Assembly: GCA_013821825.1 (NCBI GenBank)
Contig: PNJK01000021.1
Span: 1 to 51,006 of the forward strand
Length of the DNA: 51,006 nt
Direction of reading: 5' to 3'
Origin: Rhodobacter sp.
Lineage (GTDB): Bacteria; Pseudomonadota; Alphaproteobacteria; Rhodobacterales; Rhodobacteraceae
In this document: piece by piece, positions 1-51,006 of the stretch
How the letters are laid out: each line of letters starts with the position of its first letter
Numbering within the stretch: the first letter of the stretch is position 1
Program-made: the position numbers and the translations under genes
The notes under the pieces: model-generated
What the model was told of the DNA's origin: nothing
Databases searched by the model: none
Seen by the model: only the letters and a program-made list of their open reading frames with translations

Positions 1-645
1 AAGGGTTTGTGGGGAATGTGGTTGGCAAAGCGACTGTTGATCACGGGAGAACGGATTCGCGTCTAGAGTCTTAGCCACCTCGAACAAATCCGGCTGGAGG
101 AACAGGCTCAGCTCCGGGTCGTAATTCCTCGCGTTGAGGTACGGGAGCCCTGCGTCGGCGTCGTGGCGATCGCCGATCCAGCCTTTGGTCTCGGGGGCAG
201 CATTGCCGGGGAGGATCCATTCGGACTGCTCGCCGAAGGGCTTGTAGAGGATGGCCTCGATCTTCGCTCCGGCGGCATCGGTGATGGCGCGGACGGAACT
301 CAGCCCGTCGCGGCGGAGGTAGGTGGCGAGGAAGGGGGTCGTACCTTCAGGAGTTCGACGGCGGGGTGGGGGTAGGTCAGGATCTGTTCCGGCCCCGCGA
401 TCAGCCAGTTCCGGACCTCGATCGCGCCGAAGGTGACGGTGGCGAAGGTGTTGGCCGGAAGGACGGTGCGGTCTTGCGTTGGGCGGCAGGCCCCCGACTT
501 TCCTCGGGCGCCAGGTCGGTCACGCCGAAAACCTGAGCCGGGTGCGCTTCCCCAGATGCGTCACGGACAACGGGCGGTTCTCGCCGTCACGAGGAATGAT
601 CTTGCCGGCGCGGCCGATCTGGTGCGCGTCAACCCGAGTTCTGAG
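1..645 (-). pseudogene. Rhs-family protein, degraded C-terminal core fragment
   Basis: Read on the minus strand, this stretch gives an unmistakable Rhs repeat-associated core in broken frames. In order it shows DGENRPLSVT (about 590-560), EVRNWLIAGPEQILTYPHP (about 415-360), TTPFLATYLRRDG, RAITDAAGAKIEA, YKPFGEQSEW and GWIGDRHDADAGLPYLNAR (about 180-120), then YDPELSLFLQPDLFEV. Intact Rhs cores have the same blocks as one frame, followed by a variable toxic tip. Here at least two frame changes are visible: one near 520-560, and one near 345 where a single missing base separates AVELLK from TTPFLATYL. The reading frame after LFEV continues to the window edge without the usual continuation of the core. 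The functional parent would be a secreted or surface polymorphic toxin. This copy looks dead. Confidence is high for the family and moderate for the exact limits. Confidence 0.82.
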
Positions 646-761
646 GCGCACGGCCCGCACCCCCTGGAACACGAATCCGCTTGAAAACCGGCCCTTTCGG
701 GGGCATACGGCGCGGCGGAAGCCTGCAGCGTGACTGCGGGCGGCACTCAATTGGAGAGACC

Positions 762-980
762 ATGGCCAAGGAAGACATTCTCGAATTCCCCGGTGTCGTA
801 AAGGAACTCCTGCCGAATGCGACATTCAGGGTCGAACTTGAGAACGGCCATGAACTGATCGCGGTGATGGCAGGCAAGATGCGCAAGAACCGCATCCGGG
901 TTCTGGCAGGCGACAAGGTACAGGTAGAGATGACGCCGTACGACTTGTCGAAGGGCCGCATCAACTATCGCTTCAAGTAA
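762..980 (+). CDS. infA: Translation initiation factor IF-1
   Basis: The 72-residue product is a single S1/OB-fold protein beginning [20 protein letters not shown] and ending KGRINYRFK, which is the family length and signature. IF-1 binds the A site of the 30S subunit during initiation. I chose the ATG at 762 because GGAGAG lies a few bases upstream and it matches the invariant family start; an in-frame ATG at 681 would add a non-homologous leader. maf follows after six bases, so the two are probably cotranscribed. Nothing about the gene looks unusual. Confidence 0.98.
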
Positions 981-986
981 CTGATC

Positions 987-1562
987 TTGCGGTTCATCCT
1001 TGGATCCGCCAGCCCGCGCCGCAAGCAATTGCTGGCGCAGATCGGGGTAACGCCGGATGCGATCCTGGCCCCCGACATTGACGAGGACCCTCGAAAGGGG
1101 GAACTGCCCCGGCCCTATGCCGAACGGCTGGCGCGGGAGAAGGCGCTTTCCGTCGCGGCGGAGCCAGAGGACGTGGTCCTTTGTGCCGACACGACCGTCG
1201 CCATCGGCCGCCGTATCCTGGGCAAACCGGCAGATGCGGGCGAGGCGGCGGCTTTCCTGATCGCGCTTGGCGGGCGCCGGCACCAGGTGATCACGGCGGT
1301 GGCGGTGCGGCGCGGCGACAGGATCCTGGGCCGCACAAGCGAAAGCGTGGTGAAGATGAAACGCCTGTCGGACGTGGAACTGAACGCCTACCTTGCCAGC
1401 GGCGAATGGCAAGGCAAGGCTGGCGGCTATGGAATCCAGGGGCTGGCCGGGGCGTTCATCCCGTGGATGTCCGGCAGCTTCACAGGCATCATGGGGCTGC
1501 CCGTGGCCGAGACGGCGGCCTTGCTGACCGCCATCGGCTATCCGGTCTGGAGGCAATCATGA
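987..1562 (+). CDS. maf: Maf-family nucleoside triphosphate pyrophosphatase
   Basis: The 191-residue protein has the N-terminal Maf signature [13 protein letters not shown], the central [16 protein letters not shown] block and the [12 protein letters not shown] motif, all in family order. Maf proteins hydrolyse non-canonical or modified NTPs to monophosphates and limit their incorporation. The start is a TTG at 987, six bases after the infA stop; no ATG precedes the conserved SASPRR motif, and no strong ribosome site is seen, so translation may be coupled to infA. The stop overlaps the next ATG (ATGA). Specificity (dTTP/UTP or m7GTP type) cannot be decided from the sequence here. Confidence 0.93.
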
Positions 1563-2596
1563 TCGGCCGCGTACTGATGCTTGACGAAATTGGCGGACGG
1601 CAAGCTGCCGCTTTGATGGTGGACGGCCGGCTGGAAGATCTGGCCATCGATCCCGTCGACGACACGCCGCTGCCGGGGGCAATCTATCGCTCGGTCGCGG
1701 ATCGGCCGGTCAAGGGACAGGGCGGCATCTTCGTGAAACTGCCGCAAGGGTCTGGCTTCTTGCGCCAGATCTCTGGCGTCGCGCCCGGGCAGCGCCTGCT
1801 GGTGCAGGTCTCTGGTCCTGCAGAACCCGGAAAGGCCTTGCCGGTCACCACTCGGCTTTTGTTCAAGTCCCGCTTTGCGATCATCACGCCGGATGCGCCG
1901 GGGCTGAACATCTCGCGCCGGATCAGGGATGAAGACACGCGCGCCACCCTAGCCGCGCTGGCCGAGGCCGGGATGGCAGGTGCCGATCCCAACCTTGGCC
2001 TGATCCTGCGGTCTGGCTGCGCCGAGGCCGAAGATGACGCGGTGGCCGAAGACATCGCCGCGATGCGCGGTCTGGCCGAGGCGGTGCTGGCCGATACCTC
2101 CGGCCCGCCGGAACTGCTGGTCGACGGGGCAGGGGCGCATGAGCTGGCCTTTCGCGACTGGCTTGAGCCGCCCGTGGACGAGGCTGACACCGATGAGGGA
2201 AGCTTTGGCCGCCACGGCGTGATGGACGCGATCCAAGCCTTGCTTGCCCCCCGTGTGCCACTGGAGGGGGCAGGGCACATGATGCTGGAGCCGACCCGCG
2301 CGCTGGTTGCAGTAGATGTGAACACCGGACCCGATACCTCGCCCGCAGCAAGCCTGAAGGCCAATATCGCCGCCGCCCGCGACCTGCCGCGCCAACTTCG
2401 TCTGCGCGGCCTTGGCGGGCAGGTGGTGGTGGATTTCGCGCCGATGCCGAAACGGGACCGACACATCCTGGACCAGGTGCTGAAGGCCGCCTTCAAGGCG
2501 GAAGGCGAGACCAACCTGGCCGGCTGGACCACGCTGGGCCTGTACGAAATGACCCGCAGGCGCGACCGGCTGCCGTTGGCGGCGCTGCTGAAATGA
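1559..2596 (+). CDS. Ribonuclease E/G family protein, short form
   Basis: The 345-residue protein belongs to the RNase E/G catalytic family. An N-terminal S1-like part ([20 protein letters not shown]) precedes the catalytic core with [10 protein letters not shown] and [13 protein letters not shown], whose aspartates match the metal-binding Asp residues of the family. It is shorter than RNase E and also shorter than typical RNase G, and no CPxCxG zinc link follows the core, so quaternary structure and substrate range may differ. It overlaps maf and yacG by four bases on each side, giving a tight infA-maf-rng-yacG operon. The family assignment is firm; the exact cellular role is not. Confidence 0.88.
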
Positions 2597-2778
2597 CCTG
2601 TCCGATCTGCGGCAAGGCGGCAAGCCCGGACTACCGCCCGTTCTGCTCGCGCCGCTGTGCCGACGTGGATCTTGGCCGCTGGCTGACCGAAAGCTACCGC
2701 ATCCCCGCAAAGGGCGACGAGGCGGAAGAAGGCGGTGACGACAGCACCGAAACCCCACCCGGCGCCGGGCCACATTAG
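2593..2778 (+). CDS. yacG: DNA gyrase inhibitor YacG
   Basis: The 61-residue protein has the four zinc-binding cysteines of YacG at about residues 3, 6, 18 and 22 ([25 protein letters not shown]). YacG binds GyrB and inhibits gyrase in other proteobacteria. The C-terminal tail is acidic and low complexity (GDEAEEGGDD). The gene overlaps the upstream nuclease gene by ATGA and is the last gene before tRNA-Phe, an order common in Rhodobacterales. Confidence 0.93.
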   Translation: MTCPICGKAASPDYRPFCSRRCADVDLGRWLTESYRIPAKGDEAEEGGDDSTETPPGAGPH

Positions 2779-2837
2779 GGGCGTTTTCCCTCTGGACAGC
2801 CCCCGCGCCCTTGGGTATCACCCGCCCACCAAAGCGT

Positions 2838-2913
2838 GCCCAGATAGCTCAGTTGGTAGAGCAGCGGATTGAAAATCCGCGTGTCGCTGGTTCGATTCCG
2901 GCTCTGGGCACCA
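2838..2913 (+). tRNA. tRNA-Phe (GAA)
   Basis: The 76-base cloverleaf has a 7-bp acceptor stem (GCCCAGA with TCTGGGC), a D arm with AGCTCAGTTGGTAGAGC, an anticodon stem GCGGA/TCCGC around loop TTGAAAA with anticodon GAA at 2871-2873, and a T arm with GGTTCGATTCC. A genomically encoded CCA is at 2911-2913. A T-rich run follows at about 2923-2935. tRNA 3' ends are frequent integration sites, and the downstream 2.4 kb is accessory in character. Confidence 0.98.
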
Positions 2914-3764
2914 TAGACCCTCATTTTTTATTTACATTGAACTGCTTAGCTGGGCGAATGCCGAAGCGATCCACCCGATTTCCACCTTTGTGTGCGCCGG
3001 CTGCTGGTCGTTGTGCTTTGAACGCCGTGTCTTCGTTGCATAGGCGACGGCTGCCCATCCCAAGCCACGTAACCGTTGATGGACGGACGGATGTTGGCAA
3101 TGAAATCGGGGACCAGATGGGCTTCGAAGCGACAGGAGAAGATTGCAATTGCAGCCGGCGATCCTGGAAGGGCCTGCTGAAACGGTTTGCACTCAACCAT
3201 ACGCTGTTCCCACTTCTGGCACCCCGGACAAGCTTGTCCAGCCAGAGACTTGACCATATTCGCCAAATGCCCTGCCGCTTGAGATCCAGATGGTCAGATC
3301 GGGACTGCGGGCAAAGCGTCTTTGACGCCGATCGGCGTACGCGGTCGGGTAGACGAGACTGGAGTTGTTCGGATCAGATCGTGGGTCCGCCGTCAGCCGT
3401 CCCGCAGAGAAGTCTGCAGCACGACGGACAAACCCGTCGAGCCCGTCGAGCCGTTTTCGCCCGGTTTGGGTCCGTTCCAATCGCACTCATGCCCCAAACC
3501 GGGCGGAAGCGCCAGGACAGGTCTGTCCGGCGTGCCGAAAATGACGATCAAGGGCCGTGCCACAGGGCAGGTTCGTGGCCGAGGCCGCCCAGATCAGGTT
3601 GCCTTATCAACACCGGACTCCGCGCGCCAGGCAAAGCGGTTGATCGACTAGCACAATCAGGCGACACTGCCGTCAACCGGCAGCCGATGTGGGGAATGTC
3701 GTTTGAACGATCCAGCTATCAACTTTGTCCGCTCGGCCTGGATTGCCCGGACCAGAGGCGCAGG
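2914..3764 (+). other. Gene-poor stretch downstream of tRNA-Phe
   Basis: I see no supportable gene in these 850 bases. The long open frame that runs through here into the sulfotransferase begins inside or before the tRNA and encodes no family I recognise; frames on the other strand are equally anonymous. The base composition looks less GC-rich than the neighbouring housekeeping genes. It could be decayed mobile DNA. I did not find a duplicated tRNA-Phe 3' end in it. Confidence 0.5.
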
Positions 3765-4937
3765 ATGAAGATCATTGTCCATATGGGCCAAGGCAAGACC
3801 GGAACCACGTCCTTGCAGGAGTCGCTGCATGCCGCTGGCGCAACGCTTCGCTCGCGCAAGGTCCTCTATCCCCGGTTTGGCCACCAGTATGTCGCCCACC
3901 ACTTGCTTGTGGCGCTTTGCGGGGATCCAAACCGGTTGCCGCCCTGGAACCTGGAAAGACAGGGTGGACCCGACGGCGCTGTTGAAGCCGCCCAGCTTGC
4001 CTGGAACATGACCTGCGAGGATATTCGTCGCAATCGCCCGGAGCTTCTGGTCCTGTCCAGCGAGTACCTCGCTCTTACGACCGATGGTGTAAAGGCCCGC
4101 CTCGCTATGCTTCTGTCAGAGCTGTCCAACGACATCACCCCTGTGATCTACGTTCGACATCCGATTGACCACTATCGAGCGCGTTTGCAGCAATCGATAA
4201 AGCATAAGGACCGGCACTTTCCGCCGGTGCATCAGAATCTGAGACAGGTAGTCGTCGACACTGAGGCCGTGTTCGGTCGCGGGCCTGAGCTTGTAGCTTT
4301 CGACCGGAAAGAGCTGCATGGAAACGACATCGTCTGTGACTTCGCGACTCGCTTTCTTGCGCCTTGGGTACAGGCCGGCGATCTGCCACGCCTGAACGCA
4401 AATGCCGGTCTGTCAGCGGAAGTCCTGGTGTTGCTGGTTCGCCTGCGTGCCGAAGCTGGCGGAACCTATGAAGCCTCGCGTCAAGTGGCCCGTCTGATTC
4501 CGCAGCTTGAAGCTCTGGATCGAAGCGATCCTCCGACGCAGCCATTGACCCTCTTGCCCGAGGTGGCCGAAGCCGCCCTGCGCTCTGCCACTGGCCATCG
4601 TTGGCTGGCCGAGACTGGTAGGCTGCGGATTCCGGGCCTCGAAGTCGACAAGATCGACGGAGCGCCCCCACCGAAATGGATGCTGACGGCGCCGGCCGAA
4701 TCCCTTTTTCTACATGATCCAGAACGCCTTGACCGCCTGCGCACGTTGATTGAACTGCGTCGACCAAGAGCCAAATCGGTCAAGCGACAGAACAAGCCAT
4801 CAAGAAGAGCGCCGCTACGCTTTCGCGATCGGTTATTGCGATTCATGCTGCGGAAACTGGATTCGTTGCAGGACCCGAACAAACGCGCTGCGCCGCCCCG
4901 GGAAATCCCGGCTGGAGCGGCTGAAGAACGCGGATGA
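3765..4937 (+). CDS. Sulfotransferase-like protein
   Basis: The 390-residue product starts MKIIVHMGQGKTGTTSLQES; the KTGTTSLQ loop after a beta strand is the 5'-phosphosulfate-binding P-loop of PAPS-dependent sulfotransferases. A later strand with VIYVRHPIDHYRARLQQS resembles the 3'-phosphate-binding segment (R...S). Function is therefore transfer of sulfate from PAPS to an unknown acceptor, perhaps a glycan or exported metabolite. The C-terminal 60 residues are strongly basic. I chose the ATG at 3765 because homology starts there and GAGGCG lies just upstream. It stands alone between a gene-poor stretch and an IS fragment, which suggests horizontal acquisition. Confidence 0.72.
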   Translation: MKIIVHMGQGKTGTTSLQESLHAAGATLRSRKVLYPRFGHQYVAHHLLVALCGDPNRLPPWNLERQGGPDGAVEAAQLAWNMTCEDIRRNRPELLVLSSEYLALTTDGVKARLAMLLSELSNDITPVIYVRHPIDHYRARLQQSIKHKDRHFPPVHQNLRQVVVDTEAVFGRGPELVAFDRKELHGNDIVCDFATRFLAPWVQAGDLPRLNANAGLSAEVLVLLVRLRAEAGGTYEASRQVARLIPQLEALDRSDPPTQPLTLLPEVAEAALRSATGHRWLAETGRLRIPGLEVDKIDGAPPPKWMLTAPAESLFLHDPERLDRLRTLIELRRPRAKSVKRQNKPSRRAPLRFRDRLLRFMLRKLDSLQDPNKRAAPPREIPAGAAEERG

Positions 4938-5030
4938 CGTGGTTCCCGGGAAATTGCTCTTTCCGGCGCTGTTATGGCCATGAATGACGGTGGGTTGAGG
5001 GCCAAAGGAAAAGTGCCTTGGCGAACCCGG

Positions 5031-5300
5031 CCCGCGCCTGCTCATGCTGGGATCCAGATCATGCTGGCGGAGAAACGTCTGCCGTTTCCGGCTGGTGAAC
5101 TGCGAGCCCTGATCAAGGTGCAACATGACCTTGCCCGTTGGCTGTTGACGCCAGACAGCCATCGGCAGCGCCCGCATGGCGAGGTCAGTGGTCAAGCGGG
5201 ATCGGGCGGACCAGCCAGCGACGCAACGTGAGAACAGGTCAATGGCGACGCACAGGTACCGTTTGACGCTTGCCAGAGCGTTATCTGTCGTGACCCTTGA
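5031..5300 (-). pseudogene. IS3-family transposase (OrfB) fragment
   Basis: The minus strand encodes part of a DDE integrase core: YLCVAIDLFSRCVAGWS (about 5258-5208), SRLTTDLAMRALPMAVW, then VMLHLDQGSQFTSR (about 5130-5089) and DPSMSRRG (about 5051-5028). In intact IS3-family OrfB proteins these blocks sit in the middle of roughly 270 residues, with catalytic Asp residues in the AIDLFSR and HLDQGSQF blocks. The N-terminal part, the C-terminal DDE glutamate segment and the terminal inverted repeats are missing, so this is a dead remnant. It marks past transposition in the tRNA-adjacent region. Confidence 0.85.
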
Positions 5301-5348
5301 CCTTGCGCCAAATCCGGCAAGGCTTGGGCAAACGACGGGGAGGACAGG

Positions 5349-5807
5349 ATGACCGTTTGCTTCACGACCGAAAGGATGCTGCACTTTGGCGATTGCGACA
5401 TTTCCGGCACGGCCTATTACCCGGCTTACCTCAACATTCTGAACGGGGTGGTTGAGGAGTTCTGGGCCCATCTTGGCTGGCCCTGGCATGAGATCATCTG
5501 GAAGGAGCGCTGGGGAACGCCAACGGTGCATCTGTCCTGCGACTTCTCCAAGCCATCGTTCTTTGGCGACAAATTGACTTTTCAGTTGACCGTGACGAAG
5601 GTGGGGAAATCCTCGGTGGGGCTGAAGCATGCGATTCACTGTGGGGACGAGCATCGCTGGTCGGTGACGCAGGTGCTGGCCGCAAGCTGGCTGGACAAGC
5701 ACACATCGATGCCGTGGCCTGCTGATGTAAAGGCCAAGCTGGAAAGCCTGATGGCACCGGATGCACCCGAGCGGCGGCCGGTTGGCGGGCCTCAACCCCA
5801 GGCCTGA
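5349..5807 (+). CDS. Acyl-CoA thioesterase, 4HBT hotdog family
   Basis: The 152-residue protein has the hotdog-fold 4-hydroxybenzoyl-CoA thioesterase signature FGDCDISGTAYYPAYLNI near residues 14-31, with the catalytic aspartate in the CD pair and the tyrosine-rich helix start. It hydrolyses an acyl- or aroyl-CoA to the free acid. GGGGAGG upstream of the ATG at 5349 supports the start. Its 3' end overlaps the convergent ABC ATPase gene by 16 bases. A second, related thioesterase lies at 29582 in the CoA-pathway cluster. Substrate is unknown. Confidence 0.8.
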   Translation: MTVCFTTERMLHFGDCDISGTAYYPAYLNILNGVVEEFWAHLGWPWHEIIWKERWGTPTVHLSCDFSKPSFFGDKLTFQLTVTKVGKSSVGLKHAIHCGDEHRWSVTQVLAASWLDKHTSMPWPADVKAKLESLMAPDAPERRPVGGPQPQA

Positions 5808-6592
5808 GCCGGGTCGGGAAGCGGGATCGCCTCCAAGAGCTCACGCGTGTAGGCGGCCTTGGGAGTTGCGAACAACTCGGCGGTGGGGCGGTCTTCGACG
5901 ATCAGGCCCTGGTGCAGCACGATGGTGCGCTGGCACAGTCGGCGGATCACCGACAGGTCATGGCTGATGAAGGCCAGCGTCAGGCCGAGGTCGGCCACCA
6001 GCCGTTCCAGAAGGTTAAGCACCTGCGCCTGCGATGAGACGTCAAGACCCGAGACGATCTCGTCGGCCAGGATGAAATCAGGCTCCAGCGCGATGGCACG
6101 GGCGATGCCGACGCGCTGGCGCTGACCGCCGGACAGTTCATGCGGGTAACGGGCGGCGAAATGCTGCGGCAGGCCGACATGATCCAGCGCGCGGGCGACG
6201 CGACCGGGGATGGCGTCCAGCCCGTGCAGTCGCATTGGCTCGGCGATGATGGTGCCGACCCGATGACGCGGGTTCAGCGAGGACATCGGATCCTGAAAGA
6301 TCATCTGAAACCGCCGCCGCATCGGGCGCAAGGCTGTTTCTGACAGGTGGGTGATATCGGAGCCGTCAAAGCCGATCGCACCGCGCGACGGCTCCAGCAG
6401 CCGGACCAGCGCGCGGCCAAGCGTTGACTTGCCGGATCCCGAGCCGCCAACGATGCCCACCACCGCCCCTTTCGGGATGGTGAAGGAAAGACCCTTCAGA
6501 ATCTCGATCCGCGGGGCCGTGCCGAAGATGGGTTTCGCGGTCATGTCGGCCAGCGAAAGGCGCAGATCGGCAACAGTGTAGAGGTCAGCCAT
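5792..6592 (-). CDS. ABC importer ATPase, OppF/DppF type
   Basis: The 266-residue protein has Walker A GGSGSGKST (about 49-57), Q-loop FQDPMSSLNPRH, signature LSGGQRQRVGIARA, Walker B FILADEIVSGLD and the switch histidine in FISHDLSV. The usual Pro after ADE is Ile here. It is the second nucleotide-binding subunit of a peptide/opine/nickel-type importer and energises substrate uptake from the cytoplasmic side. It is the last gene of a minus-strand operon and overlaps the upstream ATPase gene by eight bases. It lacks the C-terminal oligopeptide extension of longer OppF proteins. Confidence 0.9.
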   Translation of the reverse strand: MADLYTVADLRLSLADMTAKPIFGTAPRIEILKGLSFTIPKGAVVGIVGGSGSGKSTLGRALVRLLEPSRGAIGFDGSDITHLSETALRPMRRRFQMIFQDPMSSLNPRHRVGTIIAEPMRLHGLDAIPGRVARALDHVGLPQHFAARYPHELSGGQRQRVGIARAIALEPDFILADEIVSGLDVSSQAQVLNLLERLVADLGLTLAFISHDLSVIRRLCQRTIVLHQGLIVEDRPTAELFATPKAAYTRELLEAIPLPDPAQAWG

Positions 6593-7469
6593 GGGTTTTC
6601 ACCCCCTTGGCCAAGGTCCTGTCGAAGGCGGCAACCTCGGCCCGGACTGCGTCGATCACTGCGTCGGGCACGGGATGGAGGCCTGCGTCGGGATCAGTAT
6701 ATTTCGGCGTAGCGGCCAGCAGAGCGGCGGAATAGGGGTGACGGGGGGAAGCGAAGAAATCGGCCACGGTGCTGTCTTCGACCACCAACCCGGAATAGAG
6801 CACCGACAACTGCTGGCAGACTTTGGAGACGACACCAAGGTCATGCGTGACAAACAACAGTGCCGTGCCGTGGCGGGCCTGCATCCCGGCAATCAGCCGC
6901 AGGATCTGCTTTTGCACCGTCACATCCAGCGCGGTCGTGGGTTCATCGGCCACGATCAGCTTTGGCTCGGCCGCGAAGGCGGATGCGATCAGGATGCGCT
7001 GGCGCATGCCTCCCGACAGCTCATGCGGATATGACCGCAGCACCCGGGCAGGATCGGCAATCTGCACCTCGGTCAAAAGATCGCGGGCGCGGGCGTCGGC
7101 GGCGGCACGGGTCCAGCCCAGGATATCGACCAGCCGGTCGGTGATCTGCGGCCCGATCCGGTGGCTGGGGTTCAGCGCGGTCAGCGGGTCTTGCGGGATC
7201 AGCGCGCAACTTGCGCCGATCCGACGACGGCTTTCCTTTGCGGGCAGGCTCAGAAGGTCGGTGCCGTCCAGCAGGATTTCGCCTTCGGTGATCTGGACCG
7301 AGGGCGGCAGGATACCGAGCACAGCCTTGCCGATCATCGACTTGCCAGCCCCGCTTTCGCCGACAAGGCCTCGCACCTCCCCCGGCGCCACGTCCAGCGA
7401 CACACGGCGGAGCAGGGCCGGTCCGTTCTTCAGCCGGACCGACAGGTTGCGGATCGCGAGAAAGCTCAT
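6585..7469 (-). CDS. ABC importer ATPase, OppD/DppD type
   Basis: The 294-residue protein has Walker A GESGAGKS (about 37-44), Q-loop LIPQDPLTALNPSH, signature LSGGMRQRILIASA, Walker B LIVADEPTTALD and the switch FVTHDLGVV. It pairs with the downstream ATPase to drive the importer. Start ATG overlaps the permease stop by four bases, and its own 3' end overlaps the next ATPase gene, so the importer subunits are translationally coupled. The D-type is recognised by the GESGAGKS/ALIPQDP pattern. Substrate cannot be read from this subunit. Confidence 0.9.
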   Translation of the reverse strand: MSFLAIRNLSVRLKNGPALLRRVSLDVAPGEVRGLVGESGAGKSMIGKAVLGILPPSVQITEGEILLDGTDLLSLPAKESRRRIGASCALIPQDPLTALNPSHRIGPQITDRLVDILGWTRAAADARARDLLTEVQIADPARVLRSYPHELSGGMRQRILIASAFAAEPKLIVADEPTTALDVTVQKQILRLIAGMQARHGTALLFVTHDLGVVSKVCQQLSVLYSGLVVEDSTVADFFASPRHPYSAALLAATPKYTDPDAGLHPVPDAVIDAVRAEVAAFDRTLAKGVKTHG

Positions 7470-8332
7470 CGCAGCACCGGATCAAAGCGGTCCTTCAGCC
7501 CTTCGCCAAGCTGGCTGAAGGCAAGGACCGTCAGGAAAAGCGCAATCAGCGGGAAGACCAGCACCCACCACGCCTGATAAATCGAAGTGCGGCCTTCCGA
7601 GATCATCCCGCCCCAGGTGGGATCGTCGGTCGAGATGGACAGATTCACGAAGCTCAGGATTGCCTCCACGATTACGGCGATGCCCATTTCCAGCGTCAGA
7701 AGCACTACGACGGTAGGCAGGACATTGGGCAGGATTTCCCGCAGCATCGTGCCAATCCGCCCGCGACCCGCCACCCGGGCCGAAGCGACATAATCCATCG
7801 CTCCCTGCGCCATGGCTTCGGCCCGCACGACGCGGGCAAAACGGGTCCAGTCGATCACCACGATGGCAATGATGATCGAGGTCAGGCTGGGGCCAAGCAC
7901 TGCGATGAGCAGGATGGAAAAGAGGACGGGCGGAAAGGCCATCCAGATATCGATCAGCCGCGAGATGACCATATCGACCCAGCCGCGCAGGAATCCGGCC
8001 AGAAGGCCGAATGTCGCCCCGATCAGGCAGGTGATGCCGCCAGCCACCAGCGCCACAAGCAATGCCACCCGCGCCCCGTGCAGGATGCGCGACAGGACAT
8101 CGCGGCCAAGGCTGTCGGTGCCCAACAGGTAACCCGGCTCGGTCCCGGCCACCCAGAAAGGCGGCAAGCGGGCCAGGAACAGATCCTGCGTCAAGGGATC
8201 CCGCGGCGAGATCCATGGCGCGAGAAGCGCTGCCAGCACAAGCGCCGCAAGCCAGAGCGCAGACAGCCAAAGCCGCAACCCGGCCCGGCGACGGAGCATG
8301 GACCGCCCATCCAATCCCTTGGCGTCAAGCAT
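7466..8332 (-). CDS. ABC importer permease, DppC type
   Basis: The 288-residue membrane protein begins with a cytoplasmic leader, a first membrane span (LWLSALWLAALVLAALLAPW) and then the DppC motif DSLGRDVLSRILHGARVALLVALV. The binding-protein-dependent transport EAA-type loop is visible as YVASARVAGRGRIGTMLREILPNVLP. About six spans are predicted by eye. It forms the inner-membrane channel with the DppB-type partner, whose gene overlaps it by eight bases. The N-terminal OppC motif and the conserved IDIWMAFPPVLFSI segment support the call. Confidence 0.9.
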   Translation of the reverse strand: MLDAKGLDGRSMLRRRAGLRLWLSALWLAALVLAALLAPWISPRDPLTQDLFLARLPPFWVAGTEPGYLLGTDSLGRDVLSRILHGARVALLVALVAGGITCLIGATFGLLAGFLRGWVDMVISRLIDIWMAFPPVLFSILLIAVLGPSLTSIIIAIVVIDWTRFARVVRAEAMAQGAMDYVASARVAGRGRIGTMLREILPNVLPTVVVLLTLEMGIAVIVEAILSFVNLSISTDDPTWGGMISEGRTSIYQAWWVLVFPLIALFLTVLAFSQLGEGLKDRFDPVLR

Positions 8333-9335
8333 GGCGCAGCCGCGGGTTCAGGACGGCGTAAGCGAGATCCACGATCAGGTTCACGGCCGTGAAGATGACC
8401 GCAAACAGGATGACGATGCCCTGGATCAGCGGCAGATCGCGGTTGATCACGGCGTCGATGGCCATGTTGCCGAGACCTTCGTAGGAAAACAGCCGCTCGA
8501 TGATCACCGTGCCGCCGATCAGAAAGGTGAACTGCACGCCGACCAGTGTCAGTGTGGGCAGAACCGCGTTGCGAAGCGCTTCGCGCAGGATCACATGCGT
8601 CTCGCCATACCCTTTGGTGCGGGCCAGCGTGACGTAATCAAGGTTCATGGTTTCCTTCAGGCTTTGCTTCAGAAGCTGGCCGATCACCGCGGCAAGCGGG
8701 ATGGCAAGCGCAAGCGCGGGCATGAACATATGCGCGACAAGATCGGCCCAGAGATCGAAGCGCAGTCGGACAAGGCTTTCGAACAGATAGAAATTGGTGA
8801 CGAAAGGCAGATCCAGCGACGGCGTCACCCGGCCCGAGATGTGGAACACCGGAAAAAGCACCCCAAGAACCAGCATCAGCACCAGCCCCCAAAGGAAGTC
8901 CGGCACTGAAAGCGCCATGCCGTTAGCCACGTCGACCGCGCCTTCCGTGCGGGTGCCGCGCCCGCGCGTGCCGATCAGTGCCGCCGCCCCGCCGATGATC
9001 ACCGCCATCACCAGCGCCATGATCGAAAGCTCCAACGTAGCTGGCAGCCGCCCCAGCACCAGATCCAGCACCGGCTGGCGCGTGGTGATCGAGGTGCCGA
9101 AATCCCCCTGCACCACCCCTCCAAGCCAGATGCCGAACTGGGTGACCAAAGGCTGGTCCAACCCGTAAAGCGCGGAAAGCCGGGCAATATCCGCCTCGGT
9201 CGCACCGGGAGGAAGCATCATGGCGATGGGATTGCCGGGAACCACCCGGATCACGAAGAACACGATCACCGCAACGCCCGCCAGGGTGACGAGCGTGGTC
9301 AGCAATCGCAGAATGGTCAGGCGAAGGATCTGCAT
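8325..9335 (-). CDS. ABC importer permease, DppB type
   Basis: The 336-residue protein starts MQILRLTILRLLTTL and has a first membrane span, the DppB periplasmic motif VVPGNPIAMMLPPGA, and further spans. The EAA loop reads YVTLARTKGYGETHVILREA. An upstream in-frame ATG would add 24 residues with no similarity and would read through the repeat hairpin, so 9335 is preferred. It pairs with the DppC-type subunit. A hairpin-plus-conserved-tail repeat separates it from the binding-protein gene upstream, which may lower permease expression relative to the binding protein. Confidence 0.9.
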   Translation of the reverse strand: MQILRLTILRLLTTLVTLAGVAVIVFFVIRVVPGNPIAMMLPPGATEADIARLSALYGLDQPLVTQFGIWLGGVVQGDFGTSITTRQPVLDLVLGRLPATLELSIMALVMAVIIGGAAALIGTRGRGTRTEGAVDVANGMALSVPDFLWGLVLMLVLGVLFPVFHISGRVTPSLDLPFVTNFYLFESLVRLRFDLWADLVAHMFMPALALAIPLAAVIGQLLKQSLKETMNLDYVTLARTKGYGETHVILREALRNAVLPTLTLVGVQFTFLIGGTVIIERLFSYEGLGNMAIDAVINRDLPLIQGIVILFAVIFTAVNLIVDLAYAVLNPRLRHA

Positions 9336-9368
9336 CTGCCCCGGTCTTGGAGGTCGCCCCCCAATCTT

Positions 9369-9417
9369 CTGTTCACAAATATCCTGCGGGGGGTCCGGGG
9401 GGCGCAAAGCCCCCCGG
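9369..9417 (-). repeat. Intergenic hairpin-tail repeat, copy A
   Basis: In the direction of transcription a 9-bp GC stem (arms 9417-9409 and 9403-9395, loop TTTGC) is followed by about ten C-rich bases and then the 16-mer GGATATTTGTGAACAG (9384-9369). A second copy with the same architecture is at 28395-28440. Both sit between co-oriented genes, close upstream of a start codon. The stem has no U-tract, so it looks like an mRNA-stabilising or partial-termination element rather than a full terminator. Confidence 0.7.
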
Positions 9418-9439
9418 CCGGTCCGGCAAAGGTGCCGCG

Positions 9440-10963
9440 TCAGGCCCGCTTCATCAGATGCGGCAGCAGCGCGCCCGAAGCATGTGGCGTCACCACGACG
9501 CCCGGCGCGTGCAGGATCGGCTGGACATATTGCAGAAGCGGAATGACCAGCGCGTTCTCGGCGATATACTTGTCCACCGCCTTCCAGCCCTCGATCCGCT
9601 TCGCCTCATCCGCCTCGCCCCACAAGGGGCCGATCATGCCGATCAGGTCATCGCCATCCCAGACCGAATGGGGCGAGGGGCCGAACATCGCAAAGCCGGT
9701 CGAGGTGGTCGGGTCGCCCACCGAATTGCCCCAGTTGTAGAAGGCGGCGGGGGCAAGCTGGTCGGCAGCGCGGAGTTCGTAGTGCTTGGCGATCTCGTAG
9801 ACCTCGATTTCCGCCTCGATCCCGACCTTGCGCCACAGGCCGACGATGGCCTGTACCATCTCGTAATCCTTGGGCTTGAAGCCCTTGGTGGTCTGGATCT
9901 TGAACTTCACCGGGTTGTCGGGCCCGTAGCCGCTGGCTGCCAGAAGTTCGATCGCCTTGGCCTCGTCATAGGGGACGGTGATGCTGGCGTCATAGGCGTC
10001 GTATTCGGGCGTCTGGAGGGTGTCGATCTTGACCCCGTAGCCCGACAGAAGCCGGTCGATGATCGCCTGCTTGTCGATGGCATGGGCCGCGGCCTTGCGG
10101 ACATTGGGGTCGGTCATCGCCTCGATATCGTTGAGGAAGATCATCCCGATGTCCGAGATGGGTGCCGCCACCCCTGCCAGTGGGCCGCCTTTCAGTCGGT
10201 CATATTCTTCATACGGCATTTCCAGAGTGACGTGAGAGTTGCCGGATTCCACCTCGGCTACCCGGGCGGCGGCGTCGGGGACGAACTTGATCGTCACCGT
10301 GTCGAAATCAGGCTTGCCGCCCCAGTAGTTCGCGTTCGCCTTGAGCCGCACAAAGGCGTTGCGCTCGAACTTTTCGACCATGTAGGGGCCGGTGCCGATG
10401 GGGGCGGCCTCAAAACCCTCGGCGCCGACCTTTTCGTAATAGACCTTGGGCAGGACGTAGCCGGTCAGGAAATACATCCATTTGAAGATTGTCGGATCGA
10501 ACTGGGCCACATCGGCGATGACCTTGTTGCCCTCGACGCGGTGGTTGGCGAGGGTTCCCCAGACGAACTGGATCGGGCTTCCGGTCTCCGGATTGGCCAC
10601 CCGGGCCAGGTTCCAGGCCACATCCTCGGCGGTGAAGGGCGAGCCGTCGTGCCATGTCACCCCCTCGCGCACGGTCATCCAGACCTGCTTTTTGTCGTCC
10701 GACCAGCCCCATTCGGTCAAAAGGCCCGGGGCAGGGGTCAGGTCGGGCTGTTGCAGGATGTACTGGTCAAACACCGACTGGTAGAGGCCCTGGATCGTCG
10801 GGTTCACAGCACTCGGTCCGACAGTCGGGTCCCATGACGGCAGGTTGACGTTATAGGCGATCACCAGTTCGTCGATGGCCTGCGCGAAGGTCGGCAGACC
10901 GATGGTGCCTGCCGCCATGGTGGCGGCTGACAGCTTCAGCAGGCTTCTGCGGTTGAGGTTCAT
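9440..10963 (-). CDS. ABC importer periplasmic substrate-binding protein, SBP family 5
   Basis: The 507-residue protein has a Tat-type signal (RRSLLKLSAAT) with a probable cleavage after FAQA near residue 29. The family-5 solute-binding body follows, with FTAEDVAWNLARV, IGTGPYMVEKFERN and ANANYWGGKPDFDTVTIKF. It captures the substrate of the adjacent importer in the periplasm; the family binds peptides, opines, nickel and various small ligands, so the ligand is open. It lies 33 bases downstream of the FAD oxidoreductase gene, so that enzyme and the importer are probably one operon and may share a substrate. Confidence 0.9.
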   Translation of the reverse strand: MNLNRRSLLKLSAATMAAGTIGLPTFAQAIDELVIAYNVNLPSWDPTVGPSAVNPTIQGLYQSVFDQYILQQPDLTPAPGLLTEWGWSDDKKQVWMTVREGVTWHDGSPFTAEDVAWNLARVANPETGSPIQFVWGTLANHRVEGNKVIADVAQFDPTIFKWMYFLTGYVLPKVYYEKVGAEGFEAAPIGTGPYMVEKFERNAFVRLKANANYWGGKPDFDTVTIKFVPDAAARVAEVESGNSHVTLEMPYEEYDRLKGGPLAGVAAPISDIGMIFLNDIEAMTDPNVRKAAAHAIDKQAIIDRLLSGYGVKIDTLQTPEYDAYDASITVPYDEAKAIELLAASGYGPDNPVKFKIQTTKGFKPKDYEMVQAIVGLWRKVGIEAEIEVYEIAKHYELRAADQLAPAAFYNWGNSVGDPTTSTGFAMFGPSPHSVWDGDDLIGMIGPLWGEADEAKRIEGWKAVDKYIAENALVIPLLQYVQPILHAPGVVVTPHASGALLPHLMKRA

Positions 10964-10996
10964 GGTCGTTTTCCCTGTTGGTTTCTTTGTCTTGGT

Positions 10997-12565
10997 TCAG
11001 TTTCCGGCAAGTTTCCGGGCCAGCAGATAACCCGACCCCGCCCCGGTCCCCGCGCCGGGCCAGACGGCGGCTCCGGTCAGGTGCAGGTTCGCAATGGGTG
11101 TGCTGCCGTCGGCATGGCCCCGGGCGGGGCGGAACAGGAAGTGCTGCGACAGATGGTGGCTGCCGCAGACCTGATCGCCGCCAACCAGATTGGGGTTGTC
11201 GGCCTCAAGTTCTGCGGGCGTGACGATCCGGCGCGCAAGGATCTTGTCCTTTGTGCCCGGCGCATGGGCCTCAAGAATCGCCAGCGCCCGGTCGGCAAAG
11301 GGTTCGGCGGCTGTTTCCCAGTCCTTTGCGGCGATTTCGCCCTTGGCGTCGCCGGTAATGGTCCCGGGGGCCATGCGGATCTGCACCCAAAGCACATGCT
11401 TGCCATCCGGCGCGCGGCTGGGGTCAAAGACGGTGGGCTGGCCGACCACGAGGATCGGCTCGTCCGGCAACAGCCCGGCCTTGGCCTGTTGGTAGGTGCG
11501 GGCCATCTGGTCAAGGCTGGGGGCGATGTGGACATAGGCATGCTGCTGCAGGGCCTTGCCCGCGCGCCACTCGGGCAGGGCATCCATCGCGAGGTGGATC
11601 ATCATCGTGCCGGGCGCGTGGCGGAAGCTGGCCATTGCGCCGTCAAACTCTGGAGTGGTGCTGCCGGTCAGATGCCGCAGGGCGCCGGGGGCGACACCTG
11701 CAATGACCGCACGGCTGGCCAAGATGTGGCGACCGTCTGCAAGCCTTAACCCGCTTGCACGGCCCTGGTCCTGCGTTATCCGGGCCACCTTAGCCCCGGT
11801 TTCCACCACCCCGCCGCGCGCCGTAATCGCCGCGATCATCGAGCGCGTCACCGTATCCGCCCCGCCTTGCCCGATCACCATCCCGAAGGCCTGTCCCGCC
11901 ATCCCCTCCAGATAGGGAAACATGGCTCCGCCCGCGACATCGGGCGCAAAATCCAGATGCATCCCCCAGGCCCCCAGCATGGCGCGGACATGGGGATGAG
12001 CAAAGGTCTGTTCCAGCCAGGCGCGGGGCGAGGCGAGCAGGAACCGCCCCATGTCCAGCGTAGCGCCAACGCCCTTGGCCCGCAGCGTCCTGAACAGGAA
12101 ATATGCAAGTGCACGGAGTTTCATTTCCGACCCAAGGAGGCCGAAAAGATGCGGTGCCTCGGCCCCGAAGCCAGCGCATAGGGTTTTCCAGGTTGCCGCA
12201 TCTTCGGCAGAGTGCGCGCTGATTGCGGCCAGGGTTTCGGCCATGTCCGTCGAGACACCGGCCCAGCTGCCATCAGGGAAGGATGACCCAAACGGCCGGT
12301 TCACGGGGACAAATGCGCAGCCATGGCTGGTCAGTTCGGCACCGTAGGTCTTGAAAAACGGGCTTCCGGCAAAGAGCGACAGGTTCATTGCCGCCCAGTC
12401 ATGGCGGAAACCCGGCAGGGTGTATTCGCCGGTCTTGACCGCACCGCCCGGCACCGGGGCCTGTTCGAACAGCCCTACGCGCCAGCCCTTCGCCGCAAGG
12501 TGCATCGCAGCGGCCAACGCATTGTGGCCCGTCCCGATCAGGACAGCATCGAACTCCGCAGCCAT
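10997..12565 (-). CDS. FAD-dependent oxidoreductase, phytoene-desaturase/PYROXD2-like (paralogue 1)
   Basis: The 522-residue protein begins with a Rossmann FAD motif (LIGTGHNALAAAMHLAAKG), then LFEQAPVPGGAVKTGEYT and PGFRHDWAAMNLSLF, and ends with the second flavin segment TGAAVWPGAGTGAGSGYLLA. This is the layout of the phytoene-dehydrogenase-like NAD(P)/FAD oxidoreductases. I chose the ATG at 12565 because AGGGGA precedes it and the FAD motif follows immediately; an upstream ATG at 12619 lies inside the regulatory palindromes. It is the first gene of the importer operon and is divergent from its paralogue's operon. A desaturation or oxidation of the imported compound is inferred; the substrate is unknown. 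Confidence 0.85.
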   Translation of the reverse strand: MAAEFDAVLIGTGHNALAAAMHLAAKGWRVGLFEQAPVPGGAVKTGEYTLPGFRHDWAAMNLSLFAGSPFFKTYGAELTSHGCAFVPVNRPFGSSFPDGSWAGVSTDMAETLAAISAHSAEDAATWKTLCAGFGAEAPHLFGLLGSEMKLRALAYFLFRTLRAKGVGATLDMGRFLLASPRAWLEQTFAHPHVRAMLGAWGMHLDFAPDVAGGAMFPYLEGMAGQAFGMVIGQGGADTVTRSMIAAITARGGVVETGAKVARITQDQGRASGLRLADGRHILASRAVIAGVAPGALRHLTGSTTPEFDGAMASFRHAPGTMMIHLAMDALPEWRAGKALQQHAYVHIAPSLDQMARTYQQAKAGLLPDEPILVVGQPTVFDPSRAPDGKHVLWVQIRMAPGTITGDAKGEIAAKDWETAAEPFADRALAILEAHAPGTKDKILARRIVTPAELEADNPNLVGGDQVCGSHHLSQHFLFRPARGHADGSTPIANLHLTGAAVWPGAGTGAGSGYLLARKLAGN

Positions 12566-12586
12566 GTGTCCCCTGACGTTTTCCCC

Positions 12587-12630
12587 GACAGATTGCCGCA
12601 GTGATATTTGCAAATGCATTTAAATCTGTC
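12587..12630. promoter_or_regulatory. Divergent operator region with nested palindromes
   Basis: The 142-bp gap between the two divergent operons holds a cluster of perfect palindromes: ATTTGCAAAT (12606-12615), AAATGCATTT (12612-12621) and ATTTAAAT (12618-12625). These are flanked by an 8-bp inverted repeat GACAGATT (12587-12594) and AATCTGTC (12623-12630). This is markedly AT-rich against its surroundings. Size and symmetry suit a MarR dimer, and a MarR gene is third in the rightward operon. Binding is inferred, not shown. Confidence 0.65.
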
Positions 12631-12707
12631 TAGTGTGATTCTGGGGTCGCCGGGTCAACCGGCGCAGGGATCAATGCCGGGATGCTCCGGCCAACAGGGA
12701 GATGAGA

Positions 12708-13499
12708 ATGACCTCTGCAAGCGTTCTGGGTTCATTGGCGGGAATGCTCGCCTCGGGCGGGATCGAAGTGGTGGATTGCACGGGCGTGCTTGGCCCCGAG
12801 ACGCCGCTTCTGAAGCTGCCGCCGGATTTTGCCAAGGATACCCCGCCGATCAAGATCCATCGGATCAGCGAATATGACAAGGACGGCCCGTTCTGGGCCT
12901 GGAACTGGCTGGAGCTGGGCGAACACAGCGGCACCCATTTTGACGCGCCGCATCACTGGATCACCGGCAGGGACTATGCCGATGGCTTCACCGACACGCT
13001 GGATGTGCAGAGGCTGGTTGCCCCGGTGAACGTGCTGGATTTCAGCGCCGAATGCGCGGCGAACCCGGATTTCCTGCTGACCATCGACCATGTGAAGGCG
13101 TGGGAGGCCAAGCACGGCGCGATCAATGCCGGCGAATGGGTCGTGCTGCGGTCCGACTGGGACAGCCGCGCGCATGACGAGGGGCTGTTTCTCAATGCCG
13201 ACGAGACCGGGCCGCATACTCCGGGTCCGACCGCAGAAGTGATCCAGTATCTGCTGGACAAGGGCATCGTCGGTTGGGGCAGCCAGTGCATCGGCACCGA
13301 TGCGGGGCAGGCGGGCGGCATGACGCCACCGTTCCCTGCACACAACCTTCTGCACAAGAACAACTGCTTTGGCCTTGCCTCGCTGGCCAACCTGTCGAAA
13401 CTGCCGGCCAGGGGGGCGATCCTGATCGCGGCACCACTGAAGATCAAGCAGGGGACGGGCTCGCCCATCCGGGCACTGGCACTGGTGCCAAAGGTATAA
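12708..13499 (+). CDS. Cyclase-family metal hydrolase, isatin hydrolase-like
   Basis: The 263-residue protein has the cyclase-family metal motif HSGTHFDAPHH (HxGTHxDxPxH, near residues 70-80) and a later QCIGTDAGQAGG. This family includes kynurenine formamidase and isatin hydrolase, which opens isatin to isatinate using Mn2+. Length near 260 and blocks such as VVDCTGVLGP and FWAWNWLELGEHSG look closer to isatin hydrolases than to the roughly 210-residue KynB. CAGGGAG upstream fits the ATG at 12708 better than the one at 12702. It leads the rightward operon. The family is firm; the isatin assignment is from memory of homologues and needs testing. Confidence 0.7.
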   Translation: MTSASVLGSLAGMLASGGIEVVDCTGVLGPETPLLKLPPDFAKDTPPIKIHRISEYDKDGPFWAWNWLELGEHSGTHFDAPHHWITGRDYADGFTDTLDVQRLVAPVNVLDFSAECAANPDFLLTIDHVKAWEAKHGAINAGEWVVLRSDWDSRAHDEGLFLNADETGPHTPGPTAEVIQYLLDKGIVGWGSQCIGTDAGQAGGMTPPFPAHNLLHKNNCFGLASLANLSKLPARGAILIAAPLKIKQGTGSPIRALALVPKV

Positions 13500-13502
13500 G
13501 CC

Positions 13503-15068
13503 ATGCGGCCTGATCATGTCATCATCGGCAGCGGGATCAACGCGCTGGTCGCAGGGGCGCTTCTGGCGCTGAAGGGCGACCGCGTGCTTCTGTTGGAGCG
13601 TGAGGCGGTTCCGGGCGGTTGCCTGCGGACCGAAGAAATCACGCTGCCGGGGTTCCACCATGACGTGATGGCCGCGACCTGGGTCTTGTTCATGACCTCA
13701 CCTGCGGGGGCCGCCCTTGGCCCCCACCTTGCCCGCCACGGGTTTGAGTATTGCCATACCTCGCACCCGACGGCGGTGGTCCGCCCGAACGGCGAGGCAC
13801 TGGTGCTGACCACCGACCGCGCCAGAAACATCGCTGCCTTCAACGCGCTGATCCCCGGCGACGGCGATGCCCATGCCGCCGATGTCGGCGGAATCGAGGC
13901 GGATGCGCCGTTCCTGTTCTCGCTGTTGGGTGGCTCACTCTGGTCCTGGGCCACGGCGAAATTGCTGTGGGGACAGATGAGAAAGCGCGGATTGCGCGGG
14001 CTTGCGGCTTGGTTCGGCACGGCGCTGATCCCGGCGCGGGGCTGGCTGGAAACCGGGTATCGAAGTCCGCTGGTGCAGGCGCTTTACGCGCCATGGGTGC
14101 TCCACTGCGGGCTGACGCCGGAAAGCACATATTCCGGCCAGATGGGCAAGGTGATCGCCTTCGCTCTGGAAGCGGCGGGGGCGCCCATCGTCAAGGGCGG
14201 GTCGGGCCGCGCGGTGGCGGCTTTCCGGGCGTTGATCGCGGAGAAGGGCGGTGAAATCCGCTGTGGCGCGGATGTGGACCGTATCCTCGTGGCCGATGGT
14301 CGCGTGCGGGGCGTGGCGCTGGCAGGGGGCGAGGAGATTGCCTGCGCCTCAGTCCTCGCCTCGGTTGCGCCCGGGCAGTTGCAGGGGCGGCTTCTGCGCG
14401 GGGTGAACCTGCCGCAGGATCAGGCTGCGGCAAAGGTGTTTCGCCACGGGCGGGGAAACTTCCAGCTGCACTACGCGCTGGACCGGCATCCCGAATGGCT
14501 GTCGCCGGGATTGGACGAGGTGGCGCTTATCCATCTGGCGGACGGGATCGACAGCGTCTCGAAATCCGCCAACGAGGCTGAACGCGGGATGCTTCCCGCC
14601 ACCCCCACGATCTGCGTCGGCCAGCCGCACCGGCTTGACCCGTCGCGCTGCCCGGAGGGAAAGGCGGCGCTTTGGCTGCAGATCCCGGATGCTCCGCGCG
14701 TGGTCAAGGGCGATGCGAGCCATGAGATTGCCACGGATGGAACCTGGTCCGAAACGGTGCGCGAGGCCTTTGCCGACCGGATCGAAGCGATCCTCAAGCG
14801 CCATATCCGCGACTTCGACGCGATCAAGCTGGCGCGGCGCGCCTGCTCTCCGGCAGATCTGGAACGGATGAACGTCAACCTTGTCGGTGGGGATCCCTAT
14901 GGCGGGCTGTGCAGCATCGACCAGTTCTTCATCTTCCGCCCCTACGCCCATTCCACCAATGGCGTGGGGCCGGTCCGCGGTCTGATCCACATCGGCGCCT
15001 CGACGCATCCCGGCCCCGGGCTTGGCGGCGGCTCAGGCTTTCTTGCTGCAAGAAGGCTGGGCGCATGA
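13503..15068 (+). CDS. FAD-dependent oxidoreductase, phytoene-desaturase/PYROXD2-like (paralogue 2)
   Basis: The 521-residue protein has the FAD-binding start IIGSGINALVAGALLALKG, then LLEREAVPGGCLRTEEIT and PGFHHDVMAATWVLF, and the C-terminal GASTHPGPGLGGGSGFLAA. It matches paralogue 1 block for block, including the VGQP and NLVGGDPYGGLCS-type segments (NPNLVGGDQVCGSHH in the other copy). The two may act on successive intermediates or form a heteromer. It starts three bases after the cyclase stop with AAAGG upstream, and its stop overlaps the MarR start. The family call is good; the reaction is unknown. Confidence 0.85.
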   Translation: MRPDHVIIGSGINALVAGALLALKGDRVLLLEREAVPGGCLRTEEITLPGFHHDVMAATWVLFMTSPAGAALGPHLARHGFEYCHTSHPTAVVRPNGEALVLTTDRARNIAAFNALIPGDGDAHAADVGGIEADAPFLFSLLGGSLWSWATAKLLWGQMRKRGLRGLAAWFGTALIPARGWLETGYRSPLVQALYAPWVLHCGLTPESTYSGQMGKVIAFALEAAGAPIVKGGSGRAVAAFRALIAEKGGEIRCGADVDRILVADGRVRGVALAGGEEIACASVLASVAPGQLQGRLLRGVNLPQDQAAAKVFRHGRGNFQLHYALDRHPEWLSPGLDEVALIHLADGIDSVSKSANEAERGMLPATPTICVGQPHRLDPSRCPEGKAALWLQIPDAPRVVKGDASHEIATDGTWSETVREAFADRIEAILKRHIRDFDAIKLARRACSPADLERMNVNLVGGDPYGGLCSIDQFFIFRPYAHSTNGVGPVRGLIHIGASTHPGPGLGGGSGFLAARRLGA

Positions 15069-15553
15069 CGGATCAATCCCCACCGGAAATGCCCCCTGCG
15101 GACCTGCCGCGTCTTGGCGAGATCGGGCTGACCAATTTCGCGCCCTATCTGATGAACCGGATCATGGGGCGCTATAACGCTTCCTTGCGCGAAGAAATGG
15201 CAGGGCTGGGCCTTACCACGCCGAAGATGCGGGCGCTGGCGGTGTTGTCGGTGATAGAGGGGCCGCTGATCCGGGAACTTGCCGTCTATTCGGTGGTCGA
15301 ACAGTCCACCCTGTCGCGCGCCCTGGACCAGTTGGCGACCGAAGGCCTGATCCGGCGCGAGGCCGATGCCACCGACAGCCGCGCCACCCGGGTATTCATC
15401 ACCGAAGCCGGGCGCGCGGCGTTTGAAACCCTGTGGCCCCACATGTCCGAAGCGCATTCCCGCATGTTTCGCGGCATTCCCGCCGATGAACGCAGTGCCT
15501 TTGTCGGCACGCTTCAGAAGATGCTGACCAACATCCGCAAGCACGAGATCTGA
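15065..15553 (+). CDS. MarR-family transcriptional regulator
   Basis: The 162-residue protein has the MarR winged helix: helix-turn-helix LAVYSVVEQSTLSRALDQLATEGLI near residues 78-102 and a wing RREADATDSRATRVFITEAG. MarR proteins are dimeric repressors released by aromatic or CoA-linked ligands. The ATG at 15065 overlaps the oxidoreductase stop. Its most likely target is the palindrome cluster at 12587-12630, which would place both divergent operons and its own gene under one signal. The target is inferred from position. Confidence 0.9.
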   Translation: MTDQSPPEMPPADLPRLGEIGLTNFAPYLMNRIMGRYNASLREEMAGLGLTTPKMRALAVLSVIEGPLIRELAVYSVVEQSTLSRALDQLATEGLIRREADATDSRATRVFITEAGRAAFETLWPHMSEAHSRMFRGIPADERSAFVGTLQKMLTNIRKHEI

Positions 15554-15554
15554 C

Positions 15555-17702
15555 ATGGCTGAACGGTCCTTCAAGGCGGAAGTGAAAGACCTGCGGCTGG
15601 GGGCAGGCCAGACCTTCACCGGCGAGGGTATCCTTGCGATCACCAAGGCGCTGCTGGAAAACGGGGTGGGCTATGTCGGCGGCTATCAGGGCGCGCCGAT
15701 CAGCCACCTGATGGACGTTCTGGCCGATGCCGAAGACCTGATGGCCGAGCTTGGCATCCGGTTTGAGGCCAGCGCGAATGAGGCTGCTGCTGCGGCGATG
15801 CTGGCGGCCAGCGTGCACTACCCGATCCGGGGGGCGGTGACGTTCAAGGGATCGGTCGGGGTCAATGTCGCCTCGGACGCGCTGGCCAATCTTGCCTCGT
15901 CCGGGGTGACGGGTGGCGCGCTGGTGATCGTGGGCGAGGATTACGGCGAAGGCTCCAGTATCATGCAGGAACGCAGCCACGCCTTCGCGATGAAGTCGCA
16001 GTTCTGGCTTCTGGACCCGCGCCCGAACCTGCCTTGCATCACCAAGGCGGTGAAAGACGGATTCGAGCTGTCCGAGGCGTCGAACACCCCCGTCATGCTG
16101 ATCGTTCGGATCCGGTCTTGCCATGTGACGGGGTCGTTCCAGACCCGTGACAACCAGCGCCCGGCGCTTTCGGTGCGCGATGCGTTGTCGAACCCACAGT
16201 CCGACTTCGCCCGCGTCGTGTTGCCGCCGATGTCCTATGCCCATGAGCAGGACAAGATAAAGAACCGCTGGCCCGCGGCCGAGGCTTTCATCCGCGAGCG
16301 CGGGCTGAACGAGATCTTCGGGCCGAAGACCGCCCCGGTGGGCATCGTGCTGCAAGGGGGCATGTACAACGGCGTCATCCGTGCGCTGCAGCGGCTGGGG
16401 CTGGCTGATCTTCATGGCACCACGGACGTGCCGCTTTACGTGCTGAACGTGACCTATCCACTGATGTCGGCCGAGTTTCTGGAGTTCTGCGAGGGCAAGG
16501 ACCAGATCCTTGTGATCGAGGAAGGCCAGCCCGAATTCATCGAGCAGCAGTTGTCGACCTTCCTTTATCGAGCAGGCTCGACCGTGAAGCTTCATGGCAA
16601 GGGCATTCTGCCGATGGCCGGGGAATATACCGGGCAGGTCATGCTGGACGGGCTGACCGCCTTCCTGAAGGAAGCCGCGCCCGGAATGCTGCCTGCCACC
16701 GTCCGCGCCCCGAATGAGGACCGCCCGCAGATCCCGGACCTGACCAAGACGGTGCCGATCCGCCCTCCGGGCTTCTGCACCGGCTGCCCGGAACGGCCGA
16801 TCTTCGCCGCGATGAAGCTGGTGCAAAAGGAAACCGGCAAACTGCAGATCAGCGCCGATATCGGCTGCCACCTTTTCGCCGCTCTGCCACCGTTCGAGAT
16901 CGGCGGCGCGACCATGGGCTACGGCCTTGGTCCTGCCGCCAACGCCGCCTTCGATGGCGGTGGCGAACGGCGGCCGGTGTCGATCATCGGCGACGGCGGC
17001 TTTTGGCATAACGGGCTGTCCTCCAGCTTTACCAACATGGCCTTCAACAAGTCCGATGGCGTGGCGATCATCGTCGACAACTATTATTCCGCCGCGACCG
17101 GCGGGCAGGACATCATGTCCAGCCGAGCCGACAACCCGTCCAAGGCGACCAAGCATCCGATCTCCAAAGCGCTGAAGGGCATCGGGATCGACTGGATACG
17201 TCAGGTGGACAACACCTATGACGTTGGCCGGATGCGCGAGGTGCTGCGCGAGGCGCTGACAACCGATGCGCCGGGGCCGAAGGTCATCATTGCGTCTTCG
17301 GAATGCATGCTGAACAAGCAGCGCCGCGAAAAGCCCCTGAGGCAAGAGGCAATCAAGGAGGGCCGCCGGGTCGAGGCCCCGCGCTTTGGCGTCGATGAGG
17401 ATATCTGCACCGGCGACCACGCCTGCATCCGTCTGTCGGGCTGCCCGTCACTGTCGGTGAAGAAACTGGACGATCCCTTGCGTGACGATCCGGTGGCCAG
17501 CATCGACCAGTCCTGCGTCGGCTGCGGCAATTGCGGCGAAGTGGCCGATGCCGCCGTGCTGTGCCCGTCGTTTTACCGGGCGGATGTGGTGCATAACCCC
17601 TCGCGCCTTGAGGCGGGGCTGGCGCAGTTCCGTTCGCGCGTGATCGGCTGGCTGCAGTCGCGCCGCGCTGCGCGCCAGCTGACCTTCGAGGATGCGGTAT
17701 GA
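15555..17702 (+). CDS. iorA: Indolepyruvate:ferredoxin oxidoreductase, alpha subunit
   Basis: The 715-residue protein has an N-terminal pyrimidine-binding domain (GYVGGYQGAPISHL, about 39-52) and a core block FCTGCPERPIF near 407. The thiamine diphosphate segment GDGGFWHNGLSSSF lies near 478 and a ferredoxin-like C-terminus follows. The second cluster motif is canonical (CVGCGNCGEVADAAVLCP, about 654). The first reads CTGDHACIRLSGCP (about 619) and lacks one Cys of CxxCxxC. The enzyme decarboxylates arylpyruvates oxidatively to aryl-acetyl-CoA, reducing ferredoxin; indolepyruvate is the name-giving substrate, but phenylpyruvates are also used. It follows MarR directly and overlaps iorB by four bases. 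Confidence 0.88.
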   Translation: MAERSFKAEVKDLRLGAGQTFTGEGILAITKALLENGVGYVGGYQGAPISHLMDVLADAEDLMAELGIRFEASANEAAAAAMLAASVHYPIRGAVTFKGSVGVNVASDALANLASSGVTGGALVIVGEDYGEGSSIMQERSHAFAMKSQFWLLDPRPNLPCITKAVKDGFELSEASNTPVMLIVRIRSCHVTGSFQTRDNQRPALSVRDALSNPQSDFARVVLPPMSYAHEQDKIKNRWPAAEAFIRERGLNEIFGPKTAPVGIVLQGGMYNGVIRALQRLGLADLHGTTDVPLYVLNVTYPLMSAEFLEFCEGKDQILVIEEGQPEFIEQQLSTFLYRAGSTVKLHGKGILPMAGEYTGQVMLDGLTAFLKEAAPGMLPATVRAPNEDRPQIPDLTKTVPIRPPGFCTGCPERPIFAAMKLVQKETGKLQISADIGCHLFAALPPFEIGGATMGYGLGPAANAAFDGGGERRPVSIIGDGGFWHNGLSSSFTNMAFNKSDGVAIIVDNYYSAATGGQDIMSSRADNPSKATKHPISKALKGIGIDWIRQVDNTYDVGRMREVLREALTTDAPGPKVIIASSECMLNKQRREKPLRQEAIKEGRRVEAPRFGVDEDICTGDHACIRLSGCPSLSVKKLDDPLRDDPVASIDQSCVGCGNCGEVADAAVLCPSFYRADVVHNPSRLEAGLAQFRSRVIGWLQSRRAARQLTFEDAV

Positions 17703-19276
17703 CGGCGCAGGCAACGTTGCCCGTCAGGCTGGCGGGTCTTTTGCCGGGCAAGCCCGCCGATCCGCGCCTGTCGGGGATCATCAAGCTGGCGATCCTGGCG
17801 GTGGGCGGGCAGGGCGGCGGCGTGCTGACGGCCTGGATCGAAGATGTGGCGCGGTCCGGCGGCTATGCGGCGCAGGCCACGTCGGTCGCGGGCGTGTCGC
17901 AGCGGACCGGGGCCACGGTCTATTACGTCGAGATGGCACCGCACCGCCAGGGAGACCCGATGCCGGTCTTTTCGCTGATGCCCGCGCCGGGCGACGTGGA
18001 CATCATGATTGCGGCCGAAATGATGGAGGCTGGCCGGTCGATCATCCGGGGCTTCGTGACGCCGGACCGCACCACCCTCATCGCCTCGACCCACCGCGCG
18101 CTGGCGGTGTCGGAAAAGGTGGTGCCGGGCGATGGCATCGCTTCATCCGAGGAAGTGATGGCGGCGGCTGAAATCGCCGCGCAACGGTTCATCGCGGCGG
18201 ATTTCGATGCGCTGGCGATTGCGAATGGCTCGGTCATCTCCGCCTCGCTTTTCGGGGCACTGGCGGGGTCTGGCGCCTTGCCGTTCCCGCGTGAGGCGTT
18301 CGAGGCCGCCATTCGCGCCAGTGGCAAGGGGGTGGAAGGCTCGCTCCGCGCCTTCGGTGCAGCGTTCGAGGCGGCAGCCAATCCATCCGGGCAGATCGCC
18401 GCACGGAAGGACGCGCCTCGGCGGGGGCCGCTGGTTTCCGGCCCGACCCGGTTGGTTGCCGAGTGGGACAGGTTGGCGGCACGGGTTGCCGCGATGCCCG
18501 CCACCGTGGCCGAACTCGCCCAGCCTGGCTTGCGCAAGGTTGTGGATTTTCAGGACTCGCGCTATGGCGCGGAGTATCTGGACCGGCTGGCGCAGGTGAT
18601 GGCCGTGGACGCCGCCGCCCGGGGCTGGGTGCTGTCGCGTGAGGCGGCGAAGTACATCGCCAACGCCATGGCCTATGACGACATCATCCGGGTGGCCGAC
18701 CTGAAAACCCGGGGCCACCGCTTTGACCGCATCCGCAAGGAAATGCGGGTGAAAGAGGCGAACCTTCTGCAGCTGACCGAGTTCTTTCACCCAAGGGCCG
18801 AAGAGATCGTGGGACTGTTCCCCGCCCGACTGGGCAGAAGGGTGGAGGGCGATCCGAAATGGATGGCCCGTCTGGACCGCTGGTTCAACAAGGGTCGCCG
18901 CCTGCGCACCGACATCCTGCGGGCCTTCCTGACATTGCATCTGATCGGCGGCATGCGGGGATGGCGCTTGCGCAGCCTGCGCCACGCTCAGGAACAGGCG
19001 CATCTGGCGCGCTGGCTGGACCATGCCCTGGGCCATGTCTCCGGGAACTACGACCTTGCCGTGGAACTGATCCGCTGTCGCCGCCTGATCAAGGGTTATT
19101 CCGACACCCATGCGCGCGGCCTGTCCAAGTTCGACCGCGTGCTGGCCGCAACGACCGAAATTGCCGGGCGCGAGGATGCCGCCGACTGGTGCCGCCGCCT
19201 GCGCGAAGCGGCTTTGAAGGATGAGGACGGCAAGGCGCTTGACGGGGCGATCGAGACGATCCGCAGTTTTGCCTGA
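17699..19276 (+). CDS. iorB: Indolepyruvate oxidoreductase, beta subunit family with C-terminal extension
   Basis: The 525-residue protein has the gamma/beta domain of 2-oxoacid:ferredoxin oxidoreductases at its N-terminus (LAILAVGGQGGGVLTAWI near 30-47, then ATSVAGVSQRTGATVYYVEM). It is fused to a long helical C-terminal domain (about 230-525, with YGAEYLDRLAQVM and MAYDDIIRVADLKTR), as in the aerobic proteobacterial IorB variants. Classical archaeal IorB is about 200 residues, so the extension is large. It works with IorA as a heteromer. It is the last gene of the rightward operon. Confidence 0.87.
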   Translation: MTAQATLPVRLAGLLPGKPADPRLSGIIKLAILAVGGQGGGVLTAWIEDVARSGGYAAQATSVAGVSQRTGATVYYVEMAPHRQGDPMPVFSLMPAPGDVDIMIAAEMMEAGRSIIRGFVTPDRTTLIASTHRALAVSEKVVPGDGIASSEEVMAAAEIAAQRFIAADFDALAIANGSVISASLFGALAGSGALPFPREAFEAAIRASGKGVEGSLRAFGAAFEAAANPSGQIAARKDAPRRGPLVSGPTRLVAEWDRLAARVAAMPATVAELAQPGLRKVVDFQDSRYGAEYLDRLAQVMAVDAAARGWVLSREAAKYIANAMAYDDIIRVADLKTRGHRFDRIRKEMRVKEANLLQLTEFFHPRAEEIVGLFPARLGRRVEGDPKWMARLDRWFNKGRRLRTDILRAFLTLHLIGGMRGWRLRSLRHAQEQAHLARWLDHALGHVSGNYDLAVELIRCRRLIKGYSDTHARGLSKFDRVLAATTEIAGREDAADWCRRLREAALKDEDGKALDGAIETIRSFA

Positions 19277-19341
19277 GGGGACAAGCCGCTATATCCCGCC
19301 CTCGAAAGACGAAAGAGGGGCGTCGCTACCCCAGCAGTCTT

Positions 19342-19845
19342 TCACCCTTCGAGCGCGCGAAAGCTGCCGTTCCAGTAGATCAGCGCCCCCGCGCCGGACG
19401 TGGTGCGGATCGCCCGCACCCTGCCGATCACGATGGAATGCGTGGCGCGGTCGATCATCTCTTCCAGCGTACAGTCAAATGCGGTGGGGGCGCCCCGCAA
19501 TAGCTTCGCCCCGGTGACCGCCGTTTCCCATTCGGCGCCGGCATAGCGGTCCGGCCCCTTCACCCCGCCAAAGCCGGAGAACCGCTCGGCCACACCCTGA
19601 TGCGCGGCCCCGAGCGAGGACCAGCCGAACCGCCCATACCGCTCCAGCAGCGGATGGCTGGAAGCAGTGCGGTTCACGCAAGCCAGCAAAAGCGGCGGAT
19701 CGGCCGAAAGCGAAATGGCAGAGGTGACGACAAGGCCCGAGGCGTCGTCGCCGTCGCCCAGGGTGATCACGCTGCAATTGCCCACAAAGGCGCGCATTGC
19801 ATAGCGGAATGCCTTGCCGTCCGGTTCGTCCATCTGCCCCGCCAC
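19342..19845 (-). CDS. Flavin reductase, two-component monooxygenase partner
   Basis: The 167-residue protein is a flavin reductase-like FMN-binding split-barrel protein, with FRYAMRAFVGNCSVITL, LVVTSAISLSADPPLLLACVNR and the C-terminal IGRVRAI. Such enzymes supply FMNH2 or FADH2 to a separate oxygenase. The start may be GTG at 19845, adjacent to the neighbour's ancestral stop, or ATG at 19833; the ATG is in the conserved position just before the domain. The upstream cotranscribed gene is a decayed luciferase-like monooxygenase, so the reductase has probably lost its original partner here. Confidence 0.82.
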   Translation of the reverse strand: MAGQMDEPDGKAFRYAMRAFVGNCSVITLGDGDDASGLVVTSAISLSADPPLLLACVNRTASSHPLLERYGRFGWSSLGAAHQGVAERFSGFGGVKGPDRYAGAEWETAVTGAKLLRGAPTAFDCTLEEMIDRATHSIVIGRVRAIRTTSGAGALIYWNGSFRALEG

Positions 19846-20328
19846 CTATCTGATTCCAGCCGCAGCCAGTTTTGGCGGCGCCGAGTCACGAAAATATGGG
19901 AAGTCTTCGACTTAGTCGACAAAGGACAGGGTGGTTCCGGCAAAGCCGGTCGAATGCAGCTTCGGGATGCCTTCCGCCACCTGATCAGGCGTCCCGATCA
20001 ATGGAAAGCCGCCATGGCCAAGTGCGAACAAGTGCTTGATCTGCGCCAGAAGGCCATGCGGAAAGCCGTGGGCATGGGCGAATTGCAGGCGGACAGGGTT
20101 GTCCACTGCCTCGGTATCGGCGTTCTGGACTGAAGTGTAGTCGGCATAGGCCTTGGCCTCGGCATCGGTCGGGCGGCAGATGACGTGGGAAAAGGTCAGC
20201 ACGTTGACCTCGCGCCGCTTGGCTGCAGCCTGTGCCTTCAGATCGGCAATCTCGGCCTTGGATCGGTCAAGGTCGATGGCCGGTGTAAACAGGAAGTTGG
20301 CGTTGTCAGTCGCAAACTTCGTTTGGGT
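19846..20328 (-). pseudogene. Luciferase-like (LLM) flavin monooxygenase, C-terminal remnant
   Basis: The minus strand encodes the C-terminal half of an LLM-class FMN-dependent monooxygenase: FATDNANFLFTPAIDLDRSK, NVLTFSHVICRPTDAEAKAY, LVRLQF-type LQFAHAHGFPH and GHGGFPLIGTPDQVAEGI. The N-terminal 150-200 residues are gone. Near the end GTTLSFVD is followed by a TAA at 19914-19912, yet the same frame continues as VEDFPYFRDSAPPKLAAAG to a TAG at 19848-19846, which is the expected C-terminus. One TAC-to-TAA change explains it. It abuts the flavin reductase gene, as expected for a two-component monooxygenase. Confidence 0.82.
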
Positions 20329-20434
20329 CGATGGACCCGTGGGGTCAAGGTCACCGCCGCAAGAGGCGAAGCGCGTAGGCAAGAAAGACGTTCAAACTCA
20401 TAACGTTGCAGGACCAGACTGGCGCGTCGCCGGG

Positions 20435-20941
20435 ATGGACTGGCATTGGCATATGGCTGAAAGCGCGGTCGAGGTGGACACGACCGAACTGGAATTCACC
20501 CTGATGCGGACGTTCGAGGGATTCGGTCGCTGACAATCGGAGTGTCTTGCTTCGGTCTGCGATCTGGCGGCGACGGGACCGGAGAATGCGCTATTGCACA
20601 TCATCCGCATGAATGACCGACCGAAGACGATCAAGGATCTGGCACGTCTGACCAACCGGGACAACGTGCCGAACATCCAGTATTCGCTGCGCAAATTGAT
20701 CGGTGCGGGGCTGGTGCTGCGCAAGGGCGCCGGGCGGTCGGGCTTGACCTATGAAGTCACCGAGGAAGGCCGGCAGGTGACGGATGACTACGGCGCGCTT
20801 CGGCGGCGGCTCTTGTCGGAGGCGATGGCCAATGTGCCGGGCTTTTCCGAACGGCTGGCCGAGGCGACGCGCACGCTGGATATGCTGTCCGGGATATGCG
20901 AGGAAATCTCGCGGGTGGCGGCCACCCACCGTCGCGCCTGA
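20435..20941 (+). pseudogene. MarR-like winged-helix regulator interrupted by in-frame TGA
   Basis: From ATG 20435 the frame reads MDWHWHMAESAVEVDTTELE to FEGFGR, meets TGA at 20531-20533, and continues in the same frame as QSECLASVCDLAATGPENAL. The winged helix follows: TIKDLARLTNRDNVPNIQ, then YSLRKLIGAGLVLRK and GLTYEVTEEGRQVTD. The join is collinear, so TGA most simply replaces TGG (Trp). A truncated product could initiate at TTG 20594 and would still carry the DNA-binding domain. It is divergent from the decayed LLM monooxygenase and may have controlled it. Both neighbours being damaged suggests shared decay. Confidence 0.78.
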
Positions 20942-20961
20942 AGGCGGCCTGCCCCCGCCGG

Positions 20962-22137
20962 TCAGACCGCCAGAAGCTCCAGTGCGACGCCCTGACCGAC
21001 GCCCACGCAGAGCGTCACCAGCGCCGAAGTGCCGCCGCCCTCGGACAGTCTGCGCGCCGCCGTGCCGGCGATGCGCGCCCCGGACATGCCCAGGGGGTGG
21101 CCCATGCCGATCCCGCCGCCAAGCGTATTCACCCGCGCGTCCTCATCCGCGATGTCCCAGGCCCTCAGGCAGGCCAGAACCTGCGCGGCGAAGGCCTCGT
21201 TCAGTTCGATCACATCGTGATCCAAAGCCCTGCGGCCGGTACGGGCAGCCAACCGGGACACCGCCTCGGCCGGGCCGATCCCCATGACCCTTGGCGCGAC
21301 CCCCGCCGACGCAGCCGCGCCGACCCGGGCCAGCGGTACCAGACCATGACGCCGGACCCCGGCGGCCGAGGCCAGGATCAGCGCCGCCGCGCCATCGTTG
21401 ATGCCGGCGGCATTGCCCGCCGTTACCGTACCACCTGCGCGAAACGGGGCGGGGAGCGCGGCCAATCGTTCAAGGCTGGTTCCGCGGGGGTGTTCGTCAA
21501 CCGCCACCACCACATCGCCGTTTCGGCCCGCGACCGTCACCGGCAGAATGTCCGCCGCATGCCAGGCCGCGTCATACCGCGACTGCGACCGCAGGGCGAA
21601 GGCATCCTGATCGGCGCGTGATATCCCATGCTCCGTGGCCACATTCTCGGCGGTTTCGGGCATAGACTCGGTGCCATAGGCCTTCGCGATCCGGTCGTTC
21701 ACGAAGCGCCAGCCGATTGTGGTGTCGTGCATTTCGACGTGCCGGGAAAACGCCGCCCCGGCCTTGGCCAGAACGAAAGGCGCGCGCGTCATGCTTTCCA
21801 CGCCACCCGCGATCACGACATCCGCACCGTCCCGCACCGCCCGCGCCCCAGCGATCACCGCATCCAGGCCGCTGGCACATAGCCGATTGACGGTCAGGCC
21901 CGGCACGCTTTCCGGCAGGCGCGACAGAAGCACCGCCATCCGGGCTATGTTGCGGTTGTCCTCGCCCGCCTGATTGGCGCAGCCGAAGATCACCTCGTCC
22001 ACCGCCAACCCCGGATGCAGGTCGAGAAGTCCGTCGATCACATGCGCGGCCAGATCGTCGGGTCGAACCGTGGCAAGGCTGCCGCCATATCGCCCGATCG
22101 GGGTGCGGCGATGGGCGCAAAGGAAGACTTCGGTCAT
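20962..22137 (-). CDS. Thiolase, 3-oxoadipyl-CoA/acetyl-CoA acyltransferase type
   Basis: The 391-residue protein has the nucleophilic cysteine in NRLCASGLDA (about Cys87), GGVESMTRAPFV, the NEAFAAQ block, GGGIGMGHPLGMSG with the catalytic His and TLCVGVGQG with the second Cys. The NRNIARMAVLLSRLPESVPG segment is typical of the PcaF/PaaJ group that cleaves beta-ketoadipyl-CoA or related 3-oxoacyl-CoA esters. It is the last gene of a minus-strand operon after 3-hydroxyacyl-CoA dehydrogenase and enoyl-CoA hydratase, and completes a beta-oxidation spiral for ring-derived acyl-CoAs. Confidence 0.9.
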   Translation of the reverse strand: MTEVFLCAHRRTPIGRYGGSLATVRPDDLAAHVIDGLLDLHPGLAVDEVIFGCANQAGEDNRNIARMAVLLSRLPESVPGLTVNRLCASGLDAVIAGARAVRDGADVVIAGGVESMTRAPFVLAKAGAAFSRHVEMHDTTIGWRFVNDRIAKAYGTESMPETAENVATEHGISRADQDAFALRSQSRYDAAWHAADILPVTVAGRNGDVVVAVDEHPRGTSLERLAALPAPFRAGGTVTAGNAAGINDGAAALILASAAGVRRHGLVPLARVGAAASAGVAPRVMGIGPAEAVSRLAARTGRRALDHDVIELNEAFAAQVLACLRAWDIADEDARVNTLGGGIGMGHPLGMSGARIAGTAARRLSEGGGTSALVTLCVGVGQGVALELLAV

Positions 22138-23246
22138 CGGGTCAGATCCGGAGCTGGCAGATAGCGGCCCTTCAGATGGGGCGGCGCTGCGGTTTCAAGG
22201 GCGGCAAGGGTGGAAAGCACCGCGCCGCGTCCGTGGCGGGCCAGCATGGCAAAGGGGCCGCGCGGGAAGTTCAGCCCCAGCCGAAGCGCGGTGTCGATGC
22301 CGTCCGCCGTGCATCCGCCCTCGGCCAGAAGCCAGGCCGCCTCGTTCACCAAAGTGGCTTCGATCCGAAGAACCACGGCTTCGGCATCAGCAGGCGAAGG
22401 CGGGGCGGGGCCGGGAAAGACAAAGCCTCGGCCAGTCTTGCGGCCCAGATCGCCGCGCGCGACCTGCGCCTTCAGCGCGGCGAACACATGATAGCGCGGA
22501 TGGTTCCCCATCGCGGCGGCAAGGCTTTCGGTGGCGGCAAGGTTGACGTCTGCGCCAATCAGGTCAATCAGGCCGAAGGGGCCAATCGGGTATCCGGCGC
22601 GCGTCGTCGCGGCGTCGATGTCGGCCGCCGAACGGCCCTCCTCCAGCATCGCCAGCGCCTCGCCGTAATAGGGTCGCGCACAGCGGTTGACGATGAAGCC
22701 GGGTCGGTCGGCGCATTGGATCACCGTCTTGCCCGCGCGTTCCGTCAAGCTGCGGGCCCGTTCAAGCGCATCGGACGCGGTGGTGGCATGCGGGATCAGT
22801 TCAACCAATCGCATTGCAGGGGCGGGGTTGAAGAAGTGCAGGCCCAACAGCCTTTCGGGCCCTGCCAGCCCCTTTGCGATAGCGGCGACCGACAGGGACG
22901 ACGTGTTGGTTGCAAGGACGGCATCGGGTGGCAAAACCGGCTCCAGCGCCGCGAAAACCGCATGCTTTACCGGCAGCCTTTCGACCACCGCCTCGATCAC
23001 CAGATCGGCGGGGGAGATGTCTTCGATCCGTTCCACGACCCGCAAACGGTCAAGGATCGCATCACGGGTGTCAGCCGTCATCGCGCCCTTGGCCACACGG
23101 GTGCCAAGCGATTGGGCAAGGCGAGTGGCGGCGCTGGCCCGCGCCTCGGGCTGGGCATCCGTGGCGCGGACAATATGGCCCGCCTGCGCATAGACCTGCG
23201 CGATGCCAAGGCCCATAGCCCCCAAGCCGATGATCCCTATGGTCAT
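22134..23246 (-). CDS. 3-hydroxyacyl-CoA dehydrogenase, PaaH-like
   Basis: The 370-residue protein has an NAD Rossmann start IGIIGLGAMGLGIAQVYAQAG-type motif, ATNTSSLSV, and the catalytic segment GLHFFNPAPAMRLVEL with His in HFFNP. Both C-terminal helical domains follow (GFIVNRCARPYYGEAL, GRGFVFPGPAPP). It oxidises a 3-hydroxyacyl-CoA to the 3-oxoacyl-CoA for the adjacent thiolase. Its start overlaps the stop of the upstream hydratase gene and its end overlaps the thiolase start, each by four bases. Confidence 0.9.
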   Translation of the reverse strand: MTIGIIGLGAMGLGIAQVYAQAGHIVRATDAQPEARASAATRLAQSLGTRVAKGAMTADTRDAILDRLRVVERIEDISPADLVIEAVVERLPVKHAVFAALEPVLPPDAVLATNTSSLSVAAIAKGLAGPERLLGLHFFNPAPAMRLVELIPHATTASDALERARSLTERAGKTVIQCADRPGFIVNRCARPYYGEALAMLEEGRSAADIDAATTRAGYPIGPFGLIDLIGADVNLAATESLAAAMGNHPRYHVFAALKAQVARGDLGRKTGRGFVFPGPAPPSPADAEAVVLRIEATLVNEAAWLLAEGGCTADGIDTALRLGLNFPRGPFAMLARHGRGAVLSTLAALETAAPPHLKGRYLPAPDLTR

Positions 23247-23998
23247 TTTCCCCGAAACTCCGGCTTGCGGCGTTCGCGGAAGGCGCGGATGCCTTCGGTC
23301 TTGTCTTCGGTGTCAAGCAAGGTTTCGAAGGCCCGACGTTCCGCCTCCAGCGCCAATGCCCTTTCCTCGCCCGCCAGCAGGGCTGCCTTGGCGGCCATCA
23401 GTGCCAGCGGTGCCCGACCGGCCAGACCCGCAGCCAGCGGCTCGGCAAACTCAAGCGCCGGACCTTCCGCCAAGTATGAGCCGATGCCCCAGTCAAACGC
23501 AATGGTCGCGTCGATCATCTCGCCGGTCAGGACCATCCGCATCGCCCGCGCACGACCCGCCAGCGCCATCAGCCGTTGCCCGCCACCCGCGCCGGGGATC
23601 AGCCCAAGGTTGGTTTCCGGCAGCCCCAGCCGGGCCGTCGGCCCAAGGACCATGAGGTCCGCCATCAGCGCGAGTTCCAGCCCACCCCCCAGCGCGAAGC
23701 CGTCGACAGCAGCAACCAGAGGCTTGGGAAAGGCCCGGATCGCGGCCCAATGCGCCTTGCGCGGGTCTGAGGCGCCCTCGACTGCTGACTTCGCCTCGAT
23801 CTCGGCGATGTCGGCCCCGGCGGCGAAGTTCCCTTCGGCCCCGGTCAACACCGCGACACGCACTGCGGGGTCACTGGCACAGTCGGTCAGGGCCCGCGCC
23901 ACCTGCCCCAGAAGCGACGTGTTCAGCGCATTCTTTTGCGCCGGGCGGTTGAGGGTGAGGCGGGTCCACCCGGCCATATGGTCGATGATCAGATCCAT
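23243..23998 (-). CDS. Enoyl-CoA hydratase/isomerase (crotonase)
   Basis: The 251-residue crotonase has the oxyanion-hole segments [15 protein letters not shown] and [17 protein letters not shown], and retains both hydratase glutamates (GGGLELA and [15 protein letters not shown]). It hydrates an enoyl-CoA for the neighbouring dehydrogenase. I chose ATG 23998, where homology starts; the longer open frame from 24094 would translate the operator-like AT-rich sequence. It is divergent from the monooxygenase/reductase gene, with 120 bp between the two start codons. Confidence 0.88.
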
Positions 23999-24025
23999 GC
24001 CCGTGATCTTCACCCAGAGCAGAGA

Positions 24026-24058
24026 AATTTCAAGCCAGAAAATTTTAAGCTTGAAATT
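24026..24058. promoter_or_regulatory. MarR-type operator candidate between divergent CoA-pathway operons
   Basis: AATTTTAAGCTTGAAATT (24041-24058) is an 18-bp palindrome with one mismatch. A half-site AATTTCAAG lies at 24026-24034 and forms a perfect 9-bp inverted repeat with CTTGAAATT. The segment is strikingly AT-rich within GC-rich DNA and lies between two divergent start codons. The MarR gene at 27141 is in the rightward operon, so autoregulated control of both operons is plausible. The ligand is probably an aryl-CoA; that is inference. Confidence 0.65.
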
Positions 24059-24118
24059 ATTTTGGTCCGGTGTCAGCCTTTCCCCAAGGCGCATGTCGCG
24101 CTATCCGGGATCTGGGCC

Positions 24119-26404
24119 ATGAAGATACTTTGTCTGGGCGGCGGTCCCGCTGGTCTTTACTTTGCCATCTCGATGAAGTTGCGTGACCCCGGGCATCAGG
24201 TCACTGTCCTGGAACGCAACCGCGCCAATGACACTTTTGGCTGGGGGGTGGTGCTGTCGGATGACGCGCTCATGCGGATGGAACGGAACGATCCCGTCTC
24301 CACCAAGTCGATCCGGGACCATTTCGCCTATTGGGACGATATTGCTGTCGTGCATGATGGGGTGCGCACGGTCTCGGGCGGGCATGGCTTTGCCGGGATC
24401 GGAAGGAAGCAGATGCTTATCCTGCTGCAGGCCCGCGCCCGCGAACTGGGCGTCGACCTGCGGTTCGAGACCGAGTTCGCCAAGGCCGAGGACTACCGCC
24501 GTGACTACGATGTCGTCGTAGCCTCCGACGGCATCAACTCTGCCGTGCGGCGCGAGTATGAGACCGTCTTTCAGCCTGACATCGACCTGCGTCTGTGCAA
24601 GTTCGTCTGGCTTGGCACGCATCAGAAGTTCGACGACGCCTTCACATTCATCTTCGAGAAGACCGGGCATGGCTGGCTTTGGGCGCATGTCTACCAATTC
24701 GATGCCAACACCGCGACCTTCATCGTCGAATGCACGCAACAGACCTGGGACAACTGGGGTTTTGCCGACATGTCCAAGGAGGACACGGTTGAAACCTGCC
24801 GCAAGATCTTTGAACGCCATCTGGGCGGGCATGAGCTGATCTCGAACGCGGCGCATCTGCGCGGCTCGGCGGTCTGGATGAGCTTTCCGCGCGTGGTCTG
24901 CGGCAAGTGGTATCATGAAAACGTGGTGCTGATGGGCGATGCTGCGGCGACAGGGCATTTCTCTATCGGTTCCGGCACCCGGCTGGCCTTTGACAGCGCG
25001 ATTGCGCTGGCCGAATACCTGCACAGCGAACCGACGCTGGAGGCTGCCTTCGCCCGCTATCAGGACGAACGCCGGGTCGAGGTGCTGCGCCTGCAATCCG
25101 CTGCCCGCAACTCGCTGGAGTGGTTCGAGCAGGTGGAGCGTTATCTGGACCTGCCCCCCGAACAGTTCGCCTATTCACTTTTGACCCGCAGCCAGCGGAT
25201 CAGCCATGAAAACCTGCGCCTGCGCGATCCTGAATGGCTGGGCCGGACCGAAGACTGGTTCCAGCGTCAGGCGGGTGGGCAACCGGGCCGAAAGCCGATG
25301 TTCGCGCCGTTCCGCTTGCGGGACATGGCATTGAAGAACCGGGTCGTGGTGTCGCCGATGGCACAGTACAAGGCCGTGGATGGCTGTCCGACCGACTGGC
25401 ATCTGGTCCATTACGGCGAACGCGCCAAGGGTGGGGCCGGACTGGTCTACACCGAAATGACCTGCACCTCGGCGCAAGGTCGGATCAGCCCCGGTTGTCC
25501 GGGTCTATACGCCCCGGAGCATGAGGCGGCGTGGAAGCGGGTGGTCGATTTCGTCCATGCCGAGACGGATGCGAAGATTTGCTGCCAGATCGGCCACGCC
25601 GGCCGCAAGGCCAGCACCCAACTCGGCTGGGAGGAAGGCGATGCCCCGCTCGCATCAGGCAACTGGGAAATCATCGCGCCATCGCCCCTGCCATGGTCGC
25701 CGCGCAACGCCACCCCGCATGCGATGACGCGGGCAGACATGGACGCGGTAACAGCGGAATTCGCGGCCGCAACCCGGATGGCGCGAAGTGCGGGCTTTGA
25801 CATGATCGAACTTCATGCGGCCCATGGTTATCTGATCTCGTCCTTCATAAGCCCAAAATCGAACATTCGGACCGATGAGTTCGGTGGCAGCCTGGAAAAC
25901 CGCATGCGCTGGCCGCTGGACGTGTTGCAGGCCATGCGCGCCGAATGGGGTGAGCAAAAGCCGATCTCGGTCCGCATCAGTGCGACCGACTGGGTTGGCG
26001 ATGAGGGGGTGACCCCGGATGAAGCCGTGCTGATCGCGCAGATGTTTGCCGGGGCGGGGGCCGACATCATCGACGTCTCGGCGGGTCAGACCTCGACGGA
26101 TGCCCGGCCGGTCTATGGGCGGATGTTCCAGACGCCGTTCAGCGACCGCATCCGCAACGAGGCGGGCATCGCCACCATGGCCGTCGGCAACATCACCGAG
26201 CCGGACCACGTGAACTCGATCATCCTGGCCGGTCGTGCCGATCTGGTCTGCCTTGCGCGGCCGCATCTGGCGAACCCCTACTGGACCCTTCACGCAGCCG
26301 TGGCGATGGAGGATGCTGCGACGGAATGGCCGCTGCCGTATCTGGCTGGGCGGGACCAGATGCGGCGGTTGCAGCAGAAGACGGCAGAGGCGATCCGGGC
26401 ATGA
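24119..26404 (+). CDS. 2-aminobenzoyl-CoA monooxygenase/reductase-type fusion
   Basis: The 761-residue protein fuses two enzymes. Residues 1-390 are an FAD monooxygenase like salicylyl-CoA 5-hydroxylase ([48 protein letters not shown]). Residues about 400-761 are an old-yellow-enzyme FMN/NADH domain ([64 protein letters not shown]). This layout and length match the Azoarcus evansii enzyme that hydroxylates and then reduces the ring of 2-aminobenzoyl-CoA. Neighbouring beta-oxidation, MarR, thioesterase and RidA genes fit that pathway. A salicylyl-CoA-type substrate cannot be excluded. Confidence 0.86.
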
Positions 26405-27144
26405 ACGTGGAAGGGCGGCGGGTTCTGGTCACGGGTGGCGGGTCGGGCGCAGGGGCAGACCTCGCGATCGGCTTTGCCCGCGCGGGTGCCGCGAAGGTGG
26501 TGATCTGCGGTCGCCGTCCTGCCGCGCTTGCGGATGTGGCGGCGCGGCATCCGGCGATCCGTGCGCTGCCCTGCGACGTGACCGACGAAGCCTCGGTCCA
26601 AGGTCTTTTCGCCCAGGCCGGAAAAGTGGAGATCGTCATTGCCAATGCAGGGCAGGCCGACAGCGCGCCCTTTGCCAGGACCACGCTGGCGCAGTGGAAC
26701 GCGATGCTGGCGGTAAACCTGACCGGGGTCTTCCTGACTTTCCGCGAAGGGTTGCGGCAGTTTGACGGCTGGGGGCGGCTGATTGCGGTCTCTTCGACCG
26801 CCGGCTTGAAGGGCTATGCCAAGGTCGCGCCCTATGCTGCGGCCAAGCACGGCGTGATGGGGATCGTCCGCTCGCTGGCGCTGGAAGTGGCGCGGGGGCC
26901 AGTGACGGTCAATGCGATCTGTCCGGGGTTTCTTGATACCGAAATGACCGAGCACTCGGTCAAGGTGATTTCAGAAAAGACCGGGCGCACCCTGGCCGAG
27001 GCCCGGGCAGCACTGGAAGCAATGAGCCCGCAGAACCGGCTTTATCGCCCCGACGAAGTAACCTCGGCTGCCCTCTGGCTTTGCTCGGCGGGGTCCGAGG
27101 GGGTAAACGGTCAGGGCATCAGCATCTCGGGCGGCGAGGCATGA
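26401..27144 (+). CDS. SDR-family oxidoreductase, 3-hydroxyacyl-CoA dehydrogenase-like
   Basis: The 247-residue short-chain dehydrogenase has the cofactor motif [27 protein letters not shown] (the NNAG-equivalent), the catalytic [21 protein letters not shown] (Ser, Tyr, Lys) and an [10 protein letters not shown] segment. The cofactor loop GRRP suggests NADP(H) or NAD(H) without a clear preference. ATG 26401 overlaps the fusion gene's stop, so it is translationally coupled to the ring-reducing enzyme and probably oxidises or reduces a ring hydroxyl/oxo group of its product. The reaction is inferred. Confidence 0.87.
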
Positions 27145-27575
27145 CCGATCCCCTCTCCAAGCGCAGGCTGAAGATGTGGGTCCGCCTTCTGGGCGTGACC
27201 CGGATGGCCGAGGGCCACCTGCGCGAATTCCTGCGGGTTGAGCACCAGACGACCTTGCCGCGCTTCGACGTGATGGCCGCCCTCTACCGCCGCCGCGACG
27301 GTGTGACGATGAGCGAACTTTCCCGCATGCTCCTGGTCTCGAACGGCAACGCGACCACGGTGGTTGACCGGCTGGAAAAGGATGGGCTTGTCCGCCGCAC
27401 CCCGTCCGAGACGGACAGGCGCACGGTCTTTGTCGCACTGACTCCGGCCGGTCTGGCACAGTTCGAGGGGCTTGCCGCCGGGCATGAGGCGGAAGTGTCG
27501 GACCTTTTCGCCAAACTGTCCGAGGCCGATCTGGATGCCTTGACCGACATCCTCAAGCGTATGGGAGGCACATGA
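27141..27575 (+). CDS. MarR-family transcriptional regulator
   Basis: The 144-residue protein has the MarR core: [14 protein letters not shown], the helix-turn-helix [20 protein letters not shown]-type segment and the wing [20 protein letters not shown]. It is within the CoA-pathway operon, overlapping both neighbours by four bases, and is the obvious candidate to bind the palindrome at 24041-24058. Regulators of this type next to aryl-CoA pathways commonly respond to the CoA-thioester intermediate. The start at 27141 is preferred over upstream in-frame ATGs because of the ATGA overlap. Confidence 0.9.
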
Positions 27576-28387
27576 TGACCAAGCTTGCCGGGCTGACGGC
27601 CCAGCATTTCCTGTGGCAGGTGACCGACCGGATCGCCACCATCCGCCTGAACCGGCCCGACCGGAAGAACCCCCTGACTTTCGACAGCTACGCCGAGCTG
27701 CGCGACACCTTCCGCGCACTGGCCTATGCTTCGGATGTGGATGTGGTGATCCTTGGCTCCAATGGCGGCAATTTCTGCTCGGGCGGGGACGTGCATGACA
27801 TCATCGGCCCGCTGGTCGGGATGGAGATGAAGGAACTGCTGGCGTTCACCCGGATGACCGGGGATCTTGTCAAGGCGATGATCGGCTGCGGCAAGCCGGT
27901 GATTGCGGCGGTGGATGGCGTCTGCGTCGGCGCCGGGGCGATCATGGCCATGGCCTCCGACCTGCGGCTGGCCACGCCCGCGGCGAAATGCGCCTTCCTG
28001 TTCACCCGCGTCGGGCTGGCGGGCTGCGACATGGGCGCCTGTGCGATGCTGCCCCGCATCATCGGGCAGGGCAGGGCGGCAGAGTTGCTTTACACCGGCC
28101 GTGTGATGCGGGCCGAGGAAGGGGAACGCTGGGGTTTCTGGAACAGCCTCCTCGCGCCCGAGGCGCTGGAGGACGCAGTGCTGACGCTGGCGCGGCAATT
28201 GGCAGCGGGTCCGACCTTCGCGCATGGCATCACCAAGACCCAGATCAATCAGGAATGGAACATGGGGCTGGAGCAGGCGATTGAGGCCGAGGCTCAGGCA
28301 CAGGCGATCTGCATGCAGACCCGCGACTTCGAGCGCGCCTATCGCGCCTTTGTGGCCAAGCAAACGCCCGTGTTTCAGGGTGACTGA
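27572..28387 (+). CDS. Crotonase-superfamily protein lacking hydratase glutamates
   Basis: The 271-residue protein has the crotonase fold with [14 protein letters not shown], the oxyanion-hole block [13 protein letters not shown] and [20 protein letters not shown]. The two glutamates used by enoyl-CoA hydratases are absent: the first position is in AGAIMAM instead of GGGxEL, and the second region reads [16 protein letters not shown] rather than PExxLG. It is therefore unlikely to be an ordinary hydratase. A ring-opening hydrolase, dehydratase or deaminating step on the reduced 2-aminobenzoyl-CoA ring is possible. It follows MarR with a four-base overlap. Confidence 0.83.
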
Positions 28388-28394
28388 GTGCGGA

Positions 28395-28440
28395 GCGGGG
28401 GTTTCACACCCCCGCACCCCCGTGGGATATTTGGGAACAG
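28395..28440 (+). repeat. Intergenic hairpin-tail repeat, copy B
   Basis: An 8-bp stem (GCGGGGGT at 28395-28402 and ACCCCCGC at 28408-28415, loop TTCAC) is followed by nine bases and then GGATATTTGGGAACAG (28425-28440). The 16-mer differs at one position from copy A at 9384-9369, and the five-base loop and spacing are alike. It lies between the crotonase stop and the acyl-CoA dehydrogenase start at 28449. As in copy A, no U-tract follows the stem. Confidence 0.7.
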
Positions 28441-28448
28441 GTGAATGC

Positions 28449-29585
28449 ATGGGCGACCGGACCTTTCTTGACTGGCCCTTCTTCGAGCCGCGCCACCGCG
28501 ACCTCGCCGGAGCACTTGATGACTGGTGCGCCGCGCATCTGCCGGTGGACCATGCGGACGTGGATGCCGCCTGCCGAAAGCTGGTGGCCTTGCTGGGCGC
28601 GGACGGCTGGCTGCGCCATTCCGGCGCGGGCGAGGCCGAGCGGCTGGATGTGCGCACCCTCTGTCTGATCCGGGAAACGCTGGCCCGGCATGAAGGGCTG
28701 GCAGATTTCGCTTTTGCGATGCAGGGGCTGGGCATGGGGGCCGTCAGCCTGTTCGGCTCGCCCGAGCAGCGCGAATGGCTGGACCGCACGCGCGTTGGCA
28801 CGGCGATTTCCGCCTTTGCGCTGACCGAGCCAGAATCGGGGTCGGACGTGGCCGCCATAGCCACGACGGCGAAGCGGGTGCAGGGCGGCTGGCTGATCGA
28901 AGGCGAGAAGACCTGGATTTCCAACGGCGGAATTGCCGATGTCTACGTGATCTTCGCCCGCACCGGAGAGGCGCCGGGCGCCAAGGGACTGTCCGCCTTC
29001 CTGATGCCCGCCGACGTGCCGGGGCTGGAGATTGCCGAACGGCTGGAGGTGGTCGCCCCGCATCCCCTTGCCCGGCTGAGACTGTCGGGCGTCGTGTTGC
29101 CCGAAGGTGCCTTGATCGGGCGTCCGGGCGATGGGTTCAAGCTGGCAATGTCGGTGCTGGACGTGTTCCGGTCAACCGTCGGCGCGGCGGCCCTTGGCTT
29201 TGCCCGCCGGGCGCTGGACGAAACGCTTACCAGGGTCAAGGCGCGGCGGATTCAGGGGCAGGCGCTGGCCGAATTGCAGCTGGTGCAGGGTCACCTGGCC
29301 GACATGGCCTTGAAGATCGACGCGGCGGCGCTGCTGGTCTACCGCGCCGCCTGGGTGAAGGATTCCGGGGCCGCGCGTGTCACGCGCGAGGCGGCGATGG
29401 CCAAGCTTTACGCTACCGAGGCCGCGCAGGAGGTGATCGACATGGCCGTGCAGCTGCATGGCGGCGACGGCGTGCGCCACGGCTCGGTGGTAGAAAGCCT
29501 GTACCGCGAGATCCGGGCGCTCCGGATCTATGAGGGGGCGTCCGACGTCCAGCGCGTCGTCATCGCGCGAAGCGTGCTGGGATGA
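28449..29585 (+). CDS. Acyl-CoA dehydrogenase
   Basis: The 378-residue flavoenzyme has the ACAD blocks [46 protein letters not shown], a C-terminal [15 protein letters not shown] and [17 protein letters not shown]. The last block holds the catalytic Glu. It introduces a 2,3-double bond into an acyl-CoA, here probably a ring-derived or opened-chain intermediate; electrons go to ETF. It starts eight bases after the repeat element and overlaps the thioesterase gene by four bases. At 378 residues it is a standard short ACAD and too short to be DmdC. Confidence 0.9.
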
Positions 29586-29989
29586 GCTACGCACGCCAGA
29601 TCCGGGTGGAATTCAACCACTGCGACCCAGCAGGGATCGTCTTCTACCCCCGCTATTTCGAGATGACGAACTCGATCTGCGAGAACTTTTTCCGCGAGGT
29701 GGTGGGCTATTCGTTCCATGCCATGATGGCGGATGGGGTCGGCGTGCCGACAGCGCGGATCGAGACGGACTTCCGCGCGCCCTCACGGCTTGGCGATGTG
29801 CTGGACTGGTGCCTTGTGGTCGAAAAACTGGGCGGCAGTTCCGCGACCTTCCGTCTGGAGACGCTCTGCGGAAACGACCATCGGTTGACCGCGTGGCTGA
29901 CCCTTGTCTGGCTGTCGCCCGAACAGCGGCCCGGCCGCTGGCCCGACCCTGTTCGTGCGGCACTTGCTGCGCATCTGGAGGAAGCATGA
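29582..29989 (+). CDS. Acyl-CoA thioesterase, 4HBT hotdog family
   Basis: The 135-residue hotdog protein has the signature [20 protein letters not shown] (residues about 9-28) with catalytic Asp in HCDPAG. This motif is typical of 4-hydroxybenzoyl-CoA thioesterase and relatives. In 2-aminobenzoyl-CoA and other aryl-CoA clusters such enzymes release CoA from dead-end thioesters. It overlaps the ACAD gene and the RidA gene by four bases each, placing it firmly in the pathway operon. It shares the fold but little sequence with the thioesterase at 5349. Confidence 0.87.
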
Positions 29990-30393
29990 CCGACACCGGC
30001 TTGCAGGTTCTGCACCCTTCGCACTGGAAACCCACCATCGGCTATTCCAATGGCGTCGCTGCGACCGGGCGCATGGTCTTTACCGGCGGGATGATCGGCT
30101 GGAACGCCGATCAGGAATTCGAGACCGATGATTTCGTGGGGCAGGTGGAACAGGCCCTGCGCTCCATCGTCGAGGTTCTCGCCTGTGCCGGGGCCGGGCC
30201 GGAAAATCTTGTGAGGCTGACCTGGTATGTGACCGACAAGCGGGACTATCTTGGCAGCCTGAAAGACCTTGGCCGGGTCTACAAGGCGGTGATCGGGCGG
30301 CATTACCCTGCCATGGCGCTGGTGCAGGTGGTGGCGCTGGTCGAAGACCGGGCCAAGGTCGAGATCGAGGCGACGGCCGTGATCCCTGCCTGA
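29986..30393 (+). CDS. RidA-family protein, possible imine/enamine hydrolase
   Basis: The 135-residue protein is a RidA/YjgF member: YSNGVAATGRMVFTGGMIGW, VEQALRSIVEVLACAGAGPE, RLTWYVTDKRDYLG and VQVVALVEDRAKVEIEATAV. The Arg expected to bind carboxylates in archetypal RidA (R105, in the segment RVAVE or similar) is not in its usual context, so it may belong to a pathway-specific subgroup. RidA proteins release ammonia from imines and enamines, which is what a 2-amino-cyclohexenone-CoA pathway needs. It is the last gene of the rightward CoA operon. Confidence 0.85.
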   Translation: MTDTGLQVLHPSHWKPTIGYSNGVAATGRMVFTGGMIGWNADQEFETDDFVGQVEQALRSIVEVLACAGAGPENLVRLTWYVTDKRDYLGSLKDLGRVYKAVIGRHYPAMALVQVVALVEDRAKVEIEATAVIPA

Positions 30394-30427
30394 GGCCCGG
30401 CCAATCGCCATGTCCCGGCTGTGGGGC

Positions 30428-31225
30428 CTAGCCCCTGATCTTCGGGCCAGTCCCCTTCTTGAACGCATCCAGGCGGGAGCGGGCGTCAGGCTGGGTGTTC
30501 ACGATGCCGGCGACGACGGCTTCGGCATAGCTTGCATCCAAAGCGGACATGTTGCCGAGATGGCTGATTGCGGAACAGATCGCGAAGTTCGACAGCGGCA
30601 GGTTCTCGGCGGCACGGCGAGCCAGGGCCGTCGCAAATTCAAGGCTGGACCCGTCGACCAGATACTGGGCCAGGCCGATGTCCACCGCTTCCTGCCCGCG
30701 ATAGGTGCGGCCGGTCAGCATCATGTCGATCATCCGCGCCTTGCCGACAAGGCCGGTAACCCGGATGGTTGCCCCGCCGCCGGTGAAAAGCCCCCGCTGG
30801 CCTTCGGGCAGGGCGAAGTAGGTCGAGGCGTCGGCAACCCGGACATGGGCGCTGCTGGCAAGTTCAAGTCCGCCGCCAACCACGGCGCCCTTCAGCGCCG
30901 CGATGATTGGCACCCCGCCATATTCCATCTTGTTGAAGGCTTCGTGCCAGCGCAGGCAAAGATGCATGAATTCGGCCGGGCTGCGGTCTTCTTCGTGATG
31001 TTCGACAAGATCGAGACCCGCGCAGAAATGGTCCCCCTCGGCCGCCAGAACCACGGCCCGGACCCCACTGCGCGGAACAGCCGAGAACAGGGTGATCAAT
31101 TCGTCGATCGCAACGCTGTCAAGGGCATTGCGCTTTTCCGGGCGGTTGAGCGTGGCGATCAGGACGCCATCATCCTGCTGCTCAAGCGCAACGCGTGTGA
31201 GTGAGAGTTCGGAAAGATGGGGCAA
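30428..31225 (-). CDS. dmdD: Methylthioacryloyl-CoA hydratase-like crotonase
   Basis: The 265-residue protein matches DmdD closely in its diagnostic blocks: [56 protein letters not shown] and [20 protein letters not shown]. Both glutamates ([15 protein letters not shown]) are kept. DmdD hydrates and cleaves methylthioacryloyl-CoA to acetaldehyde, methanethiol and CO2 in DMSP demethylation. I chose the TTG at 31225, preceded by AGAGGA, because homology begins there and no ATG lies nearby; the nearest upstream start codons would add non-homologous leader. The gene is convergent with the RidA gene. Confidence 0.85.
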
Positions 31226-31379
31226 TTTCGGTTCCTCTTGGCAGCGTGTTGGGAGTGAGGGCGTGGACCCATTCGTTCGCGTCTTGATGATCCGGGGGTG
31301 GGCGCACGATCCTTCCACGATCCGACGGTGAAAGGCCAAAGATCTTTCTGTTCTGCCGTGAAAGGATCGGCACTCCGGC

Positions 31380-31803
31380 AAAGCCGGTCAGCCCGGCGAT
31401 GAACCGCGCCGGGCTGGCCGGCCAGAACCCCAGCCGCGGCCTTGACCGTTATCGCATCGGAGATGCCGACAAGTTGGCGCCCATGCGCGACCTCGCGGCG
31501 AAGGTGGCCGATGACCCGACGCGGCGCTTCACCGACGATGTGGCGGCCACCAACGACCACCAGAACGGCATTCCGGGGCAGGGCACCGATCACCATATCC
31601 GGGCTGATCTCAAAACCGGCGGACCCGCGCGCCGGTTTGCTGTCAAGCGTCAGGGTCGACCAGCCATAGACCGGTCGGCCTGCCACTTCGTTCGCGCCGG
31701 CCAGAGCAAGGTGGCTGAAGCCGACAAGCAGCAGGACGGCAAAGCTTGCGTGCCCCTTTGCGGTGACACTGCCTGCCCTTGGGATCTGAAGCGGCGTGCC
31801 CAT
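31380..31803 (-). pseudogene. GlxA-type AraC regulator, N-terminal remnant
   Basis: The minus strand encodes the DJ-1/PfpI-like sensor domain of a GlxA-family AraC regulator: FAVLLLVGFSHLALAGA, VAGRPVYGWSTLTLD, FEISPDMVIGALPRNAVLVVV and RRVIGHLRREVAHGRQLVGI. Relative to homologues, a short segment (about seven residues, VEPLRLA in relatives) is missing after ALAGA. The C-terminal AraC helix-turn-helix pair is entirely absent. Without it the product cannot bind DNA. It lies between acuI and dmdD in the same orientation. Similarity fades near 31400. Confidence 0.75.
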
Positions 31804-31809
31804 GGCTGG

Positions 31810-32802
31810 TCAGGCGTTCACATCGACAACAACCCGACCCTGCACCTTGCCGGCAAGGATGTCCGCACCCAGGCGCGGCAGATCGGCCAGCGTAGCGGGC
31901 ACGATCATCTGCTCCAGCCGGTGCATCGGCATCTGACTTCGCAGGCGCGCCCAGGCGGCAACACGGCGGTCATAGGGTTGTCGCACGCTGTCGATGCCCA
32001 GAAGGTTGACGCCCCGGAGCAGGAAGGGGATCACGGTAGCAGGCAGGGTGGCACCCCCGGCAAGGCCTACCGCCGCAACCGATGCGCCATAGTTCATCTG
32101 CCCCAGAACCCGCGCGAGCATCGCCCCGCCAACCGCGTCGACGCAACCGGCCCAGGTTTCGGATTCGAGCGGGCGCTTGACCGTTTCGGCCAGTTCCGCA
32201 CGCGGCACGATACGGGTGGCACCCAGGTCCCGCAGGTAGGCTTCGGTCTCAGGTCGACCAGTGACGGCAGCAACCTCGTGCCCCATGGCGGCCAGAAGCG
32301 CCACGGCGACCGATCCGACACCCCCGGCGGCACCCGTGACCAGGACCGGGCCGTGACCGGGCGTCAGACCATGCGCCTCAAGCGCAAGGATCGCGAGCAT
32401 CGAGGTCAGGCCCGCCGTGCCGATCGCCATCGCCTGCCGGGTGGTCAGGCCCGCGGGCAGCGGCACCAGCCAGTCGGCTTCAACCCGCGCCTTCTGGGCA
32501 TGGCCACCCCAGTGCGTCTCGCCCACGCGCCAGCCGGTCAGGATGACCTTGTCTCCAGCCTGATAGCGCGGATCGTCCGAGGCTTCGACCGTTCCGGCAA
32601 AGTCGATGCCCGGAACATGAGGATAGGCGCGGACCAGACCGCCGCCGGGTCCAATGCAAAGCCCGTCCTTGTAGTTCACGGTCGAGTATTCCACCGCGAC
32701 CGTGACGTTTCCCTGTGGCAGAGAGGCTTCGTCCAGCGTCTGGACACTGGCCGAGGTTTTGCCCTCGGCATCTTTTTCGACAACCAGGGCCTTGAAGGTC
32801 AT
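31810..32802 (-). CDS. acuI: Acrylyl-CoA reductase AcuI/YhdH-type
   Basis: The 330-residue medium-chain dehydrogenase/reductase has the AcuI features: STVNYKDGLCIGPGGGLVR, PHVPGIDFAGTVEAS, a cofactor motif VLVTGAAGGVGSVAVALLAA and LLRGVNLLGIDSVRQPYDRR. No zinc ligands are seen. AcuI reduces toxic acryloyl-CoA to propionyl-CoA with NADPH and is the usual companion of DMSP genes in this family. It sits in the minus-strand run dmdA-like, small ORF, broken ligase, acuI, GlxA remnant, dmdD. Confidence 0.86.
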   Translation of the reverse strand: MTFKALVVEKDAEGKTSASVQTLDEASLPQGNVTVAVEYSTVNYKDGLCIGPGGGLVRAYPHVPGIDFAGTVEASDDPRYQAGDKVILTGWRVGETHWGGHAQKARVEADWLVPLPAGLTTRQAMAIGTAGLTSMLAILALEAHGLTPGHGPVLVTGAAGGVGSVAVALLAAMGHEVAAVTGRPETEAYLRDLGATRIVPRAELAETVKRPLESETWAGCVDAVGGAMLARVLGQMNYGASVAAVGLAGGATLPATVIPFLLRGVNLLGIDSVRQPYDRRVAAWARLRSQMPMHRLEQMIVPATLADLPRLGADILAGKVQGRVVVDVNA

Positions 32803-32898
32803 TTCCGCATTCCTCTTTCAATTTTGCACGTCAGGCGCTTTCGTTCACTCTTGCGCCCCAAGCGCCTTTGATCAGCCTTGCCTGCCAGTCGGATATAA

Positions 32899-34215
32899 TC
32901 AGTTCTGCGCGCCAAGTGCGCGGGCCGCTTCGCGCAGCAGGTATTTCTTTATCTTGCCGGTGGCGGTCTTTGGCAGGGTCTGGAAGACCACTGTCTTCGG
33001 CGCTTTGAAATGTGCAAGCTTTTCGCGGCAGAAGGCAATGATCTCGGCCTCGGTGACCGCCGTTCCGGCGCGCCGCTCGATGAAGGCGCAAGGGCATTCG
33101 CCTCAAGGGGCATGCGGACGCGCCACCACTGCGGCCACTTGCACCTCGGGGTGCCGGTGAAGCGCCGCCTCGACCTCGACCGACGAGATGTCTTCGCCGC
33201 CCGAGATGATCACGTCCTTCAAGCGGTCGCGGATCTGGACGTAGCCGTCGGAATGGACGACGGCGGCGTCGCCGGACCAGAACCAGCCGTCCTTGAATGC
33301 CTCGGTCGTGGCGGCGAGGTCCTTGTAGTAGCCCGACATCACGGTGTTGCCACGGATCGCGATTTCCCCCCGGGGCCACCCCGTCGGCGGGCACGTCCAG
33401 CCCGGTGGCGCGGTCAACCACCCGCAGATCTTCGAGCATGGGAAAGGTAACGCCCTGCAACGCCTGCATCGCGGCTTGTTCGGCAGGGGGCAACTCGCCC
33501 CATGCCTCCTGCCACAGGCATCGCGAGATGTGGCCGTAGGTTTCGGTCAGGCCGCAGACCTGCATAACTTCAAGCCCCAGACTTGCCGCGCGTTCAAGGA
33601 CAGAGGGCGGCGGCGGGGCGCCAGCGGTGAGCACCTTGATCTTCGGCGAGAAAGGCTGGGCTGGTGCCGCCGGGCTTTCGCACAGCATCTGCAGCGCGAC
33701 CGGTGCGGCGCCCATGTGGGTCACCCCGTGCGCGGCCATGGCGGCCAGCAGCTTTTCAGGGTGCGCGTCGCGGGTAAAGATCATGTGCCCGCCGACTATG
33801 GCAATGGCCCAGGGGTGGTTCCAGCCGTTGCAATGGAACATCGGCACGATCGACAGGTAGGTCGGATGTTGCGGCAGGCTCCAGCCGGCCACGGTGCCCA
33901 TCGCCATCAGCCAGGCCCCGCGGTGGTGGTAGACCACGCCCCGGTCAGCGGCACGGCATAGTGCAGCTCGAACAGTTCGGGGATGTTCGGGGACAGGACC
34001 GCAACCGTATCCCCCTTGCCGATCCCAAGCTGCCCGAGCCCCGTGGCCACGGCCCGGCACCGATCGGCAAAGCCGCTCCAGTCGCGGGTGAGCGTGCCGT
34101 AGGTCAGGGTTGGCCGGTCGCGGTAGACATGGGCCGCCCGTTTCAGGAATGACAGCGGCGACAACGCCACATGGTTGGCAACACTGAACTCCAAGGCTTC
34201 ATAGTCATCTTTCAT
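32899..34215 (-). pseudogene. AMP-forming acyl-CoA ligase, disrupted
   Basis: Three pieces of one ligase are collinear. The first frame (34215 to about 33930) gives NHVALSPLSFLKRAAHVYRD and GIGKGDTVAVLSPNIPELFE. It then jumps at GCVPLTGA-type sequence straight to VVYHHRGAWLMAMG, deleting roughly 100 residues that include the ATP-binding YTSGTTG loop. The second frame runs through PMFHCNGWNHPWA and CGLTETYGH to about 33390, where a frameshift leads into [24 protein letters not shown] and [17 protein letters not shown] at 33105-33103 stands where relatives have Trp (RPHAP-stop-GECPCAFIE). The tail TATGKIKKYLLRE ends at 32899. It resembles the medium-chain/DmdB-like clade. Confidence 0.85.
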
Positions 34216-34224
34216 GGCTCCCCC

Positions 34225-34566
34225 TCAACCTGGGCCACGCCAGTCGATCTGGCAGATCTCGGCCGACCGGCCGTCGAGATCCCAGACCCGGCCAAGTGCC
34301 CGGACTTTGGCCTCGTTGGCGGTGGCGATGGTGATGTCGGGACCCATCCAGGAGCCGGTATTGGTCACCGTGACCTCCTTTTCCGGGTCGGGACCGGCGA
34401 TGGGTTCACCCTCGCCCTGAATGATCCTGTCTGCCAAGAGGCGACGCTTGCGGCCTTCGGTTTCAAAAATCACGGGCGCGGGTTCCGCACCCGGAAACTC
34501 GGACACCGGCATCGAGAACAGGCCCGCCGCGCCATTGCCGGGCTCGGGCGAGGCGATCATCGGCAT
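34225..34566 (-). CDS. Hypothetical protein next to dmdA-like gene
   Basis: This 113-residue frame starts MPMIASPEPGNGAAG and contains VIFETEGRKRRLLADRIIQG and ITIATANEAKVRALG, ending CQIDWRGPG. I do not recognise the family. It has no obvious signal or membrane segment and looks like a small beta-rich soluble protein. It sits between the dmdA-like gene and the broken ligase, same strand, ten bases from the ligase start, so it is part of that operon. Codon pattern looks like its neighbours. It may be a truncated piece of a larger protein. Confidence 0.5.
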   Translation of the reverse strand: MPMIASPEPGNGAAGLFSMPVSEFPGAEPAPVIFETEGRKRRLLADRIIQGEGEPIAGPDPEKEVTVTNTGSWMGPDITIATANEAKVRALGRVWDLDGRSAEICQIDWRGPG

Positions 34567-34650
34567 CAGCTTAGCCCAGCCCCGGCCAGTATTCCCGCCG
34601 CCCTGTCATGTTTGCGGTTGCCAGCGGGAAGAGGGTGGGCAGGCCGTGAA

Positions 34651-35766
34651 TCACCGGAACGGGATCTCGACCAGCATGCCCCGGCCGGGTCCATCGGCCC
34701 GCGCAACCATGACCTCGGTCCCGACCGGAACGGCACTGTCGATCAGCACAAAGCCGATATTTGCCTTCATCCGATAGGACCAGACACAGTTGGTCAGCAT
34801 TCCGATGCGTCGCCCGTCCAGAACCACATCCTCCCGGCGCATGCCAAGAGGCGCGGGTCTGTCGCCTTCCAGCACGATCCCCAGCTGGTGCCGCCGGATG
34901 CCGTCGGCCCTGATCCTGCGCAGGGCCTGAATGCCGACGGTGTCATCCGGGACATGCAGATCGACGAATTTTTCCAGCCGGACCTCGAACGGGTTGGTCC
35001 GGTCGTCGGTATCGCCCCCGACCGAAAGCAGCCCGCTTTCCACGCGTTCCGGTGTGGAGGGGGCGCCTGGGCCTATGCCCCAAGGCTGGCCCGCTTCCTT
35101 GAAGATGTTCCAAAGCCGGGTGCCTTGCGTGCTGTCCTTCAGATAGATCTCGAAGCCGCCCTGCTTGGACCAGCCCGACCGCTGCACGGCAACGGGGATA
35201 CCGTCGATCTCGGTCTCGCGGAACCAGAAGTATTTCAGCGCCCGCACCCAATCGCCCAGCACATGTGCCACGACGTCTTCGGCCTTTGGTCCCTGCAGCG
35301 CCATGGGTGATACGTCGGCTTCGCAGATATCGACGTTCAGGCCGCGCTCGGCGGCGATGGCCTTGGCCCAGAGCTCGACGTCGCTGTCGGCAATCGACAG
35401 CCAGAAAAGGTCATCGGCCAGCTTCAGAAGGATCGGGTCATTGATGATCGTGCCGGCATGGTCGCAAACGGCGACATACTTGCCCTGACCGACCTTGCAA
35501 TTCGACAGATCGCGGGTCGAAAGGACCTGGGCCAGGCGGCCCGCTTCGGGCCCTTTCAGCTGGACCTGCCGCTCGACGCCGACATCCCATTGCGAGACGC
35601 CGTTGATCAGTCGCCAGTACTCGCCCTCGGGGTCTCCAAAGCCGGTCGGCATGATCATCTGGTTGTAAACGTTGGCTGTCTTCAGGCCATCGGCGACTGC
35701 GGCCTCGAAGAAGGGAGAGGGCCGGATACGGGCGCTGGGCTGAAACGAAAACAAGTGATCCTCCAT
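34651..35766 (-). CDS. DMSP demethylase-like aminomethyltransferase (GcvT family)
   Basis: The 371-residue protein is a tetrahydrofolate-dependent GcvT-family enzyme with DmdA-type blocks: RIRPSPFFEAAVADGLKTAN, VYNQMIMPTGFG, WDVGVERQVQLKGPEA, DVSPMALQGPKAEDV and RSGWSKQGGFEIYL. DmdA moves a methyl group from DMSP to H4F, yielding methylmercaptopropionate. Neighbouring dmdD and acuI support a DMSP or related substrate, but DmdA-like paralogues with other methylated substrates exist. ATG 35766 matches the family start; an upstream ATG at 35826 would overlap the promoter of the divergent lysR gene. Confidence 0.8.
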   Translation of the reverse strand: MEDHLFSFQPSARIRPSPFFEAAVADGLKTANVYNQMIMPTGFGDPEGEYWRLINGVSQWDVGVERQVQLKGPEAGRLAQVLSTRDLSNCKVGQGKYVAVCDHAGTIINDPILLKLADDLFWLSIADSDVELWAKAIAAERGLNVDICEADVSPMALQGPKAEDVVAHVLGDWVRALKYFWFRETEIDGIPVAVQRSGWSKQGGFEIYLKDSTQGTRLWNIFKEAGQPWGIGPGAPSTPERVESGLLSVGGDTDDRTNPFEVRLEKFVDLHVPDDTVGIQALRRIRADGIRRHQLGIVLEGDRPAPLGMRREDVVLDGRRIGMLTNCVWSYRMKANIGFVLIDSAVPVGTEVMVARADGPGRGMLVEIPFR

Positions 35767-35863
35767 GTTTGAAGCGCATGATCGCTTTGCTGGCGGCTTC
35801 TGATCAAACGATGTATTCGGTCCCAATGACCCTACAAATGGTTATGGCAAGCTAAGGGTGAAA

Positions 35864-36748
35864 ATGTACCGTGATCTCCCGCCGCTGACTTGGTTGCGTG
35901 CGTTCGAAGTGTCGGCCCGCCTGCTTAGTTTTACCGCCGCAGCGCATGAGCTTCATCTGACGCAGGCGGCCGTTTCCAAGCACGTGAAGTCGCTGGAACA
36001 GCGGCTACACCACCAGTTGTTCATCCGCCACCCCCGAAGTCTGGAAATGACCAAATGGGCCCAGGCTTATCTTCCCAAGGTGCAGGATGCCCTGGAACGG
36101 TTGTCGAATGGCACCCGTGAAGTCTTTGGCCGTCCGCGCGATGAAATCCTGACGATCCGCTGCGTGGTGGCCTTTGCGGTGAACTGGCTGAGCCCGCGAC
36201 TGCCCGGGTTCCTCGAACGGCACCCGTCGACCCAGTTGCACATCCTTTCCAGCGTCTGGGTCGATCCGTTTGACGCTGAAGCCTTCGATCTGGATATCCA
36301 ATACGGCATCGGGGTCTTCGCCGACGCCCGAAGCCATCGCCTGACGCAAGAGACGATAACTCCGCTTTGCGCGCCGGGGCTGGCCAGCCAGTTGAAGGCG
36401 CCGGATGATCTGGCGCGGCAGCGTCTGGTGCATGTGCAGGGGTATCAGGAAGGCTGGGGAACTTGGCTGGCAGCGGCCAAGGCGAACCGGGTCAATCCAG
36501 GACAGGGGATCCAGACGGACACTTCGCTGACAGCCTACGCCCTGGCCTGCGAGGGGGCTGGCGTGGCCCTGGGGCGCAAATCCCTGTCCGCGCCCTACCG
36601 GACAAGCGGCGCACTTGTGGCGCCCTTCGACCTTGAAGTCGGGATTTCCGAGGGGTTCTTCGTGCTGGAGCCCTTGGCGACGCATGCACTTGGCGATGCC
36701 AGGCACTTCGTCGACTGGCTGGTGGAGGAGGCCGCCCTGGGGCGTTGA
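35864..36748 (+). CDS. LysR-family regulator, GcvA-type
   Basis: The 294-residue protein has the LysR winged helix near residues 7-65 (LPPLTWLRAFEVSARLLSFT, AAHELHLTQAAVSKHVKSLE) and a type-2 periplasmic-binding-like effector domain. It resembles the GcvA group. A GTG at 35858 overlaps the AAGGG ribosome site, so ATG 35864 is the better start. It is divergent from the dmdA-like gene with about 97 bp between starts, the normal arrangement for a LysR activator and its target. Its effector is unknown. Confidence 0.88.
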   Translation: MYRDLPPLTWLRAFEVSARLLSFTAAAHELHLTQAAVSKHVKSLEQRLHHQLFIRHPRSLEMTKWAQAYLPKVQDALERLSNGTREVFGRPRDEILTIRCVVAFAVNWLSPRLPGFLERHPSTQLHILSSVWVDPFDAEAFDLDIQYGIGVFADARSHRLTQETITPLCAPGLASQLKAPDDLARQRLVHVQGYQEGWGTWLAAAKANRVNPGQGIQTDTSLTAYALACEGAGVALGRKSLSAPYRTSGALVAPFDLEVGISEGFFVLEPLATHALGDARHFVDWLVEEAALGR

Positions 36749-36786
36749 GACGGTCTGCCGCCCGCCTGGCGGCCTACCCGCGCGAA

Positions 36787-36822
36787 CATCCGGACGGGCC
36801 GGAGGCGCGCCCCGCCCGGATG
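36787..36822. terminator. Stem-loop between convergent lysR and mttB-like genes
   Basis: CATCCGGACGGG (36787-36798) pairs with CCCGCCCGGATG (36811-36822) over 12 positions with one A-C mismatch, leaving a 12-base loop. It lies between two convergent genes and could end transcription from both sides. There is no U-tract on either strand, so it may act with Rho or only protect mRNA ends. Confidence 0.45.
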
Positions 36823-36844
36823 ATCCCTGCCGGGACAGCCCGCC

Positions 36845-38401
36845 TCAGAAATCCGTTGGCGCGCCGCCTTCCTGTTTGCGCTTGGCCACGAAGCGGCGGA
36901 GGTCCTCCTTATGGTCACCGTTCATCGCGGGGGCTTCGAACTCGGCGATGATCTGCTTGTAGATCCGGTGCGCCCGCTCTTGCGTCCACGTGGCTCCGTC
37001 CAGCTGCCAGGCTTCGTAATTGCGCCAGTCCGAACAGATCGGCGCGTAGAAGGCGTGCTGATAGCGGTCCTGGGTATGCTGGACCCCGAAGTAATGCCCG
37101 TTCGGCCCGACCTCCTTGATCGCGTCGAAGGCAAGGTCGTCTTCGGTCGTGGCAAACGTCGCCTCTTCGAAATAGCGCTGGATCATCTGCAGGACCTCGC
37201 AGTCCATGATGAACTTTTCCGGGCTGGCGATCAGCCCGCCCTCCAGCCAGCCCGCCGCGTGGTAGACCATGTTGGTCCCCGATTGCACGGCCGACCACAG
37301 GCTGTTCGATGTTTCCCACATCGCCTGCCCGTCCGGCACGTTCGCCGCGCAGACGCCAGAGGCGCGCATCGGGACGCCGTAGAAGCGGACCAGCTGGCCC
37401 GTCATCTGGGTGGCGCGCATGTATTCCGGCGTGCCAAAGGCGGGCGCGCCGGATTTCATGTCGACGTTCGAGGTGAAGGTACCGATGGCCACCGGGCAGC
37501 CGGGGTTGATGTATTGCAGCAGGACCACCGCAGCCAAAGCCTCGGCAATCGACAGCGCCACAGCGCCCGACATGGTGACAGGGGCCATCGCTCCGGCAAG
37601 CGTGAAGGGTGTGACCACCACCGGCTGCCCGCGCCGCGCCAGCCGCATCGCGCCGTCAAGCATCGGGAAGTCGTGCTTCAGGGGCGAGACCGAGTTGATG
37701 TTGGTGTACATCCGGGGCTTGGCCTGGAACTCCTCAGCGCTTAACCCGCCCGCGATGCGGACCATTTCCATCACGTCCTCAACCCGCTCGGCCCCCAGCG
37801 AGTATGCATGGCAGACCTTGTCGGTCAGGGTCAGCTTTTCATAAAGACAGTCCAGATGCCGCACCGAAGGGTGGATGTCGATCGGCTCGACCGGGTAACC
37901 GCCCGCCACGTGGATGCAGTTGAAATACTGCGTCAGCTTCATGAATTCCTTGAACGTCTCGAAGTCGCCCGAGCGTTTGCCTCGCTCCATGTCCCAGGCG
38001 TTCGGGGGTGACGAGACGTTGACGAACACCATGTGCTTGCCGCCCATGATGATTTCGTGGTCAGGGTTGCGCGGGGTGATGGTGAAGGTCTTTGGCGCGC
38101 GGGCAACCATTTCCATCACGAAATCCTCGTCCATGCGGACGTTGGTGCCGTTCACGATGCAGCCGGCCTGTTTCAGGATCGCCACTGCCTCGGGGTTCAG
38201 AAACTCGATCCCGATGTCGCGCAGGATGCGCATCGCGGTCTTGTGGACGCGCTGCACGCCGTCGGCATCCAAAGGCTCGGTCGGGCGGTCGGGGTTGACC
38301 GGAATCCGCCAGGGCATCTGGTCGATCGCCGCGGTTCCGGCGCGAACCTGCATCCCCGCACGCCCGCCGGCGCGCTTTCTCCGGGTTGGTTCTTCGGTCA
38401 T
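36845..38401 (-). CDS. Trimethylamine methyltransferase (MttB) family protein, non-pyrrolysine
   Basis: The 518-residue protein belongs to the MttB superfamily (RVHKTAMRILRDIGIEFLNP, TNINSVSPLKHDFPML, VVTPFTLAGAMAPVTMSGA, and a C-terminal HYFGVQHTQDRY). The frame is open throughout with no in-frame TAG, so it lacks the pyrrolysine of true MttB. Such homologues demethylate quaternary amines such as glycine betaine or carnitine onto a corrinoid protein. No corrinoid partner or reactivase is in the window. ATG 38401 fits the family start, after a basic leader. It lies next to the lysR/dmdA-like pair, pointing to methylated-compound use. Confidence 0.85.
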   Translation of the reverse strand: MTEEPTRRKRAGGRAGMQVRAGTAAIDQMPWRIPVNPDRPTEPLDADGVQRVHKTAMRILRDIGIEFLNPEAVAILKQAGCIVNGTNVRMDEDFVMEMVARAPKTFTITPRNPDHEIIMGGKHMVFVNVSSPPNAWDMERGKRSGDFETFKEFMKLTQYFNCIHVAGGYPVEPIDIHPSVRHLDCLYEKLTLTDKVCHAYSLGAERVEDVMEMVRIAGGLSAEEFQAKPRMYTNINSVSPLKHDFPMLDGAMRLARRGQPVVVTPFTLAGAMAPVTMSGAVALSIAEALAAVVLLQYINPGCPVAIGTFTSNVDMKSGAPAFGTPEYMRATQMTGQLVRFYGVPMRASGVCAANVPDGQAMWETSNSLWSAVQSGTNMVYHAAGWLEGGLIASPEKFIMDCEVLQMIQRYFEEATFATTEDDLAFDAIKEVGPNGHYFGVQHTQDRYQHAFYAPICSDWRNYEAWQLDGATWTQERAHRIYKQIIAEFEAPAMNGDHKEDLRRFVAKRKQEGGAPTDF

Positions 38402-38505
38402 CGTCGCTCTCCGTTGTCCTAGTCGCGAAGATGACGGAAGCAGATGGGAAATGGACACCGTATCAGCGACGCGCAAGCGTCGTTTTCGTGCCGAGAGTCG
38501 GATAG

Positions 38506-39198
38506 TCAGTCTCCAAGGCCCGCCAGCCAGGCGGGAAGGGCGCCGATATCCGGCAGAACCACGTCCGCATGCGGGGCCAGATCCGTGCGTAAAGCCACCC
38601 CGGTCAGCACCGCGACGGTCCGCATTCCGGCAGCCCGACCGGCTTCAAGATCATGGCGGCTGTCGCCCACCATCGCCACGCGCGCCGGATCAAGGCCAAG
38701 GCTGCCCGCGAAGGCAAGGCACATGCCAGGGCCGGGTTTTGCGCCATGGCCGGAATCGTAGCCGGCGATGAAATCGAAGCAGTCCGTGATGCCATGCGCG
38801 GCAAGATGCTGCCGGGCCGGGGCCTCGCTGTCATTGGTGGCTACGCCCAGCTTAAGCCCCTGCGACCGCAGACCGGCCAGCAGCGGGAGCAGCGGCACCG
38901 CCTCGGACATCGGGGCTGCCCCGGCGGTGTCATCGATTTGGCTGGTCAGTTCGGCCACTGTCTTTCCCGGCAGATACGGGGCCAGCGCCGCCGCGATGTC
39001 GGCTGCGGTGGCGGAGATCACCGGGCTGTCCGGCGCAAAGGTCAACGTGTCGGGATCAAATCCGATCGCCAGGCCCAACCGCGCCGCATGGTCGGCATCC
39101 TGCGCGACAGAGGCAAGGAACCCCGCCGCCCAGCGTCCCCAACTGATCCGAAAATCAAAAAGCGTTCCGTCCTTGTCGAAAAGCAGGCCGTCGATCAT
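38506..39198 (-). CDS. HAD-family hydrolase, phosphoglycolate phosphatase-like
   Basis: The 230-residue protein has HAD motif I DKDGTLFD (about 8-15), motif II GVATNDS, and motifs III/IV in GAKPGPGMCLAF and MVGDSRHDLEAG. It is a phosphatase of the Gph/PGP type with a helical cap. Substrate could be phosphoglycolate or another small phosphoester. It is 104 bp downstream of the mttB-like start on the same strand but that gap reads upstream of mttB, so it belongs to a separate unit with the DUF3572 gene. Confidence 0.85.
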   Translation of the reverse strand: MIDGLLFDKDGTLFDFRISWGRWAAGFLASVAQDADHAARLGLAIGFDPDTLTFAPDSPVISATAADIAAALAPYLPGKTVAELTSQIDDTAGAAPMSEAVPLLPLLAGLRSQGLKLGVATNDSEAPARQHLAAHGITDCFDFIAGYDSGHGAKPGPGMCLAFAGSLGLDPARVAMVGDSRHDLEAGRAAGMRTVAVLTGVALRTDLAPHADVVLPDIGALPAWLAGLGD

Positions 39199-39226
39199 GT
39201 CTTTGCAGTCCTTGGAAGAAGGGGCT

Positions 39227-39505
39227 TCAGGTCCAGTGTACGGGCGCGCCGCCGGGCAGGGCGGCGCGCGCGGTCTGGGGCGCGGTATAGGGCAGGCCGT
39301 GCTGGTCGCAAAAGGCGATGACCCATTGATCGTCCATCATCAGGAAATCGAGAATCGCCCCCTGGAACTCCACATCCCCGGCGCGAGCGCGCAAATCGCC
39401 CAAACTCGCCCCGGTTGTGTTAAGGAATGCGGGCATCATTTCGTCGCTGGCCGCAAGCCAGGCCAGCGCCTGAAGGGCAAGGATTTGAGCAGAGTCCTGC
39501 TGCAT
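39227..39505 (-). CDS. DUF3572-family protein
   Basis: The 92-residue protein (MQQDSAQILALQALAWLAAS, then ALDFLMMDDQWVIAF-like AILDFLMMDDQWVIAFCDQ) matches the small alphaproteobacterial DUF3572 family of unknown function. ATG 39505 is chosen because the family begins at the AQxLALQAL helix; the open frame extends 28 residues upstream without similarity. It is divergent from the PleD-like gene; the 135-bp gap between them must hold both promoters. Its tight association with a pleD gene is common in this family. Confidence 0.8.
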   Translation of the reverse strand: MQQDSAQILALQALAWLAASDEMMPAFLNTTGASLGDLRARAGDVEFQGAILDFLMMDDQWVIAFCDQHGLPYTAPQTARAALPGGAPVHWT

Positions 39506-39640
39506 TTCTTCGGTTTCCTGCGCCTTTTCTGCCCCGCCATGGGGGCAATATGACGATTGGCAGGAATACGGAAAGGATTTCTTAACCAACTGGACAACAC
39601 AATGTCCAGAATCCCGGGAAAGGGTTCATGAAAGTTTAAG

Positions 39641-41014
39641 ATGAGCGGTCGAATCCTCATTGTTGACGATATGGCAACAAATCGGATTGTCTATGGGGCG
39701 CGGCTGTCGGCGGCGTTCTATGAGCCGATGCTTGCCAGTGACGGTGAAAGCTGTCTCGCCGCTGCGCAATCCTGCGCCGGCGATCGTCCCGATCTCATCC
39801 TGCTGGACCTGAGCTTGCCTGACATCTCCGGTCAAGAGGTGCTGCGTCGGCTTCGGGCCGATCCGCGCTGTCGTGACATTCCCGTGATCGTGCTCACCGG
39901 CAACCAGGACCCTGCCGCGCGTCTGGCTGCCTTTGCTGCTGGCGCGGACGACGTGGTCTTGAAACCGGCGGCGGATCGTCTGTTGCTGGCGCGGGTCCGC
40001 AACTTGCTGCGCGCGCGGGTCGGCGTGGAATTCGAGGCCGAGGGCGGCTTGACCCCCGGCGGGTTTGCCGAACCTGTGATGACTTTCGTGCCTTCCGGCA
40101 CCGTCGCTCTTGTCTCGCCCCGGCCGACGGAGGCGCGGCTGTTGCAGGAAGACCTGTCCGCCCATCTGCGTGACCGGCTGGTCGTGCTGTCGCGCACGCA
40201 GGCGCTGGCTGAGGCCGCGATGTCGGGCGGGCCGGACGTCTTTGTCGTGCAGGAAGATGACAGCGGGGCCGCCGGGTCGCTTCGCCTGCTGTCCGAATTG
40301 AAAAGCCATCAAGCGACCCAACATGCCGCAGTCTGCGTTCTGGGTCGCAGCAGCGCCGTTGACGATGCCGCGATGGCTTACGACCTTGGCGCCGATGATG
40401 TGGCCGGGCCCGGCGTCACGGCAACGGAACTTGCTGTGCGCGTGCGCAGCCTCTTGCGGCGCAAGCGTGCCGGGGACAGGCAGCGCGCCAGAATGCAGGA
40501 CAGCCTGCGACTGGCAATGATCGACCCGCTTACCGGGCTTTACAACCGCCGCTATGCGGTTCCGCAACTCACGACGATTGCCAAACGCGCGACGGAAACG
40601 TCTACGGATTTCGCGGTGATGGTGGTGGATCTGGACCGCTTCAAACTGGTCAATGACCAGCATGGCCATGCGGCTGGCGACGAGGTTCTGGTCGAAGTCG
40701 CGCGGCGTTTGACGGCCAACCTGCGCGACAGCGACCTTCTGGCGCGCATCGGGGGCGAGGAGTTTCTGGTCGTGCTGCCCGACAGCGGCATTGCCGACGC
40801 CCGCCAGGTGGCCGAACGGCTGTGCGAAGCGGTTGAAGAACGGCCGATCCTACTGCCTTCGGGGAAGGGGCTGACAGTGACGGTGTCCATCGGGGTCGCG
40901 GTGGCGGGCGGGGCGGTGTCGATCGATGCGGTGGTCCAGCAGGCCGATCTTGCGCTGCTTGACTCCAAGGGGGCGGGGCGCAACCAGGTGACCTTCCGGC
41001 TGAGCGCCGCCTGA
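39641..41014 (+). CDS. pleD: PleD-like response regulator, diguanylate cyclase
   Basis: The 457-residue protein has the PleD layout. The first receiver (1-120) carries the acidic pair DD near 9-10, the phospho-acceptor Asp in LILLDLSLPD and Lys in LKPAAD. The second receiver (about 150-280) is degenerate. The GGDEF domain follows, with LTGLYNRRY, DLDRFKLVNDQHGHAAGDE and active-site GGEEF near 369-373. An allosteric RxxD site (RDSD) lies five residues before GGEEF, so product inhibition by c-di-GMP is expected. It makes c-di-GMP after phosphorylation-driven dimerisation and controls motile/sessile change. Confidence 0.93.
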   Translation: MSGRILIVDDMATNRIVYGARLSAAFYEPMLASDGESCLAAAQSCAGDRPDLILLDLSLPDISGQEVLRRLRADPRCRDIPVIVLTGNQDPAARLAAFAAGADDVVLKPAADRLLLARVRNLLRARVGVEFEAEGGLTPGGFAEPVMTFVPSGTVALVSPRPTEARLLQEDLSAHLRDRLVVLSRTQALAEAAMSGGPDVFVVQEDDSGAAGSLRLLSELKSHQATQHAAVCVLGRSSAVDDAAMAYDLGADDVAGPGVTATELAVRVRSLLRRKRAGDRQRARMQDSLRLAMIDPLTGLYNRRYAVPQLTTIAKRATETSTDFAVMVVDLDRFKLVNDQHGHAAGDEVLVEVARRLTANLRDSDLLARIGGEEFLVVLPDSGIADARQVAERLCEAVEERPILLPSGKGLTVTVSIGVAVAGGAVSIDAVVQQADLALLDSKGAGRNQVTFRLSAA

Positions 41015-41034
41015 AGCACAATCACCTTTGCCGT

Positions 41035-41553
41035 TCAGTCCTTCGGGGGACGGCGGCGCAGGCCTTTTTCCAGCCGGTCGGCAAAGGCCAGACGATCCGC
41101 TTCGGACATCTCGGAAATCCGCGTCTCGATCAGGCTGCGGCCCACTTCAAGCCGTCCGGCATTGCGCGCCTCGATGGCGGCAAGGGCGGACTGAACGGTG
41201 GCGAAGTCGAAGGGGCTTGCCCGAAGCGCGGTCAGAAGTGCCGCGAATTCCGCCTGTGCCGCTGCCCGCGCCTCGCGGAACCCGGAGGAGCGTTCAATCA
41301 GGGCCGAGCGCAGGGCGCGACGGTCGTCCTGGGTCAACGCTTCGCTGAAGGGGCCGAAGGACAGATCCCGCGGCATGCCCCGGCCGCGGTCACCACTCAT
41401 CCAGGCACCAGCTGCCATGCCCGCCACTCCAAGGTTCAGCGCGACCGACACCGCAAGTGCGATCTTGAGCCCGCGCCCTGACGAAGCCGGCGGCACCGGG
41501 GCAGAAGGGAGAGCTGGAGGGGAAGAAGCGGGGGGGATCACGGGATCGGTCAT
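41035..41553 (-). CDS. Periplasmic metal-sensor-like protein (CnrX/ZraP type)
   Basis: The 172-residue protein has a Pro-rich cytoplasmic N-terminus, one membrane span (about 29-51, LKIALAVSVALNLGVAGMAA) and a helical periplasmic domain of the heavy-metal-resistance family (LTQDDRRALRSALIERSSGF, MSEADRLAFADRLEKGL). The His-rich metal site of CnrX is not evident. It follows a short single-span protein and an ECF sigma gene, the same three-part layout as CnrY-CnrX-CnrH. It probably senses an envelope or metal signal and controls the anti-sigma. Confidence 0.8.
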   Translation of the reverse strand: MTDPVIPPASSPPALPSAPVPPASSGRGLKIALAVSVALNLGVAGMAAGAWMSGDRGRGMPRDLSFGPFSEALTQDDRRALRSALIERSSGFREARAAAQAEFAALLTALRASPFDFATVQSALAAIEARNAGRLEVGRSLIETRISEMSEADRLAFADRLEKGLRRRPPKD

Positions 41554-41557
41554 CGCA

Positions 41558-41902
41558 TCAACCTTCTGTCGTCAGAAAATCAGCCGAAGGGAACATCTCC
41601 AGCGTTTCGGCCCCGGTCAACCCGCCGGTCAGGACATCCAGTGTCGTCGGGTTCAGATAGCCGAAGGCAAGGCCCACCACGGCGGCGGAACAGACCCCCG
41701 CCAGCGCCGGAGCCCCGCCGAACAGGACGGCAATCCGGGCCACCAGGCCCTCTGCCGTTGGAGAGGGCCGTTGCGGCAGCTCAGCAGGCTTGGGTTGCAG
41801 CGACAGCGCGTCGGCAAGTACCCGGTCCATGAACCCTGCCGATGGACGGGGGGCCTGATTTGCCGCCACGGCCAGAAGCTTGTCCAGTTCCTTATCCTGC
41901 AT
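41558..41902 (-). CDS. Single-span anti-sigma-like protein (CnrY-like)
   Basis: The 114-residue protein has a short cytoplasmic part (MQDKELDKLLAVAANQAPRP, SAGFMDRVLADALSLQP) and one membrane span near 70-95 (GAPALAGVCSAAVVGLAFGY). It starts inside the 3' end of the ECF sigma gene. Position, size and topology suit an anti-sigma that holds the sigma factor at the membrane. I chose ATG 41902 with AGGA eight bases upstream; ATGs at 41911 and 41917 are possible. No zinc-type anti-sigma HxxxCxxC motif is seen. Confidence 0.68.
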   Translation of the reverse strand: MQDKELDKLLAVAANQAPRPSAGFMDRVLADALSLQPKPAELPQRPSPTAEGLVARIAVLFGGAPALAGVCSAAVVGLAFGYLNPTTLDVLTGGLTGAETLEMFPSADFLTTEG

Positions 41903-42500
41903 GACCTTCATCCTCATATCCCAAGGCCTCTTTTTGCCCTGACAGAACAGCTGCAAGGGCGCGCTTGCCGCGGGCAGTCAGGCTTTCCACGGCCTCGACC
42001 CCGATCTCCATCACGGCGGCGATCTCGGGGTTCGACAACCCCTCGATGTGCCGCAGCACGACGGCCTGACGCTGCCGGTCCGGCAATTCCGCCAGCGCCG
42101 CCTCTAGCGCCAGCATCCGGCGGCCATCCTGCAAGCGTTGGTCGGCACCCGGAGCGCCATCGGCCAGGTCGGGCGCATCGTCCAGCGTGACCTGACCCTT
42201 CCGGCGCCGCGACCGTTGCCGGTCGATGCACAGGTTGGTGGCGACCCGGTAGGCCCAGGTCGTCACCTTGGTTTCACCCTGCCGCCAGGCCGGCGCCATC
42301 CGCCAAAGCCGCAGCATGGTTTCCTGCGCTACGTCCTCGGCTTCGGCCCTGTCGCCGGACAGCATTCTTGACGCATAGGCCAGGACGCGCGGCGTGACCC
42401 GTTGGGTCAACGCCATTGCCGCATGACGGTCACCATTGGCGTAGAGAACCATCAGCGCCTCATCCGAGGTTGTGTCCTGAGCGTCGAGGGCCATTGTCAT
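41892..42500 (-). CDS. ECF-type RNA polymerase sigma factor
   Basis: The 202-residue protein has sigma region 2 (MLSGDRAEAEDVAQETMLRL, TTWAYRVATNLCIDRQR) and region 4 (ALAELPDRQRQAVVLRHIEG, LSNPEIAAVMEIGVEAVES). It directs polymerase to its own regulon, probably including the upstream EF-hand gene. It is followed, overlapping, by the CnrY-like and CnrX-like genes. The EF-hand gene lies 41 bp upstream on the same strand, so all four may be one unit. Confidence 0.9.
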   Translation of the reverse strand: MTMALDAQDTTSDEALMVLYANGDRHAAMALTQRVTPRVLAYASRMLSGDRAEAEDVAQETMLRLWRMAPAWRQGETKVTTWAYRVATNLCIDRQRSRRRKGQVTLDDAPDLADGAPGADQRLQDGRRMLALEAALAELPDRQRQAVVLRHIEGLSNPEIAAVMEIGVEAVESLTARGKRALAAVLSGQKEALGYEDEGHAG

Positions 42501-42541
42501 CCTGTGACGGGTCTACCGGAACCGCAGCGCACGGCAAGTGA

Positions 42542-43045
42542 TCAGTTGTTGGCGCCGCCTTGCATCATGCCCTTGCGATGCTTGCCCTTGCCCATGCGGT
42601 CCATGGCAGCTTCGGCTTCGGCCTTCGAGATCGCGCCGTCATTGTCGCTGTCGATCCGTGCGAAATGGCGCTGGCCTGGGCCTTCATCCACCTCGGCCAG
42701 GGAAAGGCTGCCGTCGCCGTTGTTGTCACGGTTTTCGATCATCCGGGCGGTGCGATCGCTCAGGGTCTCATTGAAACGGGCAAGCTGGCGGGCGGCAAGT
42801 TCCTTGGCGTCCAGCATCCCGTCGCCATTGGTGTCCGATGCGGTGAACAAGGCTTCGCGGTGGGCCGCGAGTTCGGCCTCGGTCAGCTTGCCGTCGCCGT
42901 CGGTGTCGATGCTGTCGAACATCTCAAGCAGCATCTTGCCACGACTGTCCGGACCGCCCGGGCCCCGCTCGGCCTGGGCGGCGGACGCGAAGATAGTGCC
43001 CAGCAGGGCAAGGATGGCGACAGTTGATTTCAGCGGTGCAGACAT
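42542..43045 (-). CDS. Secreted EF-hand calcium-binding protein
   Basis: The 167-residue protein has a signal peptide (about 1-26, ILALLGTIFASAAQA) and four EF-hand loops: DTDGDGKLTEAE, DTNGDGMLDAKE, DNNGDGSLSLAE and DSDNDGAISKAE. All keep the acidic ligands at positions 1, 3, 5 and 12. It should bind calcium in the periplasm or outside. AAGGAG upstream fits ATG 43045 (spacing six) better than the adjacent ATG at 43048. It precedes the ECF sigma gene on the same strand, which hints at a calcium- or envelope-linked signal for that sigma factor. Confidence 0.9.
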   Translation of the reverse strand: MSAPLKSTVAILALLGTIFASAAQAERGPGGPDSRGKMLLEMFDSIDTDGDGKLTEAELAAHREALFTASDTNGDGMLDAKELAARQLARFNETLSDRTARMIENRDNNGDGSLSLAEVDEGPGQRHFARIDSDNDGAISKAEAEAAMDRMGKGKHRKGMMQGGANN

Positions 43046-43228
43046 CATCTTCTCCTTTGTGGGGCCACTTCTCTGGCCCATCTGCTTGATCACACGACCG
43101 CCCGCCGGCTTTCCGTCGTCGATTTTTGCGACATCGCGCCACAGGTCCGGACTGCCCCCTGTCCAGCGCGTCGGCATGGCGCTATGGTCCCGGCTTGTTG
43201 CGAAAGTCCTTGCGCGAAAGCCCCGCAA

Positions 43229-43645
43229 ATGAGCCTTGCCGATCATCCCGATGGATTTGCCGACGACGAAGCGGACGATCGCCCGCTGCGACCGGCGTTG
43301 GCGCGGGGCTGGCGGCGCCGTTGCCCGAACTGCGGCGGCGGTCCCATGATGCGCGGCTACCTCAAGGTTCGCGACGCCTGCCCGGTTTGCGGCGAGGCGC
43401 TGCACCATCAGCGCGCCGATGACGGGCCCGCCTATCTGACGATCCTCATTGTGGGCCACATTCTCGCGCCTGTTCTGCTGTTCGTCTATTCGACCTGGCG
43501 ACCCGAGCCCTTGCTGCTTGCAGTGGGCCTTTCGCTGGGGACGGTTGCGCTGTCGCTTTACCTTTTGCCACGCCTGAAGGGTGGGATGGTGGCGCTGCAA
43601 TGGGCCAAGCGGATGCATGGCTTTGGGTCCACCCGGAATGTCTGA
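43229..43645 (+). CDS. DUF983 membrane protein
   Basis: The 138-residue protein has a zinc-ribbon-like N-terminus with two cysteine pairs (CPNCGGG and CPVCGEAL), as in DUF983, followed by two membrane spans (YLTILIVGHILAPVLLFVYS and LLLAVGLSLGTVALSLYLLP). Function is unknown; homologues lie near respiratory genes in some alphaproteobacteria. ATG 43229 is chosen because the family starts shortly before the Cys pairs. The stop overlaps the start of the Nudix gene. Confidence 0.85.
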   Translation: MSLADHPDGFADDEADDRPLRPALARGWRRRCPNCGGGPMMRGYLKVRDACPVCGEALHHQRADDGPAYLTILIVGHILAPVLLFVYSTWRPEPLLLAVGLSLGTVALSLYLLPRLKGGMVALQWAKRMHGFGSTRNV

Positions 43646-44246
43646 GCCGATCCGTCCGGCCGCGACGCTGATCCTGTGGCGCGCTGGGCCTTCCGGTCCC
43701 GAGGTGCTGATGGGCCAGCGCGGGGCTGGGGCGGTGTTCATGCCGTCGAAGTTCGTCTTTCCGGGGGGCGGGGTCGATCCCGTCGATCATGCAGCTCCGC
43801 TGGCGGGCCACCTTTCGGATGGCTGCGCGCTTCGTCTGGCGAGCATGGTCGACCCGGATGCCCCCGCGCCCGAGGTTCTGGTTGCCGCCGCGCTCCGCGA
43901 GCTGGAGGAGGAGACCGGTCTTCGCCTGCGTCCCGCCACGTATCCCGCACTTCGCTTTGTCTTCCGGGCGATCACACCCCCTGGTCGCAGCCGCCGTTTC
44001 GACGCGCGCTTTCTTCTGGCAGATGCTGCCTGCCTTGCTGGTGATCCACAGGACTTCTCGGCCGCCTCGGGCGAGTTGGCGCATCTGCGCTGGCTTCCTT
44101 TGCCGGACGCGCGAGCGCTGGATCTGCCCTTCATCACCGAGGTCGTGCTGGCCGAGGTAGCAGCCCTAGTGACGGGCAGCGACCAGCCCGGCGTGCCGTT
44201 CTTCGACAATTCCGGCAGCACACCGCAGTTCCGCCGGATCGTCTGA
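43638..44246 (+). CDS. Nudix hydrolase
   Basis: The 202-residue protein has the alpha-helix of the Nudix box with catalytic glutamates in ALRELEEETGL, preceded by KFVFPGGGVDPVD. The leading Gly of the box is replaced (VLVAAALRELEEE), as in the CoA-pyrophosphatase-like or NUDT7-like group, so substrate may be CoA or another nucleoside diphosphate derivative. ATG 43638 overlaps the DUF983 stop. Its 3' end overlaps the convergent desaturase gene by 81 bases, an unusually long tail-to-tail overlap. Confidence 0.87.
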   Translation: MSEPIRPAATLILWRAGPSGPEVLMGQRGAGAVFMPSKFVFPGGGVDPVDHAAPLAGHLSDGCALRLASMVDPDAPAPEVLVAAALRELEEETGLRLRPATYPALRFVFRAITPPGRSRRFDARFLLADAACLAGDPQDFSAASGELAHLRWLPLPDARALDLPFITEVVLAEVAALVTGSDQPGVPFFDNSGSTPQFRRIV

Positions 44247-45173
44247 CCGGGTGACGCCGCCCTTGTCCACCGGGAAGATCGGGTGCGGCACCGGGTCCTT
44301 GGCGCGGAAGAGGTATTGGCGGAAAACCTCGACATAGCTGCGGTAAAGATAGTTGTCGTTGCGCCGCAGATAATGGTCGCGGTTGCCGAAGTACAGCGCG
44401 GGAAGCTTGTACCAGGCCACGCCCGGGTGCATGTGGTGGACCACGTGGAAATTGTTGTTCAGGAACAGCAACGACAGCGGGCCCCGGCTTTCGATCACGA
44501 CGGTACGCGCCCGCGCCGCGTCATGGGAGCGGTGTTCCAGGAAGGTACGGATCTTCAGCAGGCTCCAGCCCAGATAGGCCGCCAGGACATAGGCCCAGAC
44601 CGGCATCGTGCCGACACTCGACAACCACCACAGGACCAGCGCCACGCCCGGCAGATGCAGCGCCCAGGCCAGTATCACCCGGCGGTCGCCCATGAGAATT
44701 GCCCGCAGATCACCGGTCACAAGTGTCCAGGTGGATAGCGCCGGGCCCAGCAGCATCCGCCCGAAAAGCGTGTTGCTGAATCGTAGCAGCGCCCGCACCG
44801 GGGCGGAAAGCCGCGCCCATACGGCGGGATCCAGATAGTTCGACTCCGGGTCGTCATAAGGGTCGGTCAGCGCCGGGTCGAAATGGTGCTTCAGATGCAG
44901 GTCCTTGAAGCGCAGATAGGGCACGAAGATGGTCAGACCGGGCAGGACCAACGCCTCGGACAGGCGTTGGTTTGCGAACGGGTGACCGTGAAGGACCTCA
45001 TGCGTCAAAGACGAATACTGCCCGATCGCAAGTGCTGCGGCGATCACGGCAAGGGTGGGAGAGATCTGCCAAAAAAGCGTCGTCGCTACCGCCCAAAGCG
45101 CATAGGTCGCGGCAAAGACCGCAAGAGTTGGCCATTCGACCGCTTGGTGATCGGCGCGTGGATTGGTCTGCAA
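44166..45173 (-). CDS. Membrane fatty-acid desaturase family protein
   Basis: The 335-residue membrane enzyme has the three histidine boxes of the desaturase/hydroxylase family: HEVLHGH (about 58-64), HLKHH (about 92-96) and the C-terminal FHVVHHMHPG (about 243-252). Four or more spans surround them. A di-iron centre is expected, inserting a double bond or hydroxyl into acyl lipids. Its start faces an XRE regulator across 108 bp. Its C-terminus overlaps the Nudix gene by 81 bases. The substrate (fatty acid, carotenoid or other) cannot be told. Confidence 0.87.
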   Translation of the reverse strand: MQTNPRADHQAVEWPTLAVFAATYALWAVATTLFWQISPTLAVIAAALAIGQYSSLTHEVLHGHPFANQRLSEALVLPGLTIFVPYLRFKDLHLKHHFDPALTDPYDDPESNYLDPAVWARLSAPVRALLRFSNTLFGRMLLGPALSTWTLVTGDLRAILMGDRRVILAWALHLPGVALVLWWLSSVGTMPVWAYVLAAYLGWSLLKIRTFLEHRSHDAARARTVVIESRGPLSLLFLNNNFHVVHHMHPGVAWYKLPALYFGNRDHYLRRNDNYLYRSYVEVFRQYLFRAKDPVPHPIFPVDKGGVTRSDDPAELRCAAGIVEERHAGLVAARH

Positions 45174-45189
45174 GATGGTGCCCGGTAGT

Positions 45190-45282
45190 GTAATATTACT
45201 GAAATGATATCAGCGCGTGCCTTTGTGTGGAATTCGGGATAATGTCAACGAAATCTCACCTGAGTTTTGTAAAGTCAACGAA
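45190..45282. promoter_or_regulatory. Divergent desaturase/XRE promoter with palindromes and spaced direct repeats
   Basis: The gap contains GTAATATTAC (45190-45199) and TGATATCA (45205-45212), both perfect palindromes. It also has GTCAACGAA twice, at 45244-45252 and 45274-45282, exactly 30 bases apart; the second copy runs into the XRE start codon. Thirty bases is close to three helical turns, which suits cooperative binding. These are candidate sites for the XRE regulator. No Shine-Dalgarno sequence precedes the XRE ATG. Confidence 0.55.
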
Positions 45283-46139
45283 TGGTGGACAAAGTCGACA
45301 AACGTGACCGGGCTCCGATCTTCCGCGCCCGTCTGGCCGAGGCGATGGCCGGGCGCAAGGTCAGCCAGGCGGCACTTGCGCGGCTGACCGGGGTGGACCG
45401 GTCCACAGTCTCGGCGCTGCTGCAGCCCGGCACAAGGCTGCCCAACGCGCAGCTTGCCGCCGATTGCGCCCTTGCCTTGGGGATCAGCGCCGACTGGCTT
45501 TTGGGCCTTTCCGGCCGGCCGGAACCGATTGCCGATCTGCTGGCGGCCTCGCTGTCTTTGACCGAAGCGCCGCGCGCCCTGATCGACGAACGCATCTTCG
45601 GCTGGCATCAGGAGGCGGCGGGCTACAAGATCCGCCACGTCCCTGCAACGCTGCCCGACATGCTGAAAACCCGCGCCATAGTGGAGTGGGAATATGCCCC
45701 ACAACTGGGCCGCACCGAGGAACAGGCGATCGGCGCCTTCGAGGACCGGCTGAAATGGATGCGAGGGGCGGGATCGGATTACGAGATTGCCGTGCCGGTC
45801 CACGAACTTGCCGCCTTCGCCACCGGCAGCGGGTATTACGAGGGGCTGTCACCCGACCTGCGCCTGCAGCAATTGCGTCACCTGATGACCCTGTGCGACC
45901 AGCTTTACCCGTCGCTGCGGCTGTGTCTCTTCGACGCGCGCCGGCTGTTTTCGGCGCCGATAACCGTTTTCGGTCCCTTGCTTGCGGTCATTTACCTCGG
46001 TCGGCATTACCTTGCCTTTCGTGACTCCGCGCGGGTCGAGACCATTACCCAGCATTTCGACTTTCTGGTACGCGAGGCCGAAGTTGGCGCCCGCGGCATT
46101 GTCGGCCATTTGCAGGGCCTGTGCGACCGGGTCCGCTAA
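45282..46139 (+). CDS. XRE-family transcriptional regulator
   Basis: The 285-residue protein has an N-terminal XRE helix-turn-helix (KVSQAALARLTGVDRSTVSA, about 26-45, then ALALGISADWLLGLSG) and a long C-terminal domain with no family I recognise. That domain contains paired Trp/Tyr-rich segments (IFGWHQEAAGYKIRHV) and may bind an effector. It is divergent from the desaturase gene and likely regulates it, perhaps sensing membrane lipid state. ATG 45282 has no upstream ribosome site, so translation may be leaderless. Confidence 0.85.
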   Translation: MVDKVDKRDRAPIFRARLAEAMAGRKVSQAALARLTGVDRSTVSALLQPGTRLPNAQLAADCALALGISADWLLGLSGRPEPIADLLAASLSLTEAPRALIDERIFGWHQEAAGYKIRHVPATLPDMLKTRAIVEWEYAPQLGRTEEQAIGAFEDRLKWMRGAGSDYEIAVPVHELAAFATGSGYYEGLSPDLRLQQLRHLMTLCDQLYPSLRLCLFDARRLFSAPITVFGPLLAVIYLGRHYLAFRDSARVETITQHFDFLVREAEVGARGIVGHLQGLCDRVR

Positions 46140-46636
46140 AGGGCGCGAAAGCCAGCCCGGTCATAGCCGTTGAAGTCGAAGATCTCACGCGCGGCCACCA
46201 GCCGGTCCGGCGCCGCAACCCCCCGGTCAAGTACGAAGCCAAACCTGCCCGATGGCGTGCCAATGGCCAGTGTACGATAGCCGTCGTCGACCCAAAGGAT
46301 CCACCAATCCTCTTGGCCCTTCACTTGCAAACGTCCCGGTCCGCTGACCGTGGCCAACCCGGAAACCTTGCGAGCCGTGCCGTTCAGACAGAGGACTCCC
46401 TCAACCGCAAGGCCGGCAGGGGCGGCTTCGAAGTCCAGCCGTCCTTCCCGGCATGTGGCTTCAGGCTTGGCCTGATAGGTCGCAACCTGTTGCCAGCGTC
46501 CGACGATCCGCGCGGGTGCAAAGGCTGCGGCTGACCAGATCGGGACCTTGGCATCGCGGAAGTCCGCATCACCCTTGCGGCCAGCGCCAACGCAAGCTGT
46601 CAGAACCAGCGCCAGCGCCAGGATCACTCGACGCAC
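46136..46636 (-). CDS. Lipocalin-like lipoprotein
   Basis: The 166-residue protein begins with a lipoprotein signal (basic MRR, then VILALALVLTAC, lipobox LTAC). It continues with lipocalin-type strands (IVGRWQQVATYQAKPEATC, WWILWVDDGYRTLAIGTPSG, RFGFVLDRG). It resembles bacterial Blc lipocalins that bind small lipids or hydrophobic molecules. GTG at 46636 gives a proper basic n-region; a GTG at 46627 would not. It overlaps the upstream lipoprotein gene's stop and ends opposite the XRE stop. Confidence 0.75.
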   Translation of the reverse strand: MRRVILALALVLTACVGAGRKGDADFRDAKVPIWSAAAFAPARIVGRWQQVATYQAKPEATCREGRLDFEAAPAGLAVEGVLCLNGTARKVSGLATVSGPGRLQVKGQEDWWILWVDDGYRTLAIGTPSGRFGFVLDRGVAAPDRLVAAREIFDFNGYDRAGFRAL

Positions 46637-47163
46637 TGGGTCACCCGCGCACCGTTTTCCTGCAGGATTTCGTGGCAGCCCAGAAGTGGTTTGAGGGGCG
46701 AACAAGTGCCGGACCGTGCAAGACACTGACCCTCGCACTGGCTTTCACGGGTGCACCGCTTGCCTGCATCCTTGGTGGAATAGACGCAAGTGCGCAACGC
46801 GCCGGAACCGACCGACACCCAGTTTCCACGCTTCTTCTCGCAGGCGAGTTGCTGTTCGGACTTTGGTGTTGGCGGAACTTCTGCCACCGGTTCCTGTTGT
46901 GGAGCGGGCGGGGTCTCGGCTGCGGCTTCTGGCGGGGCTGGGTCGGACTGCGGGGCCGCGGATTCTTCCGGCTCGCCGGGGGGCAAGGCGGCCGCCGCGG
47001 CAGACGGCGCATCCAGTGCAGTCACCTCGATCACGTCGCCGGCCACGGCATTGGGTGTCACGCCGTCGGTCGAGGCGGGTTTGCCCTCTGGCAGCGCCAA
47101 TTGGCATCCCGCAACCAGCGCGGTCACGCAAAGGGCAAGGACATGCTGGATCAGGCGGGGCAT
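46624..47163 (-). CDS. Cys-rich lipoprotein with proline/glutamate linker
   Basis: The 179-residue product has a lipoprotein signal (MPRLIQHVLALCVTALVAGC, lipobox LVAGC near 17-20). A low-complexity Ala/Pro/Glu linker follows (about 40-105), then a cysteine-rich C-terminal domain (LACEKKRGNW, CVYSTKDAGKRCTRESQCEG, CLARSGTCSPL). The tail looks like a small disulfide domain exposed in the periplasm or outside. I do not recognise the function. It is directly upstream of the lipocalin-like lipoprotein gene and coupled to it. Confidence 0.75.
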   Translation of the reverse strand: MPRLIQHVLALCVTALVAGCQLALPEGKPASTDGVTPNAVAGDVIEVTALDAPSAAAAALPPGEPEESAAPQSDPAPPEAAAETPPAPQQEPVAEVPPTPKSEQQLACEKKRGNWVSVGSGALRTCVYSTKDAGKRCTRESQCEGQCLARSGTCSPLKPLLGCHEILQENGARVTQCVE

Positions 47164-47220
47164 CTGGCTCTCCGGACGTGGGTCAGAAGTGCCTTGATCC
47201 GTCCCAAGTCGCAACCCCTG

Positions 47221-48261
47221 TCAGTAGGGTGCCGGGTAGGCCCGGTGGGTTTGCGCTATCTCGGCCAGAACTTCGGGCGACAGGGTGATGGCAGCCGCGC
47301 CGATATTGGTGCGGAGCTGGTCCAGCGACGTGGCGCCGATGATCGGGATGGTACGGAAGGGCCGTGACCTGCAAAAGGCAATCGCCATCTGGCAGGGGTC
47401 AAGGCCATGGCGCGCGGCAATGCCAAGATAGGCCGCTACCGCCGGAAACACCTGCGGCGTGATCCGTCCGCCAAGGTCGGGTGCATGCGTGCGGCGCGAG
47501 CCTTCCGGTGTCACATCGCCCGCGTATTTGCCCGACAGAAGCCCCGCGGCGAGAGGCGAGAAGGCCAGCAGCGGCATGTCCTCGATCAGGCTGAACTCGG
47601 CCCAGTCGGTGTCGAACTGGCGACAGAGCAGGCTGTATTCGTTCTGGACGCTTGCCATGCGCGGCAGGCCGAGCGTGTCGGCCAGCTGCAGCCAGCGCGC
47701 GGCGCCCCAGACGCTTTCGTTCGACAGCCCGACAGCCCGGATCTTGCCTTCCGCGACCAGCGTTTGTGCGCTGGTCAGGATGTCAGTCATCTGCGCGGTT
47801 TCGGCTGCCTTGTCGGTGCCGGTCGGCGCATAGCGCCACATCTGGCGGAAGTGATAGCTGCCCCGGTTCGGCCAGTGCAGCTGGTAAAGGTCGATGTAGT
47901 CGGTTCCCAGCCGCCGCAAGGACCCCTCGACCGCTGTTCGCATGGTGGCACCGCTGATCGGCTGCCCCGGCCGCACCATCTGGCTCCTGCCGGTGATCTT
48001 GGTGGCAATCACCACCCGGTCCCGCCCGCCCCGCGCGGCCAGCCATGACCCGATGATCTCTTCGGTGCGGCCCACGGTTTCCGCCCGCACCGGGTTGGTC
48101 GGATACATCTCGGCCGTGTCCCAGAATGTTACGCCGTGCTCTGCCGCCACATCGGCCTGGGCGTGCCCTTCGCTTTCGGTGTTCTGGGTGCCCCAGGTCA
48201 TCGTGCCGAGGCATAGCTCCGAGACGGTCAGGCCGGTCTTTCCAAGGGTCAGGGTCTTCAT
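47221..48261 (-). CDS. Aldo/keto reductase, Tas-like
   Basis: The 346-residue AKR has catalytic DTAEMYPTNP (Asp and Tyr), the Lys in VIATKITGR and the His in YQLHWPNR, with the NADPH loop PIIGATSLDQLRTNI near the C-terminus. The sequence follows the Tas subgroup (GLTVSELCLGTMTWGTQNTE). It reduces carbonyls with NADPH; physiological substrate is unknown. ATG 48261 has GGAGGCG just upstream and the family-typical MKTLTLGKTGL start. It stands alone. Confidence 0.92.
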   Translation of the reverse strand: MKTLTLGKTGLTVSELCLGTMTWGTQNTESEGHAQADVAAEHGVTFWDTAEMYPTNPVRAETVGRTEEIIGSWLAARGGRDRVVIATKITGRSQMVRPGQPISGATMRTAVEGSLRRLGTDYIDLYQLHWPNRGSYHFRQMWRYAPTGTDKAAETAQMTDILTSAQTLVAEGKIRAVGLSNESVWGAARWLQLADTLGLPRMASVQNEYSLLCRQFDTDWAEFSLIEDMPLLAFSPLAAGLLSGKYAGDVTPEGSRRTHAPDLGGRITPQVFPAVAAYLGIAARHGLDPCQMAIAFCRSRPFRTIPIIGATSLDQLRTNIGAAAITLSPEVLAEIAQTHRAYPAPY

Positions 48262-48356
48262 CACGCCTCCGCTGCTGCGCCGCAACCTAGGCCGGATCGG
48301 TGGCAGGGCAAAGGCTGATGCTTGAGAACATTTAAAGAACACGGTAGCCTTTTCGG

Positions 48357-49004
48357 ATGAGTCTGCCGATCCAGAGCCAGGCCGCCCGGCGGTCCGATGA
48401 CCTGCAACCGATGGCCGGCGATCTGGCCCTGCGGCGCGGGCGGGTGCATGAATTCTGCGGTCCTGCACGCGTAATGCTTGCCGCCCTGGTCATGGGCAAG
48501 GCCCGCGGGCCGGTAGTCTGGGTTCGCCCTGGCTGGGCGACCGACCGTCTGAATGCGGCAGGCTTGCAGCCCCTGGCCGACCCCGCGCGGCTGATTCTGG
48601 CGCAGGCCAGCCGGGATGACGGGTTGCTCTGGGCGATGGAAGAGGCGCTGCGATCCGGCGCCGCGCCGCTGGTGGTGGCCGAGCTTCTTGCGCCGCCGGG
48701 GCTGACCCCGATCCGCCGGCTGCATCTGGCCGCCGAGGCCGGGGCCGAAGCCGCGCGCCGCGACGGGGCCCCGGCACCGCTGGGGCTGATCCTGCTGCCG
48801 GGAACCGGCGGCGCGCAGGGGGTGGAAAGCCGCTGGCACCTGGCCCCGGCCCCCAGCCGGTCGCTTTTCTGGCCGGGCGAGGAAAGCTGGACGCTGACGC
48901 GGCTTCGCGCGCGTCTGGCCCCCCCTGCCTGCTGGGGCCTTCAGAGATCAAACGGGGGCGGTGAAACGCTGGAAGGTCAGCCGATGGTGGATCCGCCCTC
49001 CTGA
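48357..49004 (+). CDS. ImuA-like RecA-fold protein
   Basis: The 215-residue protein resembles ImuA/SulA-like RecA-related proteins in the segment VHEFCGPARVMLAALVMGKA, VVWVRPGWATDRLNAAGLQP and ALRSGAAPLVVAELL. ImuA works with ImuB and DnaE2 in damage-tolerant DNA synthesis, but neither partner follows here; YceI and cytochrome b561 genes follow instead. An intact Walker A motif is not evident. Divergence between the Tas gene and this start leaves a 95-bp promoter region. The call is moderate. Confidence 0.6.
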   Translation: MSLPIQSQAARRSDDLQPMAGDLALRRGRVHEFCGPARVMLAALVMGKARGPVVWVRPGWATDRLNAAGLQPLADPARLILAQASRDDGLLWAMEEALRSGAAPLVVAELLAPPGLTPIRRLHLAAEAGAEAARRDGAPAPLGLILLPGTGGAQGVESRWHLAPAPSRSLFWPGEESWTLTRLRARLAPPACWGLQRSNGGGETLEGQPMVDPPS

Positions 49005-49072
49005 CGACGCACGATGGCTTGATTTCGCGGACAACCCCGGCGCTGATAGCATCTACCCAAAGGGGAAACCCC

Positions 49073-49645
49073 ATGCGCAGACCCGCCCTCATCGCGTTTC
49101 TGGTCGCAATCGCCCTGGGCCCCGGCGCGCAGGCGGCCACGGTGGCCTATGCGCTTGACCCCGCAGCCTCGACCGTCGCCTTTGAAACCGACTTCGGTTC
49201 CGACCTTATCACCGGCAGCATTCCCCTGCTGGTGGCAAACCTCAACCTTGACTTCGACAATGTCCGCAACTGCACCATCGCGGTCGAGCTGGACACGGCA
49301 GGCGCGCAGGCCAGCTTTCCCTTCGCCGTCCAGGCGCTGAAGGGACCCAAGGTGCTGGATGCCAAGGCCTATCCCCGGATAACCTTCACCAGCACTTCGA
49401 TCCAGCGCGCGGGAGAGGCGGCGGATGTCACAGGAAACCTGACGATCCGGGGCGTGACGAAGCCGGTGACCCTCCGCGCCGAGATCTTTCGGCCAAAGGG
49501 CAGTGCGGCCGACGACTTCAGCCGTCTGACCGTGCGGCTGACCGGCCGGGTCAACCGCAGCGCCTTTGGCGCGACCGGCTGGAACGACATGGTAGGGGAT
49601 GAAGTGCGGATCATCATCACCGCCCGGATCGATGCAAAGGGCTAG
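49073..49645 (+). CDS. YceI-family periplasmic protein
   Basis: The 190-residue protein has a signal peptide ending near AQAATV (residue 22) and the YceI lipocalin-like barrel (ALDPAASTVAFETDFG, VTGNLTIRGVTKPVTLRAEI, RSAFGATGW). Such proteins bind isoprenoid lipids such as ubiquinone-type molecules in the periplasm. ATG 49073 is preceded by AAAGGGG. The cytochrome b561 gene starts three bases after it, a common pairing. Confidence 0.9.
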   Translation: MRRPALIAFLVAIALGPGAQAATVAYALDPAASTVAFETDFGSDLITGSIPLLVANLNLDFDNVRNCTIAVELDTAGAQASFPFAVQALKGPKVLDAKAYPRITFTSTSIQRAGEAADVTGNLTIRGVTKPVTLRAEIFRPKGSAADDFSRLTVRLTGRVNRSAFGATGWNDMVGDEVRIIITARIDAKG

Positions 49646-49648
49646 GCC

Positions 49649-50191
49649 ATGGCACTGCGCAACGGTCCCGGGGAATTCGGTCTCGTCACCCGAGTCATCC
49701 ATTGGGCAATGGCCCTTCTGGTGATCGCGATGCTGGCCCTTGGCACGCGGATCGCGGATCTGGAGCCGGGACTTGCGAACCTCTGGCTTTACGGCCTGCA
49801 CAAGACCCTGGGCTTTCTTGCCTTGTCGCTGATCTTGCTGCGGGTCGGCTGGCACCTCTACACCCCGCCGCCGCGCCCGCTCGGGGCACCGGGGCCCGCG
49901 CTTTGGGCGGCACGGGCGGCGCACGCGGCCTTTTACCTGCTTCTGATCGCCATTCCGCTGACCGGCTGGGCCGGAAGTTCCGCCACCGGCATTGACGTGA
50001 TGATTGCCGACCGCTGGACCCTGCCGCCGGTCGCCGAACCTTCGGTCGAGGGCGAGGCATTCTGGTTCGGACTGCATGGCGTCCTAACCAAGCTCCTGCT
50101 CGGCCTTGTCGTTGTGCACATGCTCACCGCCATCAAGCGCGAGATGGCGGGCGATGGCACCCTGACCCGAATGCTGCGCGGTCGCGCCTGA
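49649..50191 (+). CDS. Cytochrome b561 family membrane protein
   Basis: The 180-residue protein has four membrane spans and the heme-ligand histidines of bacterial b561 proteins ([47 protein letters not shown]). It moves electrons across or within the inner membrane, possibly with quinol or superoxide as donor. It is coupled with the upstream YceI gene, three bases apart. Confidence 0.92.
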
Positions 50192-50268
50192 TAGCCGAAG
50201 CCACCGCTGGCCCTTTGCCAAACCTTGCGCTAAACGAACCACGGACACACGGCAGACGGGGCGCGTAC

Positions 50269-51006
50269 ATGGCTCGGATTCTCATCACCTCCGCCATTCC
50301 CTATATCAACGGGATCAAGCACTTGGGCAACCTGGTGGGTAGCCAGCTGCCCGCCGATCTATTCGCCCGCTTCAACCGGGCGATGGGGCATGAGGTGATG
50401 TTCATCTGCGCCACCGACGAACACGGCACGCCTGCCGAACTTGCTGCCGCCAAGGCCGGCAAGCCGGTGGAAGAATACTGCGCCGAGATGCACGAAGTTC
50501 AAAAGGACCTCGCCGCCGGGTTCCGGCTGTCTTTCGACCATTTCGGCCGATCCTCAAGCCAGAGGAACCACCGTCTGACCCAGCATTTCGCCGGCAAGCT
50601 CGCAGAAAACGGCCTCATCGCGGAAGTCAGCGAAAAGCAGGTCTATTCCATCGACGATGGCCGCTTCCTGCCCGACCGCTATATCACCGGCACCTGCCCG
50701 AACTGCGGGTATGAGGCAGCGCGCGGCGACCAATGCGAAAACTGCACCAAGCAGCTTGACCCGACCGACCTGATCAACCCGCGCTCCTCGATCAGCGGCA
50801 GCACCGATCTTGAGGTTCGGGAGACCAAGCACCTTTACCTGAAACAGCGCAGTTTGCGCGACAAGCTGGAGGCATGGATCGACAGCAAGCATGACTGGCC
50901 GATCCTGACCACCTCGATCGCCAAGAAATGGCTGAACGACGGCGACGGGTTGCAGGATCGTGGCATCACCCGCGACCTCAACTGGGGCATTCCGGTCAAG
51001 AAGGGC
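50269..51006 (+). CDS. metG: Methionyl-tRNA synthetase, N-terminal part (cut by window edge)
   Basis: The first 246 codons of metG are present. The start [20 protein letters not shown] contains the HIGH-type motif as [20 protein letters not shown] and a zinc-knuckle insertion with [17 protein letters not shown] (about 144-160) follow, then [24 protein letters not shown] lies beyond the window. The enzyme charges tRNA-Met. The frame is open to the last base; the 77-bp gap after cytochrome b561 may hold its promoter. Confidence 0.97.

Follow-up and report, generated by a model that had tools for sequence, protein, structure and literature searches.

A 51,006-nt stretch of Rhodobacter sp. contig PNJK01000021.1 (GCA_013821825.1), called the window below, carries two gene blocks (block 1, 5792-19276; block 2, 20962-30393) that, on balance, probably serve isatin catabolism, leading from import and oxidation through isatin hydrolase and the oxidoreductase IorAB to 2-aminobenzoyl-CoA, and from there to a 2-aminobenzoyl-CoA monooxygenase/reductase-type (ABM) fusion and beta-oxidation. 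The ABC importer and one or two CrtO-like flavoenzymes would import an oxindole-type precursor and oxidize it to the indole-derived compound isatin, which isatin hydrolase, given its strong homology, would convert to isatinate. IorAB, a putative thiamine-diphosphate/iron-sulfur 2-oxoacid oxidoreductase, would then decarboxylate isatinate and transfer the aminobenzoyl group to CoA, and the resulting 2-aminobenzoyl-CoA would be consumed by the neighboring ABM fusion and then by the products of the beta-oxidation genes. On this route an ATP-dependent anthranilate-CoA ligase would be dispensable. The substrate assigned to IorAB is the new part of this proposal.

Organization of the locus

Every gene call of the original prediction was reproduced (Table 1), as was the arrangement that it described. 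The importer operon (5792-12619, minus strand) encodes OppF, OppD, OppC, OppB and a family-5 substrate-binding protein and is headed by a CrtO/phytoene-desaturase-like FAD enzyme (FAD1). The divergent operon (12702-19276, plus strand) encodes the cyclase, a second CrtO-like FAD enzyme (FAD2), a MarR regulator and IorA- and IorB-like subunits. In the ABM block, beta-oxidation genes on the minus strand diverge from the ABM operon on the plus strand. The stated distance of about 1.6 kb between the blocks is correct: 1.69 kb separate the end of iorB (19276) from that of the following gene, an opposite-strand thiolase (20962). This gap is in fact occupied, by a flavin reductase, a remnant of a luciferase-like monooxygenase that is whole (363 aa) in three other loci (L004, L012, L089), and a short winged-helix frame.

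Table 1. Genes and operator-like boxes of the two blocks and their surroundings
Feature	Position	Strand	Matches and remarks
4HBT-type thioesterase, convergent to oppF	5349..5807	+	PF13279
OppF, OppD, OppC, OppB-type ABC importer genes	5792..9335	-	PF00005, PF00528
Family-5 periplasmic substrate-binding protein	9440..10963	-	PF00496
FAD1, CrtO/phytoene-desaturase-like flavoenzyme	10997..12565	-	PF01593; NF045689 below cut-off
Conserved operator-like box ATATTTGCAAATGCATTTAAAT, divergent promoter of block 1	12604..12625	.	
Isatin hydrolase B (ihb)	12702..13499	+	4j0n, 3.1e-146
FAD2, CrtO-like flavoenzyme	13503..15068	+	Pfam/NCBIfam matches
MarR regulator (block 1)	15065..15553 (start about 15065)	+	PF12802
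IorA-like subunit (TPP, Fe-S)	15555..17702	+	PF02775; TIGR03336 below cut-off
IorB-like subunit	17699..19276	+	PF01558, PF20169; NF006179 over cut-off
Flavin reductase	19342..19845	-	PF01613; likewise after iorB in close relatives
Luciferase-like monooxygenase remnant (C-terminal part)	19912..20382	-	PF00296 positions 178-312
Short winged-helix frame	20594-20941	+	
3-Oxoadipyl-CoA-type thiolase	20962..22137	-	PF00108; NF006551 548 bits, below cut-off 605
3-Hydroxyacyl-CoA dehydrogenase (PaaH-like)	22134..23246	-	PF02737
Enoyl-CoA hydratase (PaaF-like)	23243..23998	-	PF00378
Second operator-like palindrome AATTTTAAGCTTGAAATT, ABM promoter	24041..24058	.	kept in 15 aligned ABM promoters
2-Aminobenzoyl-CoA monooxygenase/reductase-type fusion (ABM)	24119..26404	+	PF01494 + PF00724
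SDR dehydrogenase	26401..27144	+	PF00106
Second MarR regulator, within ABM operon	27141..27575	+	PF01047
Enoyl-CoA hydratase family protein	27572..28387	+	NF006107 over cut-off
Acyl-CoA dehydrogenase	28449..29585	+	PF00441
4HBT thioesterase	29582..29989	+	PF13279
Rid-family protein	29986..30393	+	PF01042

Among relatives with at least 7.5 kb of upstream sequence, oppF is present in 51 of 59. The solved relatives of the family-5 binding protein are generic (dipeptide, heme, nickel and opine binders), and the protein falls under the cut-off of every NCBIfam model listed for it. FAD1, which is 39% identical to FAD2, probably starts at Met19 rather than at the longer start at 12619, because a conserved box covers the latter. 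The thioesterase gene convergent to oppF may be an extra member of the block: a gene 80-94% identical to it lies beside oppF in 18 of 51 loci, with none found there in 33, and one that is 67-68% identical adjoins marR-iorAB in two iad loci (L091, L092). A frame with an rve domain (4833-5795, minus strand) was rejected as a gene of the system, given that close to half of its length runs antisense to this thioesterase gene; the part with the rve domain seems to be a remnant next to the gene.

Isatin hydrolase and its partners

The cyclase, predicted to be isatin-hydrolase-like, is an orthologue of the crystallized Labrenzia isatin hydrolase B (4j0n). Of the two isatin hydrolases of Labrenzia aggregata, A (IHA) and B (IHB), the latter is the closest solved relative, with 203 of 261 residues identical (78%), and the Mn ligands H75, H79 and D81 (HxxxHxD) are retained. 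Residues H75, H79, D81, H85, D200, H214, W65, W67 and W86, which cover the Mn ligands, the catalytic His/Asp and the substrate Trp positions, match the IHA residues that the available text of PMC6117287 names; that text gives no gene context, and neither "operon" nor "gene cluster" appears in it. IHA residues Gln219 and Tyr204 correspond to Ala and Phe in the window enzyme, the same as IHB in the alignment. On this resemblance, the enzyme most likely opens isatin to isatinate.

The genes that accompany the hydrolase were mapped in the best 80 of 337 loci found, from which 17 with short flanks were dropped to leave 63 with 6.5 kb or more on the downstream side. Downstream of the hydrolase gene, 62 of these 63 loci carry iorA, which is more than chance, 61 carry marR and 58 carry fad2, and no other conserved gene able to consume isatinate was found alongside the hydrolase. 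Minimal loci, with neither FAD genes nor importer in the 10 kb upstream, retain hydrolase, marR and iorA (L048, L051, L057, L064, L070, L071; in L057 and L064 the contig stops short of iorB), and one more (L037) has hydrolase and iorA with no marR match.

The same pairing holds at the level of genomes. In a family sample of 149 Rhodobacteraceae genomes (hydrolase A or B at E<=1e-30, IorA clade at >=64%), hydrolase and IorA clade occur in the identical 29 genomes, and neither occurs in the 120 others. In a phylum sample of 299 Pseudomonadota genomes (hydrolase at E<=1e-40), 17 have the hydrolase, 18 the IorA clade and 16 both; the exceptions are one genome with hydrolase alone (G380) and two with the IorA clade and no hydrolase match (G405, G167).

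The proposed role of IorAB

Isatinate, the product of isatin hydrolase, is 2-aminophenylglyoxylate, a 2-oxoacid, and IorAB is therefore a candidate for its oxidative decarboxylation. The window proteins have the features of IorAB-type 2-oxoacid:acceptor oxidoreductases, namely a TPP-binding C-domain, a POR domain and a CxxCxxC...CP cysteine motif, and no solved relative of IorA was found by sequence. A sister IorA clade (51-56% identity) occurs mostly in genomes without isatin hydrolase and shares the cysteine pattern in the three members examined, so that such features are no proof of the IorA substrate. From the genomic associations, IorAB most likely converts isatinate by oxidative decarboxylation directly into 2-aminobenzoyl-CoA, the substrate of ABM. 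This chemistry would match that of phenylglyoxylate:acceptor oxidoreductase, which converts an arylglyoxylate and CoA to an aroyl-CoA and CO2 and so yields benzoyl-CoA; its subunit make-up differs from that of the two-subunit IorA/IorB enzyme. The available portions of the literature on isatin, isatinate and aminobenzoyl-CoA hold no statement that IorAB makes 2-aminobenzoyl-CoA from isatinate.

Upstream of the hydrolase, FAD2 probably carries out the dioxindole-to-isatin step; a homologue of it adjoins isatin hydrolase in indole-monooxygenase-type operons (L156, L158).

The ABM block and the aryl-CoA ligase

Block 2, in which a FAD monooxygenase fused to an OYE reductase stands with beta-oxidation genes, is by its sequence an ABM cluster. 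The fusion scores 1266 bits against NF006101 (cut-off 1078), a model named for salicylyl-CoA 5-hydroxylase/oxidoreductase; therefore, the model match does not settle the ABM substrate. As predicted, the two blocks are associated across genomes: of the 29 family genomes with the hydrolase 26 have ABM, compared with 28 of the 120 that lack it, and ABM occurs in 18 of 18 IorA genomes of the phylum sample against 24 of 281 others (p about 4e-11 and 1e-17, values that treat related genomes as independent). No ABM match was found in three hydrolase/IorA family genomes (G014, G028, G108). Physical linkage turned out not to be general: among the 26 family genomes with hydrolase and ABM, which include some with short contigs, only 6 have ABM within 15 kb of IorA. 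In L013 and L045 iorB is followed on the same strand, 92 bp on, by the ABM gene, and in L149, L155 and L157 IorAB adjoins ABM; the same IorAB clade lies beside ABM in distant lineages, and isatin hydrolase and FAD2 are found there in an indole-monooxygenase-type operon.

No 2-aminobenzoate-CoA ligase was found in the window genome at E<=1e-100 (TIGR02262), nor in the ABM operon, and the closest match to a relative's ligase in this genome, which is 97.9% complete, is 36% identical. In three related loci (L082, L085, L087) an aryl-CoA ligase gene follows rid, where the window has none. An acyl-CoA synthetase piece (32831-34060, minus strand) was considered as the absent ligase and rejected, as it matches general acyl-CoA synthetase models only in part. 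In the family, 42 of 54 ABM copies have a ligase gene no more than 15 kb away, where the family ligases comprise 51 matches at 342-377 bits and a fragment near ABM in G119; higher-scoring matches were left out as another ligase type, and none of them is within 15 kb of ABM. By genome, the ligase accompanies ABM in each of the 28 family members that lack the hydrolase and in 23 of the 26 that have it. Among the three without it (G000, G138, G102), the ABM contig of G138 ends 770 bp after rid and the G102 assembly consists of 870 contigs, so their lack of a ligase proves little.

Of the 12 ABM copies in the phylum sample with IorA at 15 kb or less, only 2 also have a ligase at that distance, against 27 of 32 other copies, and 6 of the 10 ligase-free copies come from a single genus; the corresponding family figures are 4 of 6 and 38 of 48 (p=0.6). 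Strict replacement of the ligase by IorAB is weakened by these counts, being a tendency in the phylum sample that is not seen in the family. In one genome (G368) ABM is present in two copies, of which one adjoins a ligase and the other IorAB; another genome (G062) has an aryl-CoA-ligase-type gene 2.7 kb from IorA (475 bits to TIGR02262, in a 911-aa frame).

Regulation

The box ATATTTGCAAATGCATTTAAAT is recognizable in 17 of 18 aligned promoters (all except L018) and has one match in the whole window, with 0 expected. Variants of it precede ihb in 7 of 9 FAD-less loci examined, the exceptions being L037 and L100. A single operator shared by both blocks found no support; ATATTTGCAAATGCATTTAAAT and AATTTTAAGCTTGAAATT differ. 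With two distinct conserved palindromes and a MarR gene in each block, one common inducer is not indicated, and each block is probably controlled separately by its own MarR. The block 1 MarR has 3cjn and 7kym as best solved relatives, and 7kfo, the Variovorax auxin-binding MarR, matches only at 4.8e-6; a MarR 62% identical to the block 1 protein adjoins iorA in the iad locus L091.

Relation to known systems

The combination of genes had been thought undescribed, which holds only in part: a core of MarR, IorAB and isatin hydrolase occurs in iad loci too. In the iad (indole-3-acetic acid degradation) loci of Variovorax, Bradyrhizobium and Achromobacter, IadA and IadB correspond to IorA and IorB, occur with a MarR, and are called exclusive marker genes, with no reaction assigned to them in the available text (PMC9613470). 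The IorA of the window belongs to the same clade as that of L091 and L092. L091, an iad locus of this family, codes for isatin hydrolase A (5nnb, 3.5e-149). Rieske oxygenase, reductase, AMP-ligase and iadG/iadH-type genes are all absent from block 1, with no iadCDE Rieske-type oxygenase among the Pfam calls of the block, and block 1 differs from iad further in its Opp-type importer, its two CrtO-like flavoenzymes and the ABM cluster linked to it. Two Rieske alpha genes lie elsewhere in the window genome. The formula C7H7NO is presumably that of aminobenzaldehyde. In the available part of PMC8383072, C8H7NO3 is the formula of isatinic acid, and the name iad is given to a Pseudomonas cluster adjoining catechol genes, apparently another iad.

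The iif/ind indole operons combine an indole monooxygenase, a flavin reductase and an SDR. In the similar loci L156 and L158, an SDR, a styrene/indole-monooxygenase-type flavoprotein and a flavin reductase are in line with isatin hydrolase and the FAD2 homologue; the genes upstream are not informative. The IifC-type monooxygenase domain PF17885 has no match in the window genome, nor in control genomes, which makes the control weak. The 2-aminobenzoyl-CoA pathway of Aromatoleum/Azoarcus and, in the sections available, of Cupriavidus SHE (PMC6221969) shares the ABM fusion and the beta-oxidation genes. The window operon differs from it by lacking a gene for 2-aminobenzoate-CoA ligase, and the genome encodes no close relative of this enzyme.

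A broader reading, to which we give about even chances, is that this IorAB/IadAB clade would be an isatinate:acceptor oxidoreductase forming 2-aminobenzoyl-CoA, a ligase-free hub for at least three routes, with FAD2 as dioxindole-to-isatin oxidase. The routes would begin with indole-acetate (iad), with indole (indole monooxygenase, SDR, FAD2) and with an imported oxindole-type compound (Opp, FAD1, FAD2). In its available text, a review asks if indole breakdown really proceeds through isatin or comes to a dead end there, and also which genes underlie the gentisate branch (PMC6221969). The gene patterns suggest that isatin is a likely hub, offer a concrete candidate reaction for IadAB of the auxin-degrading loci, and predict a ligase-free entry into the 2-aminobenzoyl-CoA pathway.

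Alternative readings

The original prediction took IorAB for a classical arylpyruvate (indolepyruvate) oxidoreductase, which would form arylacetyl-CoA and feed a branch of the indole-acetate type. The NCBIfam results agree in part, as IorB is over the cut-off of the "indolepyruvate oxidoreductase subunit beta family" and IorA matches TIGR03336; however, IorA reaches just 288 of the 651 bits that this indolepyruvate ferredoxin oxidoreductase equivalog requires. The Pfam calls of the block include no aminotransferase, IorAB is paired with isatin hydrolase and MarR even in minimal loci, and it is present in iad loci, in which indole-acetate is oxidized directly according to the available text of PMC12633357. 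Hydrolase co-occurrence, presence in iad loci and adjacency to ABM point to isatinate instead, and the arylpyruvate role is unlikely.

A less improbable alternative, though still doubtful, is that isatinate reaches free anthranilate by another or unassisted route, that a 2-aminobenzoate-CoA ligase feeds ABM, and that IorAB serves some other 2-oxoacid step. Ligases are indeed near most ABM copies of the family and in nearly all of its genomes with ABM, with or without the hydrolase. In addition, Variovorax iadC-K2 alone restores anthranilate with no need of iadA/B in the available part of a preprint (PMC12633357), and therefore isatinate can reach anthranilate without IadAB. Against this route, a close relative of these ligases is missing from the window genome, whose ABM operon does not carry the gene at the place it occupies in relatives, 10 of the 12 phylum ABM copies near IorA have no ligase nearby, and the mapped loci offer no other conserved consumer of isatinate. 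That the two blocks are unrelated neighbors is suggested by the scarcity of close linkage in the family and by the different operator boxes, but it is very improbable in light of the genome-level association of ABM with hydrolase and IorA in both samples and of the several different arrangements in which IorAB and ABM are adjacent.

Two gene blocks around an isatin hydrolase

The original prediction described two gene blocks in the window and took the cyclase of block 1 to be isatin-hydrolase-like; both points proved right. Gene identities, conservation and co-occurrence are seen in sequence. The window hydrolase has its match in Labrenzia aggregata isatin hydrolase B (3.1e-146), with 203 of 261 residues identical; no other PF04199 match occurs in the window genome at E<=0.001. 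The manganese ligands, the catalytic His and Asp and three tryptophans are all kept in the alignment, and the A-type-specific glutamine is Ala, as in the B type (residue roles from excerpts of PMC6117287).

Gene content and orientation of the two blocks
Feature	Position	Direction	Genes
Block 1	5349-19845	both strands	importer, hydrolase and IorAB (IorA/IorB 2-oxoacid oxidoreductase-type subunits) genes
Block 1		+	thioesterase
Block 1		-	Opp-type importer with binding protein; CrtO-like flavoenzyme FAD1
Block 1		divergent from importer genes	isatin hydrolase B, second CrtO-like flavoenzyme FAD2, MarR, IorA, IorB
Block 1		convergent to iorB	flavin reductase, closing the block
Block 2	20962-30393		
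Block 2		divergent from ABM operon	thiolase, 3-hydroxyacyl-CoA dehydrogenase, enoyl-CoA hydratase
Block 2		one direction	2-aminobenzoyl-CoA monooxygenase/reductase-type fusion (ABM), SDR, MarR, enoyl-CoA hydratase, acyl-CoA dehydrogenase, thioesterase, Rid protein

A luciferase-like monooxygenase is reduced to a remnant in the window (19912-20382, within the stretch 19342-20941); a complete one (363 aa) lies with a flavin reductase near iorB in loci L004, L012 and L089, and a homologue of the monooxygenase occurs anywhere in 28 of the best 80 loci from 337 relatives. At 31810-34060 a zinc alcohol dehydrogenase gene is followed by a partial, possibly broken AMP-binding (acyl-CoA synthetase) frame.

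Conservation and regulation of block 1

Relatives were scanned with one genome per species, and because the best 80 of 337 were taken as loci, the sample leans to close relatives. Window proteins were mapped on these loci. Downstream of the hydrolase, among the 63 of the 80 loci with at least 6.5 kb of sequence, iorA and iorB were each present in 62, marR in 61 and fad2 in 58; upstream, among the 59 of the 80 with at least 7.5 kb, fad1 and oppF were each found in 51 and the binding protein in 50. The sole locus of the 63 without IorAB (L008) apparently belongs to genome G148, where the system lies in three places: an importer/FAD/hydrolase cluster without IorAB (L098), a stand-alone marR-iorAB (L097) and an indole-3-acetic acid degradation (iad) locus without IorAB (L101). 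The single IorAB of this genome may serve both its iad locus and its isatin cluster. A minimal form, with the FADs and importer absent in the 10 kb upstream, keeps hydrolase, marR and iorA in L048, L051, L057, L064, L070 and L071, and also iorB except in L057 and L064, where the contig ends. L037 is minimal too, without a marR match, and L035 and L065, which have little upstream sequence, resemble this form.

The divergent promoter of block 1 carries a box, ATATTTGCAAATGCATTTAAAT, at 12604-12625 (matches expected by chance, 0). It is recognisable in 17/18 aligned promoters, and variants precede the hydrolase in seven of nine FAD-less loci examined. The ABM promoter has a different palindrome, AATTTTAAGCTTGAAATT, conserved in 15/15 aligned promoters. 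Each block holds one MarR gene, and the two MarR proteins would bind the two boxes.

Co-occurrence across genomes

The hydrolase (A or B, E<=1e-30) was found in 29 of 149 Rhodobacteraceae genomes, each of another genus, and the IorA clade in 29 (>=64% identity, a cut-off chosen after the list was seen); the two sets are identical. Excluded from the clade were nine other genomes that lack a hydrolase match and have only a more distant IorA, at 53-54% identity in five and about 30% in four. The cut-off is upheld by a tree that separates 36 rows grouping with window IorA (support 100/100) from six rows of a 51-56% form. Among 299 Pseudomonadota genomes, the hydrolase (E<=1e-40) occurs in 17, the IorA clade (>=60%, not counting four genomes whose sole IorA is of the 52-54% form) in 18 and both in 16; G380 has the hydrolase only, and G405 and G167 the IorA clade only. 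ABM is carried by 26/29 hydrolase genomes versus 28/120 others in the family (E<=1e-150; this count takes in G055 and G139 at 47-48% identity and a partial G142) and by 18/18 IorA-clade genomes versus 24/281 others in the phylum (E<=1e-120). Fisher values, which ignore the relatedness of the genomes, are 1.6e-31, 2e-23, 4e-11 (ABM, family) and 1e-17 (ABM, phylum). The locus set and the genome samples partly overlap (apparently L073 = G121 and L056 = G077).

The sister IorA clade (51-56% identical; L118-L122, L124) has the same cysteine pattern in three members checked, and among its genomes only G167 also has the isatin-type IorA. The isatin hydrolase of G380 (L160) adjoins a molybdopterin oxidoreductase gene.

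IorAB, ABM and the ligase

The original prediction had IorAB convert arylpyruvates to arylacetyl-CoA. This reading should change: we infer that its substrate is isatinate (2-aminophenylglyoxylate), the hydrolase product, which would yield 2-aminobenzoyl-CoA. In L013 and L045 ABM lies 92 bp after IorB, in the same direction; differently arranged, it also adjoins IorAB in L149 and, outside the family but within the phylum, in L155 and L157. Among the 55 loci whose downstream sequence reaches 9.5 kb or more, ABM was found in 12, and at least one of ABM, dehydrogenase and thiolase in 18; of the 54 ABM copies in the family sample, six have IorA within 15 kb.

If IorAB forms the CoA thioester, a ligase would be dispensable on the isatin route. 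A ligase clade near the TIGR02262 cut-off adjoins many ABM genes. In the phylum sample a ligase lies within 15 kb of ABM in 2/12 copies near IorA versus 27/32 others (p=6e-5), with six of the ten ligase-free copies belonging to one genus; the family figures are 4/6 versus 38/48 (p=0.6). Exchange of ligase and IorAB is thus a tendency without being strict, which would fit many strains feeding in free anthranilate as well. No close ligase relative was found in the window genome (best match 36%). Where L082, L085 and L087 have a ligase after rid, the window has an enoyl-CoA hydratase gene of opposite orientation. G368 has two ABM genes, one with a ligase (contig C1) and one with IorAB (C29). In G062 an aryl-CoA-ligase-type gene (C1:196325-197782; 475 bits to TIGR02262, 911-aa frame) lies 2.7 kb from IorA.

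Relation to iad loci and indole operons

The iad locus of G031, a family genome, runs iorB-iorA-marR, a TRAP transporter gene and a second MarR, then genes for a reductase, Rieske alpha and beta, AMP-ligase, thiolase, OB/SDR protein, isatin hydrolase A and SDR, and a tblastn search shows the same gene set in G027. Compared with their window counterparts, IorA of these loci is 79-80% identical and the adjacent thioesterase 67-68%; with crystallised isatin hydrolase A the G031 hydrolase aligns at 3.5e-149. The parts of PMC9613470 seen give iorA/iorB as exclusive marker genes of published iad loci. According to extracts of a preprint (PMC12633357), indole-acetate conversion to anthranilate is assigned to iadC-K2, IadI is a possible broad-specificity amidase, and C8H7NO3 and C7H7NO accumulated strongly only in strains overexpressing iadC-K2. 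On our reading of the published description of Variovorax iad, IadI would be isatin hydrolase A and IadAB (IorAB) would consume isatinate. The accumulation described in those extracts fits this, whereas the full anthranilate formation they give for iadC-K2 strains speaks against an essential role of IadAB; judging by gene names there, the deletion probably took out iadA/B and the complementing segment lacked them.

G439 has an isatin hydrolase of the R. solanacearum type (3.6e-137), and G368 carries a homologue. In both (L156 7128-13167, L158 1342-6636) the gene row also includes an SDR, a styrene/indole-monooxygenase-type flavoprotein, a flavin reductase and a FAD2 homologue. The L156 flavoprotein matches 7z4x (4.9e-174), a Variovorax indole monooxygenase. 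The FAD2 homologues are 44-48% identical to FAD2 and 34-37% to FAD1. In the iif indole route, as given in portions of PMC6221969, monooxygenase and SDR yield 3-hydroxyindolin-2-one, which IifA takes to anthranilate. Where an indole operon includes isatin hydrolase, the missing step would be a dioxindole oxidase yielding isatin, for which FAD2 is the candidate. A gentisate-dioxygenase-type cupin, below the NCBIfam cut-off, and an FAA hydrolase (L155 610-2664, L157 749-3255) neighbour IorAB and ABM in G439 and G368, so these genomes may process the CoA ester differently. The cupin and the FAA hydrolase are candidate genes for the indole-to-gentisate route, which has no assigned genes according to the sections seen of that review (PMC6221969).
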